Below, piece by piece: positions 1 to 64,000 of a stretch of 64,000 nt of DNA. The notes beneath the pieces were generated by a model. It was not told where the DNA came from. It saw nothing but the letters and a program-made list of their open reading frames with translations, and searched no databases. The DNA lies in NCBI RefSeq assembly GCF_000187245.1, contig NC_027866.1, forward strand, positions 426,411 through 490,410. The letters run 5' to 3'. A program made the position numbers and the translations under genes. This DNA is from Ogataea parapolymorpha DL-1. Its lineage: Eukaryota > Ascomycota > Pichiomycetes > Pichiales > Pichiaceae. Within the stretch, counting starts at the first letter, position 1. Each line of letters starts with the position of its first letter.

Positions 1-1737
1 TGTCTGCGGAGTACGTGGATAAATTTTATGCGTTTCCGAAACGCTTTTCGTGATGGACGAGGACCGCGAGTCTCCTGCGTTGGCGATCGAAGAAGACGTC
101 GATCCGCAGCTGCCTATTTTGCATGACTTGATCTGGAAACACACCGACGACTTGCGCTTGGTTCCCGTGTAGAAGTCTTCTATTTCAGACGTGAGAATCG
201 ACGACTCCTCGTTCGCGGTCATGCTGGTTGTGTCTGTCGAGGTTCCTCCGGAACGCTCAGCTTCGAGTCCCGACAAAGGATCGTCCTTAAGCGGTGTTGT
301 TCTGCGTTCTCTGTAGGACGGAGATTTCGAAAACTTGGCGTACGGCTTGGGCGTCAGGTCTGTTTCCTCGAATTCCGAGTCCTCGTCGAACTCGTCACTG
401 ACTTGTGAGGAGTCCGAGTCTGGTCGTTTGCGGAACTCGAGGATCTCAATAGGCTCGTCCTCCTCGAGAACACCGAGATTTCCTGTTTTTGGAGCAGCCA
501 GTTGCGGCGTAGCGTCTCTTTGCACACCGTTGGCGGTGTCGAAGACGAGTCGGATGGCTTCTGCGCGCGGAGCCAAAAGACCGTCGGCCAGATTATCTGC
601 CGTGCGGTTCAGCTTCTTATACAGCGCCTCGTCGAACGTTGTTTGCGGAACAGTTTCGGTGCTAGGGTTGGTAGCAACTTTGTCCTCGTATCCGCTCACC
701 ATCCACGGATCTCTGAGCAACTGGTCAATCGAGTACCTTGCGTCAGGATCCACAATCAGAAGATTGGCAATTAACCGTTTACAGTCATCCGAGACCTCGT
801 CGAACCACGGACTCAAAAACTTGTAGTCACCTCTTGACACTTTGGTGCTGATATCCTTCGAATCCTGCGTAGCAGAGTAGAAAGGCGGGAAGCCAACTAC
901 CAGAGTGTACAAAACACAACCAATGGCCCACATATCCACTTTTTTCGTGTATCCAAGGTTCATATGCTGTTCGGGAGAAGTGTATCCAACGGTTCCGCAA
1001 GGTGTCTTGGCCTGCATGTTTTCGTTGTACAGGACGGTAGAAAGCCCAAAGTCTGCGAGTTTGACGACTCCGATACCGGCAGAGCCGTATTCCGGGATGA
1101 ATTTGCCCTCGTCCAGTTTGTTGTTATCGTCCGAACGCCGTCTGGCCTTGTTCTGCTCCTGTTTGGAGCGAGGAAACATCTCAGTCGGGACAAATAGCAA
1201 GTTTTCGGGCTTGATGTCGCGATGCACAATTCCCTGCGAATGCAGATACTTGACAGCGCTGGCGACCTGTCTAATCACGTGCCTCGACAAGTCCTCGCTG
1301 AAATAAGTGTATTTGATAATCTGGTTGAAAATCTCTCCTCCGCTCACGTATTCCAGGAACAGAAAGCAATATCTGGAGTTGTATGAGTTTTGGTAGTTGT
1401 ACAGCTTGGTGATGTTCTTGTGGTCCAATTTGGACATGATGCTGATCTCTTTGAGCACAGAGTTGATTTGTTCGGGTTTCATGTTTGTTTTGTCGATGAT
1501 CTTGATGGCTACAAACTCCTGTGTTTCGGTGTCGAGCGCCTTTACCACCACGGAAAATGCTCCCTCGCCGATCTTTTCTAGCAAAGTGTATCTGGGCGAC
1601 AGTTCTGAGTAAAATTGGGCGAACTCCGGAGGGATCGCGGGAGGAGGGCCTGAGTCCGTGTTGTTTGGGTCCACGGGGCCCGTTTCGGGGCCTGTCGACC
1701 GGCTCTTCTTGACTATATTTTTGAACAGCCCAAGCAT
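1..1737 (-). CDS. RCK2: RCK1/RCK2-like Ser/Thr protein kinase (C-terminus cut by window edge)
   Basis: Reading from the ATG at 1737, the frame stays open for 579 codons to the window edge, so the C-terminus is missing. The kinase domain spans roughly residues 50-390: glycine loop IGEGAFSVV (about 56), VAIK lysine 79, HRDIKPEN (Asp174), DFG (Asp229), then a TPCGTVGYTSPE activation segment and VDMWAIGCVLYT. About 50 residues separate HRD from DFG, an insert typical of Rck1/Rck2, the MAPKAP-type kinases acting downstream of Hog1 in stress signalling. The tail is Ser- and acid-rich, as in the regulatory tail of that family. The family call is firm; the choice between RCK1 and RCK2 is not. The upstream neighbour is a WD40 gene on the same strand. 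Confidence 0.85.
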   Translation of the reverse strand, partial: MLGLFKNIVKKSRSTGPETGPVDPNNTDSGPPPAIPPEFAQFYSELSPRYTLLEKIGEGAFSVVVKALDTETQEFVAIKIIDKTNMKPEQINSVLKEISIMSKLDHKNITKLYNYQNSYNSRYCFLFLEYVSGGEIFNQIIKYTYFSEDLSRHVIRQVASAVKYLHSQGIVHRDIKPENLLFVPTEMFPRSKQEQNKARRRSDDNNKLDEGKFIPEYGSAGIGVVKLADFGLSTVLYNENMQAKTPCGTVGYTSPEQHMNLGYTKKVDMWAIGCVLYTLVVGFPPFYSATQDSKDISTKVSRGDYKFLSPWFDEVSDDCKRLIANLLIVDPDARYSIDQLLRDPWMVSGYEDKVATNPSTETVPQTTFDEALYKKLNRTADNLADGLLAPRAEAIRLVFDTANGVQRDATPQLAAPKTGNLGVLEEDEPIEILEFRKRPDSDSSQVSDEFDEDSEFEETDLTPKPYAKFSKSPSYRERRTTPLKDDPLSGLEAERSGGTSTDTTSMTANEESSILTSEIEDFYTGTKRKSSVCFQIKSCKIGSCGSTSSSIANAGDSRSSSITKSVSETHKIYPRTPQT

Positions 1738-1897
1738 GGCTAGCAATGACTAAGCAAAGAACCTTGACAGGGTTCTTGGAACTTCACGGCGAAAGTGGCT
1801 CTGATAGCAGTAGAGAAGAAAACAGGCGAGTGAGAAATAATTAAAAAAAATTAGGAGCCCCGCAAAAATGCTCCGTGCTACAGTAGCAGCACAACTA

Positions 1898-2770
1898 TTA
1901 ATAAATATTCTGGTCAAGGTTATAGATATATCCCCCAGTGGAGGCACACAGGCCCCCTGTCCCGACAAAAGCAAGCCTCGTGAGCACTTCATCGCGCTCG
2001 CCCTGTAGCAGCGTCCTCTGGCTGTCCACCTCGACCACGCGGTCGCCGCCTGCCACCAAAGTTTCTCCCGCAAATGCAAAATCGACCCGATATTTTTCTT
2101 CGTCAACCACGACGGTGTGCTGCGATGTAATCTCATTATTTTTGCGCACAAAGTCGATCTCCACTATTCGGGCCGCGCCATGTAGCTTCGCAAAACACCG
2201 GCCGTACTTCCACGCCACCTGCGTCACGCTGATCCTGTCAAACATGTCGAAAACGATCTCTGTGTCCAGAGCAATGTTCCTGGCACCGCGCAGATCGAAA
2301 AGGTTCACCACCCCGTCGTTCCCGCCAGAAACAAACTGTGTGCCGCTAGAAACATAAATGCTGAGCACGTCATCTGTGTGATATCCTTGTAGAGTGCCAA
2401 TGGGCCGGCCTGAGACACGCGAGTCGTAGAAATCGACGCTTGTCCCGCCGCAGCCTGCTACCACGCCGTTGTCCAAATACGCCGCCTGGACGACGTTGGA
2501 GCCGTGCATCTTCACAACGGGCTGCAACGTCTCGATATCCCAGATTTTCACGTCTCCAGAGCAACTGAGCATCCGTTGGGGCTGCGCAGGGTCGAACCCC
2601 AGGAACGTGACTGGCTTGATGGTATCGTTGGCCAGCTCTGCGACGACTTTACCGTTCAAAACCGAGCTGAGTGCAATAGCAGGTGAGTCCACACATGCAC
2701 TCACGCATACTCGCCCGCTAGCTGACAATGCCAACGCCGTGACGGCGGAGGAGTGCGGTCGAAATGACAT
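1898..2770 (-). CDS. WD40-repeat protein, WDR89/YNL035C-like
   Basis: A frame of 290 codons with recurring WD40 signatures: SCSGDVKIWDIETL, GCGGTSVDFYDSR and SGGNDGVVNLFDLRG, each an SGxxD...W/F-D pattern. The whole protein would form a single beta propeller, with no other domain. I start it at the ATG at 2770, directly followed by SFRPHSSAVTAL. An in-frame ATG at 2794 would add eight residues but lies nearer the divergent MRPL33 start. Length and layout suit the WDR89-type yeast protein YNL035C, but paralogous WD40 proteins are hard to separate by eye. It shares a 62-bp divergent promoter with MRPL33. Confidence 0.75.
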   Translation of the reverse strand: MSFRPHSSAVTALALSASGRVCVSACVDSPAIALSSVLNGKVVAELANDTIKPVTFLGFDPAQPQRMLSCSGDVKIWDIETLQPVVKMHGSNVVQAAYLDNGVVAGCGGTSVDFYDSRVSGRPIGTLQGYHTDDVLSIYVSSGTQFVSGGNDGVVNLFDLRGARNIALDTEIVFDMFDRISVTQVAWKYGRCFAKLHGAARIVEIDFVRKNNEITSQHTVVVDEEKYRVDFAFAGETLVAGGDRVVEVDSQRTLLQGERDEVLTRLAFVGTGGLCASTGGYIYNLDQNIY

Positions 2771-2832
2771 GTATTTATTATTCCGGCAGTGCAAAATATA
2801 TAAAATTAATGCTGAAAAATATTCTCACCGAA

Positions 2833-3120
2833 ATGGCCACCCCCAAGTATTTCAAAGTGACGCAGTTGCGGTCTGCGATCGCGCTGCCCCAGAAAAAGAA
2901 GGAAACGTTGCTCAGACTCGGTCTTCACCGTAGGCATCAGACCGTGTTCCACAGAATATGCCCGCAACAGGCCGGTATGATTGCCACGGTCAAGGAGCTG
3001 GTGAAAGTGGAGCTTGCAGACGAGATGCTAACCAAGGACGAGATGAGAGAGCAGAGGAAATCGGACCCGGGCTTCACGATCGAAAAAGCCGTTTCTGGAA
3101 CCGCTTCCACGTCAAACTAG
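2833..3120 (+). CDS. MRPL33: Mitochondrial ribosomal protein uL30m (Mrpl33)
   Basis: This 95-residue protein belongs to the large mitoribosomal subunit. The sequence YFKVTQLRSAIALPQKKKET matches the L30 N-terminal strand and helix. VKELVKVELADEML and RKSDPGFTIEK closely match yeast Mrpl33 (86 aa), including the conserved KVKELVKVE and RKSNPGF segments. I chose the ATG at 2833 because family similarity begins within five residues of it; the longer frame upstream starts in AT-rich promoter sequence. It is transcribed divergently from the WD40 gene. Confidence 0.92.
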   Translation: MATPKYFKVTQLRSAIALPQKKKETLLRLGLHRRHQTVFHRICPQQAGMIATVKELVKVELADEMLTKDEMREQRKSDPGFTIEKAVSGTASTSN

Positions 3121-3180
3121 GCAAAACAGGCTACTGTATATAATGACCACGCTAATATATTGGATATCGAACAATGACGG

Positions 3181-3924
3181 CTAATCGTCCCTGAAAACCC
3201 CCAAATTTAACGGAGTCAACGCTCTCTCCGAAAGGGCCAGCTTGAGGTCCTCTGCGTCGATGCTGACGGTTTCCTTCGCGGACTCTTTCTCCATTCTGGA
3301 TGCCCGCACGTTGGACGTTTGCGGCCGCACCTCCTGCAGTATCGAGGTGTACAGTTCCGTGTCGCTGGAGACGAGCGAGTCGTCGACCATGCGCAAAATG
3401 GCCCGCTGCGAAATTGTCATCGAGCTGTCGAGTCTGTCGTTTCTGCGTTTCTTTAGCGAGCCCAGCCGTTGCAGCACCACCGGCGACGGAGCGGTCGAAT
3501 CGAACGACACGTCCAGTCTGTCTAGTGACCGTTTCGAGCCGATCGGGGTATCTGGGAATATTGCTGCAGACCTCTCCACGCTAACCCTGCCGTCTGGGCC
3601 GCAAGTGATGGTGGAAACTCCAAAAGTCAGGCCGCTGACTCTGTCTTCCTCGTAATGCGCAAAGACCCGTTTCAGAGGATCACATTTAGCTTGCTGAGTA
3701 CTGGAAGATACAGTGTACTTGATGTTGATTGGCTGTGAGTACTTCTGAACATTGTTTGGCTCGAAACGCACACTCGTGGTGAAATCGATGCCGTCTTTGG
3801 ACTGCAGTTCCGGCTTGGTGGCCACCACAGGGAACATGCACTCGTACGGAGCTGCATAGAGAGTGGCGAACTTGTATGCCGGCTGGCGAGTTATCACGCG
3901 GGGTCTGGTGTGTCTAGGAGGCAT
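3181..3924 (-). CDS. Hypothetical protein, unrecognised
   Basis: A 247-residue frame from the ATG at 3924 (PPRHTRPRVITRQP follows); an ATG six codons upstream is possible. I do not recognise the family. The N-terminal half looks globular (APYECMFPVVATKPELQ, GLTFGVSTITCGPDGRVSVE). The C-terminal half is Ser/Arg-rich, with the basic patch LGSLKKRRNDR and several SP or TP sites, which suggests a phospho-regulated, probably nuclear protein (inference only). The promoter shared with NAM9 holds an ACGCGT box inside a 14-bp palindrome, so cell-cycle control is conceivable. The frame is long, and base composition resembles that of neighbouring genes. Confidence 0.6.
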   Translation of the reverse strand: MPPRHTRPRVITRQPAYKFATLYAAPYECMFPVVATKPELQSKDGIDFTTSVRFEPNNVQKYSQPINIKYTVSSSTQQAKCDPLKRVFAHYEEDRVSGLTFGVSTITCGPDGRVSVERSAAIFPDTPIGSKRSLDRLDVSFDSTAPSPVVLQRLGSLKKRRNDRLDSSMTISQRAILRMVDDSLVSSDTELYTSILQEVRPQTSNVRASRMEKESAKETVSIDAEDLKLALSERALTPLNLGVFRDD

Positions 3925-4013
3925 GAAGAATTGAAGAGCCAAGTTTGGTGCGTCTGGACTATCTGTAATATCTTGCTATTTACCTATTGCCGTTTCTGGG
4001 ACTGTGATGAAAA

Positions 4014-4029
4014 ACGCGTCGATCGACGC
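4014..4029. promoter_or_regulatory. MCB-like ACGCGT within a 14-bp perfect palindrome
   Basis: Positions 4014-4019 read ACGCGT, the MluI cell-cycle box bound by MBF in yeasts. It overlaps the perfect palindrome GCGTCGATCGACGC (4016-4029). The site lies between divergent starts, 90 bp from the unknown gene and 60 bp from NAM9. Sequence only; a lone 6-mer also occurs by chance. Confidence 0.35.
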
Positions 4030-4088
4030 TAGCCGACGGCACTCGGCCTTTTTTGCAAAATTTTCGAAAAAATCGTTTTTCATCCACC

Positions 4089-5519
4089 ATGCCTAGAAAA
4101 GCCACAAACCTGTTCTCCCTTACACGGGGACGGGTGCGCATGGCACTGAACAAGCACAACCTGTTTAATTTCTACAAGGACCGTGCACCGATGTTCAAGG
4201 TAATGTCCATGTTCATGCAGAAATGGGACTCGAAACAAAAAACACGAGGATACCACGGAGAACACATCCCTGAGGGCAGATGGCTCAAGCTATTCCAGAA
4301 AAAACTGGATGGTGTGGCCCAGATGGATGCGTCGCTCAGTGGAAAGGCGAATGACGAGACTCCGATGGTGCTGCAGACGTTTGCGGTGCTGGAAAAGCGA
4401 CTCGATGTGGCCGTTTTCCGTGCCATGTTTGCCTCGTCGGTCAGACAAGCCAGACAGTTCATTCTCGCCGGCGACGTCAAGGTCAATGGCGTTCCTATCA
4501 AACACCCTTCGTACCCGTTGAGTCCTGGAGACGTGTTCAGCGTGGAGCCAGACAGGGTGTTACAGGCTTTGGGAGAAAAAAAACCTAGCTTGAAAGAGGC
4601 ATACAAGGTGGACAGAGAGCAGGTGATCCAATGGCAGAAATTTGTGAACCGTGCGAGGTCCGACCCACTCAACGTGTGGCAAAACCAAAGAAGTAAACAA
4701 AAGAAGATGAGACAGACGTATGGCGATCTGTACAACCCAGAGTTGCCTCCTCCAGAGCTGGACGATGTTGTGGCCCGTTTTGGCTCGCGTCAGGAGTCAA
4801 AAATCAACGAGCTCGGCAAAAAGCTGAATAGCATCACCAGAAACACGATTCTGGCCGATATCGTGAACACAGCCAAGGCCATCGAGGGAGAGGTGGATGC
4901 CAGTGTGTTCGAGCCCCAGTTCGGTGCTGCCCTAGCAAACAAATGTTTCAACATATACCAGATGGTGGCCAACAACAAGGCGTTGTTCGAGGGTGGCGAG
5001 GAGGAGATGAACGAGGAGATAACCAAGATATTGCCCAAGTATGTGAATGGCCAACCGCAGGGTAAGTTCTACGATGATACCAAGGCCAAGAAAGTGAAGC
5101 AGGCGCTGTCAGAGCTCAAGTCTGGGTATCTGGAGAAAGTCAGAAAAGACCACAAGGAGCAAGCTCCTTCTGAGGATGCGATCGTGTCCACCTGGGTGAG
5201 CAGACTCATCAAGCATCCTAAACTTCCTTCTTGGTCTGAAGTGCAAGAGAAGGGAGTGTACAAGGTGGACCTGCCGTGGCAGAAATCGATGTGGGGTCTC
5301 GAGGACCCTTCGAAACCGTACTTTACGCCATGGAGACCGCGTCAATTCATTGCTCCGTTCGCCGTGCTACCTAAACACATCGAAATTTCATTCCGCACGT
5401 GTCATGCGGTTTACATGAGAAACCCAATTGCCAGACCTGGCGAGTCTGAGGTTATCTCTCCATTCAGCCACGAGGCCCACGAAAGAGCATACATGTACTA
5501 TTCGAGAAAGGGGCTGTAA
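4089..5519 (+). CDS. NAM9: Mitochondrial ribosomal protein uS4m (Nam9)
   Basis: A 476-residue protein (yeast Nam9 is 486) of the mitochondrial small subunit. The start MPRKATNLFSLTRGRVR is nearly identical to Nam9. The RNA-binding S4 domain is clear at about residues 115-165: LDVAVFRAMFASSVRQARQF, then VKVNGVPIKHPSYPLSPGD. The C-terminus, with KPYFTPWRPRQFIAPFAVLP and PGESEVISPFSHEAHERAYMYY, is the Nam9-specific extension. An in-frame ATG 36 nt upstream (4053) gives no family similarity, so I use 4089. In S. cerevisiae, NAM9 mutants suppress mitochondrial nonsense mutations. Downstream lies MTQ1, another mitochondrial translation gene, in tandem after 98 bp. Confidence 0.97.
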   Translation: MPRKATNLFSLTRGRVRMALNKHNLFNFYKDRAPMFKVMSMFMQKWDSKQKTRGYHGEHIPEGRWLKLFQKKLDGVAQMDASLSGKANDETPMVLQTFAVLEKRLDVAVFRAMFASSVRQARQFILAGDVKVNGVPIKHPSYPLSPGDVFSVEPDRVLQALGEKKPSLKEAYKVDREQVIQWQKFVNRARSDPLNVWQNQRSKQKKMRQTYGDLYNPELPPPELDDVVARFGSRQESKINELGKKLNSITRNTILADIVNTAKAIEGEVDASVFEPQFGAALANKCFNIYQMVANNKALFEGGEEEMNEEITKILPKYVNGQPQGKFYDDTKAKKVKQALSELKSGYLEKVRKDHKEQAPSEDAIVSTWVSRLIKHPKLPSWSEVQEKGVYKVDLPWQKSMWGLEDPSKPYFTPWRPRQFIAPFAVLPKHIEISFRTCHAVYMRNPIARPGESEVISPFSHEAHERAYMYYSRKGL

Positions 5520-5552
5520 TGTATATAGACGACAATACAGGAAGTAAATTAT

Positions 5553-5597
5553 TTGGAAAATAATTTGGAAAATAATCTGGAAAATAATTCGGGAAAA
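5553..5597. repeat. 12-bp tandem repeat, about 3.5 copies
   Basis: Unit TTGGAAAATAAT at 5553, repeated at 5565, then CTGGAAAATAAT at 5577 and a partial copy from 5589. It fills about half of the 98-bp gap between NAM9 and MTQ1. It could act as the NAM9 3' end region or in the MTQ1 5' leader; no function is visible. Confidence 0.8.
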
Positions 5598-5617
5598 AAA
5601 TATGATTTAATTTATTC

Positions 5618-6427
5618 ATGTCATGGTTGCAGCTTCTCAAGTCCAAATTTCCCGCTAGCCAAGCAGCGCAGGAACTCCGTTGGATCCAGCAGGAGCTCCC
5701 CAAGTCCCAGTGGCAGACAGCCGTCGAACTAAGAGCCAAGCTGGTCCCGTTGCAATATATTCTCGGATCCCAGCCTTTTGGCGATCTGACAATAAAGTGC
5801 AAGCCAGGAGTCCTGATTCCGCGGAACGACACTGAGGAGTGGTGTGAGGAGCTCAAGCAGGTGATTAGAAAACGCGGCGAACCGGTCGAAGTGTTAGAGT
5901 ATTGCACAGGTTCTGGCTGCATTGGACTAAGCATAGCGACACTTACAAATGTCAAAAAAGTTATAGCGCTGGATATCAACAAACAGGCACTTGCTCTCAG
6001 CCAAGAAAATCTGCGATTAAATTCAGCAAAGGTTAAGGCAAAGGTCGAGTTCTACTATGGCGATCTACTGAAGCGTCAGTTCCCGCAAACGACCGCTACA
6101 CTGCTTCTTTCTAATCCACCATATATACCTCGAGAACACTTCAGCCCCGACGGAGGTGTGGAAGAGTCGGTCCTCAAATATGAGCCAGAAAATGCATTAG
6201 TGGGGAACCTCGAGTTTTACAGCGCGTTGTGCGAGCTCGTGAGCCAGGGAACGATCGAGGGCTTTGTCTTTGAGCTTGGCTACCGCGAACAGGCCGAGCA
6301 CACCAAAAGTCTTCTCCCGAGCTGGACCTGCGGTATCAGATACGATTCTCGCAAAAACATACGAAACGTTATTGGCTGGAAACCAAGCTGGAATATTTTA
6401 CAGTCTATGTGCGATGAAATTCTATGA
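5618..6427 (+). CDS. MTQ1: Mitochondrial release-factor glutamine N5-methyltransferase (HemK/PrmC family)
   Basis: This 269-residue SAM-dependent enzyme methylates the GGQ glutamine of the mitochondrial release factor Mrf1. An N-terminal helical release-factor-binding part includes PLQYILGSQPFGDLTIKCKPGVLIPR, the HemK signature. Motif I is EYCTGSGCIGLS (about residues 93-104), and the catalytic SNPPYIPREHF (NPPY) lies near residue 166. The N-terminus is amphipathic with few acidic residues, which fits mitochondrial import. Its stop codon overlaps the stop of the convergent TRM6 by 6 bp (6422-6427). Mtq2, the cytosolic relative, lacks this N-terminal domain, so MTQ1 is preferred. Confidence 0.92.
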   Translation: MSWLQLLKSKFPASQAAQELRWIQQELPKSQWQTAVELRAKLVPLQYILGSQPFGDLTIKCKPGVLIPRNDTEEWCEELKQVIRKRGEPVEVLEYCTGSGCIGLSIATLTNVKKVIALDINKQALALSQENLRLNSAKVKAKVEFYYGDLLKRQFPQTTATLLLSNPPYIPREHFSPDGGVEESVLKYEPENALVGNLEFYSALCELVSQGTIEGFVFELGYREQAEHTKSLLPSWTCGIRYDSRKNIRNVIGWKPSWNILQSMCDEIL

Positions 6428-7720
6428 AGCGGTCGACTCGTCGCTCTTACGCTTCTTGCCCCGTCCAACAGCCTGCACGCCCTCCACTGGCAAGACTCTC
6501 AGGCCGTGGAACACGTACCCTCCGCCAGCTCTGGAAGTCATTAATGGGTGCAATTTTCCAGGCACCGTCTGGTAGCGTCTGACTTTGGTTTCGGAAATGT
6601 TGGTCATGATCACTCGTTTATCTTTCTGCAAAACATGGTCGAGCTCAATCAGCATCTCCTTGTATTGGTGGTACGCAACGACTGGCCGCGAGCCTGACAA
6701 TGCTTCCAGAACACGAGGAATTAGAGTTGCCGGGTTCAAGGTGGAAATACTCACTACCGCATCAAGATCGTGGTTCGCAACCATCTCCAGTGTCTGTCTC
6801 AATTTTTCTGCCTTCGCCAGTCTTTTTGCATACATGTTCCGGCGCTGCGGCGGCATTTCCTCAATCTCCTGGTCTGTGAACTTGAAAACCTTGCCTGTGT
6901 CTTCGTCTGGCTCGAAAAACTCCAGGAAGCTGATTGGACGCAGAAATTTGTCCAGCTCAGCGTCAGTGTATCCAGCCTGTTTGAGTATCCATGTGTTTGG
7001 CTGGTCATTCTCATGCAACCATATGATTAAGCCCAGTCCTTGCATTCTTTCCAGAAGGGCATAGACCAACAATCCTCCGGTCTCGTCCAACACTAAATAG
7101 TTTCCACCGGGCATGATATTTGCATGGCTCATCATTAAACCCAACGTCTCTTCGCTCAAATCCAACACCCTTTGCGGGTCCTTTTCCCGGTAGTAGTAAT
7201 TGAGTAAGGCCGAGGAGCTAAGACTGTCAATTTGGAACCGTCTGGCAAACTTCTTCTGCTTTCTAGTTAAATACTTCTCTTGAGAAAATACAGTTTTTTT
7301 CTCAAATGCTTCGTGGCTCTGAATCATCTTTTCGATAATCTGACGTGCAACCTGATTACCCTCGCCCTCTTTCTTCATATTCTCGATATCCTGTGTCGTC
7401 AATTTCTGGATTTTCTGTCCAATATCTGTTAAATCTTTGTTATTAGCAGAGCTTTTAAGCTCTGGAATTGGGGTTCCGTCATTACTATCTTCGAGGTCTA
7501 CCAGCAAGTGCTTAATCGGGGACACTTTTTTGTCCGCAACGATCTCGAAAGCTTGTCCATAAGCGTATCCAAACGTTCCATCGACCAGAAAATGGCCAAA
7601 TTTGCCGAGATTGATTGTCCCTCCCGGTTTGAGCTGAACAATCCTAAGACTTCCTGACGGCATGGTCACGAGACAGTGCTCGTTTGGCGAGATCACCTTG
7701 TTCTGACCAATTTCGGGCAT
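6422..7720 (-). CDS. TRM6: tRNA m1A58 methyltransferase non-catalytic subunit (Trm6/Gcd10)
   Basis: A 432-residue subunit of the nuclear Trm6-Trm61 complex that makes m1A58 in tRNA, including initiator tRNA-Met. Family features: an N-terminal barrel (NEHCLVTMPSGSLRIVQLKPGG, LGKFGHFLVDGTFGYAYGQ), the central KKFARRFQIDSL helix region, and a degenerate Rossmann fold with DETGGLLVYALLERM. As expected for Trm6, no intact SAM-binding motif is seen. I start at 7720 (PEIGQNKVI follows) because the preceding 57 codons of open frame are AT-rich and lack similarity. It is divergent from NOP2 across 114 bp and convergent with MTQ1. Confidence 0.92.
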   Translation of the reverse strand: MPEIGQNKVISPNEHCLVTMPSGSLRIVQLKPGGTINLGKFGHFLVDGTFGYAYGQAFEIVADKKVSPIKHLLVDLEDSNDGTPIPELKSSANNKDLTDIGQKIQKLTTQDIENMKKEGEGNQVARQIIEKMIQSHEAFEKKTVFSQEKYLTRKQKKFARRFQIDSLSSSALLNYYYREKDPQRVLDLSEETLGLMMSHANIMPGGNYLVLDETGGLLVYALLERMQGLGLIIWLHENDQPNTWILKQAGYTDAELDKFLRPISFLEFFEPDEDTGKVFKFTDQEIEEMPPQRRNMYAKRLAKAEKLRQTLEMVANHDLDAVVSISTLNPATLIPRVLEALSGSRPVVAYHQYKEMLIELDHVLQKDKRVIMTNISETKVRRYQTVPGKLHPLMTSRAGGGYVFHGLRVLPVEGVQAVGRGKKRKSDESTAS

Positions 7721-7834
7721 TCTAGAGGTATAATTTTTTGATCTTGATTTTTTAATTTTTTTTGATACACCTCTGGAAACGGGACCAAAAAATTTACGTG
7801 AAAAATTTGAAAAAATATTTAGATAGACACAGAT

Positions 7835-9661
7835 ATGGGAAGAAGGGCCAAGAATAAGCAGGGAATGCCTCCCTCGCTGGAAGAATTCCACAAATCTGAG
7901 AAGAAAAAAGTCACAAAGCGTAAGGCAGAGAAAGAGTCTAAGGATGTGAAGAAATCAATGAAGAAAGCCAAGAAACCCAAACAGGAAGAAGAATATAAAG
8001 ATCCAGAGGATCTGCCAGAAGTCGACCTTGAGGAGCTTTCGGCTGCCAAGAAATCTCTTTTTGACGATGACGAGGAGGAAGAGGCAGGTCTGGATGAGTT
8101 TGAACAGCTCGAAGACGACTCTGAGCCAGAGGTCGATGACGAGTTTGTTGATTCTGACGAGGAAGGCAGAGAAAGACCAATGTTTTCCGACGACGAGAGC
8201 GACGATATGGATGCCATCAATGCTGCTAATATGGAAGAGTACTCCAGAAAGCTTGATGAGGAGGCTTTGATGGAGCAACAGGACGCCGAAGATGAGCTTC
8301 TGGAGGAAAATACTAAAAACCCAAGAGCTAAGGTTTTGCCAACAGAAGAAGAGGAGGAGGAGATGAAACAATCAGGACCTGATCTGACGATGGTCAGAAC
8401 TCGTATGCTCGAGGTGGTGAAGGTACTTGAAGATTTCAAGAACCTCGCCGAGGAGGGCAGAAGCCGTGTGGAGTACGTGGACCGGTTGCTGAAAGATATA
8501 TGTGAATATTTTGGCTACACACCATTTTTGGCCGAGAAGCTTTTCAATCTTTTCTCACCGTCGGAGGCCATTGAGTTCTTCGAGGCCAACGAAATTCATA
8601 GACCAGTGACGATCAGAACCAACACCTTGGTGACCAGACGCAGAGAGCTGGCCCAGACCCTGGTCAACAAGGGAGTTAATTTGCAACCAATAGGGCCATG
8701 GACTAAAGTCGGACTCCAGGTGTTTGACTCGCAGGTTCCTATTGGAGCCACTCCAGAGTATCTGGCTGGACATTACATCCTTCAAGCCGCCTCTTCGTTC
8801 CTGCCGGTGATGGCTTTGGATCCGCAGGAAAATGAGCGGATTTTGGACATGGCAGCTGCTCCCGGTGGAAAAACGACGTACATTTCTGCTCTTATGAAAA
8901 ACACCGGGTGTGTGTTCGCGAACGACGCCAATAAAGCAAGAACCAAGTCGCTGATCGCCAATATCCATCGTCTGGGGTGCACCAACACGGTGGTCTGCAA
9001 CTATGATGCGCGCGAGTTTCCTAAGGTCATTGGTGGGTTCGATAGAGTACTCCTGGACGCGCCATGCTCTGGAACAGGTGTCATTGCCAAGGACCAGAAC
9101 GTCAAGGTCAACAGAACCGAGAAGGATTTCATTCAAATTCCTCATCTACAAAAACAGCTGCTGCTCTCTGCGATCGACTCTGTCGACGCGCATTCCGCCA
9201 CCGGCGGCGTGATTGTGTATTCCACCTGTTCGGTTGCTGTTGAAGAGAACGAGGCCGTGGTGGATTACGCTTTGCGCAAGAGACCAAACGTGAAACTCGT
9301 GGAAACCGGCCTGGCCATTGGAAAGCCCGGGTTCACCTCCTACAGAGGAAAACAGTTTAATCCAAAAGTGTCGCTCACCAGAAGATACTACCCGCACGCG
9401 TACAACGTGGACGGCTTCTTTGTGGCCAAGTTCCAAAAGGTGGCCTCCAGTCCTCACGACGTTTCCAAGGCGGGAGCCAAGGAGAAGGAAATGGCAGCAG
9501 ACGCGGAAGCAGAGAAGGAAGGACTTATCCACGGCGACTTCGCCAACTTCGACGATGAGGCAGATAAAGAAATCATGAAGGAGTCCATCAAACACAATCT
9601 CAAGAAGAAGGGTATTAACCCAAACACCGTCGATATCGAGAAAAAGCTGCCCAAGCATTAA
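7835..9661 (+). CDS. NOP2: 25S rRNA m5C methyltransferase Nop2
   Basis: A 608-residue nucleolar enzyme (yeast Nop2 is 618) needed for 60S assembly; it methylates a cytosine in 25S rRNA. The N-terminal 170 residues are Lys-rich, then very acidic (EEEEAGLDEFEQLEDDSEPE), typical of nucleolar proteins. The catalytic domain has motif I AAAPGGKTTYIS, motif IV DAPCSGTGV with Cys411, and motif VI YSTCSV with catalytic Cys465, plus the N1/NSUN element VTIRTNTLVTRRRELA. A Lys/Glu-rich tail follows. All catalytic residues are intact. It ends 12 bp from the convergent ARP5 stop. Confidence 0.97.
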   Translation: MGRRAKNKQGMPPSLEEFHKSEKKKVTKRKAEKESKDVKKSMKKAKKPKQEEEYKDPEDLPEVDLEELSAAKKSLFDDDEEEEAGLDEFEQLEDDSEPEVDDEFVDSDEEGRERPMFSDDESDDMDAINAANMEEYSRKLDEEALMEQQDAEDELLEENTKNPRAKVLPTEEEEEEMKQSGPDLTMVRTRMLEVVKVLEDFKNLAEEGRSRVEYVDRLLKDICEYFGYTPFLAEKLFNLFSPSEAIEFFEANEIHRPVTIRTNTLVTRRRELAQTLVNKGVNLQPIGPWTKVGLQVFDSQVPIGATPEYLAGHYILQAASSFLPVMALDPQENERILDMAAAPGGKTTYISALMKNTGCVFANDANKARTKSLIANIHRLGCTNTVVCNYDAREFPKVIGGFDRVLLDAPCSGTGVIAKDQNVKVNRTEKDFIQIPHLQKQLLLSAIDSVDAHSATGGVIVYSTCSVAVEENEAVVDYALRKRPNVKLVETGLAIGKPGFTSYRGKQFNPKVSLTRRYYPHAYNVDGFFVAKFQKVASSPHDVSKAGAKEKEMAADAEAEKEGLIHGDFANFDDEADKEIMKESIKHNLKKKGINPNTVDIEKKLPKH

Positions 9662-9673
9662 GTTGTGTGTATT

Positions 9674-11893
9674 TTATAGTCTAACACAGCCCATGTTATT
9701 TTCCTTCATGTACTCTGCGCCGTACTCGGCGTACTCCTGTCTGGTAACGTAGCTATGCTTCGCCTCGTCTGTGAGCGACCATTTGGCCATCCCACGCCAG
9801 GCATCTAGCAACGGGTCTTGCGCTCTTCTCACTCTCAAAGGAGAGCCAACAGGAAGCACGGCGCGCAAATCGGAATCCAGCCGTTCCTGGAAATTCTGGA
9901 ACAATGACTGGCCGCCAGTGAGAAACACATCCTTCATCATTTCTGTGGAGTCGTCTCCAGAAAATCCCTTCTCCCCCGGCAATCTTCTCAAAAGTGTATC
10001 TTCAGCCAGCTCCACAATTCCTGCCTGATCCACACCTGCAATTGAGGGCTGGAACAATATTTCGGGGATCCGAATCCGTTCCACGTTTATGTGGATCTGA
10101 TGCTGCTGGTGCTGGTCCTCGGGATCGAAATTACGTGGGCCTCTTAAAAACCGGTGGATCAGTGAGTTGCGCCAATCAAACTGTCTCTGTAACGTGTCTT
10201 CCACAGTGAAATTTGGATCGTACTCTAACAGCTCCTCCTCAATCTTGAGAATCTCCTGCTGCACCTCCTCCTCTGCATCGTCGTCTTCCTCGCGAGCAAT
10301 GGCCCGGTAAACTGCCCAGTCATCATCGTTAGCACCAAACGTGTCGTTTGGGTCGTTATCGATGGTCACATTGCCGGCCTTTTTGCGTCTGCCGGCACCC
10401 CTGTCCTCGTCTGCCAAAGATGCTATATTTTTCATCCGGTTTTGTGCAGCACGACTTTTTCTGTCCGTCAGCTCCTCCTTCAACCGCTTGCGCTCCTTGA
10501 CGCGCTGAATCAGCTTCTCTAGCCGCTCCCTTCTATCAGAAATCCATCCTCCCAAATCCGACTCTCGCCATTTTCTATCTTTTTCGGCAGCCTCCTCGGC
10601 CTCCTTTTTGGCAAGCTCTTTCTCCTGCTTTGCGCGCATCCGGGCATCGTAGTTGGCCTTCATCAAGCGTTGTTTGCGCTTCTCCTTCATTTGGTCCTCG
10701 CTCAATTGCTCGTCCGGAACCTCTAACAGCGGGAACGAAGGCGGTTCCTCGCTGGTGTTCTCGCCAATGTCCTCGTTTCTGGCCTTTTTCAACGATCTCT
10801 CAAGATTGGCTATGTGCTTGTTCATCTCCGACTCATCTTGAAACCCTTCGTTCCGCAGCACATCTATTTGCTCGCGCTTGTTCATGCTTTTCATCCGCTC
10901 TTTTAAACCGGTGAAATAGGCGAAATCTGCTTCTTTCTGCACCAATTTCTCCAATCGACGCTCTCTCGCCTGCTCATGGAGCCGCTTTATCTGCTCCCGT
11001 TTCCTCTCGGCCTCCAACTGCAGCTCCTCCTCGGTTTTTTGGTGTTTGACAACTTCCGTAAACGGAACTTCCAACACTATGTCGTTCTTCTCCAAATTAT
11101 CCAGATCCAAATAGTGTGTAATCTCCTCAGAGAAGTCTTTGGAAACATAGCAGTAGTCCTGTTTGATTTTTTCCATCTGGAAAGTGGTGAGTCTGGTGGG
11201 GAAATAAGGGTACTTGAGCCCAATAAAATCCATCAAATAATTCGTCGCCTGTCTTCCGCCCCAGTCTAACCGTTTCGCAATGGACAAAATTGGCTTGTGC
11301 TCTACAACGGGGATCACGTGCGTCGCTTCATGCCCTGTTCCGATCACAAGTCCCGTCGAGCCTCCGTTCTGATAGTAGCTGAATAGACAGTCTGCTCCAA
11401 AAGCGAGTTTTGGCACGTTGTAAGCCTCAAAAAGCAGCTCCATCATACCTGTTCTTTGCTGCAACGGCGTGGCAAGAACCTCGTTCATGACAATCGGATT
11501 GTCCACCCTGCCCTGAGAAGACACTCCGCAGTGCAGAAACCCGTAGTCTAACACTTTCTCGATCACATCCCAATTATTAATCATTGGACCGTCAAAAGCA
11601 GACCGGATATTGGATTTGGACACATTGTCCAAATACATGTCGTTTCCAACCAGCGTAATCATTCTGTTGACACGGCGGTCTTTGAACCGCGACATTACCG
11701 TCGGAAACACGTTGTTTGGGCTTGTTTCCTTGGCCAGTCCAATCCTGGTTGTCGATCGCCCCAGATCAATCGCAATAGGCACTCCCGTCTCGTAGGAGGT
11801 GTAGTATGGCTCCGGCTGCGCGGGCGCAGGGAAGTCGGGGATTGGGAACGCTGGCCGTGGCGGCAATTCTTCTTCGGTGCGTTTATTTGCCAT
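9674..11893 (-). CDS. ARP5: Actin-related protein 5, INO80 complex subunit
   Basis: A 739-residue nuclear actin-related protein (yeast 755). The actin fold starts at VPIAIDLGRSTTRIGLA (phosphate loop 1) and continues with NPIVMNEVLATPLQQRTGMMELLFE and TGLVIGTGHEATHVIPV (phosphate loop 2). A large charged, coiled-coil insert follows (about residues 280-560, rich in E, K and R), which is the Arp5 hallmark. The fold resumes with FLTGGQSLFQNFQERLDSDL and AWRGMAKWS. With Ies6, Arp5 couples INO80 ATPase activity to nucleosome sliding. Only 86 bp separates its ATG from that of SRV2. Confidence 0.96.
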   Translation of the reverse strand: MANKRTEEELPPRPAFPIPDFPAPAQPEPYYTSYETGVPIAIDLGRSTTRIGLAKETSPNNVFPTVMSRFKDRRVNRMITLVGNDMYLDNVSKSNIRSAFDGPMINNWDVIEKVLDYGFLHCGVSSQGRVDNPIVMNEVLATPLQQRTGMMELLFEAYNVPKLAFGADCLFSYYQNGGSTGLVIGTGHEATHVIPVVEHKPILSIAKRLDWGGRQATNYLMDFIGLKYPYFPTRLTTFQMEKIKQDYCYVSKDFSEEITHYLDLDNLEKNDIVLEVPFTEVVKHQKTEEELQLEAERKREQIKRLHEQARERRLEKLVQKEADFAYFTGLKERMKSMNKREQIDVLRNEGFQDESEMNKHIANLERSLKKARNEDIGENTSEEPPSFPLLEVPDEQLSEDQMKEKRKQRLMKANYDARMRAKQEKELAKKEAEEAAEKDRKWRESDLGGWISDRRERLEKLIQRVKERKRLKEELTDRKSRAAQNRMKNIASLADEDRGAGRRKKAGNVTIDNDPNDTFGANDDDWAVYRAIAREEDDDAEEEVQQEILKIEEELLEYDPNFTVEDTLQRQFDWRNSLIHRFLRGPRNFDPEDQHQQHQIHINVERIRIPEILFQPSIAGVDQAGIVELAEDTLLRRLPGEKGFSGDDSTEMMKDVFLTGGQSLFQNFQERLDSDLRAVLPVGSPLRVRRAQDPLLDAWRGMAKWSLTDEAKHSYVTRQEYAEYGAEYMKENNMGCVRL

Positions 11894-11979
11894 GGAAAAG
11901 AATTGGAGTTAATTTTTCCAATCTATTTGGTCTTGATTTTGTTTTATTTTTTTCTCTACTTAATTTACCTGTCCTCTTG

Positions 11980-13565
11980 ATGTCGAACGAATCGTTTTCC
12001 ATCCACGGATACAATTTAGTGACATTGCTCAAACGGTAAGTGAAAACTTCCATAGAGACTAACTGTGTAGGCTGGAGGCCGCGGCGTCGCGACTTGAAGA
12101 TGTCACCATCTTCCAAGAGAATGCGGTCCACTCGAAAACAAAACAGGCCGGTGGAGCCGTGACAGACGGTACCGACTCGCAGGCCGGAGCTGATGCAAAG
12201 GCAATTGAGGAGCCTGAGAAAGAAGCGCCAGCCATTGAAGCGTTTGATAAATTCTTGGAGGAGTACGTGACTCCATTTGTTGAAATCTCAGATAAAATCG
12301 ACCCCTTGGTTGCTGAGCAGGCCAAATTGTTCGAGAAAGCGCTGCTGGAGGAACGCAAATTCCTCCAGGCCGCCTCCAAGTCTGCGCCCGTCGACGCGTC
12401 GAGCCCAGTGTTCCAGTCGGCGCTCGCTCCGATCAACGAGGTCATTGTCAAGGCGGTGGAGGTCAAGGACGCCAACCGTACCTCCAAGTTTTTCAACAAT
12501 CTCAACGCTGTGGCAGAGGGTATTCCTGCTCTTGGATGGATCTGTGTCACCACACCTGTCTCGTACATTCCAGACTACAAGGACTCTGCCCAGTTCTGGT
12601 CTAATAGAATTTTGAAGGAGTACAAGGAATCCGACCCAAACCAGGTCAAATGGGCCACCACGTTCATCAGAATATTCGACGGCCTCAAAAATTACGTCAA
12701 GGAGTTCCATACCACCGGTCCGTCCTGGAACGCCCAAGGAGGTTCTTTCGAGGAGAATCTGGCCAAGGCCACGTCTTCAGCAACACCTGCTGTTCCGTCG
12801 CCTCCTCCAACACCTGTCTCTGGTGCAGGTGGTCCTCCTCCTCCACCGCCTCCTCCACCGGCCTCCGTGTTTGAAGCAAAGGAGGAGCAGCAGCCAAAGG
12901 GAATGAACGCTGTTTTCTCTGAGCTCAATAAGGGCGAGAACATCACCGCAGGACTCAAGAAGGTCGACAAGAGCCAGATGACTCACAAGAACCCAGAATT
13001 ACGGGCATCATCTGCAGTTCCGGCCAAAAAATCTGTTCCTGTTCCGCCAAAGAAGCCTGCCAGTCTGAGCGAAAAGTCTCCTAAGGAAAAGAAGCCTCCG
13101 AAAAAGGAGCTTGTGGACAACAAGTGGATGGTGGCCAACTTCGAAAACGAGTCCGACATCATCACCATCGACGGAGAGATGCAGCAGAGCATTTTCATCG
13201 CCAACTGTGCCTCCAGCATCATCCAGATCAAGGGCAAGGTGAACGCTATCACGCTGAACGAATGCACCAAGGTTGGACTCGTTGTTGAGAAAGCCATCAG
13301 CGGAATTGACGTGATCAAGTCCAGGAACTTCGAGGTCCAAGTCACCGACTCCGTTCCGATGATCTCGATCGACCAGTCTGAGTCCGGCTCCCTGTATCTG
13401 TCCGCGTCGTCACTGGATACCGAGGTGTTCACCTCGTCTACTACCTCGCTCAACATCAACGTGCCGGAATCGGACGATATGAAGGAGCTTGCTGTTCCGG
13501 AGCAGTTCAAGCACACCGTCAAGAACGGTAAGCTGGTCAGCACGGTTGTTGAACATGCTGGTTGA
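11980..13565 (+). CDS. SRV2: Adenylyl cyclase-associated protein (CAP/Srv2), one 35-nt intron
   Basis: Exons 11980-12035 and 12071-13565 give 516 residues (yeast 526). Exon 1 encodes MSNESFSIHGYNLVTLLKR, matching the Srv2 N-terminus, and splicing restores RLEAAASRLEDVTIFQ, the cyclase-binding coiled coil. The helical CAP domain includes FWSNRILKEYKESDPNQVKW. A proline-rich stretch (nine prolines, about residue 285) and the WH2-like KVDKSQMTHKNPELR follow, then the C-terminal beta-helix (IKGKVNAITLNECTKVGLV) that recharges ADP-actin. It acts on actin turnover and Ras/cAMP signalling. Without the intron the protein would lack a start codon and its conserved N-terminus. Confidence 0.95.
12036..12070 (+). 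other. Spliceosomal intron of SRV2, 35 nt
   Basis: GTAAGT at the 5' end, 23 nt before the branch box CTAAC (GACTAAC at 12057-12063), then TGTGTAG. It interrupts an Arg codon (CG|G). Removing it joins the two halves of the conserved CAP N-terminus in frame. Confidence 0.93.
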
Positions 13566-13600
13566 AAGACTATATACGAAACACAATTACACTAGCGAAC

Positions 13601-14023
13601 TCACTCGGGAACTTCCAATCCGACTCTTCTGGCCGTCTTGCGCACCTTATCCGTCTGCTTCATGCTGATTCCCGGGTTATATCTTTCGAGTAGCTCGACG
13701 TATTCTCTCTGGCTTTTAACGAAGGTGGCCATGTTTTTAAGGTGTTCTAGCTGTTTTGGCGTCAGTTTGTCCGAATCCATCGCTTTCACCATACCGATAT
13801 CGACCTTTGGCATGGTAACTTGTGTACTTTTCTTGACTTCGTCCACGAGTCTAGCATCCTCCTCCGGACTGAGCACCTTGCCAGACCGGACGTACTGCAA
13901 TCTCTTGTATTGTATCAGGGCATCCTGCTTCTTCAGCATGTCCTTCGAGTGTTTTTCGAAAGCTCTCTGGACGGCCGTTTGCAGCTCGTTCACCAAACTC
14001 TGGAAGATCTTGCGGCCAGACAT
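13601..14023 (-). CDS. FMC1: Probable F1-ATPase assembly factor Fmc1 (LYR-like family)
   Basis: A 140-residue protein, mostly helical and basic. The C-terminal pattern LLERYNPGI...VRKTARRVGLEVP resembles what I recall of the fungal FMC1 / Complex1_LYR_2 family, where the protein ends in a VGL-x-(L/V)P motif. FMC1 acts in the mitochondrial matrix with Atp12 to assemble the F1 sector, chiefly at high temperature. The start at 14023 (SGRKIFQSL follows) is chosen because upstream codons overlap the divergent PRP39 gene; an ATG six codons further up (14041) is possible. The family call rests on the C-terminal motif and on size. Confidence 0.6.
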   Translation of the reverse strand: MSGRKIFQSLVNELQTAVQRAFEKHSKDMLKKQDALIQYKRLQYVRSGKVLSPEEDARLVDEVKKSTQVTMPKVDIGMVKAMDSDKLTPKQLEHLKNMATFVKSQREYVELLERYNPGISMKQTDKVRKTARRVGLEVPE

Positions 14024-14051
14024 GAAAATAATATTCATAAAAAAATTATTT
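14024..14051. promoter_or_regulatory. 28-bp divergent gap between FMC1 and PRP39 start codons
   Basis: Only 28 bp, nearly all A/T, separate the two ATGs. Each gene's 5' UTR or promoter elements must therefore lie in the other's coding region. Confidence 0.6.
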
Positions 14052-15557
14052 ATGTCCGACCTCAACGTTGACGACCTGCCCAAAGATTGGCTCGAGCTGT
14101 CGCGGTACTTGCACAAGAACGCTCACGATTTTTCTGCGTGGGAACAGCTTGTCAATGTGGCTCTCAAATTGAAGCAGGACGTGGTGTCCAGCAGACTGGT
14201 GGCCATCTCGTACGAGAACCTACTGGTCAATTTCCCGTACTGCGAGCAGTACTGGTGCAATTATGCCGAGTATTTGTTCCATACAGGTCGCACAGACGAG
14301 GCTCGCGAAATATACGAGCGCGGCGTCGAGGTTGTGCCCAAGTCGATTGTAATATGGACCAAATATTTGGATTTTGTGGTCGAAACTGTGCGCCAGTACG
14401 ACCCGGTCGTTGCTGTGTTTGAGCGTGCGAGAACAGAGGTGGGGACGCATTTCTACGCCCACCTACTGTACGACCGCTATCTACAGTTTCTCAAGGCGCA
14501 TCGCAAAGCCAGAGAGTACCACTATCTTCTGAGACGGGTGATCGAGGTGCCATTGTACCATTATTCCAAATACATCAAACAGTTCTTCAAGCTTATTGAA
14601 AACGCGGATCTCGACACCATCAAGTACCTGGTCACGAAGGAAGATCTGAAGACCGTTTATAAGTTGAGCTGGCCTGATCTTATAGGACGCAAAGACGACA
14701 AGGTTTTCGCCGATCTGAAAAAGGACATGCGCAAACGGTACATGGACCTATATATCACGACACAGTACAACGTGTTTCAGCTCTGGCCGTTTGAGGAAGC
14801 AGTTACACGACCCTATTTTGCTCCCGAGGAGCTGGAACGTCGCGAACTGCATAACTGGAACAGATACCTCGAGTACTGCGAGACGTTGTCGCTCAAGTCG
14901 TCTCACAAGGACTCCGACTCGGCCATCACAAAGAACACGCGCAAGCTCATCGATACCGTTTACGGCCGCTGTCTCATAGCCACTGCATACTATCCGTTTT
15001 TCTGGATCAAATACAGCAACTATTACCTCAATCTCAACCAGCTAGACAGAGCGAAAAAAATATTGATCACTGGGATATATCATTGTGCGACAGAAAACGT
15101 CAAGCTTCGGCTGAGACTGGCGGATCTGGAGGTGCTGACCAGGAATTTGAGTGCTGCCAAGGCCGTGGTGCTCGATCTCTTGCAGTTTTATCCGAACTCG
15201 GTGCAGGCCTGGCTGAAACTGCTCCAACTGGAACATTTGGGGAAAAATAAAGATCTGCTCCAATTGGTGGAAGCCAAGCTCGACGAGGTGGCCGGGACCG
15301 AGCACGAGCTCCATTTCGATTATGTGTTTTTGGAACTGCTGCAATACAATCTCGACTTGGAGCCTTTTCTGCTCAAGTACCAGCACAAGACCAGCTACCT
15401 GTTCTGGAAAGCATGCATAGACTATTACTATCTCTACTCGCCGGACGCCACAAAACTCCAAAACATGTACCGTTCGGCGCTGGAGAAGCTCGGAGACGCC
15501 GATAGGGCCCGACTCGAGGAGTATCTGGATGGCGTGGGCGAGAAGGAATACTTTTAA
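14052..15557 (+). CDS. PRP39: U1 snRNP protein Prp39 (HAT repeats)
   Basis: A 501-residue alpha-helical protein built of HAT/TPR-like repeats, such as WEQLVNVALKL, WCNYAEYLFHTGRTDEAREIYERGVE and WTKYLDFVVE. Conserved Prp39 blocks are present: VFQLWPFEEAVTRPYFAPEELERRELHNWNRYLEYC and YGRCLIATAYYPFFWIKYSNYY. Prp39 is a stable U1 snRNP component that helps commit pre-mRNA to splicing; S. cerevisiae also has the paralog Prp42, which I cannot fully exclude. The open frame extends upstream to 13638, but that part is antisense to FMC1 and carries no similarity. Yeast Prp39 is longer (629 aa), mainly at the ends. Confidence 0.88.
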   Translation: MSDLNVDDLPKDWLELSRYLHKNAHDFSAWEQLVNVALKLKQDVVSSRLVAISYENLLVNFPYCEQYWCNYAEYLFHTGRTDEAREIYERGVEVVPKSIVIWTKYLDFVVETVRQYDPVVAVFERARTEVGTHFYAHLLYDRYLQFLKAHRKAREYHYLLRRVIEVPLYHYSKYIKQFFKLIENADLDTIKYLVTKEDLKTVYKLSWPDLIGRKDDKVFADLKKDMRKRYMDLYITTQYNVFQLWPFEEAVTRPYFAPEELERRELHNWNRYLEYCETLSLKSSHKDSDSAITKNTRKLIDTVYGRCLIATAYYPFFWIKYSNYYLNLNQLDRAKKILITGIYHCATENVKLRLRLADLEVLTRNLSAAKAVVLDLLQFYPNSVQAWLKLLQLEHLGKNKDLLQLVEAKLDEVAGTEHELHFDYVFLELLQYNLDLEPFLLKYQHKTSYLFWKACIDYYYLYSPDATKLQNMYRSALEKLGDADRARLEEYLDGVGEKEYF

Positions 15558-15581
15558 TTTCTGTACATTAATCTATTTACG

Positions 15582-17378
15582 CTATTTTATCACGTAGACG
15601 TTGAACGAGGTGATTGCGATCCAGAAAAAAACGGCAATGTAGCCGACAAATCGGTCGACCCTCCAGTTGCGCAGCGGGACAATGGTGATGTATATGAGCA
15701 GAATGACCACGAGACTGAAACTTGACATTTTCAAATGGTTGTCCACGGTAAATTCCACAGGAGAGCCTGTTTTGATGCAAACCACGAGCGAGCTGAGACC
15801 GACTCCAAATAGAATGTACAGCAGTGGCGAGCCAAAACAGGCGTGCAGGCCCGTGAGCGCGAGTCCCAGGGACGAGAGCGTGCTGTTGGTGATGAGGTCG
15901 CCGATCGAATTACCCATGGAGAGCACCGTAAGCCCCAGCACGGACTCGTCGACGCCGTAGATGGTGCCAGTGTTTTTTAGGATGTTGACGATTTCCGACG
16001 CGGCAGCCGTGATGAGATTGAGCACGTTGACAAAGCCGACAAGCGCAGAAATCGCCGGGAACAGACGACGGTAAAATGTGTGGCCCAGAGCGCTCAAAAC
16101 TATATTGGCAGCGAACAGTACCACCGTCAGTTGCAGTGTCTGGAATGAAAGCTCCTGGAGGACGACAAGCGGCGTTAGCAGCAGCTGGACGTGGAAAAGC
16201 CGCACGTTGAGGTCGAACTCTTTGCGCGAGTTGGCGGGCGTGGGCACGGCGATGTTGATGCAGAAAGCGAGCGGGAGCGTGGCGATGTTGAAGAGCGACT
16301 CGAACGGCTTGTTCCGCAGGGCCAGCCGGCCGTAGTTGGGAACTAGCTTGGTTCTCCACGAGACCTCGACGGGCTCTGTGGACAGGATCGTCGAAATCGA
16401 CGTCGCCGACGCGACGGACGACGTCCGCGAGAGCTGTGTTGGTAGCAGCAGCCGGTCGTCCGTAGAGACTGGCGACTGCGGCGAGTCGTCGTCGGCGGGC
16501 GTGATGACAATGTGCGACGGGACCGGGACGTCATGCTGTCGCGTCTGGACCGCCTCGTCGCCCGACTCGCCACGGTAGTAGTTTGCTATATGTTTGAGGT
16601 CGCAAGTTCTGAAGGCCAGCTTGATGGAGTCGGCCAGCGACAGCCGGAAGCTCTGGCCCGTCTCCAGACTCTCGATGTTCTGCTCAAACGTGTCGACGGC
16701 CGTGGCTTCTGTTTCGGCGCTTGTCTGGTCGTGGACCTTGGGCCGTGTCTCAGCAAGCAGCTTGTCAGGACTGAGGAAGCTGATCAAGATGTAAGTTGCG
16801 TACAGCAGACACATGGCAATGCTCTCAGGCAGCTTGATCTTGCCATCAACTAGGAAAAGCAGCGACAGCACCACCAGCGTGAGGAATAGAGCCACGTCCC
16901 GGACAAACGAGGTATAATCCACGGTGAACGGCCGAACGATGGCCATGGTGCCGACCACGACGGTGAGCGCGAAATTGGCGGATCCGAGCAGCTCGCCGAT
17001 GGCCAGGGCAGTGGAATCGGAGTTCATGGCGATCCAAGTCGACAAAATGTCGGGAGAGCCGTTGGCAAAGGCCAGCAGCGTGAGCCCCGACAGTTTCTCG
17101 CCGAGGTTGAGCAGTCTGGCCAGAAACGTGAGGTTGGGCGTGAGATAGTTGGACGCCAGAAACCCAAGAACAAAAAACAGCGTCGAGATCAGCCCCATGA
17201 ACATGCTCACCACGAGCCACGCAGGCATGTGCGACAAAAACCCTGAACAGTAGTACAGCTCCAGATACTTGAAATTCGAGCGGTCGCAGGTGTCCAAGAT
17301 GAACTGACACACGGTGTACGCGTCGCCCGGCGGCACAGGACACGAGTGCGAGGAGTTGGCAAAGGCGGCAATGGTCAT
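15582..17378 (-). CDS. Sodium/calcium (cation) exchanger, YDL206W/NCLX-like
   Basis: A 598-residue membrane protein with two Na_Ca_ex halves. The first alpha repeat is LSGLTLLAFANGSPDILSTW followed by GELLGSANFALTVVVGTMA. The second is LTVLSMGNSIGDLITNSTLS followed by GLHACFGSPLLYILFGVGLSSL. About 12 hydrophobic segments flank a long hydrophilic, Ser-rich cytosolic loop (residues 215-340). The GNS(I/P)GD signature is typical of the CCX/NCLX branch, as in S. cerevisiae YDL206W. The substrate is probably Ca2+ or another cation exchanged for H+ or Na+; the membrane location cannot be read from sequence. The ATG at 17378 is the first in frame. Confidence 0.85.
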   Translation of the reverse strand: MTIAAFANSSHSCPVPPGDAYTVCQFILDTCDRSNFKYLELYYCSGFLSHMPAWLVVSMFMGLISTLFFVLGFLASNYLTPNLTFLARLLNLGEKLSGLTLLAFANGSPDILSTWIAMNSDSTALAIGELLGSANFALTVVVGTMAIVRPFTVDYTSFVRDVALFLTLVVLSLLFLVDGKIKLPESIAMCLLYATYILISFLSPDKLLAETRPKVHDQTSAETEATAVDTFEQNIESLETGQSFRLSLADSIKLAFRTCDLKHIANYYRGESGDEAVQTRQHDVPVPSHIVITPADDDSPQSPVSTDDRLLLPTQLSRTSSVASATSISTILSTEPVEVSWRTKLVPNYGRLALRNKPFESLFNIATLPLAFCINIAVPTPANSRKEFDLNVRLFHVQLLLTPLVVLQELSFQTLQLTVVLFAANIVLSALGHTFYRRLFPAISALVGFVNVLNLITAAASEIVNILKNTGTIYGVDESVLGLTVLSMGNSIGDLITNSTLSSLGLALTGLHACFGSPLLYILFGVGLSSLVVCIKTGSPVEFTVDNHLKMSSFSLVVILLIYITIVPLRNWRVDRFVGYIAVFFWIAITSFNVYVIK

Positions 17379-17465
17379 TGTCACAATACAGCCATAGGTT
17401 GCGAAAATATGATGTATTTATTTAAATTAATTCTTTTTTTAAATTATGTATTATGCTATGTACAT

Positions 17466-18365
17466 TCACTGCGCCTGTTTGAGCAGCAGCGGAACTTTTT
17501 CGTTGCCGTAGAAAGGCAGGCCAAGACCGCTCAACAGTGTGCGGGCTTCATAGTCGAGTTGCGCGCTCGTGTGCAGCGTCAGCCAGAACCCGTAGGTGTT
17601 GGGCCAGGAGTCCTGGTTGTGCTCGATTTCAGGGAACAAACGCACGGTCTCGGCACTCAGTCCAAACGCGATATTGCCGTACTGGTCACCCGCTGAAGTC
17701 CTGATTCCCTTGAAGTCTCTGGCCCGAGGAAGAACCAGCTCGGTGAGCGTGCTGAGGAACTGGTGCGCCGGGGCGCCAGTGAGTCTGGTGCGTGCTCCCA
17801 TCAGCATTCCCGGCCGCAGCTTCCATGTTGGGACGTTGGTCTTTGCGTAAATCGGGTACACCTTGGAGTTTGTGATTTGCTGGATTTGCAGTTGCGCAGC
17901 AATGGCGGCAGCAGGGTTGGCCTTGGCCTCCTCAACGAAACAGTTGATTGACACCCCCTCGAAAAATGGCACATTTTTCCAGGTGCGTGCGCGGATCGTT
18001 GGCGACGGCACAATCTGTCCCTTTGGTTTCTGCAACGGTCTGTTGATGTGGTACGGCGACGACATGTCCCATTTTCTCCTCTTCGGACCCTCTACGTCCT
18101 TCTGGTCGTGCTGGTAGTTGATCAGCAGCAGGTCCGACTTGAGTGTGTTGTGGTAATGTTCCTTGACTCTGTCCTGTCTCACCAGAAGAGGTCTATATTT
18201 TGGCGAGCGGACGTCGGTCGGCGGCAGCTTCAATTCTGGGAATCTTGGCGAGAGCAGCTGTTTTCTAATCCGCACGCGGTGGTGCACCGGTTTCACCAGC
18301 GAGTAGCCGGGTCTTCCAGCCGCTACGCTGCTGCTCGAGAACTGTCTAAGCTGAACAAAAACCAT
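17466..18365 (-). CDS. MRPL7: Mitochondrial ribosomal protein uL5m (Mrpl7)
   Basis: A 299-residue protein (yeast Mrpl7 is 292) starting VFVQLRQFSSSSVAAGRPG, a good mitochondrial presequence (basic, hydroxylated, no acid residues). L5-family blocks: LRPGMLMGARTRLTGAPAHQFLSTLTELVLPRARDFKGI, then GNIAFGLSAETVRLFPEIEHN and GFWLTLHTSAQ. It binds 5S-less mitoribosomal large-subunit rRNA near the central protuberance. The ATG at 18365 is the first true ATG. It is divergent from GLE1 across 68 bp. Confidence 0.93.
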   Translation of the reverse strand: MVFVQLRQFSSSSVAAGRPGYSLVKPVHHRVRIRKQLLSPRFPELKLPPTDVRSPKYRPLLVRQDRVKEHYHNTLKSDLLLINYQHDQKDVEGPKRRKWDMSSPYHINRPLQKPKGQIVPSPTIRARTWKNVPFFEGVSINCFVEEAKANPAAAIAAQLQIQQITNSKVYPIYAKTNVPTWKLRPGMLMGARTRLTGAPAHQFLSTLTELVLPRARDFKGIRTSAGDQYGNIAFGLSAETVRLFPEIEHNQDSWPNTYGFWLTLHTSAQLDYEARTLLSGLGLPFYGNEKVPLLLKQAQ

Positions 18366-18433
18366 GGACAATAATTTAAAAAAAGATCTTGAAAAATTAT
18401 TAAAAAAATCGTTACCCGGTAATCTTTATTGAC

Positions 18434-19966
18434 ATGCGATTCACGCCCCATAGAAACCCACATTTCCAGTACGAATCTGACGAGCCTGTGTCGGGGTACG
18501 ACTCTTTGACGGACACGGAGGACGAGATTGAAGATTTGGGCGAGGTACTGGACACACTGGACCTGAAAAGCCGATTTGACTACGTGCGGAAGGTGTGCCA
18601 TTACGGGGACGCGAGCCCGGCTCCGGAGGTGGTGGACCGCACGAGGGAGTCCTCTGTTGAGGGGGATGAGGCCGAGGTGGCAACGAAGGACGATTTCGAC
18701 CCATTGCGATATTTCGCGGACATGTTGTCTGATCGGCTGGAGCAGAGTAAAGAGCGAGTTTTGCATGTTATAGAAGCCGAAGAAAAGCGCAAGAGGCTGG
18801 AGGAGGAGAGACGCAAGGAGGAGGAGCGCAAAAGGGCGGAAGAAGAGCGCAGGAGAAAGGAAGAAGAGCGCAGACGAATAGAAGAGGAAGAACGCAGAAA
18901 GAAAGAAGAAGCCGAGGAAAAACGGCAGCTTGAATTGGAGCAGACGAGAAAGCGCAAGGAGGAGGAAGAGCGGAGGAAATTAGAGGACGAGCGACGCCGA
19001 AAGGAGGCCGAAGAGGCCGCCAAGAAGGCCGAGTACGGCAAAACCAACTATGCGGCTGTTGAACAGCAGTATTTCAAGTACAAGCAGGATATCGCAGACA
19101 TCAAACGAGACGTTGTGGAGAAAATGAAGGAACCGGCCAATAAGGAGCTCAAGAAGCTTGTAGGCGTGCAGAAACGGAAGATCAACCCGAAGTTCGGCCA
19201 GCTGACAAACAGCGAGCCGCAATGGCAGCGGATAATGTCGCAGATCCACGGCCTGGTCACTGAAGCCAAGGGCAATGATCTGGCATACAGATGGCTGCTG
19301 AATTTCATGGCCAAGGCAATTATTTCGCAGGCAGAGACAGAGGTGACGGTGAAGCCAGACAGCGCTGTTCCGCTGGCGAAACTCGCTCTGAACCTGCTAA
19401 TTGTGTTCCCAGAGTTTGAGTACTACCTGATGGCGCGGTTTGTCAAGAAATGTCCGCTTGTGATTGGCTACACGTGCACGATCGACACAGAGCAGGGCCG
19501 GTTGCGTATGGGCTGGAAACGAAAGGCAGACGGTAAATGGGAGGAAGATATTCAGTACGACGAACGGCTTTCTGGCATAGCGACAGTGTACGCTGTGATG
19601 TGTCGGCTGCAGATCGACGCGACGTTCCTGGGCTGCGACGCGGCCCAGACTAAACACCCGCTTCCGATTTCACGAGCATGGACGATGATGAGCCGGCTCG
19701 TGAACTTGCCGCTGGAGCTGGCCACCAGTGTGCACTTCGCGGTGGCCGGGATGTGGTGGGACTCGTGCGCAGCGCAGATTTGCGCCGCGTACGGCAGACA
19801 GGGCGCAAAACTGCTGCGGGTCACGTGCGCCGACTGGACGCAGGCTGTAGCCGAGCGCAAATACAGCGGGGCGGCTCGTTTGCGGCTACTTGGCGAAGAC
19901 TGGCAGCGGGGCGGCGAGCTGAAGCAGTTCAAAGGCATGACGAGCGAGGATGTGCCTGATAGCTAG
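18434..19966 (+). CDS. GLE1: mRNA export factor Gle1
   Basis: A 510-residue nuclear-pore-associated protein (yeast 538). The acidic N-terminal region is followed by a long charged helix (about residues 115-200) made almost only of E, K and R, the Gle1 coiled coil. The C-terminal HEAT-like Gle1 domain includes FGQLTNSEPQWQRIMSQIHGLV, LNFMAKAIISQAETEVTV, LALNLLIVFPEFEYYLMAR and RMGWKR. With inositol hexakisphosphate it activates the DEAD-box ATPase Dbp5 on the cytoplasmic face of the pore to release exported mRNPs, and it also acts in translation. Confidence 0.95.
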   Translation: MRFTPHRNPHFQYESDEPVSGYDSLTDTEDEIEDLGEVLDTLDLKSRFDYVRKVCHYGDASPAPEVVDRTRESSVEGDEAEVATKDDFDPLRYFADMLSDRLEQSKERVLHVIEAEEKRKRLEEERRKEEERKRAEEERRRKEEERRRIEEEERRKKEEAEEKRQLELEQTRKRKEEEERRKLEDERRRKEAEEAAKKAEYGKTNYAAVEQQYFKYKQDIADIKRDVVEKMKEPANKELKKLVGVQKRKINPKFGQLTNSEPQWQRIMSQIHGLVTEAKGNDLAYRWLLNFMAKAIISQAETEVTVKPDSAVPLAKLALNLLIVFPEFEYYLMARFVKKCPLVIGYTCTIDTEQGRLRMGWKRKADGKWEEDIQYDERLSGIATVYAVMCRLQIDATFLGCDAAQTKHPLPISRAWTMMSRLVNLPLELATSVHFAVAGMWWDSCAAQICAAYGRQGAKLLRVTCADWTQAVAERKYSGAARLRLLGEDWQRGGELKQFKGMTSEDVPDS

Positions 19967-20062
19967 TTTGCAGGCTGTGCAATTACTAATATATATATAA
20001 ATGGATTCTTATCTACTGGAATTCTGACCAAGCATTTTCATTTAATTTATTTATTTTATTCC

Positions 20063-20611
20063 ATGAGTCGACCACGCATTCCCGCTACGGTGCAGGCGCC
20101 TTTTCCGCTGGTGATCCACAACACCAGTGTTGTCGCTGGGTTTGGCCGCGGCTCGGCCGAGATGGGCATTCCTACGGCCAATGTGCCCGTGGACAACGAG
20201 CCCGAGTTGCAGAAGCTGGACACAGGGGTGTATTTTGGCTTTGTGCGGCTGCTGAGGCCGGAACAAACGCCGCAGAAGAAGACTGTGCCTCGTTCGGACG
20301 GAAAGACCGAGGTCGAGTTCACGTACGGCGCCAATCTGGCAGACAGCGATTTCGAGGTGCTGCCCATGGTGATGTCGCTAGGCTGGAACCCGTTCTTCAA
20401 GAACAGCAAGAAGGCATGCGAGCTGCATATTCTGCACGAGTTCAAGTCGACGTTCTACGGATGCAGGCTGAATTTCAACATCCTGGGGTACGTGAGGCCC
20501 GAGCTGGATTATGTGTCGATGGAGGCCCTAATAAAGGACATCCAGCTGGACATCGAGACGGCCAGGAAGTATCTGGCCACGCCAGAGTACGCTAAGTACG
20601 CAGATGTATAG
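20063..20611 (+). CDS. FMN1: Riboflavin kinase Fmn1
   Basis: A 182-residue ATP:riboflavin 5'-phosphotransferase that makes FMN. Signatures of the fold: GFGRGSAEMGIPTANVP (the PTAN motif binding ATP/Mg), DTGVYFGFV, MVMSLGWNPFFKNSKKACELHILHEF with the catalytic Glu of the (V/L)E-x-H(I/L)L type, and FYGCRLNFNILGYVRPE. It is single-domain, as in other fungi, whereas bacterial RibF fuses it to an FAD synthetase. A TATA-rich run lies about 70 bp upstream (19990-20000). RIB3, an earlier step of the same pathway, is 30 kb away. Confidence 0.95.
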   Translation: MSRPRIPATVQAPFPLVIHNTSVVAGFGRGSAEMGIPTANVPVDNEPELQKLDTGVYFGFVRLLRPEQTPQKKTVPRSDGKTEVEFTYGANLADSDFEVLPMVMSLGWNPFFKNSKKACELHILHEFKSTFYGCRLNFNILGYVRPELDYVSMEALIKDIQLDIETARKYLATPEYAKYADV

Positions 20612-20620
20612 AATAACACT

Positions 20621-21475
20621 CTACATGAGTTTCAGCTTGTCGTTCTTGCCCATAAGCGTGGCAACGGCCACGGTCAGCATCTTGCTGAACCAGAACGCGT
20701 TCAGAATGTCCAGGACGAAATTCGTCGAGAGAATGATGATGGCCGTCGACAGCACGAACCGCGGGTCGTGTCGCGCGGCGTAGAGGTCCCCGGCCAGCCT
20801 GTAGATCTGGTACCATCCCCAGCAGATTCTTGCTCCGAAAAAGGTCGAGATCAGCACGACATTGTTGGCCAGCGCGAGCCACTGGGGCACGAGCTGGGGG
20901 AACTTGAGAGCGACCCAGCGCAGGTTCAAAAACGGCGTCGAAATCTCAAATAGCAGGAAAATCGGGCTGTAGTAGTGGATCATCTGGGTGCGGATGCCAG
21001 ACAGAAAGACAGTGCTGGCCATGATGCCGTGGATCAGAAAGCCCAGTCCAAAGTGTTGTAGATGCCGCAGCGACATCGCCGTGTCCCACACAAAATAGCT
21101 CGCGGCCAGCGTGCTGTACATTTCAGAGTACGGCGTGGTCGCAAAAACACGGTCCCGGTTGAGGTATTTGTTGTCAAAAAGCGGGATCGCCAGCACCACA
21201 ATCAACGTAGACTGGATAAAGGACACGATCCGCATGCTGAAGTCGAGCTGGTCGGTTTTTTTCGGGACCAGAGACCGCATTCGGGGCAGCAGACAAAGCA
21301 GCCGACACACCAGATACAGCCCGTGGTAGAACAGCACGCCGAACACCAGCACGTCCAGGACCTCAAGCAATTTGCTGCCCGTGCGGTCTGGCACAATGGC
21401 GTCCAAAAACGGGACCCGGACGGCGATCGGGACGCGGTACTCGCAGGATGCCCTAAATTTCGAAATGAGATCCAT
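20621..21475 (-). CDS. TLC-domain multi-pass membrane protein (TMEM56/TLCD4-like)
   Basis: A 284-residue protein with about six hydrophobic segments and a TLC (TRAM-LAG1-CLN8) domain: SEMYSTLAASYFVWDTAMSL, then HLQHFGLGFLIHGIMASTVFL with the paired His residues typical of the family, then FEISTPFLNLRWVA. Yeast relatives are TDA4 (YJR116W) and YPR114W, both of unknown role. The domain is used by ceramide synthases and lipid-sensing proteins, but the ceramide-synthase Lag1 motif is absent, so no enzymatic role is claimed. Confidence 0.85.
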   Translation of the reverse strand: MDLISKFRASCEYRVPIAVRVPFLDAIVPDRTGSKLLEVLDVLVFGVLFYHGLYLVCRLLCLLPRMRSLVPKKTDQLDFSMRIVSFIQSTLIVVLAIPLFDNKYLNRDRVFATTPYSEMYSTLAASYFVWDTAMSLRHLQHFGLGFLIHGIMASTVFLSGIRTQMIHYYSPIFLLFEISTPFLNLRWVALKFPQLVPQWLALANNVVLISTFFGARICWGWYQIYRLAGDLYAARHDPRFVLSTAIIILSTNFVLDILNAFWFSKMLTVAVATLMGKNDKLKLM

Positions 21476-21566
21476 GGAAAAGTATTTCCGTGCGACACCA
21501 CCTTACGTAAATGGAAAATCAAATTAAATGGTGGCATTTTATTTATTTATTTTATTTACTTTATTC

Positions 21567-24429
21567 TTACACCTGCGACACCACGGCCTGGCTCGTCTTG
21601 CGCGCAATGGCGGCAACCTTGTCTCCCAGGGACAGAGCCAAACCCTGGCCCTTGGACCGGATCCGCACATGGCCCACGATAGGGCCCTCCGCGGTCTTTT
21701 CAATACACAGGTTGGCCAGAGCATCCTCGCCAAAGGACGATCTCGAGTATAGGTTGGCAGACAAAAACTGGCACTCCTCGCCAATCACTGCGCCCGGAGT
21801 CAGGTTGTTCATGTTGGTGCCCTCCAAGAGCTCGTCCAGGTACTCCTTCAGCGTCGGAAGGTTGGACTTCACGCTGATCTTGTTCTCCCATTCGAACTCG
21901 TTCCACATCTTTCTGAATTGCGCCTCTGTGCACGTAGCAGGCTTGATGTAGTCCATGATGTCCACGTGCAGGTCCGAGAGGATCACAATGGTGTTCTCGT
22001 CGGCGTGCTGGCCGTCGTAAACGATGTTTCCGAAAATGACACCCGTGTCGGCAGAGGTCACCTTGATCGTGGTCTGGACGCGATGGAACGCGTGCGGACC
22101 GATGTTCTGGGTCGTCGGCTTGTCCACCACCTTGAGGTCTCCCAACGTGGCAAACTCGACGCTCAGGTTTCTCAGAGTTTCTGTAGTCTGGTTCACCAAT
22201 AGAACGTCCAACGTCACGTCGAACTGGTGCACCTTGACGTAGGCCTCCGCATACACAGGGTCCGAGAAACCTGTCAGCTGCTTGATCTTCTTCAATCTCG
22301 ACGACAGATCCTCCTTCACGACGGTGGCCCCCGCGGCAAGCGTCAGGTCCTCCTCGTCCAGATCTTCCACCTTGTCCTTGGTGTTTAGCTGTCTGAACAC
22401 AATGGCGTCGTCGACCTGCTCGGCGTTGTTCTGGACGCTAGCCTGCTCCTTGTCCTTGAGCTGTTGCGCCTCAGCAGCCAATTGCTGCTTATATGCCTTT
22501 TTGGTGTCGTCGAGGAACGCCTCGTCGATCAGCGACTCGTCTTTTCCTTCCTCGCTCAAAAACCTCACGCACGATAATATTCTCTCTGCAGAGTCCTCGT
22601 CAATGCGCTTCTTCACCAACGACGACTCGCCCGCTCTCAAAATCGACACCATTATCAACATGGCCTCCGCCTTTAGAGCATTCAGCAGGTCGGTCTTGCT
22701 AGTGATCTTGCTCAGTCTCAACACCATCTTGACCAGAGTGGAGGCCAGAACAGAGCCTAAATAGAAATCACCTTCCAAAAGCAAAGCTCTGAGCGGGTGT
22801 TTGGTAGCCGTAGACACGGCAGTAGTTTTAGAGTCGCCTAGGGCAACCTCGGTGGCATAGGTGCCGTCCGCCAGGATCTTTGGACCGGTGTGGCCATTGG
22901 TCTTGACCTCCTCTTCCTGCTCCTCGTCGTGGCCCTTCTTCTCGGCAGCCAGAATAGGAATGTCGCCGATGCTGGCCCGGATGGCCTTCCAGGCAGTCTG
23001 GATGTCCTTTTCGTCCAGCGAGTACTCTCCGATGATCCACAGACTGCCTCTGAAGATCTTGCCACTCTTGATCGTCTTGAGCGACACAATCAGTCTCTGG
23101 ATAATGTGGCTTCTGAGGTCTGGGAACTTTTCCACCACCTGTTTGACAAAAGTGATGACCTCTGCAGCGGCGGTCGTATTCAGCTCGCTTATGAAGTCCA
23201 GCAGCAGGTCGACAACGCTGGCGGCCACCTCGTGGAATCTGATGGCACAGGAGTGGATGGCAGAAATCAGGAGCTGTCTGTATTCGGAAGATTTCTCTTC
23301 GTTGGACGTGGTGGTTTTCTGGAGCTCTTTCTTCAGCAATTTAACCACATCGTCGACGTTTTTGCTGGTAACCAGCGACAGAGTAATTTCAATGGCTTTT
23401 TGTCTCACATCGAGCGATGGGGCACTCAGAACCCGGAGGATGTCGAGACACATGTCGTCCAGCATGTCTTCGTGCTTGCGGTGCAGCTCGTTGACGATCT
23501 CTAGAGCAATTAGTTTGACGTTGTTGTCGGGCTCCTTGACGGCGAGCTCGATGAATTTCGATGCAGCACTGGTGATAGCTGCTTGTGAGTGAGACAGAAC
23601 GCTCAAAGTAGAGGCAGCCTCGTAAATCACCGCATTGTTGGACGATTCAAGCAGTTCGGAGATGATGTGCAAATACTGTGGTTTGAGCTCCGGGTTGGAC
23701 ACGGCGTCCTTTCTGATGAATTCGATGACGGCCAGCTGAATGATTGGATCGATGGACGTCACCGCCTGCGACTGGATGAACCGCAGAGCAGCTTCTCTGT
23801 CCAGATGTCCGAGACAAACAAAGGCATTGCGTTTGCATGTAGGGTCGTTCTCGACGGCCAAAAAGTCTGCCAATAGCTCTGCCGCGTCTGGGATCAGATG
23901 ATCGGACACCAGATGGACAGAATAGATGGCAAAGACGGCGTTTTTGCGGACGTACGCATGACGGTGTTCCAAACACTGTCTGGCAGAAGGCACCAGTGGT
24001 TCCAATAATTCCGGCTCCTTCAGCTTCGAAAGAAACCTCAGCGTGCTGCCGCGGATGTACTCGTTAGCGTGTTGCAGGTCGTGCTGGATGGCATTGCACA
24101 CAAGGATCATCTCGTGCTTGAGCTTGCCGTCCTGTTCGTATTTCGGACAGATCTCCCAGTAGAAGTAGAGCAGTTTCTTGAGATCCTTGTTTCTCGACGG
24201 CATCACGTACCGGATGATGTGCATCAACAGCCCGGGCATTGGGTCCGAATTGAGCATTGTGATGAGGATCTGTTTCATCACCTCTATCTTGCGCTCGTCG
24301 TCGCCCTTCTCAAGCTGGTTTTTGAACTCATTGACCGAGGTCTTATTCGCGGTGTTGGGCTGACGGTTAGTTTTCGGCAGATCTCGTACTTACTTCGTAA
24401 ACCAACGTATATGCAACGTCTGCAGACAT
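21567..24429 (-). CDS. SEC26: Coatomer beta subunit (beta-COP, Sec26), one 34-nt intron
   Basis: Exons 24394-24429 and 21567-24359 give 942 residues (yeast 973). Exon 1 encodes MSADVAYTLVYE, matching the Sec26 start, and splicing continues with PNTANKTSVNEFKNQLEKGDDERK. The adaptin-like solenoid follows (KIEVMKQILITMLNSDPMPGLLMHIIRYVMPSRNKDLKKLLYFY), with HEAT repeats to about residue 500, an acidic linker, then the beta-COP appendage (LTGFSDPVYAEAYVKVHQFDVTLDVLLVNQT and GTNMNNLTPGAVIGEECQF). It is an essential COPI coat component for Golgi-to-ER traffic. Confidence 0.96.
24360..24393 (-). other. Spliceosomal intron of SEC26, 34 nt
   Basis: Minus-strand GTAAGT, 23 nt before CTAAC (context AACTAAC), then CGTCAG. 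It sits after codon 12, between codons. Without it the conserved beta-COP N-terminus would lack an ATG, because TAA stops occur within the intron frame. Confidence 0.93.
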
Positions 24430-24526
24430 AGGAGTGTTGTTTTTGTTCGACACGTATTTTTTTCCAAGCGCAAAATCGGAAAATACAGATCGTCGCGTCG
24501 GTGCGTCGATATTATATTATACACTG

Positions 24527-26203
24527 CTACTCGTCAGGGTTGGCAACAAACAGCTTGAGACGTGGCTGAGGAGGCTGGACGCTGCGAACGCTGGTCATCC
24601 GCCTCAGACCCTCGTCCGAAGCTGTTAGTCGTTTCAGCTGGTCTGCCACCTCGAGCACCTCTGCGTCCGGGTCCTGTGGAATCTTGGTTTTTCCTGTTGA
24701 ATGACTAAGCTTCGAGTCCGGCAGCTCGTCGTCGTCGATCTCCGACGCAAGCAACCCAGGATGCTGCGCACCGTGCTTGATGGCCGCCTGGTACGAAAAT
24801 AGCGACGATTGCCGCGACGCCGTGCGCGAATGCTGGCCCTTGTTTTTCCGTATAGCTATGGGCAGGATATTGGTGCTTGGATTTTTGTCCACATACGTTG
24901 TTGCTGCGGCCGTGCGCAGCTTGTAGATGTACAATGACGGCTTGTGCAGCTCGCTGTCTTCGTCTTCTTTTTCAGCGTCGAGTCTGGCGTTTTTTGGCGT
25001 CGCATTTGGTTGCTTTATCGTCTCAAATAGCTCGGGCTGCGCAGTGGACATCGACACCGCCCTCGCACCGCGACCGGTCGACGGGTTGTCGGGAGGCGGT
25101 CTCTTCTTGGCCTGGACGGCTCCGGGAATCGCCTGCGCGGGCTGAACCACGTTGGAGTGCGAAAGAGGTACCACTGTCGGGACCTCGCGCCGGTCGTAGG
25201 TCGGGAGTGGCGGCGACTCATCGAGAGACGGGTTGGCCACCACCATCTTCTGCTGCGGCTGTATTTCGTCCACATCGAAGTGCGTGTAATTTAGCGGTTT
25301 GGCTATGAAACTGACTCCAGAGTCGTCGTCATCCTCGTCGTCTTCTGTGATCTGTGTGGTTCTGGGCTTGGAGTCAATCGATTGCTGGCGATAGAGCGGG
25401 CCAGAGCTCTCGCTGGGATTATATTCTATACTCTCTGTGTCGGCGTTCTGCACACGCAACGTCGTGTTGCGTGGTTCTGTAGGATACAATTCGTCGTTGA
25501 TGGAGTCGTCTGTGCTGATATCCGAGCGCGTTTCGTGCACGTCGAAGTACTGGTCGGACTCGGACGACTGGTTCTGGAAATTGTACGACGGCGGCGAAAA
25601 ATACAGCTCGTTGTCCAGCTCTGACGGTTGCTGTGGTTGTGATTTTGTGTCAGCTGTGTGGTAATTGAAGAGTTGTTCGGCAGGAAGCTTGCCTGAAAAT
25701 AACTCTTGCGTGGGGGTTTCTGACTCCTGCTCGTGAGACGAGGAGGGTTCTGGCGAAGACGACGGCGAGTTCAGGATGTCGATGTATGGTTTTTCCAGTT
25801 GGATATTAATTTGAAGTCCCCCAGACGTCGATTTCTGATCGTCCGCCTCAGATTCTGTGTGACTCTTCTCCTGTTCCTTGAAAGGATCCCAAGAAGGAGG
25901 TTCCTGCGTCAGGGTCTCAAGCTTCTTGTCCTCCATAGGCTGCGGAGGCGGGCGTCGACGGAGGGATAGATTTATTGGAGGCCGTTCCAGCGGTTTCCGT
26001 TGCGACGGCGTCTGAGAATCCGCCAGGGAGTTGGGACTCTTGTCAATTGCGGACTGGGGAGGGTAGTAGGAGGACGACGTGCTGACAAGGGTGTCGGCCC
26101 TGGACAAGTCCAGAGGCGGGCTATCGTCAGGTATCTGCACGGTGATTCGGCGGTTTGCCGAAGTGAGCATGGTTTCCAGTTTGCTATGTCTTTTGGTGGA
26201 CAT
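24527..26203 (-). CDS. Hypothetical low-complexity protein
   Basis: A 558-residue frame starting STKRHSKLETMLTSANRRITV. I do not recognise it. It is rich in Ser, Pro, Gln, Asp and Glu, with polyproline-like stretches (PINLSLRRRPPPQP) and many SP/TP sites, so it is probably largely disordered. The C-terminal third has denser, possibly ordered segments (SLYIYKLRTAAATTYV, VLEVADQLKRLTASDEG). There is no membrane segment or known catalytic motif. The in-frame ATG at 26242 is upstream but lies in AT-rich leader. It could be a fungal cortical or bud-neck scaffold, but that is a guess. Confidence 0.6.
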   Translation of the reverse strand: MSTKRHSKLETMLTSANRRITVQIPDDSPPLDLSRADTLVSTSSSYYPPQSAIDKSPNSLADSQTPSQRKPLERPPINLSLRRRPPPQPMEDKKLETLTQEPPSWDPFKEQEKSHTESEADDQKSTSGGLQINIQLEKPYIDILNSPSSSPEPSSSHEQESETPTQELFSGKLPAEQLFNYHTADTKSQPQQPSELDNELYFSPPSYNFQNQSSESDQYFDVHETRSDISTDDSINDELYPTEPRNTTLRVQNADTESIEYNPSESSGPLYRQQSIDSKPRTTQITEDDEDDDDSGVSFIAKPLNYTHFDVDEIQPQQKMVVANPSLDESPPLPTYDRREVPTVVPLSHSNVVQPAQAIPGAVQAKKRPPPDNPSTGRGARAVSMSTAQPELFETIKQPNATPKNARLDAEKEDEDSELHKPSLYIYKLRTAAATTYVDKNPSTNILPIAIRKNKGQHSRTASRQSSLFSYQAAIKHGAQHPGLLASEIDDDELPDSKLSHSTGKTKIPQDPDAEVLEVADQLKRLTASDEGLRRMTSVRSVQPPQPRLKLFVANPDE

Positions 26204-26310
26204 AAGAGAGAATAAGGTACAATAATTAAATAAATAGAGCAAAATAGGAGGTGCAGAGATTTCGAGGTGTAGAAAACTGAAAAATTTATCTAAATTTTTT
26301 TTTAATCAGA

Positions 26311-26754
26311 ATGGCCAAGAAAACAGACGAGGTCGAAGAGGTCGACAACTACGAAAAGCGGTTGCCTGCGCTGCTACCATTTGCAAAACCGCTTGCCTCC
26401 AAGAAACTGAACAAAAAAGTGCTCAAGACGGTGAAAAAAGCATCCAAATCGAAACATGTCAAAAGAGGTGTGAAGGAGGTCGTCAAGGCCCTGAGAAAGG
26501 GCGAGAAGGGACTCGTCATCATTGCCGGCGACATCTCTCCTGCCGATGTCATTTCCCACATTCCTTGTCTCTGTGAAGACAACTCCGTTCCATACCTCTT
26601 TGTGCCGTCAAAAGAGGACCTGGGGTCTGCCGGAGCTACCAAGCGACCAACCTCCTGCGTGATGATCGTTCCAGGAGGCGGAAAGAAAGACGCAAAGAGC
26701 GAGGAGTACAAGGACAGTTTTGACGAGATCGTGAAGGAAACGCAGAAATTGTAG
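26311..26754 (+). CDS. NHP2: H/ACA snoRNP protein Nhp2
   Basis: A 147-residue RNA-binding protein of the L7Ae family. Key blocks: KRLPALLPFAKPLASKKLNKKVLKTVKKA and RGVKEVVKALRKGEKGLVIIAGDISPADVISHIPCLCEDNSVPYLFVPSKEDLG, almost the textbook Nhp2 sequence, closing with ATKRPTSCVMIVP. It is a core component of H/ACA snoRNPs that pseudouridylate rRNA and snRNA in the nucleolus. Similarity to L7Ae/Snu13 is weaker than to Nhp2 because of the N-terminal extension. The leader is A/T-rich with an A/T run directly upstream of the ATG. Confidence 0.96.
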   Translation: MAKKTDEVEEVDNYEKRLPALLPFAKPLASKKLNKKVLKTVKKASKSKHVKRGVKEVVKALRKGEKGLVIIAGDISPADVISHIPCLCEDNSVPYLFVPSKEDLGSAGATKRPTSCVMIVPGGGKKDAKSEEYKDSFDEIVKETQKL

Positions 26755-26795
26755 ACAAGTTATCGAATATAGCTAATAAATTAAGTTTAGTCTAT

Positions 26796-28835
26796 TTATT
26801 GCTGCTGCTGGGCCTCTTTCTGCAGCTCAGACCGCACCCAGCCCTCCAGACCGCCCTGGATGATGATTTCCTGCAGGTTGGTTCCTAGCTCGCCCACCTT
26901 CTGCTCGAGCACCACGGCGCCCGAAGAGTCGGTCACGGTGACCAGCGATTTAGGAACGTTCCATTTGAGGAACCAGCCGGTCCGTCTCGTTAGCTCAGGC
27001 TCGCTGTCTCTGTATCTGTCACGAAGCATGTTGATGAGGTCTGGGATTTCAAGTGTCAAAAGCGCATTGTTGATGCTGTTTCGCGAGAAAATGTTACCAA
27101 ACGATCCTGCAACCACCAACTTGATATCTCTGGCCAAAATGCACGTGGCGGCCTGTTCTCTGGACGAGCCGGTACCAAAATTGAACCCGGAAATGATAAT
27201 GTCGCCGGCCTTGGTCTTTTTTCCAAACTCAGAGTCGTAGTTCTCCATACACACCTCGGCCATTTTCTCTCTTGGAACATCGTCCTGGTATGTGTACTTG
27301 CCGGGATAAATACCGTCCGTATTAATATTGTCTGCGTCACAGAGCACCAATTCGCCGGTGATCTCTTCCGGGAAGCCTGGCAGGACAGATCCAGAGGATT
27401 TGGCAGTGTCGTCTGTGGATGGAGGCTTTTCGTTGACCACGATGGTTTTTTTCACTTCCCTGGTTGGCGGACATGGCTTTCCATCCACCTCTTCGGGAGC
27501 CGCGATTTTGCCAACTACAGCCGAAGCAGCGACAACCTCAGGAGACGCCAGGAACGCTAACGCGTCCTTAGACCCCATTCTTCCCTTGAAATTCCTGTTG
27601 GTAGCAGAAATTCCAACTTCTCCCTCCTCCAGCAACCCGGTTCCCAGACCGATACATGGGCCGCAGCCTGCTGGCAGCGGGATGCAGCCGGCGTCCAGAA
27701 GCGTCTGCCATGCGCCAGCAGCCTCGGCGTCGGCCTGGACCTCGGACGAAGCAGCAGCAATGTAGAATTTCACTCCCGGAGCAATTTTGTGGCCGCGGAC
27801 GATATCGGCCGCAGCCTTGATATCACTAAGCCTGGAATTAGTGCAAGACACCAGGTACGCCTTGTCGACCTTCATGTTCTTGGCAGACAGGTCGCTGAGC
27901 GAATTGGACACCTTGACGGAGTTTGGGCCAGAGATGTACGGCGACAGCGTGGAGAGGTCGATCGTGAGCGTCTTGGCATAGTATGCGTCCGGGTCGGCGG
28001 CCAGTTTGTTTTGGCGCAGCTTCTCGACGGTCTCGTGGTTGATTCTCGGGTGGTTAGGACCGAGTCTCAGCAATCTATTAGTGTAGAAGTTGATGAGCGT
28101 CTCATCGATTGGGAACAGCCCCGACAACGCCCCCCACTCGGTGGTCATGTTAGCAATCGTCAGGCGGTAGTCTATTGGCAATTTGTGGATCTCGTCTCCA
28201 ACAAACTCGATCGCATGGTTGAGGACCTCGTCGTTGTTGAAAAGTCCGCACAGCGACACAATAACGTCCTTTCCAGTGACGCCCTTCGGAAGAGAGCCCT
28301 TCAGCTCGACCTTGGCCACGGGAGGAATCTGCCACCAGGTCTGGCCGGTGGCCCAGATGGAGGCAGCGTCGGTTCTGACGATAGGAGTTCCGAGCGAGCC
28401 TATGCCGCCGTAGGTATTTGAGTGCGAATCGGACGCCACTGTGAGGTTTGACGGGAACGCATAGCCCTCCTCGATCATGATTTGATGGCCAATACCTCGT
28501 CCAGCAGGATAGAAATCGATGCCCTGTTCCTTGGCGAATTGCTCGATGTTGTGATATTTGGCCAGGTTTTTCTCTGTCTTGTTCTGCACGTCGTGGTCCA
28601 GCGTGTTGACAATCTGGCGGTTGTCCTTGACCTTCTTGGCGCCCAGTCCTTTGAACTTGAGAGCCACGGGCCACGAGTTGTCATGGGACATCACATGCGC
28701 AGGCCTGATGCTCACATAGTCACCAGAGTAGACAAGCTTGTCTGGAGCCAGGCCGACAGCGTACTTCTGGACGATCTTCTCGGTCAGATTCTGGCCACGG
28801 CACCGTGCCAGACTGGTGGAAAAGTGTCTCGACAT
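26796..28835 (-). CDS. LYS4: Homoaconitase Lys4, mitochondrial
   Basis: A 679-residue 4Fe-4S hydro-lyase of the fungal alpha-aminoadipate lysine pathway, converting homocitrate-derived cis-homoaconitate to homoisocitrate in the mitochondrial matrix. The start [20 protein letters not shown] is a presequence. Cluster-binding cysteines are in [13 protein letters not shown] and [14 protein letters not shown], and the aconitase motif [15 protein letters not shown] is intact. The C-terminal swivel domain holds [18 protein letters not shown]. Domain order and length match yeast Lys4 (693 aa), not aconitase (about 780 aa). The promoter is about 170 bp and shared divergently with the next gene. Confidence 0.96.
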
Positions 28836-29007
28836 GCTGGATGACTAAATATTTGAAAAAATTTTGAAAAAATTATTTTATTTTCCTACGCCAATCACCG
28901 GCAACGGAGATGTAATGAGCGTTTTTGGGAATTTGATATATGGCCAGTTTCGTGCGACAACGCCTCTTCCTACTGTGAGCTTGTGGTCCTGAACACTCTT
29001 ATCTACC

Positions 29008-30750
29008 ATGGCCAGTGATGAATACCGTCTTCTTGAGGCGAACAAAACAGCCATCTTTCATGCCCTCGACACGCACCGCACTGTGATCTTCGAAAACCTG
29101 GTAGGGGCGTACTCCGTTGCGAGGTTCCTTTTGGAGTATGGCAATTTCGCCGTTACCGCAGTGGAAAACTCGTCGTTCGCTGCAGATCTGCTGAAAAATA
29201 GCTTATCTTCCCTCTCAGTATTGACTATCGACGATTTACTGTGGACAGACGTAGAGTGCGACTGGGTCGTGCTGGCAACGTCGATCGACGACACAGTGAC
29301 GCAATTGGCTCTCCAGCAGTTACAGACGGCGAAAAAGCTCATCATTGTCAATAATTATGGTTCACGTTTGGACTGTTCGGGAATCAGCATTAATTTGCAA
29401 AACCCTGTATTCGAGGTCTTTTTCGCGACTTCTGAGCCACCCGATCTGCTTTCAGAGGCAGAGAAACTGATAAAGAACCGCAATAGCAACATCATTGTTC
29501 TGCTACCGTCCAAGAAACAAGTCAAGGAGTTTGCAACCATGACTGGATCTACATCCGTGTTTTCTGAGAATGATCTAAGCAGTCTCCGACTCGTTAACCA
29601 GAGCAACGTGGTGGTCATGCAGAACGACAAAGAGCTGATCAATAGTCTGCGATATCTCAACTTCTACAGATCTGTAGGCTTTTCTCTTACGATCCAGTCT
29701 GGCATTGAAAACCGGCTTGTTCACTCACCGCTAAATTTTGACTACACACTGCCAACGCCAATCCCGCAAAAATACCTACGTGCTTTCCCTTGGGAGACCT
29801 CTGTCTTAATAAATGAGAAATCACTCACAGACCTCTCTCTGTCTGACCCTTTGGTGCCACTTCTAGTCCTGATGAAAAAATACAAAAACTCCTCGGAAGC
29901 CATGTTCGACGACCGCATATTTTGTTCTCTGGCGAAAGTACCGTCTTTCGAGCATTGTCTAGCCCAATTAGAGCGTTGGGGCCTTGTGGAGTACACGAAC
30001 GGGTTTCGGTTGACAGACCACATCTTCTGGAAATACAAATTGTACCGTATGGCTGGCCGTAAATGGCTGGGCCTGCTCACAGCGCTGGAGTCGTCACTTC
30101 CGTTGGGTGCGGACGTCACGTTTGTCCTTCTTTCGATTTTGAGCATTTGCAGAACTTTGGACACAGCCTCGTATAGCATTTGGTCGCTGCTGCATGATAT
30201 AAACTCCAAAGTTCCCAGCCTGAAAAGCATGGAGTCCGATTTTATAACGTTGGCCAACTTTTTCGTCTCCACGTTCAAATTAATCAACAATTTTGTCGTA
30301 CAGCAGAGCATGGACTCCAATTCCGAGCTTTCGCGGCTACTTCATCGCCATAAAATACTACGGCAGATTCCAGACTGTTTCAACGAGCTAGCTCGCCATT
30401 TTGTGCTTTCCGACGCTTTTGGCGACTCGACCCTTACAAACACACTAATGTGTCTCCGTAAAGGCCTAATGTTCAACATAGGAGTGATCTCTAGTGTGAC
30501 TGTGACCGAAAAGCCTCTAGCCAGGTTTAAAGTTGATCCCGAGTACGACTCAAATTCCGGTCTCTTACCAAGTTTGCTGATCGAAGTGCCTGTCGACATC
30601 GCTGCCTTCTACCGAACTGGAGACCTTGTGCATTGGTACACTCTCCATAATCACTCTGACGAAAGCATGTACCCATTTCTGGGAGTCAAGGGCTTTAAGC
30701 AGGAAACGTTGCAACGCAGCAACGGCTACTACGTTAGATCGCTTACATAA
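29008..30750 (+). CDS. Degenerate DEAH-box helicase-like protein (pseudoenzyme)
   Basis: A 580-residue protein whose order of segments mirrors DEAH/RHA helicases but whose catalytic motifs are all replaced. Residues 23-45 (HRTVIFENLVGAYSVARFLL) sit where NxVLIVVGETGSGKTTQ normally lies, so the Walker A is lost. WVVLATSIDD (86-95) replaces the VIxDEAHER segment. IIVNNYGSRLD replaces the SAT motif, and NIIVLLPSKKQVKEF matches the start of the second RecA domain. LAQLERWGLVEYTNGFRLTD resembles the winged-helix/HA2 part, and CLRKGLMFNIGVIS resembles the C-terminal OB region. About 40 residues are missing between motifs I and II. The alignment was made by eye. Function unknown; a scaffold role is inference. 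Confidence 0.6.
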   Translation: MASDEYRLLEANKTAIFHALDTHRTVIFENLVGAYSVARFLLEYGNFAVTAVENSSFAADLLKNSLSSLSVLTIDDLLWTDVECDWVVLATSIDDTVTQLALQQLQTAKKLIIVNNYGSRLDCSGISINLQNPVFEVFFATSEPPDLLSEAEKLIKNRNSNIIVLLPSKKQVKEFATMTGSTSVFSENDLSSLRLVNQSNVVVMQNDKELINSLRYLNFYRSVGFSLTIQSGIENRLVHSPLNFDYTLPTPIPQKYLRAFPWETSVLINEKSLTDLSLSDPLVPLLVLMKKYKNSSEAMFDDRIFCSLAKVPSFEHCLAQLERWGLVEYTNGFRLTDHIFWKYKLYRMAGRKWLGLLTALESSLPLGADVTFVLLSILSICRTLDTASYSIWSLLHDINSKVPSLKSMESDFITLANFFVSTFKLINNFVVQQSMDSNSELSRLLHRHKILRQIPDCFNELARHFVLSDAFGDSTLTNTLMCLRKGLMFNIGVISSVTVTEKPLARFKVDPEYDSNSGLLPSLLIEVPVDIAAFYRTGDLVHWYTLHNHSDESMYPFLGVKGFKQETLQRSNGYYVRSLT

Positions 30751-30810
30751 AATCTGAAAAAATAATGAAAAAAAATATTTATCTAAGGAAAAAAAAAAAT
30801 TAATTTAAAT

Positions 30811-31438
30811 ATGACTAGCGAACACCAAGTGTAAGTACTGCCGCAGTCCCTTACTAACATCCAGCAAACCTGTGACGGTTGAGAAACCTATTCCAGTCAA
30901 CTATGATTTGGGCAACCTTGCTGTGTTCGACCCTAATCCTTTGGAAGCCTCGAAAATCACAAATGACAAAACAAAAAACGATTACTTGAGAGACGTGACC
31001 AGAGATAATGTGCAACTGCTAATCAACCAGGTGCTTTCGCTCCCATTGAAAAAGACGAGCGACAACTCCAATGGACAAAACTCGACAATGACGCTGATTC
31101 AGCTGCCTGATCCGACTACACAGCTCCCTCGCGAAAAGAGCATACCTAAGGCCAAAGAACCAACCAAATGGGAATTATTTGCCGCCAAGAAAGGCATCAA
31201 GAAGAAGGGCAAGGACGGAAAGCTTGTGTACGACGAGAGAACCGGCAAATGGGTCAACAAATGGGGCTACAAAGGAAAGAACAAGGAGGTCGAGTCGGAC
31301 TGGCTGGTCGAGCTTGATGACAAGAACGTGGGTACGGAAAATGAGCTCATTGATCCGCGTACGTTGAGCAGAATGGAGCGCAAAAAGCTGGTGAAAAAGA
31401 ACGAGCTGCAGATGAAGCGTAATCGTGAGAAAATTTAG
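30811..31438 (+). CDS. RRS1: Ribosome biogenesis regulator Rrs1, one 34-nt intron
   Basis: Exons 30811-30830 and 30865-31438 give 197 residues (yeast 203). Splicing yields [29 protein letters not shown], where [18 protein letters not shown] is conserved in Rrs1. Further blocks: [54 protein letters not shown] and [14 protein letters not shown] [17 protein letters not shown]. With Rpf2, Rrs1 delivers the 5S RNP to pre-60S particles in the nucleolus. Only 60 bp separates it from the upstream gene and 36 bp from the downstream SWIB gene. Confidence 0.96.
30831..30864 (+). other. Spliceosomal intron of RRS1, 34 nt
   Basis: GTAAGT, 23 nt before CTAAC (context TTACTAAC, a perfect branch box), then ATCCAG. 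It splits a Val codon (GT|C) after 20 coding bases. Splicing gives the conserved Rrs1 N-terminus. Confidence 0.94.
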
Positions 31439-31474
31439 GTATTTTTCGGGTAAAAATTTAATATATTTTTAGTG

Positions 31475-32092
31475 ATGTATTCTGACGAGGACTACTTGCC
31501 AACGATAGACGCCATCTTAAAGGTATCTGACCTTTCGCAAGTGTCGGTGAAGAGAATACGACGGGCATTGGAGGCGTTGTTTGATGTTGATCTTACTGAG
31601 CAAAAAAAGAGAATTAACCATTTGATATGGACCCGATACGAGCATTTTCTGGACCTAGGCGAGAACGGCAGCCAGGATACGGAAAGTAAAATCAAAAAAC
31701 TTGAGAAGGAGAACAAGGAGATGGCCGCGCGGTTGAACCAGCTTCTCAAAAAGAAAGACGTCCAGAGGGTGACGAAAAAAGCGCGCAAGTCTAGCACTCC
31801 TCAGGAAGCGTCTTCAAGCACTTCCAACCCGCTGACGAGGGGAGTGCTGCCCAGCGAGGCTCTTGCCCAGTTTTTGGGGTCGTCAGAACCTATAGCTCGC
31901 ACACAGGTGGTGAAGAAGATATGGGAGTACGTGAAGGCGAACGAACTGCAGAATCCAAACGACAGACGGGAGATCTTGTGCGACGACAAGTTGCGGCCTG
32001 TTTTCGGCGATAAGGTCAACATGTTCACGATGAACAAGGTGCTTGTCAAGCATTTATTCAACGGCGAAGACATTGTGCAGACGGCGGAATAG
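31475..32092 (+). CDS. TRI1: SWIB-domain protein, Uaf30/Tri1-like
   Basis: A 205-residue protein with an N-terminal DEK-C-like helical domain (LPTIDAILKVSDLSQVSVKRIRRALEALFDVDL), a Lys/Glu coiled segment, and a C-terminal SWIB/MDM2 domain (LPSEALAQFLGSSEPIARTQVVKKIWEYVKANELQNPNDRREILCDDKLRPVFG...FTMNKVLVKHLF). S. cerevisiae has two such proteins: Uaf30, in the RNA polymerase I upstream activating factor, and Tri1, of unclear function. Many yeasts outside the genome duplication have a single one, so the symbol is tentative. It starts 36 bp after the RRS1 stop. Confidence 0.85.
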   Translation: MYSDEDYLPTIDAILKVSDLSQVSVKRIRRALEALFDVDLTEQKKRINHLIWTRYEHFLDLGENGSQDTESKIKKLEKENKEMAARLNQLLKKKDVQRVTKKARKSSTPQEASSSTSNPLTRGVLPSEALAQFLGSSEPIARTQVVKKIWEYVKANELQNPNDRREILCDDKLRPVFGDKVNMFTMNKVLVKHLFNGEDIVQTAE

Positions 32093-32416
32093 GCCTGCAG
32101 GAGAAGCATATACTGTTTCTAGCGAGATCTTTTTTGACAGCACGAGGGCAGTTTAACAATAACGACTTCCTATTTGTGCCGGACCTACTTTTCTATTGCC
32201 ATAAAAGGAAATGTAATAGAAAGATTTTTACGTTTACCCTACTTTGAGCTTTCTGAGATCCCCAGATTGACTTTTTTTTTCTTTTTGCTTTTTTAACACT
32301 TTGTTCACTAAGGCTGCAAAGGGATATGTTCCAGTAGCAAAGTGCATCTCCCAGCTCAGCCAGACGATAGATCACGCGCTCCATATTGTAATATTAGCAA
32401 ATCTGCCGCCTTCACG
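32093..32416. other. Intergenic region, promoter of the Munc13-like gene
   Basis: 324 bp without a supported gene. It holds a long T-rich tract at 32270-32297 and no tRNA, snoRNA box pair or open frame I can support. Confidence 0.5.
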
Positions 32417-35400
32417 ATGGATTCCGCCAAGGATTCGTATTTCAATAAGTATGTGTTTGAGTACTTTGTGCGGGTACAGCTTTTGTACGACGACGAATTC
32501 CGCACGCGCAAAGTGGCCGAAATCGAGTCCATACCGAAGCAGCCCAAAATATCCACCAAGAAACTCCATCTGAACTTTGGAAACCGAGACGAAGTGCTAA
32601 ATCGGCAGTTCGTTGACGAACTTAAGGCATTGCAAGCATACAAAGAAATAGCCCTGAACCCTTACACGCGCAAGCTGCTGCACGGATTTCACAGCAAGTA
32701 CGCCAAGGAACTCAAACACTGGGATGTGAACTCCATCCTCGACAATTTCGACCACTTCATAGCAGACACATTGACCAAAGACCCCGAAGTGTACTATATC
32801 AGCCGAATACAGATGATCGATATGCTGCTTCTGTGCAAAGCGAGTGACGCGCAGCGATCGAAGCTGCTCACGCGAAGAAGCAAAGTGCTTTCGGAGTCCT
32901 TCACAGTGGCCCCCGATATCAGAGATCAGAAATACCGAGAAGCAATTATGAAAGCGTTCCATGTGACCAACGAACAACTGGAAAACAAAATCAAAGACCT
33001 ACGGATCTCGCTCAACAAGGCTGACGTTGTGCAGTACATCAACAGCAACGCGTCGCTGGTCCATCGGTACTCCGCCGAAGACTTTGAGTCCGAAAGCTCG
33101 TACCGTAAATGGCACGACAGAATTGTGCGTCTCAACCAGGAGTTGACGAAAAAATTCCAAACGCAGGACACCAAGCCAAACTCCACGGCGTACGTGCCGA
33201 ACGATCTGATCCAGGTGCTCATGTACTTGAGAGACCTTGTCTACCACTCTTCTCCTGTTTTCTTCGACCAATTTGTGCGCTGTCTCGAGGTCTGGCAGGT
33301 CGACCCATTTGATATGTATATACGCATGGTGGAGGACATTCCAGAACACAAGCTGGACCTGGAATATGCGACGAAATGCTACGGCCTGGCCAAGCTGTCC
33401 ATGATCGTGCGATTGGACGTGGACGACTGGCCTTTCCAGAAACACGAGCAACTGCTGCAGATGAACAGACAGGTGTTTTTTGAGTACAAGTCGTATTTGA
33501 GTGAGTGTTTTCTCAATTTCTTTGCGGACAAGAAAAGCTTCACACGAGCACTGAATTTATCGCAGTATATCCTGGTGGACGAGATAGAGTCGCTTGTTCT
33601 TTCTGGGTTGCGGACGGCCCTGTCCACCCGACTGAACAGGCACTTCAAGGAGCTCAAACTCTCATTGAACAAGTCGAAGATCGAGTTCATTGCCAACCTT
33701 CTAGCTTATGTCAACCGCGACTTTGACGAGATTGAGGAATGGACACTGACGAACGCCGATTTGGACGAGAAAATCGAGTTTATGAAAATTGCAATTGAAT
33801 ACCTGACACGGCCAATCGAGGACTATTTGAAGGCCTTCATCATGGGTCTCAAGACGGCCAGCAAGGACGCCGCGGCAAATCAGGCAAACTCCAATTTGAC
33901 AACGCTTCTCGAGCTTCTATCCAAGCTGCGGAAAAGGACAAACATGAATGTGAGTTTCCAGTCCATCCTGTTTCCGAACGTGCTGGACCTGGTGAATAGC
34001 TGGGGTTCAGAAATCCGTGAACAGACAGACAGGGCAATCGAGAGCGACGATATGGAGAGACTAGATGGCTGCTCGTATAGCTCAAGTGTGCAGAATGTGC
34101 TGGAGATTTGCAATGCTTATATTCGCATCCTGCAATCTTTCGAATGGGAGAATGAGCACGAGTCAGCGCAGATGTTTGCAGAGCTCTATCGCAGTATTTC
34201 CGATACCCTGATCAACTACTCCAACACCATGTTCATAAGAATCGAGAAAGACCTCAACTCTGGCCAGTTGCTCAATTTCAAAGGAGAGTCTTGCACTTGT
34301 CTGAACAACATATTTAAGATTCTTGAGTACATGGATCAGTTTAAGACCGAGGACCTGACAAAGTACTCGAAAATCCTCAATTCGAAACCTGCATCCAACT
34401 CAAAGCACGCAAAAAAAGTTGTCTCCGTAGATATCAGGGGCGCCGAAAATGTGGAGGACAACCGTGGAGAGCCTCTTAGCTTGTATGTGCTGATATCCGG
34501 AGTTATTAGTGGCCGCACGCGGTGCATTCCCAAGGACTACAATCCAGAGTGGAACGAGAAGTTCCAGGCTTCCACAGACAAGGAGTCAGGGTACTTGCGA
34601 TTTGACCTAATCGAGAAAAGTGGCATTCTCTACAAGTCGCTCACGTACAAGTTACGTTTCAAAGACAGTTACGGTATTCCTATGGAGGAGAAGTTTAGTC
34701 TGAGCCCGAATTCGGGAAGACTCAATGTTTGCATCCAGATCATTGTGGAGAAAAACGACCCCCTTTTCTACGTTGACCAGGCAAAACTGGAAATCAAAAA
34801 GGGAAGAGATCGGTCGATAAAGCTGTTTGTGGACCGCTTTTCAGAGGAAACAAAGGACATTTTCACGCGATCGTACTTGGAAGACAGCCTGCGGCGGACG
34901 CCTGCCACAGCTTTCGTATTAAATCACAAGGCATTAAACGAGCCCGAGATTGACAAATATATTGACCAGATGCAGATGCACATGATACAAGAGCTTTACG
35001 ACAATATGGAGACCGAGTGTTTTGACGCGGTTATTGCCCAACTTTGGACCAAGATTTTGGACGAAGCCGAGAACCTAGTGCTGCCGCGTATTTCGTTCCT
35101 TTTCTACAAAGTGGAATCGCGTCTGAACAAGCGCACGTCTGGAATCAACGGAATCCTTGCCCCATCACGCTATCGTAGAACAGATGACCTCGAGTTCACG
35201 AGAGTTATGGAGTGGTGTCTGAAATTCAAAGACATGTTTTATTCTCCGGGAAAGATTTTGGATGCTCAAATCAACACCATATACCACGATTTTATGGAGA
35301 TTTTCAAGCTGTTCCAACTTTCGGTGCCTGAGCTCAAACGTGCGTATAACAACACGTGGACGGTGGTCAACAAGCACGTCGTTAAAAAGTACGTCCGTGA

Positions 35401-35605
35401 AGCAACAGAGTCTGATTTTGGTCCAGAAGTGCGCAAGATGTTCCAGACCAAAGATCTTCTGCTTCGCGTTTTAATTGCCAAAAACGAGTTACGGTTTGCC
35501 AAATCGTGTATTGAGGTTGAGCAACGCTACGAACGCGCCATCAAGACAGAACTAGAATGCCATTACATGTGTCACAATTTGCAGACGCAAATAGATTTAG
35601 TATAG
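32417..35605 (+). CDS. Munc13/UNC13-like C2 and MHD-domain protein (YOR296W / S. pombe Ync13-like)
   Basis: A 1062-residue protein. The N-terminal MUN-like helical region contains VLMYLRDLVYHSSPVFFDQFVRCLEVW and KLDLEYATKCYGLAKLSMIVRLD. A central C2 domain (about residues 680-800) reads KKVVSVDIRGAEN...PLSLYVLISG and NPEWNEKFQAST. A C-terminal MHD2-like helical domain includes ECFDAVIAQLWTKILDEAENLVLPR. This order is that of fungal Munc13-like proteins: S. cerevisiae YOR296W and fission yeast Ync13, the latter implicated in exo- and endocytosis during septation. I start at 32417 because upstream codons lack similarity. Typical Ca2+-binding Asp residues of the C2 domain look incomplete. Confidence 0.8.
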   Translation: MDSAKDSYFNKYVFEYFVRVQLLYDDEFRTRKVAEIESIPKQPKISTKKLHLNFGNRDEVLNRQFVDELKALQAYKEIALNPYTRKLLHGFHSKYAKELKHWDVNSILDNFDHFIADTLTKDPEVYYISRIQMIDMLLLCKASDAQRSKLLTRRSKVLSESFTVAPDIRDQKYREAIMKAFHVTNEQLENKIKDLRISLNKADVVQYINSNASLVHRYSAEDFESESSYRKWHDRIVRLNQELTKKFQTQDTKPNSTAYVPNDLIQVLMYLRDLVYHSSPVFFDQFVRCLEVWQVDPFDMYIRMVEDIPEHKLDLEYATKCYGLAKLSMIVRLDVDDWPFQKHEQLLQMNRQVFFEYKSYLSECFLNFFADKKSFTRALNLSQYILVDEIESLVLSGLRTALSTRLNRHFKELKLSLNKSKIEFIANLLAYVNRDFDEIEEWTLTNADLDEKIEFMKIAIEYLTRPIEDYLKAFIMGLKTASKDAAANQANSNLTTLLELLSKLRKRTNMNVSFQSILFPNVLDLVNSWGSEIREQTDRAIESDDMERLDGCSYSSSVQNVLEICNAYIRILQSFEWENEHESAQMFAELYRSISDTLINYSNTMFIRIEKDLNSGQLLNFKGESCTCLNNIFKILEYMDQFKTEDLTKYSKILNSKPASNSKHAKKVVSVDIRGAENVEDNRGEPLSLYVLISGVISGRTRCIPKDYNPEWNEKFQASTDKESGYLRFDLIEKSGILYKSLTYKLRFKDSYGIPMEEKFSLSPNSGRLNVCIQIIVEKNDPLFYVDQAKLEIKKGRDRSIKLFVDRFSEETKDIFTRSYLEDSLRRTPATAFVLNHKALNEPEIDKYIDQMQMHMIQELYDNMETECFDAVIAQLWTKILDEAENLVLPRISFLFYKVESRLNKRTSGINGILAPSRYRRTDDLEFTRVMEWCLKFKDMFYSPGKILDAQINTIYHDFMEIFKLFQLSVPELKRAYNNTWTVVNKHVVKKYVREATESDFGPEVRKMFQTKDLLLRVLIAKNELRFAKSCIEVEQRYERAIKTELECHYMCHNLQTQIDLV

Positions 35606-36617
35606 GCAACGAAAAATAATGGACTAATATTCCGCACGGCTGTGCAGGCAGCGGTGAGATCTCAGTTAGATGGGGCGTCTTTTTAAAGATTAGGCGCCCA
35701 CGTAAAACTATATAAATGCGCCGATCCCCCGAAAAATAACTTCATGGACAGCAGATTGCTCATTATTGGTACATCAGATGTGCCCCCTTCAGGTAGCTCT
35801 CTGTTCATCACGGACGATACTCTCATATTGGCTAGCTTGGGAGGACTCCGTTTTCCTCGCCTTGGAGTCCAATAGAAGACACATTGGGCCCATTGCGTTG
35901 ATTAACTGGATTTTGTAAGACAGGCGGATTGCGGTCTAATATCTGCAGTGTCTTCACGTGGATGTTGGATTGTGGGGCATCCATTTTGGCTTGCAAGAGA
36001 CGGGATAGGTTCTATAACCTCATCCAGGGGTACTGAAAGGACTAGGAACCTGTCAACGTGTGTGCAGATGCTGGCGCGGGTTTGATTACCGAGCGACGCT
36101 TTGCACAGGCTTGGCACGAAGTACGGCCTTGAAGCTTGAATCGAGGTCAGCAGATATCGAATTCCCCTGAAGAATTGCTTTGCAATTGGCTGACGATGTT
36201 GTTAGCGCTAACGAATAGAATGCAGCAGGATAACCGTTCACTTGGTGCGTTTTGCTGGAGATGCCCCCTCCAGTGTAGAGCGTTCACCAGCACAGCAATT
36301 GGATCTCAACTTCCTTTACGTTTCTACGATTTGCTACACTTCTGACATTTCTAAGATTTTGCTACCAAATCACGTTTTGCCAATATTTCCAGTTCTTAAA
36401 GATTCCAGTTATACCACACATTGAACTACTATCACGACGGGGTAGGCCCGGGAAAGTATACTGCCATAGGTCGTCCGGTATGGGGTTCCACCACTGCCCT
36501 GTCTGTACTAGAAAGACGGGAAGTATACTTTCGAAACTAGGGGTGGATGCGGCTCTCCTGACCATAGGGGAGGGGGAGAGGCTACCCACCCCAAACAGGG
36601 AGGGCATATAATTTGCC

Positions 36618-36770
36618 TTCCCTCTATTTGAAAGGGGGGATACATTTCTCCCCTTCTATAGGGGGAACGCATTTTATATTTCTCCCTATTTGAAGGGGGG
36701 ATATACTTCTCCCCTTCTATAGAGGGGATGCGCTCTCCCTTTCCATGTAAGGGGAGGTACGTTAAAATTT
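36618..36770. repeat. 62-bp G/C-run tandem repeat with nested inverted repeats
   Basis: TATTTGAA followed by a run of six G occurs at 36625 and 36687 (period 62), with a degenerate third copy near 36749. Each unit carries AAGGGG...CCCCTT and an outer TTCCC(T/C)CTAT...ATAGGGGGAA inverted repeat, so each can fold as a hairpin on either strand. Confidence 0.75.
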
Positions 36771-37282
36771 AGTCTTTAGTATTTCAAAAGTTCTATATGT
36801 CCCCTCCGCAGCATAGGCTGCGTCGACGTATCCCCCCATTAGGAAATCCCTCCATATTTCGCCGGGGGGATATGGACCGGCAATCTCTAGAAGTTGCTTG
36901 AGAAAACCGGCTTTAGAGGCCTCCCTCTGGAAGCCAACGAGTACGATGTAGGAGCTTCGAATTGGATTGTACCATTGCCAACAACCAGAAGTTTTCTGGC
37001 TGTGTCTCTCTCCCACAGTAGCGGACCTGTCAAGTGTAGTTTTGAGTTTAGTAACACCACTGCTGGCGGAACCAGATCTAGTTCGCCGGCGCTCGAAAAC
37101 GGTGCAAACTAAATTTGGTTGAGTTTATAGGAGGAACAGAGGACTATTTATATGCCATTAGGCGCTCTATAACCCCAGCGGCAAGTAACCGCCGGACACA
37201 ATTACGTTGCCATGGCTACTCAGACGCAGGAAACATATGCTTACGTGATTTTGCACCTGGGAAAAAAAATCATTATTTTTTT

Positions 37283-37288
37283 ACGCGT
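37283..37288. promoter_or_regulatory. ACGCGT (MCB-like) box beside the RFC3 start codon
   Basis: ACGCGT lies 5 nt upstream of the RFC3 ATG (37294). DNA replication genes are classic MBF targets in yeasts, but here the site would fall in the leader. A single 6-mer is weak evidence. Confidence 0.3.
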
Positions 37289-37293
37289 TCAAC

Positions 37294-38271
37294 ATGAGCT
37301 CAGACAACCTTCCGTGGGTGGAAAAGTACCGCCCAGCGAAGCTGGACGACGTGTATGGCCAGAAAGATGTTGTGCAGACGGTGCGCAAGTTTGCGAAGGA
37401 AGGGCGGATTCCCCACCTGCTGTTCTACGGTCCTCCCGGTACAGGCAAAACGTCCACCATCATCGCATTGGCCCGCGAGCTGTACGGGAAAAACTACAGA
37501 AACATGGTTCTCGAGCTAAATGCGTCGGACGACCGAGGAATCGACGTGGTGCGCGACCAGATCAAGAACTTTGCCAGCACTAGACAGATTTTCAACAGCG
37601 GATTCAAGCTGATCATTCTGGACGAGGCCGACGCGATGTCGAACGCGGCGCAGAATGCTCTGCGGCGGGTTATTGAGAAGTACACCAAGAACACGCGGTT
37701 CTGCATTCTAGCGAATTACTCGCACAAATTGAACCCTGCTCTTCTTTCACGGTGCACGCGGTTCAGGTTCTCGCCGCTGGCCGATTCGGCGCTACAGGAC
37801 CGTGTGGACTACGTTATCAAGGCTGAAGGCCTGAAAATTGCTTCCGATGCGCGCCAGAGCCTTCTGGAGCTGAGCGAAGGCGACATGAGACGGGCACTCA
37901 ACGTTTTGCAAGCGTGTGCTACCGCGGTCGAATCTGGCGAAGAGATCACCCAGGACATGGTGTACGAGTGTGTGGGTGCTCCGAGACCGCAGTCTGTGAT
38001 GACGGTGCTTGATGCGATCATGTCGAACGACTGGACGGACGCCTATGCCACGATGACCAAAATCCGCAAGACAGAGGGGCTTGCTTTGGTGGACCTGATG
38101 AGCGGCTTTGTGAGCGTGCTGGACAAGTACGAGCTCAAACCAAGGACGCGGATGGCTGTTTTGCAGGGCTTGGGTGACATTGAGTACAGCATAAGCAAGG
38201 GTGGCAGCGATAAGATTCAGTGCACAGCCGTGATTGGTGTGATAAAAAATGCATTGGAAAATGAGAATTAG
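37294..38271 (+). CDS. RFC3: Replication factor C subunit 3 (clamp loader)
   Basis: A 325-residue AAA+ ATPase of the RFC complex that loads PCNA at primer-template junctions in the nucleus. The sequence NLPWVEKYRPAKLDDVYGQ, Walker A GPPGTGKT, Walker B LIILDEADAM, the SRC motif (ALLSRCTRFRF, arginine finger) and ELNASDDRGIDVVRDQIKNFASTRQIF match yeast Rfc3 (340 aa) more closely than Rfc2 or Rfc4. The C-terminal collar contains LADIEYSISKGG-like LGDIEYSISKGGSDKIQ. All ATPase residues are intact. Its stop is only 31 bp before the next start codon. Confidence 0.96.
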   Translation: MSSDNLPWVEKYRPAKLDDVYGQKDVVQTVRKFAKEGRIPHLLFYGPPGTGKTSTIIALARELYGKNYRNMVLELNASDDRGIDVVRDQIKNFASTRQIFNSGFKLIILDEADAMSNAAQNALRRVIEKYTKNTRFCILANYSHKLNPALLSRCTRFRFSPLADSALQDRVDYVIKAEGLKIASDARQSLLELSEGDMRRALNVLQACATAVESGEEITQDMVYECVGAPRPQSVMTVLDAIMSNDWTDAYATMTKIRKTEGLALVDLMSGFVSVLDKYELKPRTRMAVLQGLGDIEYSISKGGSDKIQCTAVIGVIKNALENEN

Positions 38272-38302
38272 TGGAAAAAAAAAAAGATAAGAAATAGCCT
38301 AG

Positions 38303-39382
38303 ATGAAAGAACGGATTGTTGTGATTGGAGCGGGCGTTATTGGGCTGACGACGGCGTTGGAGCTTTCTCGGCGCGGGTATTTGGTTTCCATAGTGGCCAA
38401 GGAGCTGCCTGGAGACGAGGCCAGGTTCTACACGAGTCCGTACGCGGGGGCGTTTTTCTACCACCTGGACTCGCTGGCCAGCAAAGGCTGGCTGGCGCAA
38501 TTGCAGGACATTGCGTCGTACTACGAGTTTCTGCGTGTTGCCCAGGAGCCCGGCTCCGGCGTTGCTGAACGCGTGGCCGAGGTGTACGTGCCGCGGATAT
38601 CGATGATGGAGACAGGCTACGACGGGCCGTGGTTCAAAGACGTGGTGAGAAATTACGAGGTGATTGATCCCAGAGAGTATCCGGCGGGCGCGGCCGGTGA
38701 CGACATTGTTTTTGCGTTCAGATACACGGGATTCACCATCAATCCGGTGCAGTATCTGCATTATTTGCTGTATCGGTGTGCTCAGAGCGGTATTAACTAT
38801 GTCAGACGTACGGTGGGCAGTCTGGAGGAGGCCAAGACGCTGTTTCTTGACGGGGACGATTTTGTCGAGGCCGATTTAGTGGTTAATTGCGCAGGGATCC
38901 ACGGTTTTGACCTCAACACCAAGGATAAGGAGAACCGGCTCCCTGTCAAGGGCCAGACGCTGCTGGTGGAGAACGTGGCACGCAAGCTGATAATTGTTGA
39001 GGCAATGGATGCGGCGCATGCTACAGAGTCGCTTTATGTTGTTCCGCGGGCCGGCTACGGGACACTGTTGACAGGGACGTATCTGTACCACGATGATTCG
39101 GTGGATGTCGATGCGGGATTGACCCAGCGAATAAAGGAAAGAGCACTAAGATATGCGCCGGAACTTGTGGACTCGGACTTTATGAAAAACCCTGGTCAAT
39201 TGGTTGAAGTGCGCCAGTTTGTTGGGATCCGGCCGGGCAGAGAGGGCGGAGTCAACGTTTCGCGAGACGGCTGGCGGATCCACAACTACGGCTCGGCGCA
39301 CTCCGGCTATCAGAACTCCTACGGGCTGGCCAATCGGGTTGCCCGTTTGGTGCAGGAGCGGGCACTGAAAAGCAGGTTGTAA
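38303..39382 (+). CDS. D-amino-acid oxidase, peroxisomal (C-terminal SRL)
   Basis: A 359-residue FAD enzyme of the DAO family that oxidatively deaminates D-amino acids, giving an oxo acid, ammonia and H2O2. It begins with the dinucleotide-binding RIVVIGAGVIGLTTALELSRRG. The DAO signatures are DLVVNCAGIHG and the C-terminal HNYGSAHSGYQNSYGLA block, which corresponds to the family's HNYGHGGSG(Y/F)xxS(Y/W)G region. The last residues, KSRL, are a peroxisomal PTS1-type signal. Substrate specificity (neutral D-amino acids or D-aspartate) cannot be assigned by eye. The family is well known in methylotrophic yeasts using D-amino acids as nitrogen or carbon source. Confidence 0.92.
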   Translation: MKERIVVIGAGVIGLTTALELSRRGYLVSIVAKELPGDEARFYTSPYAGAFFYHLDSLASKGWLAQLQDIASYYEFLRVAQEPGSGVAERVAEVYVPRISMMETGYDGPWFKDVVRNYEVIDPREYPAGAAGDDIVFAFRYTGFTINPVQYLHYLLYRCAQSGINYVRRTVGSLEEAKTLFLDGDDFVEADLVVNCAGIHGFDLNTKDKENRLPVKGQTLLVENVARKLIIVEAMDAAHATESLYVVPRAGYGTLLTGTYLYHDDSVDVDAGLTQRIKERALRYAPELVDSDFMKNPGQLVEVRQFVGIRPGREGGVNVSRDGWRIHNYGSAHSGYQNSYGLANRVARLVQERALKSRL

Positions 39383-39974
39383 GGAAGATAAATGCTAGAT
39401 ACTCAAGTCAGATACTGTCGTTGAAAATAGTCGGATTATTAGCTTTTCTAGTCTGCGACTGGTCACGATGGCTTTATTGAGGAAAATGCGATTTACGGCA
39501 ATCTAGAATGAAAATGTCTCTAATAGCTAGATATGCTGGACATGCAGTCATGGCTGTACGCTCTGAGTAACAGATTACATCAATGGAATAATCGTTTGAC
39601 ATGTTTCGTCCCCGTCCACGTCGATCGACTCGACTGGCGCACGTGCCCCAGATATTGTTCGCCGCAGGACGACATAATTATAGCCCCGTGCGAAATTTCC
39701 ATGCTCGTGCGGCTTAACACGTGGGGTGGGTGGTCACAAGACCATCCACGTCGAGAGGCCGCTCTCCCAGCGTAGCCAATCTGTCTACACCTCCAGCTCC
39801 GTAGTCCACTTCCTCGTAGCACGTGTATCGTCTTCTCCGGTCTCAATTGTACGTTCTGTGCCCTATAAAATTGCCAGCTTCGTCCTCTCTGGCCGTTTAG
39901 TTGGTCCATGCATACAACGCTAATTAATTTGCCTCCATCACAAATATTCTTACTACAATTCGTTTCCGACAAAC
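39383..39974. other. 592-bp intergenic region, promoter of the bHLH gene
   Basis: No gene is supported here. It contains three CACGTG E-boxes (separate entry) and a TATA-like CTATAAAA at 39863-39870, about 105 bp upstream of the bHLH ATG. Confidence 0.6.
39640..39825. promoter_or_regulatory. Cluster of three CACGTG E-boxes upstream of a bHLH gene
   Basis: CACGTG occurs at 39640, 39718 and 39820, within 186 bp and about 150-335 bp upstream of the start of a bHLH transcription factor gene. CACGTG is the canonical bHLH target, so autoregulation is a plain hypothesis. Chance expectation in 600 bp is about 0.15. Confidence 0.5.
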
Positions 39975-41144
39975 ATGGACGCCAACAGTTCTGGTCGAAG
40001 CACCGACTCCAGCACCTCGGCCGCTGAAACAGCCATCCTGCCCCCACCACCAATATTCAAGCCAACGTTTGTCCAGATGCAAAGAAGCAGCTCCTCGTGC
40101 AACATCTCGCCAACAGGGTCTGCTAGCACGTCTCCAAAGATGGGCAGTTCCAGCAACTCCAGCTACCTGACGTCGTCGTTTGTTTCGAACGATGAATACA
40201 AGAACCGGCTGATTCGCCAATCGCCGTCGATCTCGCCTATGATGTACGCTATCGACGTCCCGTCGCCAGGACCAACCAGCCCGGCGCAGAGCAGCAGCAG
40301 AAAACGGCGCAAGTCCTCGGTGACCAGCAAAGAGGACATGGAGCGCAAGAAGAAAGAGCTGAAGAACCAGCATTCGATAATCGAGAAGAAGCGGCGCATC
40401 AAGATGAACAGGGAGTTCGAGGCACTCAAGTTCCTGGTGCCTGCGTGTCGACTCAACATTCTGAGTGGTCTCAACGAGAACAACTTCGACAACTCAAACA
40501 TGATGCACAAGCTAACGATTTTGCAGAGCACGGTGGAATACATCAAATATCTTCATCTTGTGGTCAAGCTGTTGAAGCTTCAGATGCTCACGCCAGCAAG
40601 CACGCGCTCGTACTTCCAAAAATGGCTTGCGAAAAACGACAACCTCAAGTTCGTGGACTTCGATCTCGACCTGCAGTCTTATAGAAAGATAGACAACGAC
40701 TTCAGCTTCGAGGACGCGTTTATGCGGGTATGGAGAAACAACGGTGATATGCCGTTTGAGGACCTCGACGCGGTTTCAAGGGAGATAGAAAATCTGCTCA
40801 CTCAGGACAGTGACGGCAACGAAGCTCCGGCCGATTTGCCAGACATAAGAAATTTATCAGATCAGCTACCGACACAGCTGCCCAGCCCAATTATTACTCC
40901 CGACATCAGCCGCAATTCCAGACTGCCTTCGTCCGTTCGGCATTTTTCCTCGATCTCGACATCAGAACGTAGCCAAGTCTCGTCGAACACTAAATTCAAG
41001 CTACCGTTGCCAGCAATCGTGGACGAGAAGGTGGCTAATATGGCAAGGACTGGGGACGAGATGGGAGAGATAAATGCATCGAAAGTGTTGATGCTTTTGA
41101 AGAGCGATGAAAAACGAACAAGTATTGAGAGTTTACTGAATTAA
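39975..41144 (+). CDS. Basic helix-loop-helix transcription factor
   Basis: A 389-residue protein. The N-terminal 110 residues are Ser/Pro-rich and disordered, followed by a basic nuclear-localisation-like SSRKRRKSS. The bHLH domain (about residues 125-200) has KNQHSIIEKKRRIKMNREFEA as basic region and helix 1, with the H-E-R(K) pattern that contacts E-box DNA, then a long loop and helix 2 KLTILQSTVEYIKYLHLVVKLL. A C-terminal acidic region follows. I cannot assign it confidently to INO2/INO4, PHO4, RTG or TYE7, because the basic region is distinct from each. The promoter carries three E-boxes. Confidence 0.85.
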   Translation: MDANSSGRSTDSSTSAAETAILPPPPIFKPTFVQMQRSSSSCNISPTGSASTSPKMGSSSNSSYLTSSFVSNDEYKNRLIRQSPSISPMMYAIDVPSPGPTSPAQSSSRKRRKSSVTSKEDMERKKKELKNQHSIIEKKRRIKMNREFEALKFLVPACRLNILSGLNENNFDNSNMMHKLTILQSTVEYIKYLHLVVKLLKLQMLTPASTRSYFQKWLAKNDNLKFVDFDLDLQSYRKIDNDFSFEDAFMRVWRNNGDMPFEDLDAVSREIENLLTQDSDGNEAPADLPDIRNLSDQLPTQLPSPIITPDISRNSRLPSSVRHFSSISTSERSQVSSNTKFKLPLPAIVDEKVANMARTGDEMGEINASKVLMLLKSDEKRTSIESLLN

Positions 41145-41357
41145 AGCTAGGAATTTAATAGTGCGTGAAATTAAATAATGGAATTAAATTATTGTGGTTT
41201 GAGTATATGAGTGAAGGCTGCTTTTGGAAAAGCTTTTCATCGTGCAGTACCAAAGTGGTTTTATAGCGAGGTCTCTGTCTGATTACCTGCAATTGATCGC
41301 TAGCCATTTTGTTATGTCTCGATCAGATAGTGCAGACCCGCCAAGAACACAACAATT

Positions 41358-41431
41358 GGTTGCGTGGTCTAGTTGGTTATGGCATCTGCTTAACACGCAG
41401 AGGGTCCCCAGTTCGATCCTGGGCGCGATCA
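41358..41431 (+). tRNA. tRNA-Val (anticodon AAC), copy 1
   Basis: 74 nt, intronless. The acceptor stem GGTTGCG pairs with CGCGATC, including wobbles, with discriminator A. The A box is TGGTCTAGTTGG and the B box is GTTCGATCC. The anticodon arm CTGCTTAACACGCAG reads AAC, which decodes GTT/GTC after A34-to-inosine editing. The sequence is very close to yeast tRNA-Val(AAC). It is followed by a TTTTT terminator. Confidence 0.96.
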
Positions 41432-41499
41432 TTTTTAGCTGTTCAGGCGCTTTTTCTGTGAACACATTGGCGGAGACCATCAAAATCTGTCATCCAATC

Positions 41500-41573
41500 G
41501 GTTGCGTGGTCTAGTTGGTTATGGCATCTGCTTAACACGCAGAGGGTCCCCAGTTCGATCCTGGGCGCGATCA
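41500..41573 (+). tRNA. tRNA-Val (anticodon AAC), copy 2
   Basis: Identical in sequence to the copy at 41358-41431, on the same strand and offset by 142 bp. It ends in the same ATC-A and is followed by ATATTTTTAG and a longer T run, a Pol III terminator. The spacer between the copies is unlike either tRNA. Confidence 0.96.
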
Positions 41574-41805
41574 TATTTTTAGCTTTTTTTATTAGCTCTT
41601 TGTTCAGTTCGCGGAGCCAGAATTCACACCAGTAGCATAATGGTTTGGGTAGCCCAAGCAAAGATGGGTGTTTGGCGACTGTAATCTTAACTTTTAACCG
41701 TATCCATGGAACTCATTTGCCGGAAGCACAGTTATATCCCATTTATCACAGAATAACCCATCAAATAATGAAATCTATCACTCATTACATCCTATTATAC
41801 ATTTA

Positions 41806-43845
41806 TTAGTCTTTGTGAGGCAGCGCAGCAATTCCAAAACCGCGTTTCTCAAAGCCAACCGGCTTTCTGAACGCACCTGGTTTGCGCAGTCCGCCCACAG
41901 AATCTGAGGCAGGGGTCTTTGACACAATCGACCGCACAGTAGGGGTGCCGGGCTTGGGCTCTGCTGACGGCCGCTGGTAATGCGGGGCCCGCGGCTGGTG
42001 CGACGCTGTTGCCGGGCGCACGTGCGAGGGCTCGTGGTGTTCTGCAGTAGGTCTGGCGAATTTGGATAAATGGTCTGGCAGATTGATGAGATCCGGGTCT
42101 ATTTTCACTTTTTTCGTGTCCCCATGCTGTTTGGGCTCGGCGGCGTGTTTTGGTGCTGGATCCATAACTTTGAAACTGAGCGTTCCCGACTGGGAAGCGG
42201 GCCCGTTGAGCTGGTTATTGAGCGAATTAACCAGAGAGCTCACTATTGACGGCACAAGATTCTCGCTGAGCGACTTGTTGGAAACAACGTACGCGGCAGC
42301 CAATGAGGTGGCCAGCACAGAGACGGTGGCTAGCTTGTCGTCGCTCGGCATGGCTCCACAGAGAGCCTGGTATAAGGCGTGGATATTGGCGGACACCTGG
42401 GGATCGGCAAGGAGAGCGGCCACAGACTCGGAACGGTGATCAAGGTCGTTGGAGTGGACAAGAGGCGCGTCGGAACCGTTTTTCTCGAGCCGTTTCCGCT
42501 TGCGACGCTCAAACTCCTCTGCTATCCATTTTTTCTTGATTTCTTCGTCTCCCGGGTTGGTGAAGATCTGGCCGGCTCGCTTGATGACGCGCGCGCGCAA
42601 ATCGTTGTCTCTATTCCGCTCGATATTTATAACTCGCCATCTCTTCTTGCGTTCTCTATTTTCGATCCGGATACGCTCTTTGTCGTCGAGCTTGGGCGAT
42701 TCCTGCTTGTCGCTGTTGTTTGGAGCGGTCTTGGTGAGCGATTGGCTGCTGCGCAAAGTGTCAACTGCCGAAGACACGCCGGCACGGATCGACTCGAGCT
42801 GCGGTGGCGATATTTGCTCTGCGATCTGTAGGGTGTCGAGATTGGCAAGATTAAGACTCGAGAGAATGGTGCGTAGAAACGAGCCTTCCGATTTTTTCGC
42901 GTACGACTGGGGCGGCGGCGAGGTCTGGGACGGCGTGCGCGAGATCTGCTTTGCGTAGTCGTGTAGCATTTTCTCGCGCTGTGCGGCCAGCGGGTCGGCA
43001 ACCGATTGGGACTTATCGTCTGGCCGCTGGAATTTCTGGAACTGCTCCAGAACAGACGCCTTGTCGCCGCTCTTCACAGGGCCAGGAATCGACGTCGGCG
43101 GCGTCGGCACCGTAAACTGTAGGACGCTCGCGGGCAGCGGCTCCGCAGCGCTCTTCTGCGTTTGCTGCTTCTCCTGCTCCAGCCGCTGCCGCAGCTCGCG
43201 GTCGCGCTGTTGCTGCGCCAGCAGAGCCCGTGCCTGCTGCTGCAACCGCTGCTGCACAGCCAGGTTGATCTGGCTGCGCTTGCTTTTGGCCGTCTGTTTC
43301 TTCTTGAGCTTTTCGGCCGGCTCTGCGTCGTTCAGCGACGAAATCAAATGCTCTGGGTTCTCCATCGCCATCTCCATCGCCTTCTCCATCATTTTGGTCC
43401 ATTGGAACTGTTCCAGGTCTGTCTCTGTGTGTTTTTTGGCCGCATTTTTGTCCGGGAACAAGTTCGTGTCTACCACGGTCTGCACCATCTCGGCGAGGGC
43501 CGACTCGAGCTCCGGCTCGTTCGAGTCCAGCGGCAGCCCGAGCGATTCTAGCGACTCGAGCGGCGCCAGAGCCTCGACGCCGGAGTCTGCGTGCTCGGCG
43601 GGCTTGACGTGGTCAATTGCCTCGGCAATGGCCTGTGTGAGCTCGTCGTCCGGCTTACCGTCGTCTGCGGACTCGTCGAGGGCCTGAATCGCACTGTTGA
43701 TCTCGGTGAATAACTGTTTGTCCTTGTCTGCGTGCAGGGCGTCCTCAATGGCCTGGCGCAGCTGGTTATCGTCAAAAATCTCATTTTCATCGAAGTGATA
43801 CGCGTCGCCCGGCTTGTTTTCGGAGGGCGGGATGCTGTCGGGCAT
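41806..43845 (-). CDS. SPP41-like DUF3020-domain protein
   Basis: A 679-residue, mostly disordered protein. N-terminal acidic repeats carry LRQAIEDAL and LTQAIAEAI modules, followed by a long Gln/Arg-rich coiled coil (QQRLQQQARALLAQQQRDRELRQRL). A conserved basic block is ERIRIENRERKKRWRVINIERNRDNDLRARVIKRA (written here in part: RERKKRWR...RNRDNDLR), which I take for the DUF3020 motif. S. cerevisiae Spp41, a negative regulator of PRP3/PRP4 splicing genes, has this architecture, so this is the likeliest counterpart. The promoter, 110 bp up, has an ACGCGTCGAT element. Confidence 0.6.
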   Translation of the reverse strand: MPDSIPPSENKPGDAYHFDENEIFDDNQLRQAIEDALHADKDKQLFTEINSAIQALDESADDGKPDDELTQAIAEAIDHVKPAEHADSGVEALAPLESLESLGLPLDSNEPELESALAEMVQTVVDTNLFPDKNAAKKHTETDLEQFQWTKMMEKAMEMAMENPEHLISSLNDAEPAEKLKKKQTAKSKRSQINLAVQQRLQQQARALLAQQQRDRELRQRLEQEKQQTQKSAAEPLPASVLQFTVPTPPTSIPGPVKSGDKASVLEQFQKFQRPDDKSQSVADPLAAQREKMLHDYAKQISRTPSQTSPPPQSYAKKSEGSFLRTILSSLNLANLDTLQIAEQISPPQLESIRAGVSSAVDTLRSSQSLTKTAPNNSDKQESPKLDDKERIRIENRERKKRWRVINIERNRDNDLRARVIKRAGQIFTNPGDEEIKKKWIAEEFERRKRKRLEKNGSDAPLVHSNDLDHRSESVAALLADPQVSANIHALYQALCGAMPSDDKLATVSVLATSLAAAYVVSNKSLSENLVPSIVSSLVNSLNNQLNGPASQSGTLSFKVMDPAPKHAAEPKQHGDTKKVKIDPDLINLPDHLSKFARPTAEHHEPSHVRPATASHQPRAPHYQRPSAEPKPGTPTVRSIVSKTPASDSVGGLRKPGAFRKPVGFEKRGFGIAALPHKD

Positions 43846-43958
43846 CCTGGTTATCTAATCAAGAAATCCGGGGTAATATTTCACAAAACACAGTCACACA
43901 AGACAGGTTCAAAAAATAAAAAAGTATAGAAAATTTTCGTCTACGGCAACACGCGGCG

Positions 43959-43968
43959 ACGCGTCGAT
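43959..43968. promoter_or_regulatory. ACGCGTCGAT element upstream of the SPP41-like gene
   Basis: The same 10-mer ACGCGTCGAT lies at 4014-4023 in the promoter between the unknown gene and NAM9. It contains the MCB core ACGCGT. Confidence 0.3.
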
Positions 43969-44004
43969 GTGTCAGGAATCAATTTACCATTCTTATTTAT
44001 TCAC

Positions 44005-45514
44005 CTAAGCATTATAAGTGGAGGCAGAAACGTTACCACCCTTACCGGTCCAGTTGATGTGGATGTAGTCGCCAACCTTTCTGTCCTCGGTGGCGTACTC
44101 CGGCAGGATCTTGAAGGTGTGTGCTCCAAAGTAGTCTCTCTGGGCCTGCAGCAGGTTAGCTGGCAGCTGCTTGGATCTGTAGCCGTCGTAGAAGGACAGG
44201 GCGGTCGAGAAGGCCGGCGTAGGAACACCGGCCTCGATGGCAACGCCAAGCGTCTTTCTCCATCCGGACTGGGCCTTGGCAATGGCCTTGTTGAAGAATG
44301 GGTGGAACAGCAGGTTCTCCAGGTCTGGGTTCTCTCTGTAGGCAGCGGTGATCTCTGCCAGGAAAACCGATCTGATGATGCATCCTCCTCTCCACATCAG
44401 AGCGATGGATGGGAAGTTGAGCTTCCAGTTGTATTCCTTAGCGGCCTCTCTGATCAGCATGAATCCTTGGGCGTACGAGATGATCTTGGAGGCGTACAGG
44501 GCCTGCTCGAGGTCGTCGATAAAGGCCTGCTTGTCAGTGATCTTTGGAGTGCTGGAAGGGCCGGCCAACAGGGTGCTTGCTCTACCTCTTTCCTCCTTCA
44601 AGGCAGACAGACATCTGGCAAACACGGCCTCGCCAATCAGGGTGACTGGCATGCCTAGGTCCAAGGCGTTGATGGCAGTCCACTTTCCGGTACCCTTTTG
44701 GCCGGCAGAGTCCAAGATCTTCTCGACCAATGGGGTGCCGTCGGTGTCGTTGTAGGCAAGAATGTCTCTGGTGATCTCGATCAGGAACGAGTCCAGAACG
44801 CCCTTGTTCCACTTGGCAAACACGTCGGAGATCTCCTTGTCGCTGAATCCGCCGACTCTCTTCATCAGGTCGTAAGCTTCGCAAATCAGCTGCATGTCTC
44901 CGTACTCGATACCGTTGTGGACCATCTTGACGTAATGGCCGGCTCCGGCGTCTCCAACCCAGTCGCAACATGGCTCGCCGTCGCTCTTGGCGGCAATCGA
45001 CTGGAAGATCTCCTTGATGTGTGGCCAAGCCTCTGGGGCTCCTCCCGGCATCAGGGAAGGACCGTAACGAGCGCCTTCCTCTCCTCCGGAGACTCCAGAA
45101 CCAACAAAGTAGATGCCCTTCTCCTTCAGCTCGGCGTATCTTCTGTTGGTGTCTGGGAAGTGCGAGTTACCACCGTCAATGATGATGTCTCCCTTCTCCA
45201 TGTGAGGCAGCAATTGGTTGATGAAATTGTCGACAGCATCGCCGGCCTTCACGAGCAAAATGACTCTTCTAGGTCTCTTGAGCTTGGCACACAGCTCCTC
45301 CACTGAGTGGGCGCCCAGAATTGACTTGCCCTTGGCCTCGTTGGCCAGGAAGTGATCCACCTTCGACACGGTTCTGTTGTAGGCAACAACAGTGAATCCG
45401 TGGTCTGCAGCATTGAGGATCAAGTTTTGGCCCATGACAGCCAGTCCGATCAGTCCGATATCACCTCTGGTGGTTAGAGCCGGGCAGTTTGCGTACTTAC
45501 TGAGCTTCAGTCAT
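44005..45514 (-). CDS. GND1: 6-phosphogluconate dehydrogenase, decarboxylating, one 34-nt intron
   Basis: Exons 45501-45514 and 44005-45466 give 491 residues (yeast Gnd1 is 489). Splicing yields [23 protein letters not shown], the NADP-binding GxAxMGxN start. The enzyme oxidises 6-phosphogluconate to ribulose 5-phosphate and CO2 with NADPH formation in the cytosolic pentose phosphate pathway. Signatures: [33 protein letters not shown], and [20 protein letters not shown] with the catalytic Lys and Glu. The C-terminal helical domain carries [10 protein letters not shown]. Without the intron the frame would begin at an internal Met within the Rossmann motif. Confidence 0.97.
45467..45500 (-). 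other. Spliceosomal intron of GND1, 34 nt
   Basis: Minus-strand GTAAGT, 23 nt before CTAAC (context CTCTAAC), then CACCAG. It interrupts a Gln codon (CA|A) after 14 coding bases. Splicing restores the Rossmann-fold N-terminus. Confidence 0.94.
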
Positions 45515-45782
45515 ATTTGCGTTGATTATTTAAACGTTAAGTTTTTAAAAAACTCCGTCACTCTCCATTTATATTTATTTGTTTGGGCCAGCAAGTTGGA
45601 CATTTCGGCCAGGCCACCGCGCAAAATGGCCGCTGAAAGTCCCCCTGCGGGATAAAAATTCTGGCGGACTATGCCGGAGTTTGTCAGCACTAGCCACGAC
45701 GGAGTACTCATGTCCAGCAGAGACGGTGCAGGGATGTGGGCATGTCAATTTTACACCCTGCTGTAATCTCCGTGGACTAAGC

Positions 45783-46685
45783 ATGCAACAGCTGGAATGC
45801 GCGGTCGAGACGGCCGAGGTGGACCACGATGGCTGCGTGTTCCCCACCTTTCTGCACAAGCATAGCGGCGAGTACAAAGGCCGCATTGTTTTCATCCACG
45901 GCTACAGAGACATATATGAGCTATTTTTTGGGCTCTTCAACATATTGACCGCCAACGGTTACGACGTACATTTCCACTACCAGCGCGGCGAGGGCACATC
46001 GCGGCCGGCTAGCAATGTGCAATCCAGCAACGACGACTCGCGCGTCTACAAGGATATGGACTTTTTCATCAAACGGAATCTGGAATCCGACGAAAAGGTG
46101 ATTCTGATGGGTCATTCGATGGGCGGCGGGCTGATTCTGAACTACAGCGCGTTCGGCACGTACCGCGACCGGCTGCTGATGACGGTCGCGTGCTCGCCGC
46201 TGATAGAGCTCTCGCCGGAAACAGCGGTGCCCAAGCACCACGAATGGGCGATCCGCGCGCTGTGCTGGGCCGTTCCTCCTGCTCGGTACGTGCGAATCAA
46301 GACCCCACTTAAGGTGGAGTACGTCTCGTCGTTGCCCGAGGTGCAACAGTTTATCCAAAGCAGGACGCCGCCGGTCAGGCTGACAGCCACGGCGATCGAG
46401 GCACGCGACTTCGTGTTGCGCGGGAAAAGACTGCTCCAGCCAGAACTGTACACTAGCTACAACAGGGACCTGCCAATTGCCATTCTGCACGGCAACGCCG
46501 ACCACATCAACGACTGCCGAGCAAGCAAGACCTTCATTGACAACCTACAGAGCGCCGGGTGCACCCACGCAAGCTACACGGAGCTCGACGGCGCCGCGCA
46601 CAACCTCGCTGTCGAGCCGTGCAGCGACATTTTTTTCCGCCAGCTGCTGAATATTCTCGACGCCAACCGACGCACGGGTCAATAA
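45783..46685 (+). CDS. YJU3: Monoglyceride lipase Yju3-like (alpha/beta hydrolase)
   Basis: A 300-residue serine hydrolase (yeast Yju3 is 313). The cap-less start leads into GRIVFIHGYRDIYE (oxyanion HG), HYQRGEGTSRP, and the nucleophile elbow GHSMGGG with Ser112. The catalytic Asp is in LHGNADHIND, and the His in DGAAHNLAVE. This is the Hydrolase_4 / monoacylglycerol lipase family, which hydrolyses monoacylglycerols on lipid droplets and outer mitochondrial membrane in yeast. The open frame extends 68 codons upstream, but similarity starts at 45783. Divergence from Yju3 is moderate, so a related lipase is possible. Confidence 0.85.
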   Translation: MQQLECAVETAEVDHDGCVFPTFLHKHSGEYKGRIVFIHGYRDIYELFFGLFNILTANGYDVHFHYQRGEGTSRPASNVQSSNDDSRVYKDMDFFIKRNLESDEKVILMGHSMGGGLILNYSAFGTYRDRLLMTVACSPLIELSPETAVPKHHEWAIRALCWAVPPARYVRIKTPLKVEYVSSLPEVQQFIQSRTPPVRLTATAIEARDFVLRGKRLLQPELYTSYNRDLPIAILHGNADHINDCRASKTFIDNLQSAGCTHASYTELDGAAHNLAVEPCSDIFFRQLLNILDANRRTGQ

Positions 46686-46741
46686 AAGATTTTTCTAGAT
46701 TTATCGTGGTATATAATCTCAGCACCCAAGCAGCTCTCGCC

Positions 46742-47179
46742 ATGACCACCATACACAACCCAAACAACTGGCACTGGGTCGACAAGAACTGTCTCGGCTG
46801 GGCCAATGAGTACTTCCAGGAGCGGCTGCCAAAGGTGCGCGTTGCAAGCGACAACCACACGCTTTCTGTCAGCAGTGTCAAGCCTGTGGCCGGAGACTGC
46901 GATGTGACCCAGCGTAAGGGCAAAGTGCGTTGCATCTTCGACTTGCAAGTGGAGTTTGTCGTCCAGATCGACCAAGACGGCTCTGTTTCCGAACACACGG
47001 TACGTCTCGTGGAGTTCGAGCACGACCAGCAGAACTTCGAGTTCGAGGTCACCGGCGATGCCGAAAAAAGAGCTCTCGTCCGCACACACCTGGTGCCCGA
47101 GGCCCGCGCGGTGTTCGAGCGCTTCCAGAACGATCTGCTCGCGACCTTTGAGAGCGAACTCAAACACAACACCAGCTGA
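46742..47179 (+). CDS. HCH1: Hsp90 co-chaperone Hch1 (Aha1 N-terminal-like)
   Basis: A 145-residue protein consisting only of the Aha1_N domain. It opens with HNPNNWHWVDKNCLGWANEYF, containing the NNWHW-VDKN signature that stimulates Hsp90 ATPase. The QRKGK motif follows as VTQRKGKVRCIFDLQVEFVV, then the C-terminal helix LVRTHLVPEARAVFERFQNDL. Aha1 proper has an extra 150-residue C-terminal domain; its absence and the full natural stop point to Hch1 (153 aa in yeast). It starts 56 bp after the YJU3 stop in tandem. Confidence 0.93.
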   Translation: MTTIHNPNNWHWVDKNCLGWANEYFQERLPKVRVASDNHTLSVSSVKPVAGDCDVTQRKGKVRCIFDLQVEFVVQIDQDGSVSEHTVRLVEFEHDQQNFEFEVTGDAEKRALVRTHLVPEARAVFERFQNDLLATFESELKHNTS

Positions 47180-47216
47180 CATTCCATAGATCTGTAGCAC
47201 AATAAACGTCTCCCGA

Positions 47217-48986
47217 TCATCCAGCAAACCCCTCCGGCACGCCCTGCGCGTGCCGGTCGTCCCAGCGGCCGAAATAGCACCCAACACCGCCCTTGTACAC
47301 CGAGTTGACGCCGCCGGCGTCGATCTGCGTCCAAAAGTAGCCGCCCTCGGCAACGTGCTTGAGCACCTTGTACCCCTCGACCGAGTTATACGGCACCCCG
47401 TTTGAGGGGTCGTAGTACATCGCGTCCTCGCCGTTGATCGGACACTGCTTCTTGGCCCCGTTCGGCAGATAGATACCCAACGGTGCCGGTGTCGTGATGT
47501 TGATCACGTGCTCGTCGGTCTGTTTGGCGACGCCCAGATCTTCCACCGTGTGGTAAGTTTCGCCAAACTTGGGGAGCTGCAGCAGTTTCTCGTACACGGC
47601 GTCGCGCTCTTTGGTGACTTTCCTGAGGTCCAGCTCTTTCTGGAAGTCGCGCTTGATTGTGTAGATCGTCTGAGCGTGCGGGTCGCGGTGTGGGCCGGGG
47701 ACGATCGACTGCGGGCCAAACAGGATCGCCTTGAGCTCCAGACGCGTGATGTCCTTGCGCAGGTGCGACTCGATAAACTGGACGGCCACTCTTTGTGGGG
47801 GACCTTCAACCGGCACGGCCTCTTCGACAGCCTCTTCGACAGCCTCTTCGGCCTCTTCGACGGCCTCCTCGGTGTCTTGCTTCGTTTCTTGCTTCGTTTC
47901 CTCCTTTATTTCCTCCTTTATTTCCTCCCCCGCTTTGTTCACCTCCACCTTTTCCGTCGCCTCGTTCAGCGTCTCGCTCGTCTCCTCATTAATGTCCTTT
48001 GTCTCCTCCTTGACGACCGTTGTCTCATCAAATACTTCCTCCTGCTTGTCCTGCTTGTCCTGTTCCTCCTGCTTCACCTCTCCCTGCTGCTGCTGCTGCC
48101 TCTCTGCCTCCAATCGTGCGCGCTCGATCTCGCTCTTACGTCTCCGGCCGCGCCTTTTTGTCGTCCGCCGCGCCAGCTCCTCTCTCTCCTTCTCCTCTCT
48201 GATCCGGTCCAGCTCGTCCTGCGGCGTCACCAGCTTGCCAAAACTCTGGAAAGAAATATACTCCATCAGCCGGAACCGCTTGCTGTTCATCAGGTCGCGC
48301 TGTTTCTTCTTCTTTTCAACCTCCTGCTGGAAAAACAGGTTCAGCGACAGCGTATTCATTTCCTCTGTCACCTTTGCCTCCTCCAGGTTCTCCTCCAGCG
48401 TCTTTTCGACGTACTCCTCCCGCACGCGCGTCTTGGTGTGCGACTGTCGCTCCTTCATCTTGACCAGCTTTTCCTGAATGGCCTGGGTATTCTGTGCCGT
48501 GGTGGTTCTTGTAGAAAGCCGTCTGTCGCCCGTCTCCAAGTCGACCTTGCGCCGCTTGCGCGGCGCCGTGGCAGCAGGCTTCCTGCGGATCGCCGGGATC
48601 TCGACCTTTTTTCTGCGCCGCTTCTGTTCCTTTTGCAATTCGCGCTCACCCTCGCTCTCGTCGGCGTCTGACGCAGACAGCTCCGACGACGACAGCATTT
48701 CATCTGAATTAGCGTCGGGCGAGCCTGAACCGGCCTCCTCCTCGGCTTCGCCAGCGTCATTCCCCTCATCCTCTTCCTCCTCTTCCTCCTGCTCGCTTTG
48801 TTCACTCTCGTCGCTCCACTCGTTGTCCTCACCCTCTTCCGCAAACAGCAGCTGCACATTCTCATCCTCGTCTCCCAGTACTTCGTCCTCCTCAGCCTCC
48901 AGTAACTTCTTCAGCCGCGACCCGGCGTTTGCCCGCCGCTCGCGCGTCGCAATCAAACTCTCAAACTCCTCCTCGGAAGAAGACAT
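47217..48986 (-). CDS. VPS72: SWR1-complex subunit Swc2/Vps72 (YL1 family)
   Basis: A 589-residue chromatin protein. The N-terminal YL1 domain starts SSEEEFESLIATRERRANAGSR, the conserved H2A.Z-H2B-binding part, then an extreme Glu/Asp tract and the RRKKVEIP-type basic block. A Glu/Val-rich, internally repeated linker (EEAVEEA and KEETKQ units) occupies about residues 325-390. The C-terminal YL1_C domain is DPSNGVPYNSVEGYKVLKHV. It mediates Htz1 deposition by SWR1. The start is only 36 bp from the divergent COQ3 ATG. Confidence 0.92.
   Translation of the reverse strand: MSSSEEEFESLIATRERRANAGSRLKKLLEAEEDEVLGDEDENVQLLFAEEGEDNEWSDESEQSEQEEEEEEDEGNDAGEAEEEAGSGSPDANSDEMLSSSELSASDADESEGERELQKEQKRRRKKVEIPAIRRKPAATAPRKRRKVDLETGDRRLSTRTTTAQNTQAIQEKLVKMKERQSHTKTRVREEYVEKTLEENLEEAKVTEEMNTLSLNLFFQQEVEKKKKQRDLMNSKRFRLMEYISFQSFGKLVTPQDELDRIREEKEREELARRTTKRRGRRRKSEIERARLEAERQQQQQGEVKQEEQDKQDKQEEVFDETTVVKEETKDINEETSETLNEATEKVEVNKAGEEIKEEIKEETKQETKQDTEEAVEEAEEAVEEAVEEAVPVEGPPQRVAVQFIESHLRKDITRLELKAILFGPQSIVPGPHRDPHAQTIYTIKRDFQKELDLRKVTKERDAVYEKLLQLPKFGETYHTVEDLGVAKQTDEHVINITTPAPLGIYLPNGAKKQCPINGEDAMYYDPSNGVPYNSVEGYKVLKHVAEGGYFWTQIDAGGVNSVYKGGVGCYFGRWDDRHAQGVPEGFAG
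47818..47930. repeat. 12-bp degenerate tandem repeats inside VPS72
   Basis: On the plus strand, units of TTCGACAGCCTC, TTGCTTCGTTTC and CTCCTTTATTTC are each repeated two to four times. They encode alternating EEAV, KQET and KEEI modules in the acidic linker. Length polymorphism between strains would be expected. Confidence 0.7.
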
Positions 48987-49022
48987 AAATAAAAAAATAA
49001 TTAAAATTAAATTAAATTATTT
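48987..49022. promoter_or_regulatory. 36-bp A/T-only gap between divergent VPS72 and COQ3
   Basis: All 36 bases between the two start codons are A or T. Such a tract excludes nucleosomes and may act as the core of a shared bidirectional promoter. Confidence 0.6.
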
Positions 49023-49889
49023 ATGTTTCTCAGAAGACTGTCGACGGCCATTTCCGAGGCCGAAAAATCACACTTCAACAGCCTCGCCGCGTCATGGTGG
49101 GACACCACCGGCCCACAGCGCATTTTGCACAAGATGAACCTCGTCCGCATGGACTTCATTAACGAGACTCTGCGCAGTCATATCAAAATCAACGCCGGCG
49201 TGCCCGACGAACAGAAAACGTTTGTGCCCGGCTGGAACCACCACAACGTGCTGCCGGGCCCTGTGGCGCAATCCATACAGACAGAAATCGACAGACGCAT
49301 CGCACTGGAGCTCCGCCAGCTGCGGCTTTCGTGTCTCGACATCGGCTGTGGCGGCGGCATCTTGTCCGAATCGCTTGCCCGGTTGCCCATGGTGGCGTCC
49401 GTGCGAGGAATTGACCTCAGCCCGGAGGTCATTCGCGTCGCCAACCAGCACAAAGCGCTTGACCCGGCGATTACAGACAAAATCGACTATCAATTAAAAT
49501 CAATAGAACAGCTCGACAAAGACGATCAATACGACATCGTCACCATGATGGAAATGCTCGAACACGTCGAATATCCCGCGCTCGTGCTGCAGACGGCAAT
49601 GCAGCACGTCAAAAAGGACGGTTTTCTGTTTCTATCCACCATCAACAGAGACCTCGTCTCGTGGCTCACGACGATCGTCTTTGGCGAGTACGTGCTGCGA
49701 ATCGTGCCTGTCGGAACGCACACTTACTCCAAGTACATCGACCGGCGCGAGATCGCCGAGTTTGTGGACGGAACACAGTTCCGCGTCGTCGACGCTAGAG
49801 GATGCACCTATCTCCCGCTCCAGGGCTGGGTATTCACCAGCTTGCCCGACACGGGCAACTATTTGATGGCGTTGCAGCGCACCGAATAG
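49023..49889 (+). CDS. COQ3: Ubiquinone-biosynthesis O-methyltransferase Coq3
   Basis: A 288-residue mitochondrial SAM-dependent enzyme that performs both O-methylations of coenzyme Q synthesis. The start FLRRLSTAISEAEKSHF is a cleavable-type presequence. SLAASWWDTTGPQRILHKMNLVRMDFI is the UbiG signature. Motif I is SCLDIGCGGGILSESLA, then GIDLSPEVIRVA and the post-I/II blocks DIVTMMEMLEHVEYP and GFLFLSTINRD. GTHTYSKYI and GCTYLPLQGWV close the domain. It works in the inner-membrane CoQ synthome. Confidence 0.95.
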   Translation: MFLRRLSTAISEAEKSHFNSLAASWWDTTGPQRILHKMNLVRMDFINETLRSHIKINAGVPDEQKTFVPGWNHHNVLPGPVAQSIQTEIDRRIALELRQLRLSCLDIGCGGGILSESLARLPMVASVRGIDLSPEVIRVANQHKALDPAITDKIDYQLKSIEQLDKDDQYDIVTMMEMLEHVEYPALVLQTAMQHVKKDGFLFLSTINRDLVSWLTTIVFGEYVLRIVPVGTHTYSKYIDRREIAEFVDGTQFRVVDARGCTYLPLQGWVFTSLPDTGNYLMALQRTE

Positions 49890-49904
49890 CTGTATATACT
49901 TCAA

Positions 49905-50531
49905 TCACTGCACCAGCTCGCCCTCCTTAACCGTCTCCTCCTGCTCGGGCTGGATAGGCTCGTCCACAAACGTAGGCATCTCCAGGTACGCCGGGGTCTC
50001 ATCCTCGGCGATCTCGTCGCCCAGGGCCTCCAGTTCTGCGTCAAGCTCGCTCTCCGAGATGTCGTCCGGCACATCGTAGCTGCGGGCAAGCGAGTCCTGC
50101 AGCTCGTTGCTCTGGTCGATCAGGTCGAGCATTTCGTCCTGCAGCGCCTCGATTTTGTCGATGTCGATCTTGCCGTATGTGCGCTTGAGCTCCTTATTGC
50201 TGCTCTTGAGGGCGTCCACGGTGATCATGGTGTTTTTCAGGTTTTCGGTCGTCATCTGCGCCTGCGAGATGTTCCAGCTCTGCGCGTCGAGCTGGTCTTT
50301 CTGCGCTTCCAGCTGCTTGCGCTGTTTCAGCACCTTGAGTGCACGCTGCTTGATGGCCGTCTTGCCCGGCCCGTCGCGCATCTTGGCCATTTTCTGCTGG
50401 TACGTCGCGAGCTCGGTGTTCAGCTTGGAGATCTTCACGTCCAGCGACGCGGCGCGCTCATCGATGCTGCTGATTGCGTCGCCCAGCGTCGCCTTGGGCA
50501 AATTGTTACGGGTTCCAAATAGTCTATTCAT
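49905..50531 (-). CDS. VPS60: ESCRT-III-associated protein Vps60 (CHMP5), in frame with upstream RIB3
   Basis: From the ATG at 50531, 208 residues match Vps60/Mos10 (229 in yeast): MNRLFGTRNN, IDERAASLDVKISKLNTELA, KQRALKVLKQRKQLEAQKDQLDAQSWNISQAQ and KNTMITVDALKSSNKELKRTYGKIDIDKI, then DDISESELDAELEALGDEI. It is a Snf7-fold protein of late multivesicular-body sorting that recruits Vta1 to Vps4. The frame is continuous with RIB3 upstream, with no stop or intron, so either a fusion protein is made or VPS60 starts internally. It may be annotated elsewhere as one gene, 49905-51158. Confidence 0.88.
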   Translation of the reverse strand: MNRLFGTRNNLPKATLGDAISSIDERAASLDVKISKLNTELATYQQKMAKMRDGPGKTAIKQRALKVLKQRKQLEAQKDQLDAQSWNISQAQMTTENLKNTMITVDALKSSNKELKRTYGKIDIDKIEALQDEMLDLIDQSNELQDSLARSYDVPDDISESELDAELEALGDEIAEDETPAYLEMPTFVDEPIQPEQEETVKEGELVQ

Positions 50532-50552
50532 TATTTTTAATAGATTTTTTTT
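50529..50552 (-). other. A8 homopolymer and RIB3/VPS60 junction
   Basis: On the minus strand, GAG is followed by eight A (plus coordinates 50545-50552), then TCTATTAAAAATAATG. In the present frame this reads E-K-K-N-L-L-K-I-M with no stop. In the alternative frame, TAA at 50537-50539 comes 5 nt before the VPS60 ATG, and two more stops follow. Confidence 0.9.
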
Positions 50553-51158
50553 CTCATCCATGTACTCCAAAAGATGCTTGATACAGATTATTTTCAGTCC
50601 GTGCTCCTGAGCAAATTTCGTGCACTCGGGCAACCGCATCATCAGTCCGTCATCGGCATTGACAAGCTCGCAGATGGCTCCAGCCGGCTGCAGACCGCTC
50701 AGAACACACAGTTGCACAGCAGCCTCGGTATGGCCGACTCTTTCTCTGAGCAGACCCGGCCGGGCACGCAGCGGGCAGATGTGCCCAGGACGCAGAAAAT
50801 CCGCCGGCTGCGAGTCCGGGTTCGCCAATTGCCGCACGGTCAACGCCCTGTCGTGGGCACTGATCCCCGTCGTCGTGCCCTCGCCGTAGTCCACAGTAAT
50901 AGTGTAGGCCGTGCCATGACGGTCCGTGTTGTGCGGCACCATAGGCTGAAGGTCAAGGGCGTCGGCGCGCTCCGTGCTCAGGGGCACGCACACAAAGCCC
51001 GACGAGTGTTTGACCAGAAAGGCCATTTTTTCCTGGGTCACCTTCTCTGCAGCGATGATCAGGTCTCCTTCGTTCTCACGGTCCTCGTCGTCCATCACAA
51101 CAAGAAACTCACCGTTCTTGTACGCCTCGAGGGCGTCCTCAATAGTGTTGAAAGTCAT
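50532..51158 (-). CDS. RIB3: 3,4-dihydroxy-2-butanone 4-phosphate synthase (RIB3), lacking its own stop codon
   Basis: 209 codons match Rib3 (208 in yeast), which turns ribulose 5-phosphate into formate and DHBP for riboflavin. Signatures: VVMDDEDRENEGDLI (Mg and substrate loop), MAFLVKHSSGFVCVPL, DRHGTAYTITVDYGEGTTTGISAHDRALT, PGHICPLRA and GHTEAAVQLCVLSGLQPAGAICELV. The usual Gly-Gly before the GHTEA block is Gly-Leu here (RPGLLRERVGHTEA). The protein should end near HLLEYMDEKK, but the frame runs on through NLLKI into the VPS60 ATG. With one A fewer in the A8 run it would end at a TAA. Confidence 0.9.
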
Positions 51159-51288
51159 TTTATGGATATGCTAAATTCGAAAGGCCCGGTAATAATGGAA
51201 AGGCTAAATCCATCCACAATAAAACTCACTTAATTTGATCTATTTTTTATTTCAATTTTTGCTACCATTCTATTTTCTGATTATTAAT

Positions 51289-53331
51289 TCACATTCGGTC
51301 AACCGGCGTAATGCCCAGCACCCGGAGCCCGTTGTTGAGGACCTGTCTCACAGAGCTGAACAACGCCAATCTGGCCTCCAAAACCTGTTCTTTCTCGCCC
51401 ATCACACGTAGCACTTTGTACGTTGACGAGAACTGGTGCGTCAGTTTGAACAGGTACGTCACCAGCGTCGACGGCTCGTGGTTCTTCGACGCATACCGAA
51501 GAATGTCTGGGTATGACACAAGAATACGCACCAGCGATTCCACTTTCTCGCGCTGAGTGGCCAAAATGTCCAGTTTCTTTGCCTGCTCCGCTGGCTCCAA
51601 TCCTAATTGTTTGACCTGGTCCTCTGTGCCAACGAGATTCTCAATGGACAGATCGGCGACGAGCAGTTTCTCCTCCGCAACGTTACAGTTTCTCTCAATC
51701 GACCTCAATCTGGAATGGGCATATTGCAAATAAGGGCCTGTATCGCCTTCTGTAGAAAGCATTCTGTCCCAACTGAATTCGTAGTTGTTGTTTCTCTTGC
51801 CCTGCATGTCCTGGATCATCACGGCAGAAATTCCAACCAGGTCGGCCACAGCCTCAGGATCCTCCACCAACGTGAACTTCTCGGCGTTCTTCTGCATAAT
51901 CTCCAAAGTGGCACTCTTCACCGTCTCCAGAATATCGTCCAAAAACACAACGGTTCCCTTTCTGGTGCTCATGCCTAACACCAGGCCAAAGTTCACGTGC
52001 AGCAGCTCGTCCTTGGCCCAGCTGTACCCCATTTTCTCCAAAATACGGAAAAATTGTCTCACGTGCAAATCTTGCTGCGACGCAATCACATAGATCATCT
52101 TGTCGAAATGGTACTTCTCCTTACGCTCAATCGCGGCCCCCAGATCACGTGTGATATACAGCGACGTCCCGTCGCTCTTTTGAACAAGCACTTTCCCCAA
52201 CTTCTTCTCGCCCAGCTGCTTGAAGTCAATCAACAAAGCTCCTCTGTCTTCTGTCACAAGCTTCTTCTCTTGCAGCTCCTTTTGCACTCTGTCCATCAAT
52301 TCCTGGCTCACTTGCGACTCACCAGAATAAACATCGTATTTGATGTTCAGCCGAGCATATGTGTCGATATACTTCTCAATCGACAGCGCACGGAACTTCT
52401 CCCAAAGTCCCAAGGCTTGCTTGTCTCCCTGCTCCATTCTCTTGAAGAAAGCACGTGCGGCGCCGTCCACAGAGCTGGCCTCGTCGAGAGGAACACCTGT
52501 CTTTTCAGCCTCCTCCTCTTCGGCCTTCACGTCCTGGTTAATTCTCACATAGACATCGAACAGATGCTGAATAGGGTTGGACTCCAACTCCGCCTCAGAG
52601 CCATATTTTTCGAACCCAACAGCAAGCAGACCAAACTGTTTTCCCCAATCTCCCAGGTAGTTCATTCTGATAACCTCCCAGCCGAGCCTCTCGTACAGGT
52701 TGGATAGAAAACCACCAATAATGGTCGAACGCAGATGGCCAGCGTGGAACGGCTTGGCAATATTTGGGGAGGAAAACTCGATCACAACACGTTTGCCTTT
52801 ACCCAGCGGACAAGAGCCAAAGTCCTGTTTGCGTTCGAGAACATCCTTGACCACGTATTTCAGTAAAAACTCTGGGTTGAAGAAGAACTGCAGGAACTTG
52901 CCCTCAGGATGCACTTTTTTGAGATAGCCACCAAGAGGAAATTTCTCAGCGAGCTCTTTGGCCAGCGCAACAAGGTCACCCTTCAACCTCAGACGAGGAA
53001 GAGGAACGATCAAGTCTCCGTTCTCCAGAACAAGGGACCACTCCAAACTCTGGTATGCGATCGAAGCATCAACTCCGGTCAGCTCAGACAGCTGGTTGGC
53101 AATGTAATTTCTGCATAGATCCACAGTGTTGTAGTCTGGGAATGAGCCCTGGATGGCAGGGGGAGCCTGTAGCTTCAGCGAATCGAGCTTGGAAGAAAGA
53201 GTATCCACGGCAGAAGTCATTATTGGTCTTGCGAGTTGCGAAGAAACTAAACGGGCGGGTCTAAGCAAATTAGTCTTGTTCTTGTAGATAATCAAACAGT
53301 TTCTGGCAGTTTGATTAATCAATCTGTTCAT
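51289..53331 (-). CDS. Arginyl-tRNA synthetase, probably both cytosolic and mitochondrial
   Basis: A 680-residue class I enzyme from the ATG at 53331. HIGH-type motif: SSPNIAKPFHAGHLRSTIIG. Arg_S N-terminal additional domain: SFPDYNTVDLCRNYIANQL. The KMSKS region reads LGMSTRKGTVVFLDD, and the anticodon-binding DALR domain holds LQYAHSRLRSIERN and TYLFKLTHQFSSTYKVLRV. The first 37 residues are basic and free of acids, like a mitochondrial presequence. A second ATG at 53220 (TSAVDTLSSKL follows) would give the cytosolic form of 643 residues. S. cerevisiae has two genes for these jobs (YDR341C and MSR1). Confidence 0.92.
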   Translation of the reverse strand: MNRLINQTARNCLIIYKNKTNLLRPARLVSSQLARPIMTSAVDTLSSKLDSLKLQAPPAIQGSFPDYNTVDLCRNYIANQLSELTGVDASIAYQSLEWSLVLENGDLIVPLPRLRLKGDLVALAKELAEKFPLGGYLKKVHPEGKFLQFFFNPEFLLKYVVKDVLERKQDFGSCPLGKGKRVVIEFSSPNIAKPFHAGHLRSTIIGGFLSNLYERLGWEVIRMNYLGDWGKQFGLLAVGFEKYGSEAELESNPIQHLFDVYVRINQDVKAEEEEAEKTGVPLDEASSVDGAARAFFKRMEQGDKQALGLWEKFRALSIEKYIDTYARLNIKYDVYSGESQVSQELMDRVQKELQEKKLVTEDRGALLIDFKQLGEKKLGKVLVQKSDGTSLYITRDLGAAIERKEKYHFDKMIYVIASQQDLHVRQFFRILEKMGYSWAKDELLHVNFGLVLGMSTRKGTVVFLDDILETVKSATLEIMQKNAEKFTLVEDPEAVADLVGISAVMIQDMQGKRNNNYEFSWDRMLSTEGDTGPYLQYAHSRLRSIERNCNVAEEKLLVADLSIENLVGTEDQVKQLGLEPAEQAKKLDILATQREKVESLVRILVSYPDILRYASKNHEPSTLVTYLFKLTHQFSSTYKVLRVMGEKEQVLEARLALFSSVRQVLNNGLRVLGITPVDRM

Positions 53332-53422
53332 ACAAAGAACAAACAAGACTCACGATTAGAAAAAATTTAAAAAAATCCAAAAAAAATCCAAAAAGTCGAT
53401 TATCAAAAAAACACACAACCTA

Positions 53423-55348
53423 TTACCCGGACTCCTCAGACTCGTCCTTAGCACAAAGCCATCCGCAACTCACGTCCCATCTGGAACCTGGAGCGTTGAA
53501 ACTCACGTACTTTACAAACTTCAGCACAGACGAGTCTCTATACATCAGGCTCAACTTGTTCCAGCAGGCCTGCGACTCGTAAACAACAGAATCTTCCCCT
53601 GACGCTTTGTAAATGGCAGCCTCGTCTTCGTTCAGGCCTTCCTCGGCAGTCTCCTCAGCCTCTGGCTCGTCTGTACCCATACAGAGCTCATAGCCGCCAA
53701 ATTCACCGCTTTCCCAGCCAGAAGATGGAGTTAGGTTCAAGGTAGCCTCCAAAAGGCCGTCCAGAAGTCTATCGTCGGTAGCCAGGTCCAATTTGGAAGC
53801 CAGCGTAAAATCGTGGCCAGGACGGAACCGGCGCGCAAGGATCTGGTCGTGAGTAGGGCGCAGTCCTGTCACGGCCATTAGCCATTTTTTAAAGCTCACA
53901 CTCTTGAAAAAGGATGCCAATTCGCACAGCCGTATGGAAACGTCGTGAATGCTCGTTAACGATGGGTTGCTTCCACGTGCCTCTTCAAGCCGTTGAGCCA
54001 CTTCAGGCTTTAGAAGCTCAAATATGTTTTTCGTGAGCTCGAAATTCGGCAGCTCTATAGACTTCACCTGGTTTATCTGTGCTATGCTCTGTGCGTTATC
54101 AATATTTTGTTTCTGCAACCCGTCGATATAGCAGTATCTCTGCTTGTGCGGAGGCACGGCAAGTTTCCATGGAAAGACGACCTGATCTTGTTTCTGGGGC
54201 ATTTCTGGGTATTCGTTCAGCTCGAGCTGTTTCATCTGTTTTTTCAGGTCGCCCAAATATTCCTCGCTCAGGAACGTATGCACGTCCACCACCGACTCCT
54301 CGGCAAAAATATTGTTAAGACGCTCAATCGAGCCAGCGGTCAACAGCGATGGATTCATGTATTTTTGCAAATACTCAAGGTCCAAGGATGACAGATAATC
54401 CGACTCTTTTCCAACTAGAGTGCCCAATTCCTGCGTTTCCAACGGAGGCAGCTCGTTGTACTGTATTTTCGGAAAATCGTACTCCTTGAGCTCCTTCGAT
54501 TCAAGCTGCTGAAGCGTCGACTTGGCCTCGGTGCGTTCCTGCTCTCCAGGAATATACCCGTCCTCGCCGGCCTGCGGAATATGGAACCAGCCCTGGATGG
54601 AGAGTCGCTGCTTGTCAACGCGCACTTCCTCGACATCATGAAAAGAGAGCCCCGGCTGTACAGTGAAAAATGCTATTTGGTTAAATTGCGGTGTCAGCTT
54701 GCAGTAGTAGTCTGATCTAGGCACGTTGGGAACGACAGAGTCAAACAGTCTTAATGAGCCACCATAATGGGGTTTCCATGTTTTTCCCGGTTCTGGCATG
54801 TACAGGATGAAACTGACCCTTCGGGAGCCAATCACATCATCGTGCGTGAGCAAATGACAGCCCTTTGAGTACGTATTGATGCTCATATCGGTCTTCACTC
54901 CACTGAGCTTCCCGCAGCCCGTCACGTAAGACACGTAGTCACGAAAAGTCTGAGAGTAAATGGCAGACCGCAGCTTGTAGAGGCTTGGCAGCCGCTCCAG
55001 GTCCTGCTTGGTCATACCCGAAAGATTGGCGAGATCACCGCTTTGGAACACTTTGTAGATATCTGTTTCTTTCTTCTTGAAACTGATCTCAGAAATGATT
55101 TCCTTGCGCACGTTACGCAAAAGATCATCGTCGATCAAGTTTTGGATTGTCCCCCATCGATACGGCTGCGAATCTGCGATCTGCTTTTTGAGGTCTTGTT
55201 TGAAATGATCATCGAAAACATGCGACTGAAAGTAATCTTTTGCTCTGGCCTCCTCCTCAGGCGTCTGCTTGATGCTAATCTGGCGCTTTCCAGCAGACGA
55301 GGCTATTTCAGAGGCTCTTTTCTGGGGCAAAACCGACGACGAAGGCAT
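53423..55348 (-). CDS. TPA1: Prolyl 3,4-dihydroxylase Tpa1 (2-oxoglutarate/Fe(II) oxygenase)
   Basis: A 641-residue protein (yeast Tpa1 is 644) that hydroxylates a proline of ribosomal protein uS12 and affects translation termination. The N-terminal catalytic double-stranded beta-helix has the Fe(II) facial triad: HLLTHDDVIGSRRVSFILYM (HxD) and the distal His in LSFHDVEEVRVDKQRLSIQGWFH, whose Arg binds 2-oxoglutarate. The second, non-catalytic DSBH domain (from about residue 400) contains MAVTGLRPTHDQILARRFRPGHDFTLA and SSGWESGEFGGYE. Acts in nucleus and cytoplasm. Confidence 0.94.
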   Translation of the reverse strand: MPSSSVLPQKRASEIASSAGKRQISIKQTPEEEARAKDYFQSHVFDDHFKQDLKKQIADSQPYRWGTIQNLIDDDLLRNVRKEIISEISFKKKETDIYKVFQSGDLANLSGMTKQDLERLPSLYKLRSAIYSQTFRDYVSYVTGCGKLSGVKTDMSINTYSKGCHLLTHDDVIGSRRVSFILYMPEPGKTWKPHYGGSLRLFDSVVPNVPRSDYYCKLTPQFNQIAFFTVQPGLSFHDVEEVRVDKQRLSIQGWFHIPQAGEDGYIPGEQERTEAKSTLQQLESKELKEYDFPKIQYNELPPLETQELGTLVGKESDYLSSLDLEYLQKYMNPSLLTAGSIERLNNIFAEESVVDVHTFLSEEYLGDLKKQMKQLELNEYPEMPQKQDQVVFPWKLAVPPHKQRYCYIDGLQKQNIDNAQSIAQINQVKSIELPNFELTKNIFELLKPEVAQRLEEARGSNPSLTSIHDVSIRLCELASFFKSVSFKKWLMAVTGLRPTHDQILARRFRPGHDFTLASKLDLATDDRLLDGLLEATLNLTPSSGWESGEFGGYELCMGTDEPEAEETAEEGLNEDEAAIYKASGEDSVVYESQACWNKLSLMYRDSSVLKFVKYVSFNAPGSRWDVSCGWLCAKDESEESG

Positions 55349-55684
55349 ATACAGAAAATCACCCTACATGAATTTTTTTAATTTTTCATGTCAAGACACA
55401 AGGCTGTGCAAAAAGGCGTCCAAGGGTCGAAAAGCAAGCTCCCAACGGCTTCAGGGTATCGTGGAAGGAAACCGCAGCAACATATACAGAAGATTCCGCG
55501 CGAGAAATCCAAACGGACAGATTGCCCGACCCCAGACCCCTTAGGAGGACCCCAGCTCGGGTCCCTTTGGCAGGAGCGTCATCCACCCTCGCACCGCGGC
55601 TTTTCAAAAAAAGTATAGTCTGGCACAATTCTTGTGATAACTATTTTTTGTTCCGCCTGGAAAATAAAGGACTAGACCAGAAGA
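55349..55684. other. 336-bp divergent intergenic region, TPA1/SSO
   Basis: No supported gene. It holds CCACCCTCGCACCGC at 55583-55597, shared exactly with the ARO8 promoter (56925-56939), about 100 bp upstream of the SSO start. Confidence 0.5.
55583..55597 (+). promoter_or_regulatory. Shared 15-bp motif CCACCCTCGCACCGC, SSO promoter copy
   Basis: An exact copy lies in the promoter of the downstream ARO8 gene (56925-56939) on the same strand. It lies 102 bp before the SSO ATG. Candidate general-regulatory-factor site; the factor is unknown. Confidence 0.45.
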
Positions 55685-56602
55685 ATGAGCACTGTAAGTA
55701 TGGCCAATGGCCGACGGATGGGCGGTTGAATGTGGGCGCTAACGTTTTAGATTGATAACCCGTACGCTGCAGGCCAAGGGAACCCTTACGCCGAGAACTC
55801 GGCGTACGAGATGACCGGCACGAACCAGTTCTTCACGCTCGTCCAGGACATCAAGGACGACCTTTCAGACTACAATACGTTGATTGACAGACTGGAAAAG
55901 CTGCAACTGGACTCCCTAAACGCGATAGGATCCGAGGAGATGGCCTCTTTCCAGAGACAAATTGACAATAACAATAATACGCTCTCTGACCTCCAGAAAA
56001 ATACAATCAAGCCAAAATTGCAGGCATTGTACAAAGAATGCGGCTCCGACACCGACAAGCAGAAACAGGCCGAGAATTTGACCGCTCAGTTCAGAGCCTC
56101 GATCACCAGGCTGGCCAAAATCGAAGACAGATACAACCAGGCCAACAAGCAGAAAGCCATCAACCAGTACAAGATTGTTAATCCGGATGCTACGTACGAC
56201 GAGGCCGCCGAGTTCGTTTACACGGTTGGCGACCAGCAGGTGTTCGACAACGCCATTCGGATGTCGAACAGGAAAGGCGAGGCGATGACCGTTCTGCAGG
56301 AGGTGCAGGCCAGACACATGGAAGTGGAGAGAACCGAGCGACTTGCTGCCGAGCTGAACCAGCTGTTTGGCGACTTGCAGGAGCTTGTTTTCGAGCAGGA
56401 CGTGATGTTCGACAACGTCAACGAGAATGTGGCTGTGGCCCAGGATCACTTGGAGCGAGGCGACGCCAACGTCATCAAGGCCAGAGACCACGCCCGCAAG
56501 GGCCGGAAACTCAAGTGGATCATCTTCTGGGTCTGTGTGGTGATCATTTGCATCATTGTCGGAGCCGTGGTTGGCGGTGTTGTTGGAGCTGCCAAACACT
56601 AG
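55685..56602 (+). CDS. SSO1: Plasma-membrane t-SNARE Sso1/Sso2 (syntaxin), one 57-nt intron
   Basis: Exons 55685-55693 and 55751-56602 give 286 residues (yeast Sso1 is 290). Exon 1 is only ATG-AGC-ACT; exon 2 continues IDNPYAAGQGNPYAENSAYEM. The Habc region has FFTLVQDIKDDLSDYNTLIDRL, and the Qa-SNARE motif includes AMTVLQEVQARHMEVERTERLAAELNQLFGDLQELVFEQ. The C-terminal anchor is WIIFWVCVVIICIIVGAVVGGVV. It drives fusion of secretory vesicles at the plasma membrane with Sec9 and Snc proteins. One gene probably stands for the SSO1/SSO2 pair. Confidence 0.93.
55694..55750 (+). other. Spliceosomal intron of SSO, 57 nt
   Basis: GTAAGT ... CGCTAAC then GTTTTAG. It follows the third codon. Its length is a multiple of three, but it contains an in-frame TGA, so it must be removed for the ATG to reach the syntaxin frame. 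Confidence 0.88.
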
Positions 56603-56698
56603 TCGCCGTTAGATACCTCAAAAGCTTGTACCAGTGTATACAGTAGATTAATAGCACTTGCTAGTTATTTTTAAAAAAATTTAGGAAGGTGATTTAGT

Positions 56699-56830
56699 CC
56701 TCACCAGACATGGGAAAGTCTGACCAGGGTGGAGTAATCCTAACTGACAAACGTCAGTTTTGCTTTTCCAACGCAAAAGTATTCACACAGACCATCGAAC
56801 GGTCTACGCGAAGGCATTAAGCGTTGGAGT
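56699..56830. ncRNA. Candidate structured RNA, strand unknown
   Basis: Several inverted repeats follow each other in non-coding DNA: CAGAC 56705-56709 with GTCTG 56718-56722; AACTGAC 56742-56748 with GTCAGTT 56753-56759; AGACC 56789-56793 with GGTCT 56801-56805; and a long-range CCAACGC 56768-56774 with GCGTTGG 56821-56827 that encloses the last hairpin. The plus-strand loop GGGAAAGTC recalls CR-I of RNase MRP/P RNA, but I could not find the matching CR-V. A minus-strand transcript would run into a T7 tract near 56672-56680. Low confidence. Confidence 0.3.
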
Positions 56831-56924
56831 CAATGCTACCTTTCTGATCCTTCAAAACGGTGACATTGCCTAAAAGTGGAAAAAAAAAATTATCGTAGCA
56901 AATCTTTTGAGCTATTAAGTGCGC

Positions 56925-56939
56925 CCACCCTCGCACCGC
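56925..56939 (+). promoter_or_regulatory. Shared 15-bp motif CCACCCTCGCACCGC, ARO8 promoter copy
   Basis: Exact match to 55583-55597 in the SSO promoter, 71 bp upstream of the ARO8 ATG. Confidence 0.45.
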
Positions 56940-56995
56940 ATTTGATAGTAAAAGCGTGAGACGGCTGCTTAGTTTGTTATCTTAATTTTGCCACC

Positions 56996-58441
56996 ATGTC
57001 CTACCAACACGAGAATCTCATGTCCGAGCGCGCCAAGGCGCGCGTCACTCGCCATTTCTGGAGCTCTGCCAAGCTTCCCGAAGGCGAGGAGCCGCATCCT
57101 GCCCCTATCAGTCTGGTTGGGGGCATGCCCAACCATGACTTCTTCCCTGTCAAGAGCATCAGAATTGGCATTGCTGAAAAGCCCTTTGAGGACGGCTATC
57201 ACGAGGAAACTGCTGTGGCTCACGAGCCACAGTCCGACTCCTCGTTCCTGGTGTCGCAGGTCGCGTCCGATCCCTCGGAGATTGACCTGAAAACCGGATT
57301 GCAGTATGGCTTCACCAACGGCACCAAATGTCTCGTGGACTTTACACGGGATTTTGTCGAGAAAGTGTGGAGACCGGGCTACGACGAATGGTCCACGATG
57401 CTCACTTGCGGAGGCTCCAACGGAATTGACAAGGTGTTCGACTCGTTTCTGAGCAAAGGCGATTCGATGCTGCTGGAGGAGTTTACCTTTATCCCGATCC
57501 TCAATTCCTTGAACAATCTCGGCGTCAACACCGTCCCAGTGAAGCTGGACTTCGGGCCTGACAAGACGTTTGATTTTTCCGCCAACCTGAAGGAAATCCT
57601 TGAGAATTGGGACACCCTGCATCCAGGCAAAAAAAAGCCAAAATTATTGTACACTATCCCCACGGGCCAGAACCCGCTGGGTGTTGCTCAGACCACGGAG
57701 CACAAAAAAAAGATTCTTCAGCTTGCTGAGGAACACGATTTTGTCATTCTGGAAGATGAGCCGTATGCCTACCTCAACTTCCAAAAAGTCTCGGAGACTC
57801 CAAAGTTCGATCTCACTCCAGAGGAGTTTATCGACTCTTTGCACGGCTCCTACATTAACCTGGACACCACTGGAAGAGTCATCAGAACAGAGACTTTCTC
57901 TAAAGTGTTTGCCCCGGGTCTGAGACTCGGGTTCCTGGCGGGCCACAAACGGGTGATCCAGAGCTGCACGCAGTACTCTGACCTCAGCTCCAGGGCACCG
58001 AGCGGGATCTCACAGATTTTGGTCAACGACACGATCCGCTACATGGGCGGCCTAGAGGGCTGGCTCAAGTGGATTATCAAGGTCAGAAACGAGTATCTCG
58101 TTCGGAAAAATGCTTTCGTTAAAGCTCTTCTAGATACAGAAGCCGCTAAAAAAGGTTACTTAAAAGTCATGGACCCGGAGTGCGGCATGTTCGTCTCCAG
58201 CATCGTCGACTTTGGCAAGGACAATCTGGAAAAAGGCACCGAGCTTCTCAAGACAAGGTGCGCGGTCAACGGAGTGGGCGTTGTGTATGGAGGCGCCATG
58301 GCTGTTAACTATGAGTTCTCCAAGGAACGCACCAACTTCGTCCGCATGGCCATTTGTTACACCGGAAGCACCGATTTGCTGGTCGAGGCCGCCGCCAGAC
58401 TCAGCAAGTCCGTTTTGGAGGTTGCTGCCCAACTAGAATAG
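56996..58441 (+). CDS. ARO8: Aromatic / 2-aminoadipate aminotransferase Aro8
   Basis: A 481-residue PLP enzyme of fold type I (yeast Aro8 is 500). It starts SYQHENLMSERAKAR, then ISLVGGMPNHDFFPV, the Aro8/Aro9 signature. PLP contacts: CGGSNGIDKVFDSFL, the YTIPTGQNPLGV loop, ILEDEPYAYLNF with the Asp that holds the pyridine nitrogen, and the Schiff-base lysine in RTETFSKVFAPGLRLGF (Lys303). It transaminates aromatic amino acids and also 2-aminoadipate, thus touching the LYS4 pathway. ARO8 and ARO9 are hard to separate; ARO8 is preferred on overall similarity. Confidence 0.9.
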   Translation: MSYQHENLMSERAKARVTRHFWSSAKLPEGEEPHPAPISLVGGMPNHDFFPVKSIRIGIAEKPFEDGYHEETAVAHEPQSDSSFLVSQVASDPSEIDLKTGLQYGFTNGTKCLVDFTRDFVEKVWRPGYDEWSTMLTCGGSNGIDKVFDSFLSKGDSMLLEEFTFIPILNSLNNLGVNTVPVKLDFGPDKTFDFSANLKEILENWDTLHPGKKKPKLLYTIPTGQNPLGVAQTTEHKKKILQLAEEHDFVILEDEPYAYLNFQKVSETPKFDLTPEEFIDSLHGSYINLDTTGRVIRTETFSKVFAPGLRLGFLAGHKRVIQSCTQYSDLSSRAPSGISQILVNDTIRYMGGLEGWLKWIIKVRNEYLVRKNAFVKALLDTEAAKKGYLKVMDPECGMFVSSIVDFGKDNLEKGTELLKTRCAVNGVGVVYGGAMAVNYEFSKERTNFVRMAICYTGSTDLLVEAAARLSKSVLEVAAQLE

Positions 58442-58469
58442 ATTGTATTAGATGTATCAACACCATAAA

Positions 58470-58727
58470 TCAATGGTTCTTCACTTTTTCCACCACTAGC
58501 TTGTCAAAGTGGTACATTTGCGAGATTGTAGACTGTCTTCTGAGAACTCCGAGCTCCTTTTTCGCCTTTTCTATAATTGCCGAGGTATCGCCATCGAATT
58601 CCTTCAGCTTGCGGAATTCCTCCCTGCTTCTTCTCAAAAAGTACTCCCTGAAATTGTAGTTCTCAAACTTGCGCGAGTATCTCAAAAATTGCCTGTACAA
58701 GGACAGTATCTCCTGTGCTGAAGCCAT
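58470..58727 (-). CDS. ISD11: Iron-sulfur assembly protein Isd11 (LYRM4)
   Basis: An 85-residue mitochondrial LYR-motif protein (yeast 94) that stabilises the cysteine desulfurase Nfs1. The LYR motif is EILSLYRQFLRYSRKF near the N-terminus, followed by FREYFLRRSREEFRKLKEF, the hallmark Phe/Arg helix. ATG 58727 (ASAQEI follows) is chosen; the longer frame upstream to 58775 lies in leader. It ends 28 bp from the convergent ARO8 stop and is divergent from the APQ12-like gene. Confidence 0.93.
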   Translation of the reverse strand: MASAQEILSLYRQFLRYSRKFENYNFREYFLRRSREEFRKLKEFDGDTSAIIEKAKKELGVLRRQSTISQMYHFDKLVVEKVKNH

Positions 58728-58833
58728 GGCGAAGGAAGAAATCAAGTGGAAAATAAAATATTCGCCCCAAATCAATTATTTATCATTAAAACTAACCCTT
58801 ACACCCCCATCTGTATACATTATTGTTTTCATC

Positions 58834-59304
58834 ATGAGCTACGATTACGACTTGACTGTCAGCATGGTTCTGGCCTCTCTCAGAACTGCTATCCTTACGG
58901 CATCAAGATATATTTCCCAGTTCAAACAAGCCTATCCCGAAATCTGGTCGTTATTCATGTACTTTCTTGTGCTCTACGTGAGTGCTAAACTGGTGCTTAG
59001 AATGGCCAGAATGATCTACAGAACGTTTGTCAACACAATAAAGCTGGTGATCTTTCTTGCTGCCGTTGCCGTGGCGATCCAACTGTGGAACAATAAGCCT
59101 GAACTGGCGGAATTAGTGCCTCAAATCCAGTATACTCTGATTCAGCTGTATCGTCTGCTAAAGATGATTGTTACATTTTTGGCAGGAACGCTGACCAGAT
59201 TCGACTGGAGGAATTTTTCAAAGGTGGATCTAGACCGCCTACTGGACTCTCTGAAGGCCACGCGGAGCCAATTCGAGACTCTCTTCCAGCTGAGACTGGA
59301 CTAA
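58834..59304 (+). CDS. Small membrane protein, APQ12-like
   Basis: A 156-residue protein with two strong hydrophobic segments, SLFMYFLVLYVSAKLVL (about residues 40-57) and TIKLVIFLAAVAVAIQLW (about 70-87), and a long amphipathic helix beyond (VPQIQYTLIQLYRLLKMIVTFLAGTL). Size and layout resemble Apq12, a nuclear-envelope/ER protein needed for nuclear pore and lipid homeostasis, but sequence identity is weak by eye. It could also be an unrelated ER membrane protein. A 7-bp hairpin lies directly at and after its stop codon. Confidence 0.5.
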   Translation: MSYDYDLTVSMVLASLRTAILTASRYISQFKQAYPEIWSLFMYFLVLYVSAKLVLRMARMIYRTFVNTIKLVIFLAAVAVAIQLWNNKPELAELVPQIQYTLIQLYRLLKMIVTFLAGTLTRFDWRNFSKVDLDRLLDSLKATRSQFETLFQLRLD

Positions 59305-59327
59305 GCCACACATGCGCCGATGTGGCT
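59304..59327 (+). other. Hairpin at the 3' end of the APQ12-like gene
   Basis: AGCCACA (59304-59310) and TGTGGCT (59321-59327) form a perfect 7-bp stem with a 10-nt loop; the first base is the last base of the stop codon. Possible 3'-UTR element; function unknown. Confidence 0.4.
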
Positions 59328-59595
59328 GGTGTAATCTTAATGTATTTTGTTGCCACCTATGGTCGTGTACAATCGCCAAAGTCCGAGTGGTGATTTTAGC
59401 TAGCATTTCATGAAAAAAAGATGTTTTGTTTTGTTCTCTGCGAATATCTGGAGCGTGTGATATTAAACGAGCTGCAAAAGAACGATCGAACCGGCAGATT
59501 TAAGCTGAAACCAGCGGAATCACCATTTGTACCCGTTTTCAAGACCGAATTGCGCTTTCAAACCATAAAATCATCGCCTTCCAAAACCTTCCACC

Positions 59596-62313
59596 ATGTC
59601 CAACAGAAGAAGAGCATATCCACAGCCAATGTACAAGGCCCCAGACCCGTCGGCTGCATACGGTATACCAGCGCAGCCACAGCAGCCTCAGGCTAACCAG
59701 GGGCTGTACTCTTCTCCACAGGCAGCTGCTCCAGTCAACCAGCTGGCCCAGGGTGTTGCAGGAATCAATCTCGGTGCCCAACAGCCCCAGACTCCAAACG
59801 TGCCTGCGTATCCTCAGGCAGCTCCAGCAGGAATCTACGGCCAGGATGTGGGCGCAGCACCATTGCAAAACCCCGCATATCCGCAGCCTTCGTACCAGGC
59901 ACCGGCTCAGCCAGCGCAAACGGCATTGCCATTGAACCAACTTTACTCCACAGATCTGCTCAAAGAAACTCCTCCACCTATTGCTGACTTGCAGTTCCCG
60001 CCTCCACCGATGATTCTGGCACCAGGCACGTCCGTCAATGGCAACCCAGAGGCAAATTGTTCTCCAGAGTATTTCAGGTCAACTTTGAACGTCGTTCCAA
60101 CGACCAGCTCCTTGTTGAAGAAGTCTAAATTGCCGTTTGCACTGGTGGTGAGACCATACGTCTCGCTCCATGACTCTGAGAGACCTGTTCCTGTCGTCAG
60201 CGACACTATTATCTCGAGATGTCGTAGATGCAGATCGTATATCAATCCGTTCATCCAATTCACGGAACAAGGAAGGAGATGGAGATGTAACTTCTGTTCG
60301 CTCCTAAATGACGTCCCTGGTGGGTTCGACTACGATAGAATGACTTCTACGCCATTGAACAGGTTGGAGAGAAGCGAGCTCAATTACGGAATGGTGGAGT
60401 TCGTGGCTCCTTCCGAGTATATGGTGAGACCACCGCAGCCGTTGGTTTACGTTTTTGTTCTTGACGTTTCCTACGCCTCCATTCAAAATGGTCTGCTGGC
60501 AACTGTCACCAGAACCATTCTAGACACTCTTGATAGAATTCCTAACGAGAACGGAAGAGCCAGAGTTGCGTTCCTGGGTGTTGATTCCAGCATTTCTTTC
60601 TTCACCATCCCAAGTGACGACCAGGAAGATAAAGAAGCCTCGATGATGATTGTTTCCGATCTTGACGACGTGCTGATACCTTCTCCAGATAACTTGCTGG
60701 TGAATTTGAAAGACTGCAGGAAAAACGTTGAGAAACTGCTCAACAACTTTGTTGACTTCTTTGCAAACAACCAAAATACCGGATCGGCATTGGGACCAGC
60801 TCTCAAGTCCGCACACAAGCTGATTTCTCAGATCGGTGGTAAGATTATCACTTTCACATCTGCTCTTCCAAACATGGGTGTTGGAAAACTGGCTATAAGA
60901 GATGAGAACGCTGTCAGTGGTAAACCAAAGGAGGCATCAGCACTTTTGACTTCTAACAACTCATTTTACAAGTCGTTCGCCGTGGAATGTAACAAGTCCC
61001 AGGTGACTGTGGACATGTTTTTGACAGGTTCCAATTATCAAGACGTTGCAACCCTTTCTAACCTTCCAAGGTACACAGCAGGTCAGACTCACTTCTACCC
61101 AGCATGGTCTGCTAGCAGAGTGGAGGATATTACCAAACTCACCAAAGAGGTTTCTAATCATCTCTCCATGGACATTGCTTTGGAGGCTGTGTTGAGAGTG
61201 AGAGGTTCCAGTGGACTGAGAATGAACGCCTTCTTTGGAAACTTCTTCAACAGATCCTCGGACTTGTGCTCGTTCCCAACATTCCCAAGAGACCAATCGT
61301 ATGTCATTGAGGTTGCAATTGACGAGTACATATCCAAACCATACGTTTTCTTCCAATGTGCCGTTTTGCATACGACTTGCTTTGGAGAGAGAAGAATCAG
61401 AGTGCTCACTGTGGGCATTCCAACCTCTAAGGATCTCACAGACGTTTATGCTTCCGCTGACCAATTGGCCATTACGAACTACTTCACGCATAAGGCCATT
61501 GAAAAGACGTTGTCTTCCTCCTTGAACGATGCTAGAGATTACTTAAACAAGGTGTTGGTGGATATTCTCAGTGTCTACAAGAAGGAAATCGTTCCTGGTA
61601 ATCTTGGATCGTCTTCTCCATTGCAGCTCTGCACAAACCTGAGAATGCTGCCATTGTTGTTGCAATCGCTCACCAAGCACATTGCGTTCCGTACGGGCAA
61701 GGTTCCTTCTGACCACCGTTCCTCTGCTCTTAACAGACTGGCCACCTTGCCTCTGCCTAGCCTGATCAACTACATCTACCCTACCGTGTACGCGTTGCAT
61801 TCCATGACAGATGACTGCGGTTTGCCGTATGAGGGTGAGGACGACCCGTACGACATTCCTCCCAAGAAGCACGGCGAAATCGTTCTCCCAGAGGCCATCA
61901 ATGCTACCATTACGAACTTTGAGAAGTACGGCCTGTATCTGATCAACAACACTTCTGAGCTGTTTTTGTACATTGGAGGAGACGCTGTTCCTCAGTTGGT
62001 GAATGACGTCTTTGGCGTGGACTCGATCAATGAGGTGCCAATTGGTAAGGCGGAGCTTCCGGAGCTGGACAACGAGTTCAACGTCCGTGTGAGAAACATC
62101 ATCAACAAGGTTAGAGAAAACGAGGGCTCTATCGAGTACTTGAACCTGTATGTTGTGAGAGGCCCTTCGACTAACGAGAACATGATGAACACCAACAGAG
62201 ACATCATTCCGCTGAGAATGTGGAGCATGTCTGAGCTCGTTGAGGACAGAGTGAGCGCAAACTTGAGTTACAAAGAGTTCTTGACTCAATTGAGAGAGAA
62301 GATCTCGAGCTAG
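59596..62313 (+). CDS. SEC24: COPII cargo adaptor Sec24
   Basis: A 905-residue vesicle-coat protein (yeast 926). The first 130 residues are Pro/Gln/Ala-rich. The zinc finger is SRCRRCRSYINPFIQFTEQGRRWRCNFCSLLNDVP (in part: CRRC...CNFC). The trunk is PPQPLVYVFVLDVSYASIQNGLL and ARVAFLGVDSSISFF. The beta-sandwich, helical and gelsolin regions follow (GKLAIRDE, TGKVPSDHRSSALNRL, YGLYLINNTSELFLYIGGDAVPQLV). With Sec23 it packages cargo into ER-derived vesicles. S. cerevisiae has the paralogs SFB2/SFB3, but Sec24 fits best. Confidence 0.95.
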   Translation: MSNRRRAYPQPMYKAPDPSAAYGIPAQPQQPQANQGLYSSPQAAAPVNQLAQGVAGINLGAQQPQTPNVPAYPQAAPAGIYGQDVGAAPLQNPAYPQPSYQAPAQPAQTALPLNQLYSTDLLKETPPPIADLQFPPPPMILAPGTSVNGNPEANCSPEYFRSTLNVVPTTSSLLKKSKLPFALVVRPYVSLHDSERPVPVVSDTIISRCRRCRSYINPFIQFTEQGRRWRCNFCSLLNDVPGGFDYDRMTSTPLNRLERSELNYGMVEFVAPSEYMVRPPQPLVYVFVLDVSYASIQNGLLATVTRTILDTLDRIPNENGRARVAFLGVDSSISFFTIPSDDQEDKEASMMIVSDLDDVLIPSPDNLLVNLKDCRKNVEKLLNNFVDFFANNQNTGSALGPALKSAHKLISQIGGKIITFTSALPNMGVGKLAIRDENAVSGKPKEASALLTSNNSFYKSFAVECNKSQVTVDMFLTGSNYQDVATLSNLPRYTAGQTHFYPAWSASRVEDITKLTKEVSNHLSMDIALEAVLRVRGSSGLRMNAFFGNFFNRSSDLCSFPTFPRDQSYVIEVAIDEYISKPYVFFQCAVLHTTCFGERRIRVLTVGIPTSKDLTDVYASADQLAITNYFTHKAIEKTLSSSLNDARDYLNKVLVDILSVYKKEIVPGNLGSSSPLQLCTNLRMLPLLLQSLTKHIAFRTGKVPSDHRSSALNRLATLPLPSLINYIYPTVYALHSMTDDCGLPYEGEDDPYDIPPKKHGEIVLPEAINATITNFEKYGLYLINNTSELFLYIGGDAVPQLVNDVFGVDSINEVPIGKAELPELDNEFNVRVRNIINKVRENEGSIEYLNLYVVRGPSTNENMMNTNRDIIPLRMWSMSELVEDRVSANLSYKEFLTQLREKISS

Positions 62314-62931
62314 GCGGTGTACGGGTGTGTAGGCTAAACACGAGAAAATCATCAGCTTATCGTGTTCTCCAATAAAAATCCAATGTTTGGTGAGCGTAAG
62401 GCCGTATTTGAGAGTGGCAGACGGTGAAGGATAATTTTTCCATACTTTGGTGTGCCTAATAAACAAATTCTATAGAAGTTTATTGACGACTGGATTCTTT
62501 GTTGGAATATACCAGAAGTTAGGATACAAAGGGTGAGTAGGAATTGCCATGGGGCCGTTGTCAATGGAATGATCTTACAAGGCTTTTTCAGGAGGATTTT
62601 TATTGCACAGTTAGCGACACAGATGATTGTACACGTCAATGCGGAGAACGACTACACCGTGTAATCAATTGGATGATACAGTGTTCCACAGGGCACTATG
62701 GCTAGCGTATGAATGACGTTATGTTTGTATCAGCTACAGGTCACAATGACGTTTCATTGAAGATTAGCGAACACGAGGCAAGAGCTACAGGGGTATAGCA
62801 GGTGAGCCACGACTAGCCAGACGTGCCTCTGTGCTCGCAAAGAACTCGATCTAAAAGCCGTTTCTTCTCGAAAAGGGTTCCAGCCAATGAGAGCGCAACG
62901 ATTTTGCAATTTTTTATCCTCAGAAAACAGC
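62314..62931. other. 618-bp intergenic region, COX5 promoter
   Basis: No gene, tRNA or repeat is supported here. A CCAAT box (CCAATGA, 62884-62890) lies 48 bp upstream of the proposed COX5 start, fitting HAP-complex control of respiratory genes. Confidence 0.5.
62884..62888 (+). promoter_or_regulatory. CCAAT box, putative HAP2/3/4/5 site for COX5
   Basis: CCAATGA in the promoter of a cytochrome oxidase gene. The HAP complex controls respiratory genes in yeasts. Sequence match only. Confidence 0.4.
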
Positions 62932-63448
62932 ATGTTATGTCAGCAAGCGGTGGTAAGATTTTTCATCTGGTCCCCGATTTTCATATACTAACTCTCAGGT
63001 GTACAACATGTTGAGACAAGCATTGAAGACCGTTCCTAGAGTGCAAGTGAGACACGCCTCTGCACTGTCACAGGCTACCGTGTCGAATATACAACTTAGA
63101 TGGGAGAAACTTCCAGAAGAGGACAGAAAGGAAGTGATCGAGGCTCTTGCTGAGAGACAAAAATTGCCATGGACTCAACTGACTCCGGAGGAGAAGAAGG
63201 CAGCTTTCTACGTTTCGTTCGGCGAGTGGGGACCAAGAAAGCCTATCCACTCCGCTGAAGACATCAGATACATTTTCTGGGGTGTCGTCATTGGTATTTC
63301 TCTCACCGCCACAGGGTTCTTCTACTACAGATCAAAGAGATACATTCCAAAGACCATGAACAGAGAATGGCAAGAGATGTCCGACGAGTACCTGAAATCG
63401 AAGAACGCCAACCCATTCAGTGGATACTCTCAAGTTCAATCCAAATAA
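62932..63448 (+). CDS. COX5: Cytochrome c oxidase subunit 5 (COX IV), one 46-nt intron
   Basis: Exons 62932-62952 and 62999-63448 give 156 residues (yeast Cox5A 153, Cox5B 151). Exon 2 has a presequence (MLRQALKTVPRVQVRHAS) and the subunit IV core: RWEKLPEEDRKEVIEALAERQKLPWTQLTPEEKKAAFYVSFGEWGPRKP, the transmembrane span YIFWGVVIGISLTATGFFYY, and NREWQEMSDEYLKSKNANPFSG. It is a nuclear-encoded subunit of complex IV. S. cerevisiae COX5B also has an intron near its ATG. The alternative model starts at 63008 and places the intron in the 5' UTR. Confidence 0.88.
62953..62998 (+). other. Spliceosomal intron of COX5, 46 nt
   Basis: GTAAGA at the 5' end, a perfect TACTAAC branch box at 62987-62993, then TCTCAG. 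Joining keeps frame with the exon 1 ATG (62932). It may instead lie in the 5' UTR if translation starts at 63008. Confidence 0.8.
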
Positions 63449-63573
63449 GACCTTTACCATCCCCATCAATCAAGCAAGCTATTCATTGACAGAGACCAAC
63501 CTCGAGTGGGGTGGTTGTTAGGCTAGTTATTGCAAATTCAGCAATAAAATTAAACTATTATACACTAAATTGA

Positions 63574-64000
63574 TTACCACAATTTCCTGTCGAACGTTTG
63601 TAGGACTGCTTTGGCTTTAGGCCCGAGACGAAGAGGCACTGCACGCTCGGCCGTTGGTTTGCTTGCCTCGGTTTTGGGTAAAGTGACAGCCTGATCTTTG
63701 TGCTCCACGGGCGCCACTTTGCAGAGTGCAAATCTCTCGTAAACTTGTTTAACAACAGCGTACCTTGAGTTCTCTAGGATTTTGTCAAAGTCGCTCAGTT
63801 TGATCCAGTTGAGAACTAGCTCTTCAAAGTTTTTCTCCTCAGTCTCATACATCTTTCTGAGCTCTTGAAGCTGAACACTGTCGCCTTTCAGAAACACGCC
63901 AATCATCGGCCACAGCATATTCCACACACGTGCTTTCTCTGCCTTGGTGAGCGGTTTCCTCTCTATATCGCTATTCTCATCATAAAACTTCTCTGTCCCA
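63574..64000 (-). CDS. C-terminal part of an unrecognised protein (cut by window edge)
   Basis: A minus-strand frame stays open from the edge to a stop at 63574, giving about 142 residues of C-terminus. It reads as helical and charged (KAEKARVWNMLWPMIGVFLKG, LRKMYETEEKNFEELVLNW, ILENSRYAVVKQVYERFALCKV), ending VLQTFDRKLW. No motif allows a family call. The start of the gene lies outside the window. Confidence 0.55.
   Translation of the reverse strand, partial: GTEKFYDENSDIERKPLTKAEKARVWNMLWPMIGVFLKGDSVQLQELRKMYETEEKNFEELVLNWIKLSDFDKILENSRYAVVKQVYERFALCKVAPVEHKDQAVTLPKTEASKPTAERAVPLRLGPKAKAVLQTFDRKLW

What the first reader, a model, noticed from the sequence alone, without database searches (positions are those of the whole stretch)
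12036..62998. A class of 34-35 nt introns with a fixed 23-nt spacing from 5' splice site to branch box
Six genes carry a single intron near the ATG. Four of them (SRV2 12036-12070, SEC26 24360-24393, RRS1 30831-30864, GND1 45467-45500) are 35, 34, 34 and 34 nt long. In all four exactly 23 nt lie between the first G of GTAAGT and CTAAC, and 6 or 7 nt follow to the AG. The other two (COX5 46 nt, SSO 57 nt) keep the short 6-7 nt tail but lengthen the first part. Each splice restores a conserved N-terminus. These lengths lie below the usual yeast minimum I know of (about 50 nt in S. cerevisiae), and the fixed spacing suggests a lower limit set by U1-U2/BBP contact.
Basis: partly seen in the sequence, partly recalled or inferred. 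Interest (0 to 1): 0.88.

Follow-up and report, generated by a model that had tools for sequence, protein, structure and literature searches.

The report
Ultra-short introns in a methylotrophic yeast
This yeast's genes carry very short introns, most often about 30-40 letters, and the distance from an intron's start to its branch point seems to stop at a sharp lower limit, which gives a natural ruler for the smallest substrate the splicing machine can handle.

Summary
The four introns are at the stated coordinates with the stated lengths and spacing; so are the 46- and 57-nt ones. Genome-wide, GTAAGT-N4..34-CTAAC-N0..8-CAG or -TAG occurs 153 and 78 times; reversed-pattern controls give 18 and 26, word frequencies predict about 3 and 1. 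Twenty-three is not a fixed spacing: in 176 listed hits, spacings 22, 23, 24 are about equally common (27, 26, 22), and length runs 29-53 nt with a mode at 34, plus one 19-nt stray. What stands out is a floor: no hit at spacings 12-19, then 6, 13, 27 at 20, 21, 22. The three hits below 20 that I read were not introns or had a better 5' site. Longer spacings show no clear excess over controls. Best reading: ordinary U2-type introns compacted against a minimum 5' splice site-branch distance of about 23 nt, against about 50 nt reported for human (PMC6692369). A 32-bp intron in O. polymorpha MET8 is already in print (PMC8540529). No transcript data could be examined.

The parts
12036..12070 (+). 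SRV2/CAP intron, 35 nt; CTAAC at 12059-12063; exons 11980-12035 and 12071-13565
   Evidence: Pfam CAP_N-CM runs over the junction (residues 14-53, junction in codon 19). The solved structures align only from residue 69 on.
24360..24393 (-). SEC26 (beta-COP) intron, 34 nt; CTAAC at 24366-24370; exons 24394-24429 and 21567-24359
   Evidence: 2 of 3 solved beta-COP chains align from residue 4, junction after residue 12; the Pfam match starts at 17
30831..30864 (+). RRS1 intron, 34 nt; CTAAC at 30854-30858; exons 30811-30830 and 30865-31438
   Evidence: the three best solved Rrs1 chains align from residue 4, junction in codon 7; the Pfam match starts at 17
45467..45500 (-). GND1 intron, 34 nt; CTAAC at 45473-45477; exons 45501-45514 and 44005-45466
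   Evidence: 16 solved 6PGDH chains align from residue 3-7, junction in codon 5; first downstream Met would remove 15 residues
55694..55750 (+). SSO (syntaxin) intron, 57 nt, spacing 45; CTAAC at 55739-55743; exons 55685-55693 and 55751-56602
   Evidence: stop codon inside the intron; exon 1 codes only three residues, so homology does not test it
62953..62998 (+). COX5 intron, 46 nt, 5' site GTAAGA, spacing 35; CTAAC at 62988-62992; probably in the 5' leader, an in-frame ATG follows at 63008

Best explanation
These are ordinary major-spliceosome (U2-type, GT-AG) introns of Ogataea parapolymorpha DL-1, whose GTAAGT/CTAAC introns have shrunk almost to the smallest size its spliceosome accepts. 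Shown here by sequence: a strong motif set, a population peaking at 34 nt, a sharp floor of 20 nt between the first G and CTAAC (branch A at intron position 24 or beyond, if the second A of CTAAC is the branch, as recalled for other yeasts), a tail of mostly 5-7 nt, and little or no excess of this type at longer spacings. Inferred: deletion trims introns until the 5' splice site partner (U1, later U6) and the branch partner (BBP, later U2) can only just be bound together; shorter introns are not spliced and are lost. A retained U2AF1 fits the short tail. The window's 34-nt introns are typical members, not a special class.
For: Pattern counts 153 (CAG) and 78 (TAG) against 3.2 and 1.2 estimated from word frequencies in 264 kb. 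Spacing in 176 listed hits: 1 at 11, 0 at 12-19, then 6, 13, 27, 26, 22 at 20-24, falling after. Of 20 of the shortest listed hits fetched (all 19 of at most 31 nt, one of 32 nt), 13 join clear coding frames as listed, L032 does so with either of two 3' ends (31 or 34 nt), L039 does so at 34 nt, L036 less surely, L041 and L042 are unresolved, L030 and L044 are not introns. In 20 joined proteins scanned with Pfam, a domain crosses the junction in ten, one of them (SmB-like) only marginally; among them 29-31 nt introns in TCA17-, HIT1-, DAD4-, TFB5-, MDP1- and CDC31-like genes. The GTATGT hit with spacing 18 has a frame-consistent GTAAGT four bases upstream, giving 22. U2 snRNA with GTAGTA, U2AF1 and PRP38 are present. 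A 32-bp intron in O. polymorpha MET8 is reported (PMC8540529, passage).
Against: No RNA evidence could be read. The reversed-pattern controls are 18 and 26 and 142 against 314 for a looser form, well above my word-frequency estimate; I put this down to commoner reversed words (12.4 and 11.5 expected), but the observed controls exceed even that. By those controls the excess is 187 of 231. Ten of the 20 proteins show no Pfam match over the junction, among them SEC26, RRS1 and GND1. Spacing and tail correlate (r = 0.33), so a limit on total length may contribute. The published mean intron length is 65 nt (PMC3866509), so introns longer or of other motif types exist that I did not sample. 53 of 153 CAG hits were not listed and are not in the histogram.
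Confidence: 0.85

Rival explanations
1. A distinct class of 34-35 nt introns with a spacing of 23 nt set by a fixed ruler.
For: Four of six window introns have spacing 23; the exact GTAAGT-N17-CTAAC-N4-AG form occurs 14 times against 1 reversed; length 34 is the single commonest (24 of 176).
Against: Spacings 22 and 24 are about as common (27 and 22 against 26 of 176), the distribution runs on from 20 to above 30, and 34-35 nt make up 40 of 176.
Confidence: 0.04
2. The floor is real (this shares the best explanation's facts) but is set by something other than early splice-site recognition: B-complex geometry, a minimum lariat size, or a limit on total intron length.
For: In human B complexes the gap between the U6/5' site and U2/branch helices is said to imply about 52 nt (PMC6692369, Discussion part 1). 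Spacing and tail correlate.
Against: Total length alone would allow spacing under 20 with a longer tail; none of the 176 listed hits lies at 12-19. The stage cannot be told from sequence.
Confidence: 0.4
3. The matches are chance motifs in coding DNA or unspliced in-frame pieces.
For: Of the hits read, L030, the 20-nt hit of L054 and L056 lie in continuous coding frames, and L044 in no coding frame I could join. Reversed controls are not small: 18 and 26, 17 against 20 for GTATGT.
Against: About 4 expected by word frequency against 231 found; Pfam domains cross the junction in 10 of 20 joined proteins; the spacing has a sharp edge that chance would not give.
Confidence: 0.03

Closest known systems
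32-bp intron of Ogataea polymorpha MET8
   Same: Same genus, same length range, near the start of the ORF (21st codon) (PMC8540529, two passages seen)
   Different: One gene reported in passing; the passages give no motif spacing and no splicing test.
Introns of Encephalitozoon cuniculi (microsporidia)
   Same: Average 35.8 nt with conserved 5' site and branch motif (PMC2483917, passages)
   Different: A parasite listed there as intron-poor. I did not compare spacing floors.
Trichomonas vaginalis type B introns (about 23-26 nt)
   Same: Ultra-short and with a CTAA branch motif close to the 3' end (PMC12316389, passages)
   Different: Shorter than the shortest I support here (29 nt) and of nearly uniform length, so 20 nt cannot be a universal floor.
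Introns of other hemiascomycetes (Debaryomyces hansenii, Yarrowia lipolytica)
   Same: Constrained branch-to-AG distance, for example 6-8 nt in 65% of D. hansenii introns (PMC2483917, passages)
   Different: Y. lipolytica introns are long (median 204 nt, same paper); the short first part is what stands out here.
Human short introns and the Smu1/RED requirement
   Same: The same parameter, 5' splice site-branch distance, limits splicing (PMC6692369; abstract, passages, Discussion part 1)
   Different: Limit near 50 nt in human, about 23 nt here; RED_N and the Smu1 N-terminal part were not detected, but without a positive control.

Membership tests
Major-spliceosome (U2-type) introns | GT-AG ends with strong 5' site and branch consensus matching U1/U6 and U2 | tested here: met
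   GTAAGT, CTAAC and CAG/TAG in counts above chance and above reversed controls; U2 snRNA with GTAGTA found. U1 and U6 were not searched.
Major-spliceosome (U2-type) introns | Removal restores the reading frame of a conserved protein | tested here: met
   Met for SRV2, SEC26, RRS1, GND1 and for most of the 20 short hits fetched; not testable for SSO; not shown for COX5 (probably 5' leader)
Major-spliceosome (U2-type) introns | Spliced in the cell through a lariat | not testable with these tools
Ultra-short introns with conserved branch points (E. cuniculi and T. vaginalis kind) | Most introns at most about 40 nt with a conserved branch motif | tested here: met
   139 of 175 listed hits with spacing 20 or more are at most 40 nt (0.794); this holds for the GTAAGT/CTAAC/YAG type with spacing up to 40, which the search itself bounded; longer spacings gave 14 and 6 hits
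   26 of 176 have spacing 23 and 40 of 176 have length 34-35

The most novel reading that the evidence does not exclude
The Ogataea spliceosome has an altered early or B-complex geometry (shorter U6/5' site and U2/branch helices, or U2 held closer) that lets it bridge only about 23 nt where human complexes are estimated to need about 52, possibly without RED and Smu1; the 20-nt wall in the genome records that geometry with near single-nucleotide sharpness.
Probability: 0.3. Interest if true: 0.8.

Novelty: new member of a known kind. Interest (0 to 1): 0.5.

Why it matters
The minimum 5' splice site-branch distance has been studied on engineered substrates in human extract and explained by B-complex geometry (PMC6692369). 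It also warns that gene models may miss short first exons here: the published average of 65 nt (PMC3866509) is well above the median of 35 in my set, although my set is bounded in spacing. Ultra-short introns with branch motifs are known elsewhere, and one of 32 bp is reported in this genus (PMC8540529), so the kind is not new.

Tried and rejected
Rejected: a fixed 23-nt class. Rejected as introns: L030 (continuous frame), L044 (19 nt, no coding frame), the 20-nt hit in L054 (continuous frame, Tim44-like by recall), L056 (continuous WD40-like frame). Corrected: L053, spacing 18, resolves to 22; L039 joins frame only at the next CAG, 34 nt; L032 joins in frame at 31 or 34 nt. Unresolved: L041 and L042 (30 nt, no stop, in frame). 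No length bias by multiple of three was clear: 46, 62, 52 for remainders 0, 1, 2 among 160. RED_N and Smu1 searches were empty, but nothing rang in any control, so absence is not proved; PRP38 was found by the same method. Rfam gave no hit in the window. Gene names of the extra loci beyond Pfam hits are recalled. That S. cerevisiae needs a minimum distance was seen only as a reference title (Kohrer and Domdey 1988, in PMC6692369).

Literature: ten paper searches ran. In their listings (titles and abstract starts) I saw no report of this floor or of an intron length histogram for this species; passages of PMC3866509 gave only the average of 65. The library holds open-licence papers only, and two older works asked for by id were not held. 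So I cannot say it is unpublished.

Full report
What is there. The four introns lie at the stated coordinates with the stated lengths and spacing. The other two are SSO 55694-55750 and COX5 62953-62998. Read unspliced from the assumed ATG, each frame ends early. For SRV2, SEC26, RRS1 and GND1 the next in-frame Met would cost 296, 39, 81 and 15 residues. Homologues align across or close to the junction: SEC26 from residue 4 in 2 of 3 solved chains, junction after 12; RRS1 from residue 4 in the three best of 9 chains, junction in codon 7; GND1 from residue 3 to 7 in 16 chains, junction in codon 5; SRV2 through a Pfam motif at 14-53, junction in codon 19, though its solved structures align only from residue 69 on. 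For SSO the first exon is three residues and alignments start at 22 or later. For COX5 an in-frame ATG follows the intron and the 7 solved homologues align only from residue 16 or later, junction after 7. So the claim that every splice restores a conserved N-terminus does not hold for COX5 and is untested for SSO.

Organism. Five contig lengths of the genome holding the window (990963, 1273462, 1330267, 1514933, 1515570) equal chromosome lengths in Table 1 of PMC3866509 (passages), the genome of Hansenula polymorpha DL-1, listed in the taxonomy as Ogataea parapolymorpha DL-1 (that the two names are one strain is recalled). The other two chromosomes were assembled there from several contigs, so they are not expected to match exactly. 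That paper gives 457 intron-containing genes and an average intron length of 65; I saw no length histogram in the passages read.

Genome-wide scan. The exact 34-nt form occurs 14 times against 1 for the reversed pattern. A loose form with any AG gives 314 against 142 reversed. The form used here, spacing 10-40 and tail 3-11, occurs 153 times with CAG and 78 with TAG, the reversed controls giving 18 and 26. From word counts in 264 kb the chance expectation is 3.2 and 1.2 forward and 12.4 and 11.5 reversed, so the reversed words are commoner, although the observed controls are higher still. I pooled the listed hits (100 of 153 CAG, 78 of 78 TAG), dropped two nested duplicates by keeping the shorter form, and counted 176. 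Lengths run 29-53 with a mode at 34 (24 hits), plus one hit of 19. Spacings: one at 11, none at 12-19, then 6, 13, 27, 26, 22, 12, 12, 10 at 20-27, falling to 40 with a small rise at 36 (7 hits). Tails: 139 of 176 are 5-7 nt. For the 175 with spacing 20 or more the median length is 35 and the mean 36.9.

Longer introns of this type are rare or absent by this motif: 14 hits with spacing 40-70 against 18 reversed, two of them already, and 6 with 71-101 against 20 reversed, one of which spans two known short introns and another of which overlaps one search hit. My word estimate is about 3 for each range. With GTATGT there are 20 hits against 17 reversed; I read five: two look real, two lie in continuous coding frames, and one is an intron whose better 5' site lies four bases upstream.

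Are the shortest ones real? I fetched about 1.6 kb around all 19 listed GTAAGT hits of at most 31 nt and one of 32 nt. Thirteen join clear coding frames as listed (L029, L031, L033-L035, L037, L038, L040, L043, L045-L048); in L048 only the ATG precedes the intron. L032 joins with a 31- or 34-nt intron, L039 only with 34 nt, L036 less surely. L041 and L042 are unresolved, L030 and L044 are not introns. Twenty joined proteins, four of them from the window, were scanned with Pfam: a domain crosses the junction in six of ten and in four of ten, one marginally; of the window's four only SRV2 does. The shortest supported intron is 29 nt, in a TCA17-like gene (Sedlin_N 8-147, junction after 12). Five of the six hits with spacing 20 were fetched; four join clear frames (HIT1-, RCF1-, NDUFA2-like and a homeodomain gene; names partly recalled), one is in frame without a stop. 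All six hits that fall in the 200 kb of C3 I hold join coding frames, four by script and two by eye. Three apparent spacings below 20 did not survive: the 18 becomes 22, the 12 lies in a continuous frame, the 11 has no coding frame.

How it works. The parts are those of normal splicing: GTAAGT, CTAAC, CAG/TAG, a U2 snRNA with GTAGTA (its role in branch pairing is recalled), U2AF1 at C3:596805 with E 2e-48 and PRP38. Retained U2AF1 fits the view that it keeps the branch-to-AG distance short in yeasts (PMC5499181, passages). The floor puts the branch A at intron position 24 or later. In human, about 50 nt between 5' site and branch are reported as needed, and B-complex helices 15 nm apart are said to imply about 52 nt (PMC6692369). 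By my own rough estimate a spacing of 20 leaves perhaps a dozen free nucleotides, under 9 nm, so either the pairings are shorter or the complex is arranged differently. RED_N and the Smu1 N-terminal part, whose proteins help human spliceosomes on short introns, were not detected, without a positive control. Which step sets the limit is inference.

Known and new. A 32-bp intron in O. polymorpha MET8 is in print (PMC8540529, passage). Ultra-short introns with branch motifs are known in E. cuniculi (average 35.8) and T. vaginalis (about 23-26 nt) (PMC2483917, PMC12316389, passages). So this is a new member of a known kind, and 20 nt is not a universal floor. What I did not see in the listings of ten searches is the genome-wide distribution with its sharp lower edge in this yeast; the library lacks many subscription papers, so this is not proof that it is unpublished.

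Noticed in passing
L006, genome C3:706648-706754, minus strand: A ubiquitin-conjugating-enzyme-like gene (UBC8-like by recall) carries two 34-nt introns, both with spacing 23, separated by a 39-nt exon; joining both gives one continuous protein.
   Followed up: partly
L039, genome C5:149972 onward: An ERG25-like gene (name recalled) joins frame only if a CAG three bases after CTAAC is skipped for the next one (34 nt, tail 7), although the TCA17-like gene in L035 seems to use a tail of three; what decides this is unknown.
   Followed up: partly
L041, genome C2:667667-667698, minus strand: Splicing this 32-nt candidate would create an ATG across the junction in front of a MADS-box-like frame (MCM1-like by recall), with a further in-frame ATG three codons on.
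   Followed up: no
L045, genome C5:426936-426965: A homeodomain gene, perhaps a mating-type gene, carries a 30-nt intron with spacing 20 inside the homeodomain.
   Followed up: no
genome-wide pattern hits: Spacing and tail length correlate (r = 0.33; 1 of 5000 permutations reached it): introns with a short first part tend to have a short tail too. I have no explanation beyond general compaction.
   Followed up: partly
window 36618-36731: A small cluster of diverged direct repeats (21-39 nt units rich in CCCC/GGGG) in a stretch without large ORFs.
   Followed up: no
window 41357-41573: Two tRNA-Val (AAC) genes in tandem.
   Followed up: no
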